DNA of 22,761 nucleotides from a virus: the IMG/VR virus record IMGVR_UViG_3300037882_004998, positions 1 through 22,761 of that record. One strand, given 5' to 3'. This document shows positions 1 to 22,761 of this stretch, in pieces. A program made the position numbers and the translations under genes. The stretch's first letter is position 1; every line of letters starts with the position of its first letter. A model generated the notes under the pieces. The model searched no databases. It worked only from the letters and a program-made list of their open reading frames with translations, and was not told the DNA's origin.

Positions 1-14
1 ACAAGTAAAGTACA

Positions 15-22
15 TATCTTTG
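15..22 (+). promoter_or_regulatory. Candidate -7 box (TATCTTTG) for the first unit
   Basis: TATCTTTG is an exact match to the Bacteroidota -7 consensus TAnnTTTG and lies 46 bases before the ATG at 69. The -33 region would fall outside the window, so only half of the promoter can be judged. Confidence 0.45.
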
Positions 23-68
23 TGCTGTTAATTAAATCTGATTTCTAAAAATTTTAAAAAAGTTTAAA

Positions 69-245
69 ATGACAAAAGCCGTAAAAGCGCGAATGATAGC
101 GCACTTAGAAGAAAGATTGGAATGGCTCGACGAACTGATTGACTTGAACGAAGGCAATCCCTCCGCAGTCAAATCCTTACTTGCCGAATATCGGGAACAA
201 GCCAAATTGCTGGCAGCGTTGCGGGATGAACAGACAAGCGATTAG
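69..245 (+). CDS. Small coiled-coil protein, 58 aa, unknown function
   Basis: A short ORF starts with ATG after an A-rich leader and ends at TAG. The product is highly charged and almost certainly helical, with Leu/Glu/Arg heptad-like spacing (LEERLEWLDELIDL, then LLAEYREQAKLLAALRDE). There is no signal peptide, membrane segment or cysteine motif. An exact TAnnTTTG box lies upstream and a terminator-like hairpin follows 9 nt after the stop, so it looks like the end of its own transcription unit. I do not recognise the family. A small phage accessory or DNA-associated protein is possible, but function is not assignable. Confidence 0.6.
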   Translation: MTKAVKARMIAHLEERLEWLDELIDLNEGNPSAVKSLLAEYREQAKLLAALRDEQTSD

Positions 246-253
246 AGAACAAA

Positions 254-286
254 GTGGGGGTGTGATGAAGCACCTCCACGATTTTT
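254..286 (+). terminator. Probable intrinsic terminator after the 58-aa gene
   Basis: A 10-bp stem (254-263 with 270-279, two G-T wobbles) encloses loop GATGAA and is followed by T5 at 282-286. It separates the 58-aa ORF from the HTH gene at 309. No promoter-like box is visible between it and 309, so partial read-through is possible. Confidence 0.6.
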
Positions 287-308
287 AAACTATAAAAACT
301 AAGAAAAA

Positions 309-815
309 ATGTTAATGACTATTTCAGACTACTGCGCTCAACGCAACGTCTCAAAACAATTCGTGTATGAGTATATCCGCAAAGGCAAACTCACGGTATT
401 AGAACTGCCCACTTTTGTGGAACTCAACGGCGAGCGCGTCACTTTGGGTATGCAAAAAATGCTCGACGTATCGGAGACACTTGCTCCGAAGGTGAAGGAC
501 TCAAAAGCCTTAGCGTCTCTCGACACCCCCCTCAGTAAAGAGGCGTTTGTTTCGGAGTTGACGGACAATCCGTATCTACACGCTTTTTATGTCAAATACC
601 TTTCAATGGAAGGCAAAGAAGCAAAAAAGGCAATGAAATCGGCATTTTATGCTGAAATAGATGCGCTGCCAAACGGCACCGAAATCCGTGACGAAATAGA
701 CGAAGTGAACTTGAAAATGATGCAGTATATGCGGAAACAGGGCAGCCAAATCAAGGCCGTTTTAAACGAGGATAAAGTTGCTACACAAAAAGAACTGGTT
801 TCGGCTTTGGCATGA
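309..815 (+). CDS. Helix-turn-helix phage protein, 168 aa
   Basis: Residues about 4-30 read as an excisionase/MerR-type winged HTH: ISDYCAQRNVSKQFVYEYI then RKGKL, the usual pattern in which a recognition helix precedes a Lys/Arg-rich wing. The rest is mostly helical and charged, with a conserved-looking core YLHAFYVKYLSMEGKEAKKA and no catalytic motif. The start may be ATG 309 or ATG 315, two codons later. The position just upstream of the packaging genes fits a DNA-binding regulator or a packaging accessory protein, but the sequence does not decide between them. The gene carries an exact copy of the iterated CCCCTCAGTA motif (526-537, read as Pro-Leu-Ser). A strong terminator follows at 839. 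Confidence 0.7.
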   Translation: MLMTISDYCAQRNVSKQFVYEYIRKGKLTVLELPTFVELNGERVTLGMQKMLDVSETLAPKVKDSKALASLDTPLSKEAFVSELTDNPYLHAFYVKYLSMEGKEAKKAMKSAFYAEIDALPNGTEIRDEIDEVNLKMMQYMRKQGSQIKAVLNEDKVATQKELVSALA

Positions 816-838
816 ATCAGATTAAATTAACAGTTTGT

Positions 839-876
839 GCCGTCTCAACCTCAACTGTGTTGAGACGGCTTTTTTT
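839..876 (+). terminator. Intrinsic terminator of cassette A
   Basis: A perfect 11-bp stem (839-849 with 859-869) is followed by T-rich 870-876. It ends the HTH gene unit and abuts the TGTCC element of promoter A. Confidence 0.9.
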
Positions 877-877
877 A

Positions 878-913
878 TGTCCGTACCGAAGCCATTGCTC
901 ACCGCCATCTTTG
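878..913 (+). promoter_or_regulatory. Cassette A promoter: TGTCCG, 32-nt phase, CATCTTTG
   Basis: TGTCC starts at 878 and the TTTG of the -7 box CATCTTTG starts at 910, a 32-nt offset shared by all six cassettes in the window. It drives the packaging unit. The ATG at 918 lies only 5 nt past the box, implying a leaderless or nearly leaderless transcript. This copy lacks the CCCCTCAGTA motif in its spacer. Confidence 0.75.
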
Positions 914-917
914 CAGC

Positions 918-1580
918 ATGAATCTAATCGAGCAATGGTTTGTCAAAAAAGACTTTTATGAAGGGGTGGCGTTGCTGCAAGGTTGTGGCATAGATGCGAC
1001 TACGTTTGAACCCTATCTGAACGAAAGTTTTATACCCCCTCAGTATAAAGCTGCGTTGGAGGCGTGTCTGTCTTCAATTAGTCCTGCCTTGCTCTCTCAA
1101 CCTAAAACTTCAAATGTAGTCGTCCAAAGACCTATTTTTTCCGAAAATGATGCAATTCAAAGTCTGCGACAAGAAGCCATCGTTTTGCACAAACGACATG
1201 CCGACCGACATGCACAATTGCATGTCTTGGAGTCGGCTGAGTTGCGATTGCCTATCATTTTGGAGATTATGGAAAATATTATCCCTGCACTCGACGAAAT
1301 TTACGATGTTATTCGGAATGGCGGTATTCGTAAAAACTTGCCGCATACTGAGGGGGGAGAGCCGAGTTTGGATTATCGCCAAGGGATTCAAGACGGTTTT
1401 CAACAAGCACAAAAATTGGGTTATCTGAAAAACCGTATTTTTAAATTATCCTCTCAAAATGGCTTTATAAACAAGGCAAAAGACCGCGATGAGAAACTGA
1501 AATTTGAAAAAGAATTGATACAAAAACAGACTGAACGCAATGCCCTGTGCATTGAGTTAGGTATAACCGAAAACGAATGA
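918..1580 (+). CDS. Unknown protein upstream of the terminase, 220 aa
   Basis: The N-terminus reads IEQWFVKKDFYEGVALL, a W-x5-(D/N)-(F/Y)-x-x-GV-x-L pattern of a kind I associate with genes beside terminase in Bacteroidota phages, though I cannot name a family. The middle (about 75-135) and C-terminus (about 165-215) are strongly helical and probably coiled coil. There is no membrane segment. The next in-frame Met is far downstream, so ATG 918 is the believable start, only 5 nt after the -7 box. The stop overlaps the next gene's start as ATGA (1577-1580), suggesting translational coupling. It contains two copies of the iterated motif in opposite orientations (1035, 1346). A packaging or DNA-binding accessory role is inferred from context only. 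Confidence 0.75.
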   Translation: MNLIEQWFVKKDFYEGVALLQGCGIDATTFEPYLNESFIPPQYKAALEACLSSISPALLSQPKTSNVVVQRPIFSENDAIQSLRQEAIVLHKRHADRHAQLHVLESAELRLPIILEIMENIIPALDEIYDVIRNGGIRKNLPHTEGGEPSLDYRQGIQDGFQQAQKLGYLKNRIFKLSSQNGFINKAKDRDEKLKFEKELIQKQTERNALCIELGITENE

Positions 1581-2206
1581 GTGAAACAAGTAAAGATTTT
1601 AGTAAAAAATTACTGCAACGTGCGCCTTCGGGCAAGCTCTCCATAAATGGGCGTGACGAGGCTTTGACCAACATTCAAGCATTTTATGAAGACCCGGAAA
1701 ATGTCGTTTTACCTAAACATCAAGAGTTGATTAGGCAGCGATGGGAAACCGTGCATGGGCTTTTTCTGAAAGGGGAGAGTGAAAAACGAATTTGTAAAAA
1801 AATAGCTACCCTCTACGATGTCTCAGAAAGCACAGTTCGTCGAGACTTGCAAGATGCAGACATGGTTTTTGGTAGTCGAAAACTGCCTTTTGAAATTCGC
1901 CGCCAACGGGCCGTAGATATGACCTTGGAGGCTTACCGCCGCGCAAGAAAAGATAAAGATACAAAGGGCATGAACGCAGCCATCGCCAACCTTATCAAAG
2001 CGGATGGTTTAGAAAAAGAGCCTGTCGAATTGCCTTTTGAGAAGATGGAAGCGCATATTTTCATTATTGCTTTACCCCCGCAGATTGAAGCGCAATTAGA
2101 TAAAGTTTTTCCCATCCACGATGGGCGTATTGACCTCAATCATTTTTCAGAAATAGACATAAAACCAATAAAATATGCAGACAGCGAAGACATCACCCCT
2201 CAGTAA
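1577..2206 (+). CDS. Terminase small subunit-like HTH protein, 209 aa
   Basis: Residues about 55-95 form a homeodomain-like HTH (LKGESEKRICKKIATLY then DVSESTVRRDL), the usual DNA-recognition arrangement in small terminases, followed by a helical segment rich in Arg/Lys. Small terminases bind the packaging site and regulate the large subunit. The assignment rests on this HTH and on lying directly upstream of, and overlapping by 32 bp, the terminase large subunit gene. The start forms an ATGA overlap with the preceding gene. The C-terminus ends ..DITPQ, where the last codons and stop coincide with an iterated CCCCTCAGTA motif (2196-2205). A general HTH regulator is the alternative. Confidence 0.75.
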   Translation: MSETSKDFSKKLLQRAPSGKLSINGRDEALTNIQAFYEDPENVVLPKHQELIRQRWETVHGLFLKGESEKRICKKIATLYDVSESTVRRDLQDADMVFGSRKLPFEIRRQRAVDMTLEAYRRARKDKDTKGMNAAIANLIKADGLEKEPVELPFEKMEAHIFIIALPPQIEAQLDKVFPIHDGRIDLNHFSEIDIKPIKYADSEDITPQ

Positions 2207-3824
2207 TTTGCAGATGGAGGCAGATGATTTAAAGGCTGAAATTGCCCGTCTGCATCACTTCAATAAATCAGATTTTCAAACACTTTTGCGGCAATCGAAA
2301 GCGGTAAAACAATTAAATTATAATATAGCCCAAATTGTTAGCCGTCGAAATTGGACAAATAAAGATTATCAAATCATCTATGATAGATGGGGGCGTGGTA
2401 CAGGCAAAACGACAAGCATTGGCGGCAAATTGGTCTATATCGCACAGACGATGCCGAGATCTGTCGGTATTTTTATTGCGCCCTCATATAAGTTCCTGTT
2501 GACGCGGATTATTCCATCTATAGTGAATGGTTTGGAAATGCACGGCTTTCATCAAGGTTTGCACTATTTCATAGGTGAAAAGCCACCACGTTCTTGGAAA
2601 TGGGAAAAACCGTATCAACCACCTTCGGATTTTTCTAAGTTTATTTGGTTTTATACAGGTTTTGGGATGCACTTGATTTCTCAGGATGTGCCGGGCGATG
2701 GGCGAGGCTTGAATATAGATATTGAAGTCGGGGATGAATCGGCATTGTTGGATTTTGCCATTATGGAGGAATGTACGACTCCAACACTGAGGGGGTCAAA
2801 AATTTCGGAATTTAAAGACAATCCACTTTTCCGAAAGCGTTTCCATCATTCTTCGATGGCTTTGACCGATGTAGGGAAATGGGTTTTTGATTTGGAAGCG
2901 AAAAACTTGATGGGTGAAAAATCGGCACTCATCATTGATGCAAGTTGCAAGGTCAATTTGCACAATTTGGCAGATGGTTATCTCGATGATGCGCGGCGCA
3001 CGTCTTTATCTGATATTATTTTTGATGCAGAGTATATGAACATTCGACCATCAATGGCGGGTGCTGATGGCTTTTATTCTTTGTTTAAAGAAAAAGTGCA
3101 TGGCTATCGCGCACAGGACAGAGCCCAATATGCTGCAAAAGATAATTGTCAAGCCGATTCCGATTTGGTGCAAGGCGTACCCTTGTTGATTGGTGCGGAT
3201 TTTGGTTCGGCAGTTAATTTTTTGGTTGTCTGTCAACATGTGCGTTCAATTAACGAACTTCGCGCCATCAATGAGTTTTGGGTACGCTCGCAAGAGCAAA
3301 AGATGCAAGACGATGCGTTTGAGGCATTTAATCAATATTATTTACCACATCAAGGAACTTGTAATGAGATATTTTTATGTTATGATAAAACAGGGAATGT
3401 CGAAACGGGCAATACGCGTAAAACGAGAGCCGAACAAGCTCAAATATATTTGCAGGAACGTGGGTGGACAGTGCGTCTGATGTCGGTCGGGCGCAAGAAT
3501 GCAGACCACTCATTTAAATTTAATTTGTGGGAAAAAATATTTCAAAACTCATTGTCCAAGTTGGTTTATAGAAATCTTCCTATCTTTCGGATTAATATTT
3601 TGCGTTGCCGTATTTTGCTGATTTCGATATACAATTCAAAGGCAAAAGAGGGTAGAAGAGGGGAAATTCACAAGGATAAAACCATAGAGGCAAAATTGTT
3701 GAGAAAAAACGAGGCAGAAAAATCAACGCATGGCTCCGATGCGTTGGATACCATACCCGAGGCATTGTTTAGCGACATTTTGCGTTTCGGGAATATGGGT
3801 TTACCTGATGCTTCCGTCAGATAA
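2175..3824 (+). CDS. terL: Terminase large subunit (packaging ATPase/nuclease), 549 aa
   Basis: This is the motor that translocates DNA into the prohead and cuts it. The Walker A motif is GRGTGKTT at about residues 73-80. Walker B is IDIEVGDE at about 181-188, with the catalytic Glu after Asp. The C-terminal RNase H-like nuclease shows LLIGADFGS (Asp about 342), LCYDKTGN (Asp about 403) and HGSDALDT (about 519-526), which supply the acidic metal-binding set. Length is normal for the family. ATG 2175 overlaps the small subunit gene by 32 bp. A second in-frame ATG at 2214, 7 nt after that stop, is a credible alternative that would remove 13 residues. It is the last gene of unit A, followed by a terminator at 3864. 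Confidence 0.93.
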   Translation: MQTAKTSPLSNLQMEADDLKAEIARLHHFNKSDFQTLLRQSKAVKQLNYNIAQIVSRRNWTNKDYQIIYDRWGRGTGKTTSIGGKLVYIAQTMPRSVGIFIAPSYKFLLTRIIPSIVNGLEMHGFHQGLHYFIGEKPPRSWKWEKPYQPPSDFSKFIWFYTGFGMHLISQDVPGDGRGLNIDIEVGDESALLDFAIMEECTTPTLRGSKISEFKDNPLFRKRFHHSSMALTDVGKWVFDLEAKNLMGEKSALIIDASCKVNLHNLADGYLDDARRTSLSDIIFDAEYMNIRPSMAGADGFYSLFKEKVHGYRAQDRAQYAAKDNCQADSDLVQGVPLLIGADFGSAVNFLVVCQHVRSINELRAINEFWVRSQEQKMQDDAFEAFNQYYLPHQGTCNEIFLCYDKTGNVETGNTRKTRAEQAQIYLQERGWTVRLMSVGRKNADHSFKFNLWEKIFQNSLSKLVYRNLPIFRINILRCRILLISIYNSKAKEGRRGEIHKDKTIEAKLLRKNEAEKSTHGSDALDTIPEALFSDILRFGNMGLPDASVR

Positions 3825-3863
3825 GGTTTTGAAGTCCCTTACGGGATTTGTTTATACACGGTT

Positions 3864-3892
3864 AGGCATGTCTGCAAAGACATGCCTTTTTT
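3864..3892 (+). terminator. Intrinsic terminator of cassette B
   Basis: A perfect 10-bp stem (AGGCATGTCT/AGACATGCCT, 3864-3873 with 3878-3887) with loop GCAA runs into T6. It ends the terminase unit. Its stem-loop is closely related to the one at 13093, sharing CATGTCTGCAAAG. Confidence 0.92.
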
Positions 3893-3895
3893 CAT

Positions 3896-3931
3896 TGTCC
3901 GAAATACCCCCTCAGTATTGTCCCAAATTTG
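3896..3931 (+). promoter_or_regulatory. Cassette B promoter: TGTCCG, 32-nt phase, CAAATTTG
   Basis: TGTCC starts at 3896 and TTTG at 3928, 32 nt apart. An exact CCCCCTCAGTA (3907-3917) fills the spacer, and TTGTCCnAAAT occurs twice, at 3895 and 3918, as a 23-bp-period direct repeat. It serves the lysis cassette. Confidence 0.75.
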
Positions 3932-3973
3932 CAGTCTAATTCATATTTTCATTCACAAAAACAAAGTATTGAG

Positions 3974-4105
3974 ATGACAAAAGAACTCACCGAAATCGTG
4001 GACAAGGCACAAGAGACGATTGAATCAGCAAAAGGGTTTTGGGCTTGGTTTACTCAAACATCCGTTGGCTTATGGGTGCTTTCTAAATTTAAAAAAAATG
4101 CTTGA
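3974..4105 (+). CDS. Small ORF at head of lysis cassette, 43 aa
   Basis: ATG follows an A-rich leader 42 nt after the -7 box of promoter B, and the TGA overlaps the muramidase start by 8 nt. The first half is acidic/amphipathic (LTEIVDKAQETIESAK). The second holds a short aromatic, hydrophobic stretch (GFWAWFTQTSVGLWVL) followed by a basic tail (SKFKKNA), compatible with a membrane-associated peptide. Position as the first gene of a lysis cassette suggests a role in lysis (pinholin- or regulator-like), but I recognise no family. Translational coupling to the lysozyme through the overlap is the clearest argument that it is translated. Confidence 0.5.
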   Translation: MTKELTEIVDKAQETIESAKGFWAWFTQTSVGLWVLSKFKKNA

Positions 4106-4691
4106 AGCTGTTTTTCAACAAGTTTTGAAATGGGAACAAGAGAAAGGTGTCTCTAATGACCCTGATGACACGGGCGGGTTGACCAACGATGGAATAACTT
4201 GGCTACATTTTTTTACATTATCGAAGAAAGTATTGGGTAAAGAACCTTCACTTGATAGTTTCAATAATTTGACAGAAAAAGAGGTGAGGGCTTTTTATAG
4301 TTACAGTTTTGAGCAAATAAATTGTCATTTGATTGCAGATAAGGTTGTGGCTGCGGTCTGTTTCGATTTCGCAAAAAACTCTCTGTTTGGTAAACGTGAG
4401 ATTCAACGTTTGCTTAAAGATTCGGGCTATAACTTGAATGCCGACAATGAATTTGGCAAAATCAGTATTGCCGCTATCAACAATGCTACTGAAAAGCTCG
4501 GTGCATCCGTATTTGTGAAAATGATTTTTGATAGGCGAGAGGCTTATGTGAAAAATATTGCAGAGCGTAAAAGCTCTCAGAAAAAGTTTTTGAAAGGTTG
4601 GCTTCATCGCATCGCGGATTGGCGCAATTGGGTGGAGTTAGAAATAGAAAAACGTCACACTGAAAACGTGACAAACCCGAACATATCTTAG
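4098..4691 (+). CDS. GH108-type N-acetylmuramidase (endolysin), 197 aa
   Basis: The enzyme cleaves the glycan strands of peptidoglycan at lysis. The N-terminal domain carries the glycosyl hydrolase 108 signature VLKWEQEKGVSNDPDDTGG followed by LTNDGIT. By alignment with the family's EGGYVNDP motif, Glu15 is the likely catalytic acid. The C-terminal half (about 95-175) has the features of the accompanying peptidoglycan-binding domain (KREIQRLLKDSGYNLNAD, then GKISIAAIN). No signal peptide is present, so export through the holin downstream fits. I chose ATG 4098 over an upstream in-frame TTG because it gives the normal family N-terminus and a short overlap with the 43-aa ORF. Spanin genes were not identified. 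Confidence 0.87.
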   Translation: MLEAVFQQVLKWEQEKGVSNDPDDTGGLTNDGITWLHFFTLSKKVLGKEPSLDSFNNLTEKEVRAFYSYSFEQINCHLIADKVVAAVCFDFAKNSLFGKREIQRLLKDSGYNLNADNEFGKISIAAINNATEKLGASVFVKMIFDRREAYVKNIAERKSSQKKFLKGWLHRIADWRNWVELEIEKRHTENVTNPNIS

Positions 4692-4712
4692 ACTTTTAAA
4701 TCAGTTAAAAAA

Positions 4713-4829
4713 ATGATGAATAACGCAAAGCGTGGCGGCTGGACAAACGATGGTGGATATGTTTGGGTCGGCACGCAACAAATCGCCACAAATGGAAAAT
4801 ACATCTGTCGTCACACAAAAACAAGGTAA
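4713..4829 (+). CDS. Small ORF between lysozyme and holin, 38 aa
   Basis: It begins with a double ATG after a Bacteroidota-style A-rich leader (TTAAAAAAATG) and ends 4 nt before the holin ATG. The product is Gly/Asn/Thr-rich with aromatic residues (GGWTNDGGYVWVGTQQIATN) and a basic end (ICRHTKTR). There is no membrane segment or known motif. The tight spacing and good leader suggest it is translated and may couple holin translation, but only context supports it. Reading the holin frame upstream from 4732 instead would need a non-ATG start inside this ORF, which is less likely. Confidence 0.4.
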   Translation: MMNNAKRGGWTNDGGYVWVGTQQIATNGKYICRHTKTR

Positions 4830-4833
4830 TAAC

Positions 4834-5298
4834 ATGGTTTCAATTTTGACAAAACTGTGGGTAACGCTTTATGCAAAAGTGGCGTACATCGTTGGCATGA
4901 GTTGGGCTGTGTCATTTATAATGCCCATCAAAGACTTTTTGATTTTGACTGTCGCTTTGGTTTTTGCCGATGTGGTTTCGGGTATGCTTGCGGCAAAAAA
5001 ACGGGGTGAAAAGATAACGAGCCGTGGTTTTTATCGCACTTTGGAGAAATTTACGGTGTATTTTTTGGCTATTTCGATTGCAGCGGGTTTGCATGGTATT
5101 TTTATTGCACCCAATTTAGGAGGTATTATGCCGAATGTGCCACTTGTGCCGCTGGTTGCTGGGTCAATCTGTTTCACCGAGTTTTTGAGTTTTAGAGAGA
5201 ATGTCGAACAGATAACTGGGGTGGATATTTTGGGTGGTTTCAAAAAAGTTGTGAACCAATTTGTTGAAGCAATGCCACAAAAAAAAGATAAGGACTAA
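4834..5298 (+). CDS. Phage holin (Phage_holin_4_1-like), 154 aa
   Basis: Holins form the inner-membrane lesions that time lysis and release the muramidase. Three hydrophobic helices are seen at about residues 20-50, 70-92 and 97-120. Family hallmarks are FADVVSGMLAAKKRGEKITS (Asp, Gly, Ala-Lys and Ser in the expected order) and FTEFLSFRENVEQITGVDI, matching the conserved E-x-LS-x-x-EN-x-x-x-x-GV element. The C-terminus is highly charged (AMPQKKDKD), as is usual. ATG 4834 is preferred because it gives the usual length and follows the 38-aa ORF by 4 nt. It is the last gene of the lysis cassette. No clear T-tract hairpin directly follows it; the next structure is the inverted repeat at 5315. Confidence 0.87.
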   Translation: MVSILTKLWVTLYAKVAYIVGMSWAVSFIMPIKDFLILTVALVFADVVSGMLAAKKRGEKITSRGFYRTLEKFTVYFLAISIAAGLHGIFIAPNLGGIMPNVPLVPLVAGSICFTEFLSFRENVEQITGVDILGGFKKVVNQFVEAMPQKKDKD

Positions 5299-5314
5299 CA
5301 TATTGAAAACTTTT

Positions 5315-5377
5315 TTTTATAGAACAAATATTTATATTTACGCTTATAAGTTTTTTGTCTATATTTGTTCTATAAAA
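5315..5377. repeat. 17-bp perfect inverted repeat (operator candidate)
   Basis: TTTTATAGAACAAATAT (5315-5331) recurs as its exact reverse complement at 5361-5377 with a 29-bp AT-rich spacer. The right arm covers the -7 box TATATTTG (5360-5367) of the following gene. This geometry suits a dimeric repressor or looping operator. As RNA it could also form a hairpin, although no T-run follows the right arm. Confidence 0.7.
5360..5367 (+). promoter_or_regulatory. Promoter -7 box TATATTTG for the gene at 5388
   Basis: An exact TAnnTTTG match lies 20 nt before ATG 5388. No TGTCC occurs 32 nt upstream, so this promoter belongs to a different class from the six cassettes. It is overlapped by the right arm of the inverted repeat. 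Confidence 0.6.
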
Positions 5378-5387
5378 TCAATAATCC

Positions 5388-5888
5388 ATGTCATGTTCAC
5401 AAATTTTACTGCCTGTAGAGGCGAATGAGAAACAAAAATTTTACGGCGTAAGAATGCCAATTCACAGTGACCTCAAGCGTTGGGTACAAAAATGGTGGGG
5501 GCGCGAATCCTTCACCGCCGATAAACATACAACGATAGGCACTTTACTTCTTTCCAATATTGACCTTGGAGAGCCACCTTTTGAAGCTGAATACAAGACG
5601 ATAGACGCAATGGACGACTATCTACCTATTCAGATTCCTATCGGTTGGTATTTGACACAACGCCGTATTGTCATCATCAATGAGGTGATTCGGCATTGGT
5701 TAATTGACCAACTTGTTGCCGTCTCGCTTGCCAAACGGCACAATTTAGAGTCGCCTGCGACGGCGGTGATTCAGTATTACGCGATTGAGTTTGATTTGCA
5801 AAAATACACACAAGATGCCCTCGAAAAAGCATCACAACGCCTGCGCGAACAGCGTGGTTTGCCACGTTTCATCACAAGACGCGCTTAA
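5388..5888 (+). CDS. Unknown protein with its own promoter, 166 aa
   Basis: I do not recognise a family. The protein is soluble-looking, with Trp-rich segments (RWVQKWWGRESF; IPIGWYLTQRR; VIRHWLIDQLVAVSLAKRH) and a long basic helical C-terminus (KASQRLREQRGLPRFITRRA) that could bind nucleic acid. It sits alone between the lysis cassette and the head genes, behind a canonical -7 box overlapped by a 17-bp inverted repeat, and is followed by a strong terminator. That isolation marks it as a regulatory gene or moron that may be expressed independently of late genes, for example as an autorepressor using the inverted repeat. The role is inference; the existence of the gene is well supported. Confidence 0.72.
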   Translation: MSCSQILLPVEANEKQKFYGVRMPIHSDLKRWVQKWWGRESFTADKHTTIGTLLLSNIDLGEPPFEAEYKTIDAMDDYLPIQIPIGWYLTQRRIVIINEVIRHWLIDQLVAVSLAKRHNLESPATAVIQYYAIEFDLQKYTQDALEKASQRLREQRGLPRFITRRA

Positions 5889-5912
5889 AAACCATTCTTC
5901 CATATTTTTCAG

Positions 5913-5943
5913 AAAAGGGATGCTCCCAAAAGCATCCCTTTTT
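5913..5943 (+). terminator. Intrinsic terminator of cassette C
   Basis: A perfect 12-bp stem (AAAAGGGATGCT, 5913-5924, with 5931-5942) with loop CCCAAA runs into a T-tract. It isolates the gene at 5388 from the head unit. Confidence 0.92.
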
Positions 5944-5946
5944 CAT

Positions 5947-5982
5947 TGTCCGAAATACCCCCTCAGTATCTTACCAACTTTG
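5947..5982 (+). promoter_or_regulatory. Cassette C promoter: TGTCCG, 32-nt phase, CAACTTTG
   Basis: TGTCC starts at 5947 and TTTG at 5979 (offset 32). An exact CCCCCTCAGTA lies at 5958-5968. The ATG at 5988 is 6 nt after the box, implying a leaderless or nearly leaderless mRNA. Confidence 0.75.
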
Positions 5983-5987
5983 CACCC

Positions 5988-6458
5988 ATGACTAATTTCG
6001 CCACAGATTGTTCACAACCGAATGTCGTCGGTCTGCCTACGGTTGAGTATATCTCAACCGTAGGCATTGACACATTCAAGATATTTGAGTTGAGTGATGG
6101 TCGGTTGCGTGGCACAATTAGCTTGAAGCCCTATCTAAAATGGCTTTCGATGCCCTTGCGCCCATTAGACTCTGATAAACAATTTTGGGACGAAAACGGT
6201 AGTTTGACCGCGCAAGGCAATCTTTTTTCGGCAAAAGTGCAGGGTATCCTACCGATGATGTCGCCACAAATTCAGTCACAATTGGACGATATGGAACGAC
6301 AAACTTTCATTGTCCGAATACAAGACCTCGCAGGTCGCAAATTTGTACTCGGAAGTGTTAAATTTCCTTTGCATTTTACGTCATCGTGGAACTCGGCAAA
6401 AGGGTTCCATACAGTAGAATGGGCAGGGAAGCAACCGCATAAAGCAATAGGTTACTAA
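5988..6458 (+). CDS. Unknown small virion-region protein, 156 aa
   Basis: First gene of the head unit. The predicted content is mainly beta (VEYISTVGIDTFKIFEL, then FIVRIQDLAGRKFVLG and FPLHFTSSWNS), with no membrane segment or enzyme motif, as in small tail-tube or head-tail joining proteins. The start is ATG 5988; an upstream in-frame TTG (5946) lies inside the promoter and is rejected. The next Met is some 50 residues in, so the near-leaderless start is forced. The coding sequence contains a perfect 14-bp hairpin at 6034-6066. The stop is 5 nt before the protease gene. Function is unassigned; a structural protein is the best guess from position. Confidence 0.72.
   Translation: MTNFATDCSQPNVVGLPTVEYISTVGIDTFKIFELSDGRLRGTISLKPYLKWLSMPLRPLDSDKQFWDENGSLTAQGNLFSAKVQGILPMMSPQIQSQLDDMERQTFIVRIQDLAGRKFVLGSVKFPLHFTSSWNSAKGFHTVEWAGKQPHKAIGY
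6034..6066 (+). promoter_or_regulatory. Strong hairpin inside the 5' end of the coding region
   Basis: A perfect 14-bp stem (TGCCTACGGTTGAG, 6034-6047, with 6053-6066) closes a 5-nt loop TATAT. It begins about 46 nt into the gene and has no T-tract, so it is not a standard terminator. It may stabilise the mRNA, bind a protein or modulate translation of the unit's first gene. Confidence 0.6.
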
Positions 6459-6463
6459 ATATT

Positions 6464-7534
6464 ATGGCAAAAAGTAAAATCATATCGGAGCCTAAAAAGC
6501 TCTATGTTCAAAAGGCGGGTACAGAAGCAAGCGTGTTTCTGTATGGGCTTATTGGTGACTGTTACGCTGAGGATGCGGACAAAAATATCACGGACTTGGA
6601 TTTCATCAAAACGCTTGAGGAACTAAAAACTCAGGGTGTGATAGATGTGCATTTGCGTATCAACAGCCCAGGTGGTTATACGTCCGATGGTTTGGCTATC
6701 ATTACTTCTATCAAAAATAGCGACTTGAATATCCACACTTGGAACGATGGTCGCGCTTACTCGATGGCAGCCGATATTTGGTTATGTGTGCCTGTTGAAC
6801 GCCGTCACATGTCCAAAAATTCGTCATTGATGATTCACGCGCCTTCGACGGGTTGTTATGGTACTGCGAAGGATATGCGCGAAATGGCAGACCAATTGGA
6901 TACCATCGCGGAAGCAACAATTCAAATGATGGTAGAAGCAACTGGCAAAGATGCAGAAACTATCAGAAAGGAATTTTATGATTATGCCGACCATAATTTG
7001 ACCTATCAACAATGCGTCGAATATGGTCTTATCAACGATGACGGCAGCAATGGATATGCCACCGAAGTCACAAAAACCAAAAACGAGCCGATGAAAGCGG
7101 CTTTTTTCAAATATGCCAGTCAAAAACGCGCTTCTATAAACAGAAGCGACGACAATAACGACGATTCACTTAATAAAAACAACGACGACATGACGACAGA
7201 AGCCTTGAAGCAGGCATTCGCCGACGGCACGCTCAACCTAAGCGATGTCGAGACTATCATTGCAGAAGAAAAAGCGAAGCAACCCCTCAGTACAGGTGTT
7301 GTAAAACAACTTATTGCAGAAGCTGTTGCACCTTTTAGAGCTGAAAATGACGCTTTGAAAGTCCAAATTGACGAATTGAAACTTCGTACTTTGGGTACAC
7401 CTCCACCGCCAACGGGAGGCAGTAGTGCCGAGTCGGATAATGATCCCGACCAAACCAAAAAGTCCGCAGAAATGGAAGCCTTCGAGCGGCGAAACACGGA
7501 GTACATCCGACAAGTGCAAACAGGGCAGGTGTAA
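6464..7534 (+). CDS. ClpP-like prohead protease fused to scaffold domain, 356 aa
   Basis: Residues about 20-195 are a ClpP/S14-type serine protease: LRINSPGG (oxyanion loop, about 64-71), GRAYSMAAD with nucleophile Ser100, SLMIHAPS with His125, and a terminal YADHNLTYQQCVEYGLI in which Asp176 would complete the triad. Such enzymes process scaffold and capsid during prohead maturation. A low-complexity Asn/Asp linker (about 228-242) leads to a helical, coiled-coil C-terminal domain (about 243-356) ending in a Pro/Gly/Ser-rich segment, typical of a scaffold. It lies directly before the major capsid gene, as in lambda-like protease-scaffold pairs. An in-frame ATG at 7190 could start scaffold alone. 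One iterated motif (7283) encodes Pro-Leu-Ser. Confidence 0.88.
   Translation: MAKSKIISEPKKLYVQKAGTEASVFLYGLIGDCYAEDADKNITDLDFIKTLEELKTQGVIDVHLRINSPGGYTSDGLAIITSIKNSDLNIHTWNDGRAYSMAADIWLCVPVERRHMSKNSSLMIHAPSTGCYGTAKDMREMADQLDTIAEATIQMMVEATGKDAETIRKEFYDYADHNLTYQQCVEYGLINDDGSNGYATEVTKTKNEPMKAAFFKYASQKRASINRSDDNNDDSLNKNNDDMTTEALKQAFADGTLNLSDVETIIAEEKAKQPLSTGVVKQLIAEAVAPFRAENDALKVQIDELKLRTLGTPPPPTGGSSAESDNDPDQTKKSAEMEAFERRNTEYIRQVQTGQV
7190..7534 (+). CDS. Possible nested scaffold protein (internal start), 114 aa
   Basis: Met243 of the protease gene follows an AT-rich stretch (TTAATAAAAACAACGACGAC) resembling the leaders of other genes here, and lies exactly at the linker/scaffold boundary. In lambda, Nu3 scaffold is made from an in-frame start inside the protease gene C, so an equivalent product is plausible. 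The predicted product is helical with a heptad region (FRAENDALKVQIDELKL) and a flexible acidic end. The sequence only shows a suitable codon and context; expression is inferred. Confidence 0.4.
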   Translation: MTTEALKQAFADGTLNLSDVETIIAEEKAKQPLSTGVVKQLIAEAVAPFRAENDALKVQIDELKLRTLGTPPPPTGGSSAESDNDPDQTKKSAEMEAFERRNTEYIRQVQTGQV

Positions 7535-7536
7535 GA

Positions 7537-7602
7537 CCCCCCCCCTCAGTAAAAAAGCATTTTTTAAACGCCTTCTAAACAGGCAAATAAACACAAAAAC
7601 TT
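7537..7602 (+). promoter_or_regulatory. Major capsid leader, copy 1 of a duplicated leader
   Basis: This leader shares CCCTCAGTAAAAAA, GCATTTTT and AACGCC in the same order with the leader at 9064-9125, and both genes then begin ATGGCTTTAG. It starts with C8 of the iterated motif 2 nt after the protease stop. An A-rich/T-rich pair around GCA can form a short weak hairpin. It probably supports high translation of abundant virion proteins. Confidence 0.5.
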
Positions 7603-8595
7603 ATGGCTTTAGATATTCTCGGTACGGCGGCAGACTTGCAATTACGTGCCAATATTGTCAAAGACACATTTAACCACCAATTGCGCCAAGACTTCGTTAC
7701 GGGGCAAAAATTGACAACGGTTCGTACACCAGGTACCTATACCGCACCGAACATCGTTGTAGGGGATATGATTCAGGCATACCAAGGTGCTTTTACGCCC
7801 AAAAATTCGGGAACAATTGATGCCGAAAGCACCACGTTGCAAGAAATGAAGGTGGATATTTTGTGGACAGAAGGGCAGCTTAACAGCTTTGTCAAAAAGT
7901 GGAAACCGCAAAACTCGCAGTTTGGTGATAGCCCTCTCAGTAACAAATGGTTCGTTGACTATTTGATGATGAATCACGTTTATCCTTCTTTGAAGCAAGA
8001 ATTGGAAACAAAATTAGTATTCAAAGGTGAGTATGTGGCACCGACTTCTGGTACGCCAGGTGTAACGATTAACTCTTGTGACGGCTTGAAAAAGCGTATC
8101 ACAACAGCCGCTACGGGTGGTCGTTTGACTTATATTCCGATTGGTTCGGTGACATCAACTAATATTTATGACAAAACAATTTTGTTCTGTCGCTCAATGC
8201 CTGAATTACATCAGGACATCGAGGGGGAAATTTGGTGCAGTCGCACCTATTTGCAAACTTTCGCTGATGCTGTTTATGACAAAGGCAAAGCTGTGATTGA
8301 CCCGCGCACCTTGGGCAATTTCAAAGAATACCCGATTCCAAATTCAAACAAGAAATTGGTTTGTTTGCCATCTATGGCGGGTAGTATGGGCTTGGTTTTT
8401 ACAGCAAAACAAGACAATATGCTTATGTTGTTGCCTTCTGCGGATATGAAAGAAAACGCTCAGGTGGACAATATCCTCCCTGTCATCAACTGGGAAACCT
8501 CAAAACGCGAGCTGTATGGTTGGGGCAATTTTCAATTGGCTTTCGGGTTTGAGTATGGTGCAGAGATGTTCGTATCGGATACGATTGCTCTTTAA
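7603..8595 (+). CDS. Major capsid protein (HK97-like), 330 aa
   Basis: This is the shell-forming subunit, assigned on position immediately after the protease/scaffold gene, a typical length, and an HK97-like composition. It has a helical N-terminal arm, an extended region rich in Gly/Thr, a middle segment with SRTYLQTFADAVYDKGKAVIDPRT, a domain ending near KLVCLPSMAG, and a beta-rich C-terminus (LVFTAKQDNMLMLLPS; YGWGNFQLAFGFEYGAEMFV). There is no signal or membrane segment. It has an A-rich leader and a start at ATG 7603. A terminator-like hairpin follows the stop, which would favour capsid over downstream genes. One variant of the iterated motif (CCCTCTCAGTA, 7932-7942) is present. Confidence 0.8.
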   Translation: MALDILGTAADLQLRANIVKDTFNHQLRQDFVTGQKLTTVRTPGTYTAPNIVVGDMIQAYQGAFTPKNSGTIDAESTTLQEMKVDILWTEGQLNSFVKKWKPQNSQFGDSPLSNKWFVDYLMMNHVYPSLKQELETKLVFKGEYVAPTSGTPGVTINSCDGLKKRITTAATGGRLTYIPIGSVTSTNIYDKTILFCRSMPELHQDIEGEIWCSRTYLQTFADAVYDKGKAVIDPRTLGNFKEYPIPNSNKKLVCLPSMAGSMGLVFTAKQDNMLMLLPSADMKENAQVDNILPVINWETSKRELYGWGNFQLAFGFEYGAEMFVSDTIAL

Positions 8596-8598
8596 AAA

Positions 8599-8649
8599 AA
8601 AGAAAGGTTTGTGTGGCTTTAACGGTTTAGCAAACCTTTCTTTATTTTA
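8599..8649 (+). terminator. Hairpin after the capsid gene, possible attenuating terminator
   Basis: A perfect 13-bp stem (AAAGAAAGGTTTG, 8599-8611, with 8631-8643) with a 19-nt loop is followed by TTTATTTTAT, an interrupted T-tract. No promoter cassette follows it, so partial termination that sets capsid mRNA in excess is more likely than a full stop. Confidence 0.65.
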
Positions 8650-8673
8650 TAATTTTTAAAAATTCAATCAAAA

Positions 8674-9063
8674 ATGGCAGAATTAACAGCCGACCAAAAA
8701 GAACTGGCTTCTCTCCGTGCCGCAAATGCTGCCTTGGAAGCCGAAAAAGCAAAGCTCGTTGAAGCGGCAAAAGGCACAAATATTGCGCTGCCTGTCACAG
8801 GTAGTTTCACCGCATCTGTTCGTCGAGACGGTAAAACGGTTGAGGTTAAATACGGCTTCAAAGACGGTTTTCGGTTTATCCGCGATGAAAAAGCGATTAT
8901 CTATCCTGCAGATGTCGTGATGAAAATTGCAAAAGGTGACAATTTGGCAGTCTCTGAAGCAAAAGAGTTTGCTGCAACTGTAAGTTTGACACGCGAATCA
9001 GCACAGGTTTTGTTGCAACGCCTTGCAGATTTGGGGTATTTTGGTTTGGTAGAATCGAAATAA
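8674..9063 (+). CDS. Small coiled-coil virion-region protein, 129 aa
   Basis: Residues 1-32 are a clear coiled coil (LRAANAALEAEKAKLVEAAK). The rest is a compact alpha/beta domain (VRRDGKTVEVKYGFKDGFRFI, then a helical end LLQRLADLGYFGLVESK). There is no membrane segment or catalytic motif. It lies between the capsid and another putatively abundant protein, so a capsid accessory or decoration-type protein is plausible, but no family is recognised. The stop is immediately followed by an iterated motif (9064-9075). Confidence 0.72.
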   Translation: MAELTADQKELASLRAANAALEAEKAKLVEAAKGTNIALPVTGSFTASVRRDGKTVEVKYGFKDGFRFIRDEKAIIYPADVVMKIAKGDNLAVSEAKEFAATVSLTRESAQVLLQRLADLGYFGLVESK

Positions 9064-9125
9064 CCCCCCTCAGTAAAAAAAGCATTTTTGAACGCCCGAA
9101 TACGGCTTAAACATAAAAACTAAAC
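9064..9125 (+). promoter_or_regulatory. Leader copy 2 (duplicate of the capsid leader)
   Basis: It shares CCCTCAGTAAAAAA, GCATTTTT and AACGCC with 7537-7602, and the following gene starts with the same ten bases, ATGGCTTTAG. This implies duplication of the capsid-gene leader in front of a second abundant virion protein. Confidence 0.5.
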
Positions 9126-9689
9126 ATGGCTTTAGGCAATTTTATGCCCGATTGTTCGGGCGAGACACTCAATATTGGCGGCATCGAAGTGGATATTTAT
9201 TTCACTTGCGTGAGCGAACTCGCCAACGATCCAAAATCAAAAGACAAATTGGCTGTCCCTGTTACAACCGCTGGCGCAAGCAATGAAGTGGGTGAAGCCT
9301 ACTCGTTTACGGGTGCGCCAGTTGGTGAAGGTTATTGGCGCAAAATGCGCGTCATTGCTGATACGGGTATGTTGGATACCAAGGGGACGGTGAAAGACGG
9401 CACAACTAAAATTGAAAACAAACTCAAATTCAAACTCAAAGGCTTTGGCAAAGTGGAGAAAGAATTTGCTGAACGGGTTTCGGCATGTTGTGGTTTGGTA
9501 TTTTTGGTAACAGACAAGTCAAGCGTAACGCACGAAATGGGCCGCAAATCAAGCCCTGCAACGGTTGTGAGCTTCACGGGTGGTACGGGCGGCGATTTCC
9601 GTGGGTTTGACTACGAAGTGGATGCAAATGGTCGCTCACCGCGCACGATTGACTTGGTGACGTTCCCACCAGACATCACCCCAAACTAA
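9126..9689 (+). CDS. Abundant-type virion protein (tail tube or decoration candidate), 187 aa
   Basis: The product is beta-rich with many Gly/Thr (SGETLNIGGIEVDIYFTCVS; KLKFKLKGFGKVEKEFAERV; VVSFTGGTGGDFRGFDYEVD), a profile fitting a major tail-tube or capsid-decoration protein. Its leader is a duplicate of the capsid leader, which suggests high expression. The final codons CCA AAC before UAA form the slippery heptamer C CCA AAC (9680-9686). A -1 slip there yields a 217-residue form (see 9686-9778). Function is unproven; tail tube is my first guess because no other candidate for it is obvious apart from the 156-aa protein at 5988. Confidence 0.7.
   Translation: MALGNFMPDCSGETLNIGGIEVDIYFTCVSELANDPKSKDKLAVPVTTAGASNEVGEAYSFTGAPVGEGYWRKMRVIADTGMLDTKGTVKDGTTKIENKLKFKLKGFGKVEKEFAERVSACCGLVFLVTDKSSVTHEMGRKSSPATVVSFTGGTGGDFRGFDYEVDANGRSPRTIDLVTFPPDITPN
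9680..9686 (+). promoter_or_regulatory. Programmed -1 frameshift site CCCAAAC
   Basis: The heptamer matches X-XXY-YYZ (CCC, AAA, C) in the correct register: 0-frame codons CCA AAC are followed directly by UAA. The -1 frame is open from 9653 to 9775. Local stem potential exists downstream (GGTGACACC near 9715; CACCTGATGGTG near 9744), farther away than the usual spacing. Confidence 0.65.
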
Positions 9690-9778
9690 CTACGTCCATC
9701 TCTGCATCAGCGTGGGTGACACCTGATGGCGAATTGTGGACGACACCTGATGGTGAAGTTTGGGTTATTGGTGAATAG
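9686..9778 (+). CDS. -1 frame C-terminal extension of the 9126 product, 30 aa
   Basis: Read in the -1 frame after the CCCAAAC slip, this region adds LTTSISASA and then a tandem eight-residue repeat, WVTPDGEL / WTTPDGEV, ending WVIGE before TAG at 9776. The DNA repeat is a near-perfect 24-bp tandem (9719-9742, 9743-9766). It has no ATG of its own in frame, so it can only be translated by frameshifting, or is the remnant of a 1-bp indel. C-terminal extensions made by frameshifting are known for tail tube and capsid proteins of some phages (e.g. Listeria phage PSA). The repeat resembles a small surface-exposed binding or decoration module. Confidence 0.62.
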   Translation, partial: LTTSISASAWVTPDGELWTTPDGEVWVIGE

Positions 9779-9827
9779 TGAGGGGAATTTTCAATAAAAA
9801 AATTCATATTCTTCGTGAGAAATAGCT

Positions 9828-9866
9828 AAGGTCGTGGCACAAATAGGTGTCATGGCCTTTTTTTTT
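9828..9866 (+). terminator. Intrinsic terminator of cassette D
   Basis: A 13-bp stem with three G-T wobbles (9828-9840 with 9847-9859) runs into a T-tract to 9866. It ends unit C. Confidence 0.9.
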
Positions 9867-9868
9867 GA

Positions 9869-9904
9869 TGTCCGAACTGCCCCCTCAGTATTGTCCTAAA
9901 TTTG
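9869..9904 (+). promoter_or_regulatory. Cassette D promoter: TGTCCG, 32-nt phase, TAAATTTG
   Basis: TGTCC starts at 9869 and TTTG at 9901 (offset 32). The -7 box TAAATTTG is an exact TAnnTTTG match. CCCCCTCAGTA lies at 9880-9890. ATG 9925 follows after 20 nt. Confidence 0.8.
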
Positions 9905-9924
9905 TGCAAAAAAATTGAATCAAA

Positions 9925-10290
9925 ATGTCTGGATTCTTAGAAAAGTTTAATTTTTTCGATACAACAACTCTGTCTTGTAAAGAAGGCGATTTCTTGTTTT
10001 CAACTGATACAGAAGGGAATGGTGGTGAACCCGAAGTCGTGATTTTTGTCACACAAGATGAATTTTCATCTTATTGCCCAACTTCTGATACAGAGATTCG
10101 CCGCAAATGGGCGCAATGGCCCACAGCAAAACTGCGGGTGGCTTCGCCCGACGAAAAGGCGAAAATGATTGGTCACTACCTGACCATGTTGGCAATTGAC
10201 CAAACGCGCATTGACGTAAAGCGCAATTTTTGGGCGAATTTGTCGCTTGGCGAATTGTCATTTAGTTCATTTTTTATGGTCAAAAAATAA
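9925..10290 (+). CDS. Unknown protein, 121 aa
   Basis: First gene of unit D, 20 nt after the -7 box. The N-terminal half is acidic and beta-like (EGDFLFSTDTEGNGGEPEVV). The C-terminal half is helical and rich in Trp/Arg (RRKWAQWPTAKLRV; KMIGHYLTMLAIDQTRIDV; FWANLSLGELS). There is no membrane segment or known motif. It sits 2 nt before the next gene and just upstream of the portal, so a head-tail or portal accessory role is possible. I recognise no family. Confidence 0.7.
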   Translation: MSGFLEKFNFFDTTTLSCKEGDFLFSTDTEGNGGEPEVVIFVTQDEFSSYCPTSDTEIRRKWAQWPTAKLRVASPDEKAKMIGHYLTMLAIDQTRIDVKRNFWANLSLGELSFSSFFMVKK

Positions 10291-10292
10291 TT

Positions 10293-10652
10293 ATGGAAAT
10301 AAGGATTTCTGATTGTTTGAAACGCTTAGAAGGTGGCGAAACCATTGATTTGGAAGTTTGGCAATACGACAGTAAACGCAAAAAAGGCGGTGATATAGAC
10401 CGATTTTCTTGCCAACTTTTGACGGGTATTGAACATCAAACCGTTAGTGGTCGCCCCTTGACGGAATCGGAAAAAGTAGAGGCGGGTTCTGATGATATTG
10501 ATGATAATACACTCCATCATCGAAAGCCAAATCACTCAAAATGGTACACAAGGAATGTACGAATCGTTGTCAATGGGCATCCTTCGAGCATTATTCGCAA
10601 AATACATCCTCTTTTGATAAAATCGTTGAACGGCATCAAAACTGTTCCTTAA
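10293..10652 (+). CDS. Unknown protein, 119 aa
   Basis: It follows the previous stop by 2 nt and precedes the portal by 10 nt, clearly in the same operon. The product is basic and beta-like, with KRLEGGETIDLEVWQYDSKR, a mid-region QLLTGIEHQTVSGRPLTESE, and a C-terminal segment YTRNVRIVVNGHPSSIIRKI. No domain, metal-binding cluster or membrane segment is recognised. Proteins of this size beside the portal are often connector or accessory virion proteins, but that is only context. Confidence 0.7.
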   Translation: MEIRISDCLKRLEGGETIDLEVWQYDSKRKKGGDIDRFSCQLLTGIEHQTVSGRPLTESEKVEAGSDDIDDNTLHHRKPNHSKWYTRNVRIVVNGHPSSIIRKIHPLLIKSLNGIKTVP

Positions 10653-10662
10653 CGACCACAAT

Positions 10663-12039
10663 ATGACACAAAAACAATCCAAAATAGCCGACAAAGACAC
10701 CGTGATTTCCCTTGTGATTGGCGAAAATGCGGAAGGCAAACTTCAGGTTATTCCTGAACTGAGTGTCCGTACATTGCAGGATATTGAGAAGAAATACAAC
10801 GCGCCTAATTTTCCGCGCACAGAGGCAACTAATCCTCGAGGATGGGCGGAATGGGGAGGCTCTGATAATTTGCCGAATTTTATTGACCGTCGCATTGCCA
10901 GTGTGCCATTTGCAAAGCGAGTTTTGTACCGGATGGCGCAAGACATGTGTGGTAAAGGCGTAGTCTTGGTGACAAAAAAGGATTTTTATGAAGGGAATTT
11001 TGTGAAAACCTACCATGTGGACGCGGCAAACTTTTTGGACAAAAATTTTGTCAACACAAAATGGTTGTTTCCTCAGGCATTTGCAAAAATGATGTTTGCC
11101 AACCATTTTACACAAATTGACCTTGATGCCCGAAAAAAAGCGGTTCGTTTGTTTCATTTGGATTCGATGTTTTGTCGCATATCGAAGCAAAATATGTCAA
11201 ATTTTGAAATTGAATATTTGAAATTTTGTGGCAAATTTGGTTCGCTCGAAATGCCTGCGGACAATGATATTAAAACAATACCACTTTACAAATGGTATCG
11301 GGATGATTTTTTCTCTTGGCTAAAAGGGGATTCTTATGCTTATCATTCTAAATCTGTGAATATTGGCACGACTTATTATCCACGACCGATTTGGATAACA
11401 CTTTTGGAAAAAGATACGTGGCTCGATGTGGCTAAAAAAGTCCCCCACAGTATTAATAAGCTCGGGAATAATCAAGTCAAACCAAAGTACCATTTGAAGG
11501 TTTCAGTTGATTATTTTAAGTTTAAGTACCCTGATTGGTCTTCTTATGTGGGTGATAAAGCCTCAAAACGCACCGAATTAATCGATGCTTTTGAACAAAA
11601 AATTGAAGATTCGTTGTCGGGCGCCGATAATGCGGGTAAGATGATAACGACTTATCATTTTGAGGAAAATGGTAAATTTTTGGGCTTGGTTGAATTAGTA
11701 GCGATTGATGATAAGCTGAAAGAAAACAACTGGATACCATCTTCATTGTCTGCGAATAATGAAATAATCAATGCTTTCGGTTATCATGCTTCACAAATGT
11801 CAATGATGGGCGATACTGGTAAAGGTATGGGTGCGGGTTCGGGCAGTGATACGCGGGTTCATTTCAACTCAGGCATTTTGCGAAATACTTTGGAGCAAAT
11901 GGAGTTACTTGAACCACTCAATCATATTTTTCAAATCAATGGTTGGGATGTCGTGGCGATGATTGATGATTTAGGGCAAACGACAACAGACAAAAGTAAA
12001 TCAGGTATTGTTTCAAATAAAGATTTAACACCACAATAA
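10663..12039 (+). CDS. Portal protein, 458 aa
   Basis: The portal forms the dodecameric vertex through which DNA enters and leaves and on which the terminase docks. Length is typical. Characteristic features are an N-terminal segment WGGSDNLPNFIDRRI, which matches the W-G-x-x-N-x-x-P motif common in Bacteroidota phage portals, a central region with YYPRPIWITLLEKDTW, an alpha-helical stem region around 295-335, and a C-terminal segment with INAFGYHASQM followed by a Gly/Ser-rich tunnel-loop-like stretch (GDTGKGMGAGSGSDTR). The gene lies downstream of the capsid gene instead of between terminase and protease, which is unusual. A variant iterated motif (11442) is present. The next ATG is 1 nt after the stop codon. 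Confidence 0.78.
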   Translation: MTQKQSKIADKDTVISLVIGENAEGKLQVIPELSVRTLQDIEKKYNAPNFPRTEATNPRGWAEWGGSDNLPNFIDRRIASVPFAKRVLYRMAQDMCGKGVVLVTKKDFYEGNFVKTYHVDAANFLDKNFVNTKWLFPQAFAKMMFANHFTQIDLDARKKAVRLFHLDSMFCRISKQNMSNFEIEYLKFCGKFGSLEMPADNDIKTIPLYKWYRDDFFSWLKGDSYAYHSKSVNIGTTYYPRPIWITLLEKDTWLDVAKKVPHSINKLGNNQVKPKYHLKVSVDYFKFKYPDWSSYVGDKASKRTELIDAFEQKIEDSLSGADNAGKMITTYHFEENGKFLGLVELVAIDDKLKENNWIPSSLSANNEIINAFGYHASQMSMMGDTGKGMGAGSGSDTRVHFNSGILRNTLEQMELLEPLNHIFQINGWDVVAMIDDLGQTTTDKSKSGIVSNKDLTPQ

Positions 12040-12040
12040 A

Positions 12041-13054
12041 ATGGCTCAATTATTTAGTAATATAGAGGAGTTTCGTGCTTCTGGTGGCGCGGTTGACAAC
12101 GACGAGGCGATGTTGGAAAGCATCGAAGCGGATATTGATGCGGCGATAAACGAGCATTTGCGTCCATGGCTCGGTGATGACTTGACGGATAGTATGATTG
12201 ACGCTTACCCTGATGCGGTAGCCCCCCTCAGTATTTTGACCACAAAAGTACAAGTTGCACTTGCCCCTTTGAGCCTGTTTCATGCGGCAAAAACGAAGAA
12301 TATTCGTTTTAACACTGCGGGTTTGGTACGCCCCGAAAATGTGCCGTTCCGTTACCAAGAGAATGACTACAAAGAGGAAATGTTGGTTAGAGGGTATGAG
12401 TCTATCGAACTTTTGCTGAAATACTTGGATAAAAACGCGGCGAGCTTCACGAATTGGGATAAAAAGAACAAACACCGTAGCTTGTTTTTGCGCTATGCTT
12501 CTGATTTTCGAGATGCTTCATCGCATCGTTTATCGCGTTGGACTTTTGAAAACTTACGGGCCATCATTGATGATGTCGAGTTTTATGCGATTGAAAAATT
12601 ATTGCCAAAACAATTTTTTAATCGTTTGAAAACGGGCATGGGATTGACTGATAAGGAAAAAGAGGTTGTGCGGTTGATTCATAAAGTGATTGCTAATTTT
12701 ACAATTGAGGAAGCGGTTAGAAGGAACCGGGTGCAAATCAATGGCGGTAATATTTTTAATGTTTCAGAAACAAGTGAACAGGCGAGTCAAACGCGCCGCA
12801 CAGCCGACCCCCTCAGTATTGAGCGCACAGCAACATATCAGAATTTGGCAGCTGATAGGAATGTGGCACGTTTGAGGGCTTTTATTGAAGCGAATAAAGA
12901 TGGTTTGGGCTTGTGTTTTCATGTTTCCGTGAATGGTTTGAACGCCGATACAGACGCATGGGGATACGTGCCACCACCTAAAACGGATATTGAAATACAA
13001 ACCGCTTATGAAGTAATAGAACTAATGAAGCAACGCCGAGTTGTCTCTCTATAA
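12041..13054 (+). CDS. DUF6712-like head-tail connector candidate, 337 aa
   Basis: The N-terminal 150 residues resemble DUF6712 proteins of Bacteroidota phages: an early LFSNIEEFRASGG, a helix ending HLRPWLG, a helical stretch TTKVQVALAPLSLFHAAK, a short ISFNTAG-like turn (IRFNTAGLVRP), and then GYESIELLLKYLDKN. That family is usually near portal and connector genes, suggesting an adaptor role between head and tail. The C-terminal half (about 150-337) is a helical, Arg-rich segment with low similarity to anything I recognise. Two exact iterated motifs (12222, 12808) both encode PLS. A terminator follows at 13093. Confidence 0.62.
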   Translation: MAQLFSNIEEFRASGGAVDNDEAMLESIEADIDAAINEHLRPWLGDDLTDSMIDAYPDAVAPLSILTTKVQVALAPLSLFHAAKTKNIRFNTAGLVRPENVPFRYQENDYKEEMLVRGYESIELLLKYLDKNAASFTNWDKKNKHRSLFLRYASDFRDASSHRLSRWTFENLRAIIDDVEFYAIEKLLPKQFFNRLKTGMGLTDKEKEVVRLIHKVIANFTIEEAVRRNRVQINGGNIFNVSETSEQASQTRRTADPLSIERTATYQNLAADRNVARLRAFIEANKDGLGLCFHVSVNGLNADTDAWGYVPPPKTDIEIQTAYEVIELMKQRRVVSL

Positions 13055-13092
13055 GATGTATGTTAATTTTTAGCGCGTCAAGAACGCTGTTG

Positions 13093-13120
13093 AGCCATGT
13101 CTGCAAAGGCATGGCTTTTT
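13093..13120 (+). terminator. Intrinsic terminator of cassette E
   Basis: A 9-bp stem with one wobble (13093-13101 with 13108-13116) and loop TGCAAA runs into T5. It is related in sequence to the terminator at 3864. Confidence 0.88.
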
Positions 13121-13122
13121 CA

Positions 13123-13158
13123 TGTCCGAAATACCCCCTTTGTATTGCCGCAATTTTG
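13123..13158 (+). promoter_or_regulatory. Cassette E promoter: TGTCCG, 32-nt phase, CAATTTTG
   Basis: TGTCC starts at 13123 and TTTG at 13155 (offset 32). The spacer holds a degenerate motif (CCCCCTTTGTA, 13134-13144) at the same 11-nt offset as in cassettes B, C and D. ATG 13171 follows after 12 nt. Confidence 0.72.
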
Positions 13159-13170
13159 GGGCAAAAAGAC

Positions 13171-13749
13171 ATGTCTGTTTTATTATCTTTTGTCAATACT
13201 TATTGTCGGTATTTCGAGTACATTGCTAAAATGCACCCTTCTTTGCGGCATCGTACAGAGTTAGGCAGTAAGACGTTTAATGTGATTTTGCAGCGCGATA
13301 TTAAGGAGTTGGATATGGCGCGGGTTGACATCAATGCGGCAGCGGATTATATCCTTTTGTCAATTATCCCAACCGATGAGACTGTTCCGACAGAAGATGG
13401 CAATACGATGCGTGTGCATACAGGCGGCTTCTATGTCCTAAAAAAATGTGCGCCACGCACAGAGCGAAAAAATGAGTGGCAAAACGCGATGTATGAGTGT
13501 GAAGTTTTAGCGGAGCATATTTTACAACGCATGGTCGCCGATTCTCAAAGCGGACACCCTCTTTTTCATCGGCAAGCCGACAGGTATGAATACTTGAATG
13601 CACGAAAAACAGAGCGTGTCGTTGAAGAAAAATGGTTTGGCTATTTAGTAACGTTTCAATTTAAAAATATACTACCCGATTGCCCTCGTTTGGCTTGTGC
13701 TTGGCTCGATGGCGGCGATGGTGGTAGAACACCACATCTTTTTGTATGA
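13171..13749 (+). CDS. Head-tail joining or tail terminator candidate, 192 aa
   Basis: ATG 13171 is preferred over an upstream in-frame start at 13060, which would run through the terminator and promoter. The protein has an N-terminal helix (LLSFVNTYCRYFEYIAKMH) and a beta-rich core (FNVILQRDIKELDMARVDIN; AADYILLSIIP; MRVHTGGFYVLKKC). A helix follows (WQNAMYECEVLAEHILQRM), and the last part has the form EKWFGYLVTFQFKN. No catalytic motif is seen. Its place after the connector gene and before the large tail genes suggests a tail-terminator or joining protein. The stop overlaps the next start as ATGA (13746-13749). Confidence 0.62.
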   Translation: MSVLLSFVNTYCRYFEYIAKMHPSLRHRTELGSKTFNVILQRDIKELDMARVDINAAADYILLSIIPTDETVPTEDGNTMRVHTGGFYVLKKCAPRTERKNEWQNAMYECEVLAEHILQRMVADSQSGHPLFHRQADRYEYLNARKTERVVEEKWFGYLVTFQFKNILPDCPRLACAWLDGGDGGRTPHLFV

Positions 13750-15326
13750 TTACTCTTATTCAAGAACCTTCTGCCCTGGGATTTGCTCAACACCCACAAT
13801 TCTACCGTTTACGTGCAACGCATGATGATGGGCGTTCTTTTGTCGGGCGGGGCATGTCGCAGAGCATCGCCTTAGTTGAGGTGGACGATGTTTTACCAGG
13901 GGCGAATATCAATATCTCAGTTACGGAAGTGGGAAGCGCACCGTACTCGATACTGTTTGATATTGTCGCAACGCCGACACATGACCAACACTTGCCGATT
14001 TACGAACAAGACCCGAACCCACCGCGTCCAGTAGGTAGTTTTGAGGGTTATTATCAAGACATAGCGCATCGTATGAGCCGCGCTCATTTGTTGTCTCCTA
14101 CACTTCAGGTATTTTTTAATTATGATGCAGTAAATCATATATCTACGATTAGTTTCGTAGCTCGTGATAATGCAACAGTATTTGAAATTGAAGTCGAAAG
14201 CCTTTCTAATGCGACTGTTTTGGCTGTTGTCCCTGCGATTGCATCCTCAAAGCTTCCGAATTATGCGATTGTTTACGAAGTCGTTTCGGAAGCGAGTTAT
14301 AAAACAGGCATCTTTCACTCAGAATTTAGGGGTGTTGTAAATCCTTCTGATGTAGATGGGATGGCAAATGTCAATTTACAGAATATTTTAACCGCTTTTG
14401 CTGATTCTTCTCGGTGGACACCGCCTAATTGTATTGCACCTGTGGCGCATCGCGCCAATAATCTTCTGCGGTATTATTGCCGTTTTGCGGAAAAATATGG
14501 CTCACCTGTTGTGCAGCATAGTTGGACTCCACCAAAAATTAAAACGATACTGAGGGGGGGGGGTTATGCTTTCTACCCTCTTTTAGGTCGCTTAAATGCA
14601 GATAGTAGCCTTTTCAATACTTTGCCTGATGACCGAGAAGTTGCACAAAATTCGCCTGAATTTTTGTCATGGTTCAATTATACAGGCGTGTTTCAGTCGC
14701 TTAAAGTGGAATGGAGAACATGGTCTCGAAATGATGGCTTAATGACAATGGGCATTAATGCGAATATTTCGCTTTACGCCGACCAAAATGAAACGCTGAT
14801 GGTTCCTGCACTGATTTTTCATGATTATCAGGAAGTGTCGGCAGCTGTTGAAGTCCGTTTATTAAATCAAGTTGATGAGGCGGTGTGTCCGTGGCGACGT
14901 TATGCGATTGACCGCCGCTTTCATGAAAATGAACGGTATTTGATGTTTCTAAATAAATATGGTGTGTTTGAATCAATGCGCTTTACTGGCGCGTTGACGG
15001 TTGGTGTAGAATTGGATCGGCGTGAATCGCAACGCTATACTGATGGTATGGTGGAGGTATTTGAGTTAGAAAAGCGGTGGCGTAGGTCGTTCACATATCG
15101 CACAGGCTATTTGAGCAAATCGGAAAGTTTGGCTTTGGAAAACTTGGTGGCGAGCCGTTATGTTTTTGAGGTGTCCACTACTGAGGGGTATATTCCTTTG
15201 CGAATATTGGATACGAAAATCTCACTCGATGATGGTAAACAGGAGGTCTATTCATTAGAAATTAAAGCTGCACCGCAGTTAGATTATTATGGTGTGGTGG
15301 CATCGGATTTGTGGCTCAAATGGTAG
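13746..15326 (+). CDS. Large tail protein (distal tail/baseplate candidate), 526 aa
   Basis: The protein is beta-rich, with an N-terminal segment FAQHPQFYRLRATHDDGRSF, many short strands and Thr/Ser-rich loops, and a C-terminal region QEVYSLEIKAAPQL. Its size, composition and location before the hub-like gene fit a distal tail or baseplate protein; I cannot name a family. The coding sequence includes a run of ten G residues (14554-14563), part of an inverted-orientation iterated motif and encoding Arg-Gly-Gly-Gly. This run is long enough for slipped-strand errors that would truncate the protein at about residue 270. Another motif copy is at 15179. Confidence 0.65.
   Translation: MITLIQEPSALGFAQHPQFYRLRATHDDGRSFVGRGMSQSIALVEVDDVLPGANINISVTEVGSAPYSILFDIVATPTHDQHLPIYEQDPNPPRPVGSFEGYYQDIAHRMSRAHLLSPTLQVFFNYDAVNHISTISFVARDNATVFEIEVESLSNATVLAVVPAIASSKLPNYAIVYEVVSEASYKTGIFHSEFRGVVNPSDVDGMANVNLQNILTAFADSSRWTPPNCIAPVAHRANNLLRYYCRFAEKYGSPVVQHSWTPPKIKTILRGGGYAFYPLLGRLNADSSLFNTLPDDREVAQNSPEFLSWFNYTGVFQSLKVEWRTWSRNDGLMTMGINANISLYADQNETLMVPALIFHDYQEVSAAVEVRLLNQVDEAVCPWRRYAIDRRFHENERYLMFLNKYGVFESMRFTGALTVGVELDRRESQRYTDGMVEVFELEKRWRRSFTYRTGYLSKSESLALENLVASRYVFEVSTTEGYIPLRILDTKISLDDGKQEVYSLEIKAAPQLDYYGVVASDLWLKW
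14554..14563 (+). repeat. Homopolymer G10 in a tail gene (possible contingency tract)
   Basis: This is the longest C/G run in the window and the poly-G arm of a TACTGAGGGG motif. A gain or loss of one G shifts the reading frame of the tail gene. Confidence 0.75.
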
Positions 15327-15397
15327 TCTCTCCTCCCTCAGTAGCGACTTTTTTGTTGAAAAAAATTTTTCACAAATAGTTACTTCATATATTCACT

Positions 15398-15405
15398 TAT
15401 GTTTG
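15398..15405 (+). promoter_or_regulatory. Candidate -7 box TATGTTTG upstream of the hub gene
   Basis: An exact TAnnTTTG match stands in the 133-bp AT-rich gap 15327-15459. No TGTCC or clear -33 TTG is at a suitable distance and no terminator precedes it, so it may be an extra weak promoter or chance in AT-rich DNA. Confidence 0.3.
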
Positions 15406-15459
15406 TTGTTAGAAATTTATTTTTCACAATGCTTCCTTTTTTTTATAAAAAAAATTACG

Positions 15460-17277
15460 ATGGCTTTTCAACTCTATTTTTTTGATACACCTGTTAATCT
15501 TGACCCTGCATCGAGTTTGTCACTCAACTTTGTTTGCCCCGCTTTCGACGATGATAGTGCAGAACGGGCTTATTCGCTGCCTATTCGCTTGCCTTTGACA
15601 GCTGATTTGCAAACACTTTTGCAGCATCGACAACGACTTGATGCACAAGAGACTGGTGATAGTCTTACCGCAAAGGTTCAAGTCGAAAGTGTAGATTTGG
15701 CAAGCGGTGTATATAAATTGGAAAAATCGCCACGCGGTTATTTGGACGGACATTTTGAAAATAATGCCCGGGCAAATTTGGCAAGTTTGGCGCAATGGAA
15801 ATTGAAAAGTCTATTGCCAACGATTGATATAGAACAAAGCATCCCTGCAAAGTGGTATCTGCAAGTGCGCCCACAAAACTTGGCAACAGGTTATGCCGTT
15901 TCGATAGACGACACAGATTATTCAAGTAATACGGGGCCCGCTTTGCGCGATGCGATTAATAATCGCATCGGCGAAACAGTCGCTTTTTGGAATAGTGCGA
16001 CGTTGAATGTCGAATTGTCACCACCTTCAAATGGTCGCTCATTCAAGATTTATAATCCAATACCTTACTACAATGGTATTACGCTTGTTAGTACATCGCA
16101 CACCCCTATCAGCGCACAACGGGCGAGCTTTTTGGGCTTTGTGCAATCGTCCCTCGTGCAACCGCGTGAAGATTTGAGTTTTGCTATGATGCAAAATGAC
16201 AAGCTCTATGATGGGAAAAACCCGCTTTGGTCGGGGCTTATTAATTTTGCAGAATATTTCACGGATGACAATGCCTGGCGTGTTGGTTTTTCAAATGAAA
16301 CGGATACTCAGGGGTTTGAGCATACGATAGATGAAACGGCTTGGCGATATACTTATGTGCCATTTGTGCGGGTGTCTTATATTTTGAAAAAGATTGCAGA
16401 AAAGATGGGGGTATCTGTTGTCAATGGTGAACTTGGGGAGTGGTCGGAGTTGATGACGCTGTTGGTGTATAATGCGAAGTCGTTGGACTCTGTGCAACAG
16501 GCATACGAGTTCAAAGAACTAAAATACACGAATGGTTATGCTAAAAAAATCGTTTTGGGCGAACATGTGCCTGATATGTCGGCTGCGGAGTTTTTGTCGC
16601 AGTTTTGTGAAACGTATAACCTCTGGTGGCAAATAGAAGATGAGCGTTTGGTATTCCGCAAAAAAGATGCTTTACTGAGGGGGGCATCGGCACGTGATTG
16701 GTCGGCTTTTATTGTTGCGGGAAGCGAAGAGCGTGGTTTCAAGTACGAAAAAGGCTTGCGTTTTTCGTACAAAACGGACGAGAGCGATACGGCGACACAA
16801 TTCGCCGCTTATACTGAGGGTGCTGGTGGTGAGTTAATTGAGTTGCCAACCGCTACACTTTCAGATCGGGTGTATCAAGATGTGGGAAAAGAGACCTGTT
16901 ATGCCGAGCAGGTTCGGAATGATGCTGTTGGTGTTTTGCGTTTTATGTTTGATAGAGGGCGACATGCAGAATATGCTGGGAGAGAATACCAGGTGACGGC
17001 GAGCCGTGCGCGATTGGGTGTTTTGAGTTTAGTACCCCCCTCAGTATTTTTGGCTTTTTGGCAAGAATCGGCGCGATACAGGGCAAAGAGTTGGTATTTC
17101 TCGGCTTCATTTAATTTGCCTGTCTCAGAATTGCGGCAGGCTTTGGTGTGGCAATATGCGATGCGGCGTATCGAAACGCCGAATGGGTCTATCGAGGCGG
17201 CAATCAATACGATTGAAGTGACCGAGCGTGTGCAAGGTTTATCAACTGTTAAGATTGAGTTTTTTGTAAAAAATTAA
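15460..17277 (+). CDS. Tail hub/baseplate-type protein, 605 aa
   Basis: ATG 15460 follows an A-rich leader (TAAAAAAAATTACG); the longer frame reaching back to 15289 overlaps the previous gene and is rejected. The N-terminus is MAFQLYFFDTPVNLDPAS. The middle of the protein holds VPFVRVSYILKKIAEKMGV and then VPDMSAAEFLSQFCETYNLWWQIEDE, the latter typical of tail hub modules of the gp27/gpD type that bind the tail-tip spike. The C-terminal part is beta-rich. Four exact or near-exact iterated motif copies fall in this gene (16673, 16812, 17035 and a one-mismatch form at 16305). It lies upstream of the tape measure gene, the reverse of the usual order. Confidence 0.66.
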   Translation: MAFQLYFFDTPVNLDPASSLSLNFVCPAFDDDSAERAYSLPIRLPLTADLQTLLQHRQRLDAQETGDSLTAKVQVESVDLASGVYKLEKSPRGYLDGHFENNARANLASLAQWKLKSLLPTIDIEQSIPAKWYLQVRPQNLATGYAVSIDDTDYSSNTGPALRDAINNRIGETVAFWNSATLNVELSPPSNGRSFKIYNPIPYYNGITLVSTSHTPISAQRASFLGFVQSSLVQPREDLSFAMMQNDKLYDGKNPLWSGLINFAEYFTDDNAWRVGFSNETDTQGFEHTIDETAWRYTYVPFVRVSYILKKIAEKMGVSVVNGELGEWSELMTLLVYNAKSLDSVQQAYEFKELKYTNGYAKKIVLGEHVPDMSAAEFLSQFCETYNLWWQIEDERLVFRKKDALLRGASARDWSAFIVAGSEERGFKYEKGLRFSYKTDESDTATQFAAYTEGAGGELIELPTATLSDRVYQDVGKETCYAEQVRNDAVGVLRFMFDRGRHAEYAGREYQVTASRARLGVLSLVPPSVFLAFWQESARYRAKSWYFSASFNLPVSELRQALVWQYAMRRIETPNGSIEAAINTIEVTERVQGLSTVKIEFFVKN

Positions 17278-17286
17278 AATTTCAAT

Positions 17287-18228
17287 ATGGTTTTAAATGA
17301 TTCTGAATACAATCAAAATGTCGTACAAATTTTAGGGCATACGATACTTGTGCCTAAAACGTGGAACGACATGACTTTAAAGCAACAAATCGTGTGCAAC
17401 GATGTCTTAATGTCGTTGAATGATGCGACATTTGTGCAGAAACGGATTGCTTTGATGCAGTTTTTAACGGGCCTGTCTGATGAGTTTTTCATCAGTTGGA
17501 AAAAGATGTATGACGATGCGGAGCTTTGGGCGGAAAGATTTAGGAAATTGACAGAATTTGTAACTGATTTCCTGTTTGAACAAAAACAAACTGCCGACGA
17601 GCGCGAGCAGTTTGGTATAGCGGCAACCTTGACCAAATGCCCCTACCCCTCAGTCATTTTGGCGAAAAAACGCAAGGGTAAAGACCCGAAACCCATAAAA
17701 TTGTGGGCAGCATCGGACGGATTGGAAAATATTAGTTTTGCAGAAATGGCAGAGGTGTTTACTTGTTTTGACCGTTACACGGCAGGCGGCAACGAGGCGC
17801 ATATTCATCGTGCATTTGCAGTGGTGTTTCGCCCATCGAAGCCGAATGATGCAGCAAATAAGCAACGAGCATTTGATGGGGACCAGCGCACAGGGTTGGA
17901 AGAAGCAGATGAGGTGATTGCACAACGAGCTAAATTGTGGCAAGATGTGCAGCCACCGATTAAGCGGTTGTTGTGGTTTTGGTTGGTAAGCTGTCGGGAG
18001 CAGATAATCAGGAAGAATCCGCAAGTATTCAAAAGTGGCAATGCTGATGCTTTGATGCGGCGATTGGCTGTTTACTCATGGGCAGGTGTGGCGATTGAGT
18101 TATCGAAAGGCGATGTGTTGGCGCGAAAGGCGATTGAAGTATCAAACTATCGGGATATTTTTATCACATTGTCGTATCTCGAAACTAAATCGGAGGTGAC
18201 GGAAGCGATAATGAAAAAAAAGAATTAG
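17287..18228 (+). CDS. Tail assembly chaperone candidate, 313 aa
   Basis: Mostly helical, charged protein, starting MVLNDSEYNQNVV with ILGHTILVPKTWNDMTLKQQ, which resembles the opening of tail assembly chaperones in Bacteroidota phages. The central region is Lys/Arg-rich with a loop rich in Asp/Asn, and the end is helical. Its place two genes before the tape measure supports a chaperone role, but no family is confirmed. The last codons are ATG AAA AAA AAG AAT TAG, an A-AAA-AAG slippery-like sequence; a -1 slip would add only ten residues, so biological frameshifting is not clearly supported. Confidence 0.52.
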   Translation: MVLNDSEYNQNVVQILGHTILVPKTWNDMTLKQQIVCNDVLMSLNDATFVQKRIALMQFLTGLSDEFFISWKKMYDDAELWAERFRKLTEFVTDFLFEQKQTADEREQFGIAATLTKCPYPSVILAKKRKGKDPKPIKLWAASDGLENISFAEMAEVFTCFDRYTAGGNEAHIHRAFAVVFRPSKPNDAANKQRAFDGDQRTGLEEADEVIAQRAKLWQDVQPPIKRLLWFWLVSCREQIIRKNPQVFKSGNADALMRRLAVYSWAGVAIELSKGDVLARKAIEVSNYRDIFITLSYLETKSEVTEAIMKKKN

Positions 18229-18261
18229 GATTTGTAGGATTTTTAAAGATTTAATAGGATT

Positions 18262-18684
18262 ATGGGCGAAGATTCACCAATAGAAACAGCAATTCAGACG
18301 ATTAAAGACTGGACTGGCGACACAAAAGAGATGCTCCGTGCGCGTGCGCCATCATTGACGGGGGCTGGTGCTAAAAGCATTAAGGGCAAAGTGAAGCTGC
18401 GAAATTTAGAGCCTTATGCCGTGGGCTTTAATTTTGAGAGGTATATCGATTGGGTTGATAAAGGCGCGAGTAGAGGGCATGGCGGCACAAAAGGCTCTAC
18501 TTGGTACAATAAAAAAGGAGATAAAAAACGGACGAATCCTGAGAGTTTGCGTAAAATGAACTCGGGAAATCGGCTTGCTGAACCATTTATAGATGCGGTC
18601 ATTACTGAGAGGTTGCCCATTTTGGCGGGGCTTTTGGCGAAGGAGTTGGCTGATTCGGTAGTTCGATTTGCTACAATGCGATAA
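18262..18684 (+). CDS. HK97 gp10-like tail completion candidate, 140 aa
   Basis: The N-terminal half is helical (ETAIQTIKDWTGDTKEMLRA), followed by a beta segment with a conserved-looking YIDWVDKGASRGHGG, a basic loop (KKGDKKRTNPESL) and the end NRLAEPFIDAVI, a pattern like the C-terminal RPFLRPA segment of HK97 gp10-type proteins that close the head-tail interface. This family normally lies among connector genes, yet here it is directly upstream of the tape measure. The ATG follows a leader of TAGGATTT-like repeats (18226-18260). Confidence 0.6.
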   Translation: MGEDSPIETAIQTIKDWTGDTKEMLRARAPSLTGAGAKSIKGKVKLRNLEPYAVGFNFERYIDWVDKGASRGHGGTKGSTWYNKKGDKKRTNPESLRKMNSGNRLAEPFIDAVITERLPILAGLLAKELADSVVRFATMR

Positions 18685-18697
18685 TATTCAATTGATT

Positions 18698-18766
18698 ATG
18701 AAAACGGCTATAAAAAAAACTTGGCAAAGTTTTTTACGAATATTCAAAATGGCTGAAAGCTGGTGA
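18698..18766 (+). CDS. Tiny ORF before the tape measure unit, 22 aa (doubtful)
   Basis: ATG follows an AT-rich leader; the product MKTAIKKTWQSFLRIFKMAESW would be a basic amphipathic helix. Its stop lies inside the left arm of the terminator at 18756, so translation would interfere with hairpin formation. It may be a leader-peptide-like element or chance. Confidence 0.2.
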   Translation: MKTAIKKTWQSFLRIFKMAESW

Positions 18767-18789
18767 CTGCGAATCATCAGCTTTTTTTT
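18756..18789 (+). terminator. Intrinsic terminator of cassette F
   Basis: An 11-bp stem with one wobble (18756-18766 with 18774-18784) runs into a T-tract to 18789. It ends the unit containing the gp10-like gene. Confidence 0.9.
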
Positions 18790-18790
18790 G

Positions 18791-18826
18791 TGTCCATAAT
18801 GAGGGGGTATTTCAGTTGGAACTTTG
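18791..18826 (+). promoter_or_regulatory. Cassette F promoter: TGTCC, 32-nt phase, GAACTTTG
   Basis: TGTCC starts at 18791 and TTTG at 18823 (offset 32). The spacer carries the iterated motif in the opposite orientation with one mismatch (ATAATGAGGGGGTATT, 18796-18811). ATG 18850 follows after 23 nt. The -7 box starts with G in place of T/C and is the weakest of the six. Confidence 0.65.
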
Positions 18827-18849
18827 AGCAAAATTTTAAACACAAAGAC

Positions 18850-21800
18850 ATGGCTCAAAGTACGGCGACCATTTACATTAATGGTAAGGAAGTAGATAAT
18901 ACACTCAAAGGACTCACCGCAGAAGCTGCACGGCTCAATGCAGAACTCAAACGGGTTGAACTCGGTAGCGAAGAATTTGCTACAAAAGCAGAAGCCTTAC
19001 GCAAGGTGGAAGCGATAATCGTTGACCAACGAAAGGCTTTGAGGGAGTATGCAGACTCTTTCAAAGCAGCTACGCCTGTGGTAGAAGGTTCGATTAACCA
19101 ACTCAAAACAAAGCATACTGAATTGCTCAAGGAGTTGGAGAATCTGAAACGTGGCACATCAGAATACACCGCAAAACTCAAAGAGGTCGGTGCATCAGCG
19201 CAAGAGATTAAGAAAGTAGATGCTGAAATTGCGAAAATCTCAAAAACGACAGAGGTTGCATCTAACTCACTGTTGAAGGTAGCGGGTGTGATGGCGGCGG
19301 CATTTGTGGCAGATAAAATCGTGTCGGCGGGGACTCATATTGGTACGTTGGTGATTGAATACCAAAATGCGGCGAGTAGCCTATCTGCCATAACGGGTGT
19401 AACAGGCGAAGAATTGCAGAAGTTAGAGGCTCATGCAGATGGCTTAACGACTATCATACTGGACAATGGGAAGAAGATAACAAATGCTTCTGCGGACATT
19501 CTAAAAGGCATGAAGTTGGTTGGCTCTGCCAAACCAGAGTTATTGAAGTCGGCAGAAGGTTTGTCGGAAGTGACTAAACAGGCGATTATTTTGGCTCGCG
19601 CCGCAGGGCAAGAAGTACCCGAAGCGGTGACAGATTTGACGACTTTTATGAATCAGTTTGAACTGGATGCAAGTAATGCAGCAAGGGCTATCAATGTTTT
19701 GGCGGCTGGTTCAAAAGAAGGTGCGGCAGAGATTCCAGATATTTCAGCAGCCATAAAAGAGTTTGGTGCGGGTGCAAAATCAGCAAATGTAAGTATAGAG
19801 GCATCTGTCGCCTTGGTAGAAGTATTGGGTGATAAGATGATAAAGGGAGGTGAAGCGGGTACTAAACTGCGAAACATTTTGATTGCCATCAAGGCCCCAG
19901 AAGGATTGGATAAGGAAGCAAGAAGGCAGTTGACGGAGCATGGTGTGAGCTTTGATGTACTGAGGGACAAAACGAAGTCACTTGGCGACAGATTGACAGA
20001 GTTGGCGAAGATACAGGGTGATGCTAACGCATTGGTTCAGGTATTTGGCAAGGAGAATGTAACAGCCGCAGAAGTTTTATTGACCAATATTAATCGCTTC
20101 AAACAGTTAGAGAAAGCTGTGACTGGCACAAATGAAGCCACAAAGCAGGCGGTGATTATGTCGGACAACTTAGGGAATGACATGAAAGTAATGCAAGATG
20201 AAGCGAACAATGCGGCATTGAGCTTTGGACAAAGATTAGCTCCAGCGGCGCGGTCATTGGTGCAAGGATTGACGAATTTACTGAGGGGGGTAAAAGAGAA
20301 TTGGGAAACGATTGTGTTGTTTGGAAAGGCTATTGGTGTTGCTGCGGTGGCATTGTTGACTTATTTGGCAACTGTAAAAGCGGTGGCGATTTATAATCGG
20401 TTGGCGGCGGTGGCTACGGCGTTTTATCAAGGCGTAGTCTTGGTGATGACGAATGGACTGGCGGCGGCGGCGGCGGCGCAACGGATTTTGAATTTTGTGA
20501 TGTCTATCAATCCGATTGGTGCGGTTATAAGTCTTGTGACTTCATTGGCGGCGGCTTATGCCATGTTTTCTAATACTGTAACGGATACCGTTAGAGCGCA
20601 AAGATTAGTGAATGAAGTAAATAATGAAGCGGCGAAAAGTATTGTTGAGCAAAAGTTAAAATTAGAACAATTGCTCAAAACGGCAAAAGATGAAAAAAGG
20701 TCGAAAGATGAACGGATTGATGCTATCAAGAAACTGAATCAGCTGTCGCCTGAATACTTAGGCAATTTGACCTTGGAGAAAATCAATACTGAGGGAGCTA
20801 CCGAGGCTGTAAACAAATATGTGTCAGCATTGGAGAAAAAGGCGAAGTCGGAAGCGGCGTTGCAAAAACGGACAGAATTAGAGAAGCAGTTGATGGACTT
20901 AAATAATGGACAAACGGATACGTCTGCGGGTATTTTACAGACAGTTGGAAATAGTCTATTGTCGGCGGGCAATGGATTTAGCTTTGCTGCGCGACAAGCA
21001 GAAACATCACTGAAAAATGCGGATGATGCTCAAAAACGGATACAAACGCAAATAGATGCAGTTAATAAATATGTAGAGAAAAATCAGATAGATTTTTCTC
21101 CTACGCCATCAAAATTGAATAATGCGACAGCTGCCCCGAAAATAAAAGATGCGGAAAAAGCAGAAAAAGCAGCAGAACGGGAATTGAATAGAGAGGAAGC
21201 AAAGTTGCAAAAGTTGAAAGATGTTTTGCAACAATATCATAACGATGTTGACCAACTGAACAGCAACCACGATGCGGCAGAAGAAATACGGATACGAGAG
21301 AAGTATGAGAAGCAAATAGCGATAGCGAAGGAGTTATTAGAGTCAAAAGATGTGAGTATTCGGACGGCAGCCAATGCCGCAATTATTGAACTACAAGGGC
21401 TTGCAGAATCAGAGATTGAAGCACAGCAAAAGAAGCATCTACGGGATTTGGAAAAAAGTTTGGTCAAACATCAGGAAGATGTGGCGGCTCTTGAAAAGAA
21501 GGACGATGAGGTGAAATTGACGAATATTCGGCAGAAGTATGCGAAGGAGTTGGCGGAGTTAACCTTATTGGAAGGGAGTAAGAAACTCGATGTTGCAAAA
21601 AAAGCGGCAGAGGATAAAATAGCCTTGGAAACTGCACTGAATGCTGAATTAGAAGCTGAAACAGATAGATTCAATGATGCTCAAGAGCAAAAGTTGATAG
21701 TCGAATTGGATAAGGAGTTGAAAGCAAGGTTGAAAGCAGAGGAGGATTATTTGAGCTTTACGGGTCAAAATGAAGCTCTTGAATTGTTACAATTGGAGGA

Positions 21801-22683
21801 TAAGTATCAGAAACTTATCACGGTAACTGGGTTATCTGAAGACCAATTGACAGCAATCAAATTAGCAGCTGAAAAGAAACGGGCTGAGATTATCAATAAA
21901 AACGCTAAGGAGCGACTTGATAAAGAGAAGGCTGTAACAGACAAGATAAAAGAGGCAGAATTGGCATTGAAGGATGCACGGCTTAATGCGTATGAGCAGG
22001 GCATTGGTATCATGCGGCAGTTTGTGGGAGAGAATACGGCATTGGGTAAGGCGTTGTTTGCATTTGAGAAGGCTGTGGCTATTGCGCGTGTGATATTGGA
22101 GTTACAGAAGCAGAAAGCGTTTATTGCGAGTACCGGTGCAGCGATGGGACCAGCAGGCATACCTTACATTGCTACGGCTACGACAGCTGCGGCGATTAAT
22201 GCCAGTATTTCTATTGCAACAATTGTTGCAACTGCGGCACAAGAAGTAAAGCAAAAGAAAATGGGTGGCTATAACGTGCGCGGGGCAGATGATGGGCAGA
22301 TGTATAATGCCCAATATATTGGTTCGCCACGGACAGGAATGTTGCCACCAACACCGAGTCTTGTGTTGGCAAGTGAAGCGGGCCCAGAATACTATGTATC
22401 AAACAGTTCACTCACACGCTCCGATGTGGCGTGGCATGTGAGGATGATAGATAATATTGTAACCTCTGGCTCAGTGAAGCAGAGGGTAGATGGTGGATAC
22501 GATAGACCTATTGTAACTACACAGGATATTCAGCCCGCAGTAAGTGATACACTATTAGTCACAATATTGAGTGAGCTTAATACTACGCTCAAGCAAGGTA
22601 TTGAAGCGAATGTGACAATAGGTTATCCTCAAATAAAAGACATAACTATTGCTCAACAGCGACTTCAAAACATTAAAAGGTGA
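18850..22683 (+). CDS. Tail tape measure protein (TP901-like core), 1277 aa
   Basis: The protein sets tail length and is ejected into the cell. Residues about 1-110 are helical coiled coil. Residues about 170-430 resemble the TP901 tape-measure core (EVPEAVTDLTTFMNQFELDA; PDISAAIKEFGAGAKSANV; KGGEAGTKLRNILIAI). Hydrophobic helices lie at about 487-575 (TIVLFGKAIGVAAVALLTYL and others). A long charged coiled coil covers about 580-1060, with a second hydrophobic patch at about 1095-1130. The end reads MGGYNVRGADDG and then LASEAGPEYYV, a typical tape-measure C-terminus. ATG 18850 is preferred over an upstream start at 18763, which would begin inside the terminator. Four exact, 9-base or near motif copies fall here or close by (18797 variant, 19958, 20279, 20787). 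A terminator follows the stop. Confidence 0.9.
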   Translation: MAQSTATIYINGKEVDNTLKGLTAEAARLNAELKRVELGSEEFATKAEALRKVEAIIVDQRKALREYADSFKAATPVVEGSINQLKTKHTELLKELENLKRGTSEYTAKLKEVGASAQEIKKVDAEIAKISKTTEVASNSLLKVAGVMAAAFVADKIVSAGTHIGTLVIEYQNAASSLSAITGVTGEELQKLEAHADGLTTIILDNGKKITNASADILKGMKLVGSAKPELLKSAEGLSEVTKQAIILARAAGQEVPEAVTDLTTFMNQFELDASNAARAINVLAAGSKEGAAEIPDISAAIKEFGAGAKSANVSIEASVALVEVLGDKMIKGGEAGTKLRNILIAIKAPEGLDKEARRQLTEHGVSFDVLRDKTKSLGDRLTELAKIQGDANALVQVFGKENVTAAEVLLTNINRFKQLEKAVTGTNEATKQAVIMSDNLGNDMKVMQDEANNAALSFGQRLAPAARSLVQGLTNLLRGVKENWETIVLFGKAIGVAAVALLTYLATVKAVAIYNRLAAVATAFYQGVVLVMTNGLAAAAAAQRILNFVMSINPIGAVISLVTSLAAAYAMFSNTVTDTVRAQRLVNEVNNEAAKSIVEQKLKLEQLLKTAKDEKRSKDERIDAIKKLNQLSPEYLGNLTLEKINTEGATEAVNKYVSALEKKAKSEAALQKRTELEKQLMDLNNGQTDTSAGILQTVGNSLLSAGNGFSFAARQAETSLKNADDAQKRIQTQIDAVNKYVEKNQIDFSPTPSKLNNATAAPKIKDAEKAEKAAERELNREEAKLQKLKDVLQQYHNDVDQLNSNHDAAEEIRIREKYEKQIAIAKELLESKDVSIRTAANAAIIELQGLAESEIEAQQKKHLRDLEKSLVKHQEDVAALEKKDDEVKLTNIRQKYAKELAELTLLEGSKKLDVAKKAAEDKIALETALNAELEAETDRFNDAQEQKLIVELDKELKARLKAEEDYLSFTGQNEALELLQLEDKYQKLITVTGLSEDQLTAIKLAAEKKRAEIINKNAKERLDKEKAVTDKIKEAELALKDARLNAYEQGIGIMRQFVGENTALGKALFAFEKAVAIARVILELQKQKAFIASTGAAMGPAGIPYIATATTAAAINASISIATIVATAAQEVKQKKMGGYNVRGADDGQMYNAQYIGSPRTGMLPPTPSLVLASEAGPEYYVSNSSLTRSDVAWHVRMIDNIVTSGSVKQRVDGGYDRPIVTTQDIQPAVSDTLLVTILSELNTTLKQGIEANVTIGYPQIKDITIAQQRLQNIKR

Positions 22684-22686
22684 ACC

Positions 22687-22717
22687 AAAGACCAGTGCGA
22701 CAAGCACTGGTCTTTTT
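22687..22717 (+). terminator. Intrinsic terminator after the tape measure gene
   Basis: A perfect 12-bp stem (AAAGACCAGTGC, 22687-22698, with 22704-22715) with loop GACAA is followed by a T-tract to 22717. The next unit's promoter is not seen before the window ends. A 14-bp palindrome CAAGCAATTGCTTG lies at 22739-22752. Confidence 0.92.
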
Positions 22718-22761
22718 CATATATCGGCATTTTTTTTACAAGCAATTGCTTGGATGGACAG

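Follow-up and report, generated by a model that had tools for sequence, protein, structure and literature searches.

A densely iterated 10-base word shared by phages and a Saprospiraceae genome: a candidate uptake-type self-recognition sequence

Results

A word iterated in phage DNA pervades a bacterial genome

By counting a motif noticed in a 22.8-kb stretch of phage DNA (the whole stretch, hereafter the window), we found that the same word, CCCCTCAGTA, occurs 6,920 times (0.95/kb) in the uncultured Saprospiraceae MAG JAEUUP01 (MAG-358, 7.3 Mb; G010), with 3,463 forward and 3,457 reverse copies, against 3 occurrences of the reversed control word. We give about an even chance to the reading in which its 12-letter, non-palindromic form, MCCCCTCAGTAW, would be an uptake-type self-recognition sequence of this uncultured lineage, copied into its phages. 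The 9-mer CCCTCAGTA has 7,068 copies in JAEUUP01, that is 0.97/kb compared to 0.92/kb in the window. Since the bacterium carries the motif at equal density, the word of the phage is of host type and genome-wide, which settles a choice that the original prediction had left between a host-wide signal and a system of the phage's own. A word private to the window phage was rejected, as JAEUUP01 carries thousands of copies.

Among 297 other Saprospiraceae genomes, the word was at background level, including in the sole genus-mate of JAEUUP01, where the 9-mer has only 8 copies; the median identity between orthologous proteins of the two genomes is ~51%. No comparable words at ~1/kb were evident in relatives (12–20 kb samples of 16 family genomes). 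Two family genomes, G302 and G286, show repeats in those samples. When a phage or spacer match to the window was sought in MAG-358, the DNA matched mainly via the motif itself, and because of this we infer from the motif alone that the host of the window phage is probably MAG-358 or a close relative.

The iteration in the window exceeds chance expectation

Copies of CCCTCAGTA in the window number 21 (13 on the + strand and 8 on the - strand) and span positions 529 to 20795 (Table 1), with a density of about one per thousand bases; codon-preserving shuffles would give 0.4–0.7 copies in all. A fourth C is present in 17 of the 21, so that 17 exact CCCCTCAGTA and 4 further CCCTCAGTA make up the count and the predicted iteration is real; its placement both in intergenic DNA and in genes, there in various frames, was likewise confirmed. 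With one mismatch tolerated, 29 copies were found, whereas 100 dinucleotide shuffles of the window averaged 0.59 and never exceeded 3; the reversed control word had 0 occurrences. Within the window genes, 17 copies of the 9-mer were seen, compared to a mean of 0.67 (maximum 4) upon within-gene synonymous shuffle and of 0.37 (maximum 3) upon global synonymous resampling. An equally high count in a codon-preserving shuffle had been named in advance as grounds for dropping the motif, and neither shuffle came near it. Absence of the sites at aligned positions in relatives had been named as well. Literally this is what was observed, the sites not being common with homologous phage proteins (23–42% identity), but it shows site turnover only, because the relatives carry comparable copy numbers elsewhere.

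Table 1. Positions of the 9-mer in the window.
Feature	Position	Strand	Context
CCCTCAGTA site	529..537	+	in gene 309-815, read as P-L-S
CCCTCAGTA site	1037..1045	+	in gene 918-1580, read as P-P-Q-Y
CCCTCAGTA site	1346..1354	-	in gene
CCCTCAGTA site	2197..2205	+	overlap of gene end (T-P-Q-stop) with next gene start
Intergenic site	3909..3917	+	within ~45-bp repeated promoter-like element
Site at gene start	5960..5968	+	second copy of ~45-bp promoter-like element
CCCTCAGTA site	7284..7292	+	in ClpP-like head maturation protease gene
Intergenic site	7543..7551	+	long C run
Intergenic site	9067..9075	+	
Intergenic site	9882..9890	+	third copy of ~45-bp promoter-like element
CCCTCAGTA site	12225..12233	+	in DUF6712 family protein gene
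CCCTCAGTA site	12810..12818	+	in gene
CCCTCAGTA site	14548..14556	-	in gene
CCCTCAGTA site	15179..15187	-	in gene
9-base core only (TCCCTCAGTA)	15335..15343	+	
CCCTCAGTA site	16673..16681	-	in gene
9-base core only (ACCCTCAGTA)	16812..16820	-	
CCCTCAGTA site	17038..17046	+	in gene
9-base core only (TCCCTCAGTA)	19958..19966	-	tape measure gene
CCCTCAGTA site	20279..20287	-	tape measure gene
9-base core only (TCCCTCAGTA)	20787..20795	-	tape measure gene

Unrelated phages carry the same word

Five further phage contigs carry the word at 0.35–1.0/kb, at least one of them being unrelated to the others; single-protein scans for phage relatives were unsuccessful. All six phage contigs share both the word and its flanks with the host. 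Copies in the phage contigs are laxer than in the host (43 single-mismatch vs 110 perfect copies), as expected if the host is the driver. Long motif-free gaps are few in the phages, with contig G002 (0.35/kb) having gaps up to 6.7 kb. The packaging role and the phage-private system suggested earlier are not supported, because a bacterium and phages without detectable homology share the word.

The host copies are sharp, unoriented, regularly spaced and flanked by phased tracts

The consensus in JAEUUP01 is [AC]CCCCTCAGTA[TA]. At least 4 C are present in 98% of the host sites and A or C precedes CCCC in 96%; therefore, the word is MCCCCTCAGTAW and extra C are partly due to chance. This corrects the claim of a poly-C arm varying from 3 to 10, the variable C run being mostly chance. 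Perfect copies greatly outnumber single-mismatch ones (984 vs 128), and mismatches at inner positions (29) are close to the reversed-word control (21). Forward and reverse copies are balanced in host DNA, and strand polarity was rejected: we found no orientation bias among contigs of up to 160 kb, the replication origin not being located (heterogeneity chi2 of 6.1, 10 df) or by gene, and orientation was uncorrelated with GC skew.

The spacing of the host copies is over-regular (variance/mean of 0.57 in 5-kb windows), with 45 spacings below 200 bp where 122 were expected, while all 8 pairs closer than 50 bp are oppositely oriented. One masked stretch excepted, 800 kb of host DNA contained no motif-free gap above 5.5 kb. 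Density is higher in intergenic (1.4–1.75/kb) than in genic DNA (0.87/kb), although most copies are still genic. On both sides of the host sites, AT and GC are phased at ~10.6–10.8 bp to distances past +/-60 bp, decaying smoothly over ~130 bp each side; at 24–56 bp this phasing reaches 0.061 compared to 0.008 at near-field-matched control positions in JAEUUP01.

We rejected the idea that the word spreads as a mobile insertion, because 70 host sites compared with genus-mate orthologues fall mostly in gap-free alignments, where the protein varies; neither an insertion signature nor a longer mobile unit was found. These alignments indicate that genic copies arise by substitution instead. A terminator or promoter role was also rejected, the host copies showing no preference for convergent, divergent or tandem gaps, and the TAnnTTTG promoter element overlapping only 18 of 1,000 sites.

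Discussion

An uptake-type self-recognition sequence

The genomic hallmarks of the uptake sequences USS and DUS have been listed (PMC1626085), and we tested them singly in the host. It shows a density of ~1/kb, lack of orientation, regularity, close inverted pairs, an excess of perfect over mismatched copies, enrichment in noncoding DNA and helically phased AT-rich flanks, the last being a trait of USS only. Known USS dialects extend across genera or families, whereas the word is absent from the genus-mate and the sampled family. In JAEUUP01, comEC adjoins a ComEA-like ORF with four HHH. No PilB/PilT-type ATPase scored above the Pfam cut-off in this possibly incomplete MAG; known USS and DUS systems employ type IV pili. 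Bacteroidota are capable of natural transformation with ComEC/DprA/ComF (PMC8459023), and R. columbina favours its own DNA, a convincing motif not having been found there (PMC7965970). No paper among the listed titles was found to describe the word as a genomic repeat, and no uptake-like motif was found in the literature for Saprospiraceae. To our knowledge, a self-tag of the uptake kind has not been described in the phylum Bacteroidota.

The USS of Pasteurellaceae, AAGTGCGGT / ACAAGCGGT, is like the word in its density of ~1/kb, lack of orientation, regularity, excess of perfect copies, intergenic enrichment, AT-rich phased flanks and carriage by the phages of its host (HP1 has 17 copies in 32.4 kb, S1249 has 19 in 43 kb). 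The word itself is unrelated, belongs to a different phylum and is limited to a single genome within the family; its flanks lie on both sides and are longer, where USS has two 3' AT tracts, and a type IV pilus ATPase was not found in JAEUUP01. The DUS of Neisseriaceae, GCCGTCTGAA with its 12-mer form, is similarly a 10–12-base non-palindrome at ~1/kb in both orientations, but no AT motifs flank it, and its reader is the pilin ComP. HIP1 of cyanobacteria, GCGATCGC, shares the very high iteration in genes and intergenic DNA, yet is a palindromic octamer, common in its phylum and tied to methyltransferases, and had no occurrence in Anabaena phage A-4L, the sole phage of a HIP1-type host checked. 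Thus, the likeness to uptake sequences first proposed from the window is well supported by genomic hallmarks, whereas the one to HIP1 holds for density only.

If the word acts in this way, a surface or periplasmic DNA receptor would prefer DNA bearing it, sibling DNA would be taken up and recombined via a ComEC route, and the uptake bias would accumulate and maintain the word genome-wide by molecular drive, a process proposed for Haemophilus and Neisseria uptake sequences. The phages of the lineage, by swapping DNA with the host or by being taken up, would gain the word and need no system for it themselves. A more specific version, which we put forward only tentatively, is a Bacteroidota self-recognition system without type IV pilus, whose receptor would read the 12-bp word plus a long phased flank and which would have filled genome and phages within one genus-level lineage.

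Alternative readings

The main rival, to which we assign a minor share of our confidence, is that the word forms the core of a preferred site for a DNA-wrapping protein, most concretely DNA gyrase, for which it would be a lineage-specific equivalent of the Mu strong gyrase site, or else a wrapping nucleoid protein. Both cells and phages need regularly spaced sites, with which regular spacing and phage carriage are consistent, and the phase-locked flanks, unmatched by the control positions at 24–56 bp, point the same way: in period and two-sidedness they match the E. coli gyrase motif and the Mu strong gyrase site, whose AT/GC phasing of 10.7 bp extends over ~130 bp. The E. coli motif is 130 bp long and symmetric, with a 10.75-bp GC periodicity at -63..-17 and 20..66 (PMC6379681). 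However, its centre is degenerate while the core is nearly fixed here, the amplitude of our flanks shows no edge at +/-66 bp, and their centre of symmetry can be placed only to within half a turn. Moreover, GyrA and ParC of JAEUUP01 are of ordinary length (open frames of 873 and 908 aa). A binding site should show a relaxed consensus, but degenerate copies are nearly absent, and we know of no gyrase site with a nearly fixed 10-base core.

Improbable in our view is a Chi-like signal of recombination or anti-degradation for AddAB/RecBCD-type enzymes, protective in phages. Chi sites are also short, over-represented and carried by some phages, and the high density of the word fits, as does its carriage near host density by at least two unrelated phage kinds; yet the strand distribution gives this earlier suggestion no support, the word having no polarity by contig, GC skew or gene, whereas E. 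coli Chi is oriented with replication. It also exceeds known Chi sites in length and is lineage-restricted, relatives lacking it though the same nucleases are expected there. A self/non-self mark, by which a defence or modification system would spare word-rich DNA and so select on genome and phages, seems about as improbable: it accords with the rarity of long gaps in host and phages, and a horizontally acquired system would fit the restriction to one lineage, but in known systems the modified sites are shorter and avoidance tends to result, the gaps and low density of contig G002 speak against it, and no candidate system was identified. Least probable is a selfish or mutational process writing a functionless word into whatever DNA the cell contains; the sharp consensus and lineage restriction agree with it, while the over-regular spacing and the lack of an insertion signature or longer mobile unit do not, nor does the way in which sites overwrite existing sequence where the protein is tolerant, in most cases keeping its length.

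Significance

Uptake sequences are classically known from two proteobacterial families, and their origin is debated. With ~7,000 copies in one genome and background level in its genus-mate, this origin would become directly testable by comparing close strains. The 10-base word would also allow the assignment of hosts to uncultured phages. If its reader is instead a wrapping protein, the word would be a new sort of genome-wide positioning word in bacteria.

Excess of the word in the window phage

The window, an IMG/VR virus record, encodes a tailed phage, with genes for a terminase, a ClpP-like head protease, a tape measure protein, an endolysin and a holin. The nearest relatives of its terminase belong to Flavobacteriia phages (e.g. 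of Polaribacter and Cellulophaga), with the exception of two Microcystis phages. We found 21 copies of the 9-mer core CCCTCAGTA, 17 of which have the 10-mer form with a fourth C (CCCCTCAGTA), and no other 9-mer or 10-mer in the window is over-represented to the same degree. The original prediction of a genuinely iterated motif was borne out, as shuffled sequences, including codon-preserving ones, all gave counts far below that observed.

Two other elements were noticed in the window (see table). The copies of the ~45-bp element lie at a gene start or upstream of one, and the element is similar to promoters of Bacteroidota (TTG ... TAnnTTTG), the motif lying in its spacer. The ~40-bp element occurs in dozens of copies, often as inverted pairs, in the Saprospiraceae genome G058, the single genus-mate of MAG-358 (see below), and none was seen in the MAG-358 sample. 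Sampled G058 loci (e.g. L176, L187 and L197) also carry clustered short CCTATGTG(T/AAC) repeats.

Elements located in the window and in the MAG-358 assembly
Sequence	Coordinates	Feature
Window	3880-3950	~45-bp element TTGTCCGAAATAC-CCCCTCAGTA-TTGTCCTAAATTTGCA, one of three copies
Window	5930-6000	~45-bp element, one of three copies
Window	9850-9925	~45-bp element, one of three copies
Window	18222-18261	~40-bp element GAATTAGGATTTGTAGGATTTTTAAAGATTTAATAGGATT, one copy
G010:C24	about 16897-32227	14.8-kb masked (N) stretch

A single Saprospiraceae genome is rich in the word

By searching 84,980 genomes with an 18-base form of the word, we found that 16 of the 23 matches fell in one assembly, the uncultured Saprospiraceae MAG-358 (JAEUUP01; 7.3 Mb). 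This genome holds 6,920 copies of CCCCTCAGTA and 3 of the reversed word used as a control. Among the 298 genomes of its family that were searched, only MAG-358 rose above background; in its genus-mate (4.7 Mb) the 9-mer occurs 8 times. The phage equals MAG-358 in density, with 0.92 copies per kb in the window and 0.97 per kb in MAG-358, which is one of the two outcomes that the original prediction had allowed for. With the motif as the sole basis, we infer that the window phage's own host belongs to the MAG-358 lineage.

Our main host genome is one MAG, of which ~1.1 Mb was read base by base, and ORF calling was crude; density was 1.4-1.75 per kb in intergenic DNA versus 0.87 per kb in genes. 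Within genes the word uses five of the six reading frames, the unused one being that in which it would create a stop. The sites are more evenly spaced than at random (CV 0.89; variance/mean 0.57 in 5-kb windows): short spacings are fewer than expected and, one masked stretch excepted, there is no motif-free gap above 5.5 kb. Orientation is balanced inside contigs and shows no relation to GC skew or to genes. When 70 host sites were aligned to genus-mate orthologues, the word mostly replaced variable residues, without gaps. Both aligned motif sites are intact in two short variant contigs at 91-95% identity (L123 and L124, on G010:C10 and C11). These contigs, which differ by a ~4.3-kb insertion, are perhaps strain variants within the MAG.

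The consensus from 750 host sites is [AC]C-CCCTCAGTA-[TA], and the C run measures 4-7 in 97% of them. Near-miss copies are rare in the host: against 984 perfect copies, there were 29 near-misses at inner positions, roughly equal to the 21 of the reversed-word control. They are commoner in the phages (43 near-misses against 110 perfect copies).

Other phage contigs carry the word

When 2.9 million viral contigs were scanned for a 14-base extension of the word, dozens proved to have one or two chance copies, and four were dense (28 copies in 36.8 kb, 14 in 42 kb, 32 in 42.3 kb and 6 in 8.3 kb); the reversed word was absent from these four. Two more scans added a fifth dense contig, with 18 copies in 17.9 kb. 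The window phage is a distant relative of several dense contigs, and the fifth (IMGVR_UViG_3300037309_000133; L364/L282), which has about one copy per kb, shows no protein similarity at 1e-5 to the window phage or to the other dense contigs. All these contigs were recruited by the motif itself, a procedure that motif-free phages of the same host would escape.

A possible wrapping-protein site or uptake sequence

In the host, the AT content of both flanks rises and falls with a period of 10.6-10.8 bp that is phase-locked to the word. Periodicity power at 740 host sites was 96 upstream and 210 downstream, compared to 3.5 and 19 at 465 control positions with the same strong/weak pattern. This phasing is present in both gene orientations, in intergenic DNA and in phages, and matching the near flanks did not reproduce it. 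Such long phasing on both sides resembles the gyrase motif (PMC6379681), and the word could thus be a site for gyrase or a similar DNA-wrapping protein, an explanation that we consider unlikely. The phase-lock fades over about 130 bp, and its far tail may come from the 10.7-bp AT periodicity that the MAG-358 genome also has overall.

The features of the uptake sequences of Pasteurellaceae (USS) and Neisseriaceae (DUS) were listed by Redfield and colleagues (PMC1626085). Pilus involvement aside, the word has all of them except wider sharing among relatives. In MAG-358, ComEC adjoins a ComEA-like ORF with four HHH, an arrangement also seen in several relatives. No PilB/PilT-class ATPase scored above the cut-off in this MAG; in Riemerella, though, none of the genes that a transposon screen identified as essential for transformation is a recognised pilus gene (PMC8459023). 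The USS of the host is present at about 0.5 per kb in both Haemophilus phage HP1 and Aggregatibacter phage S1249, so it is normal for a phage to carry a word of this kind. Taking together the shared USS/DUS features, the comEC and ComEA-like genes and the phage carriage, we favour an uptake-type self-recognition word as the most likely reading, to which we give about an even chance.
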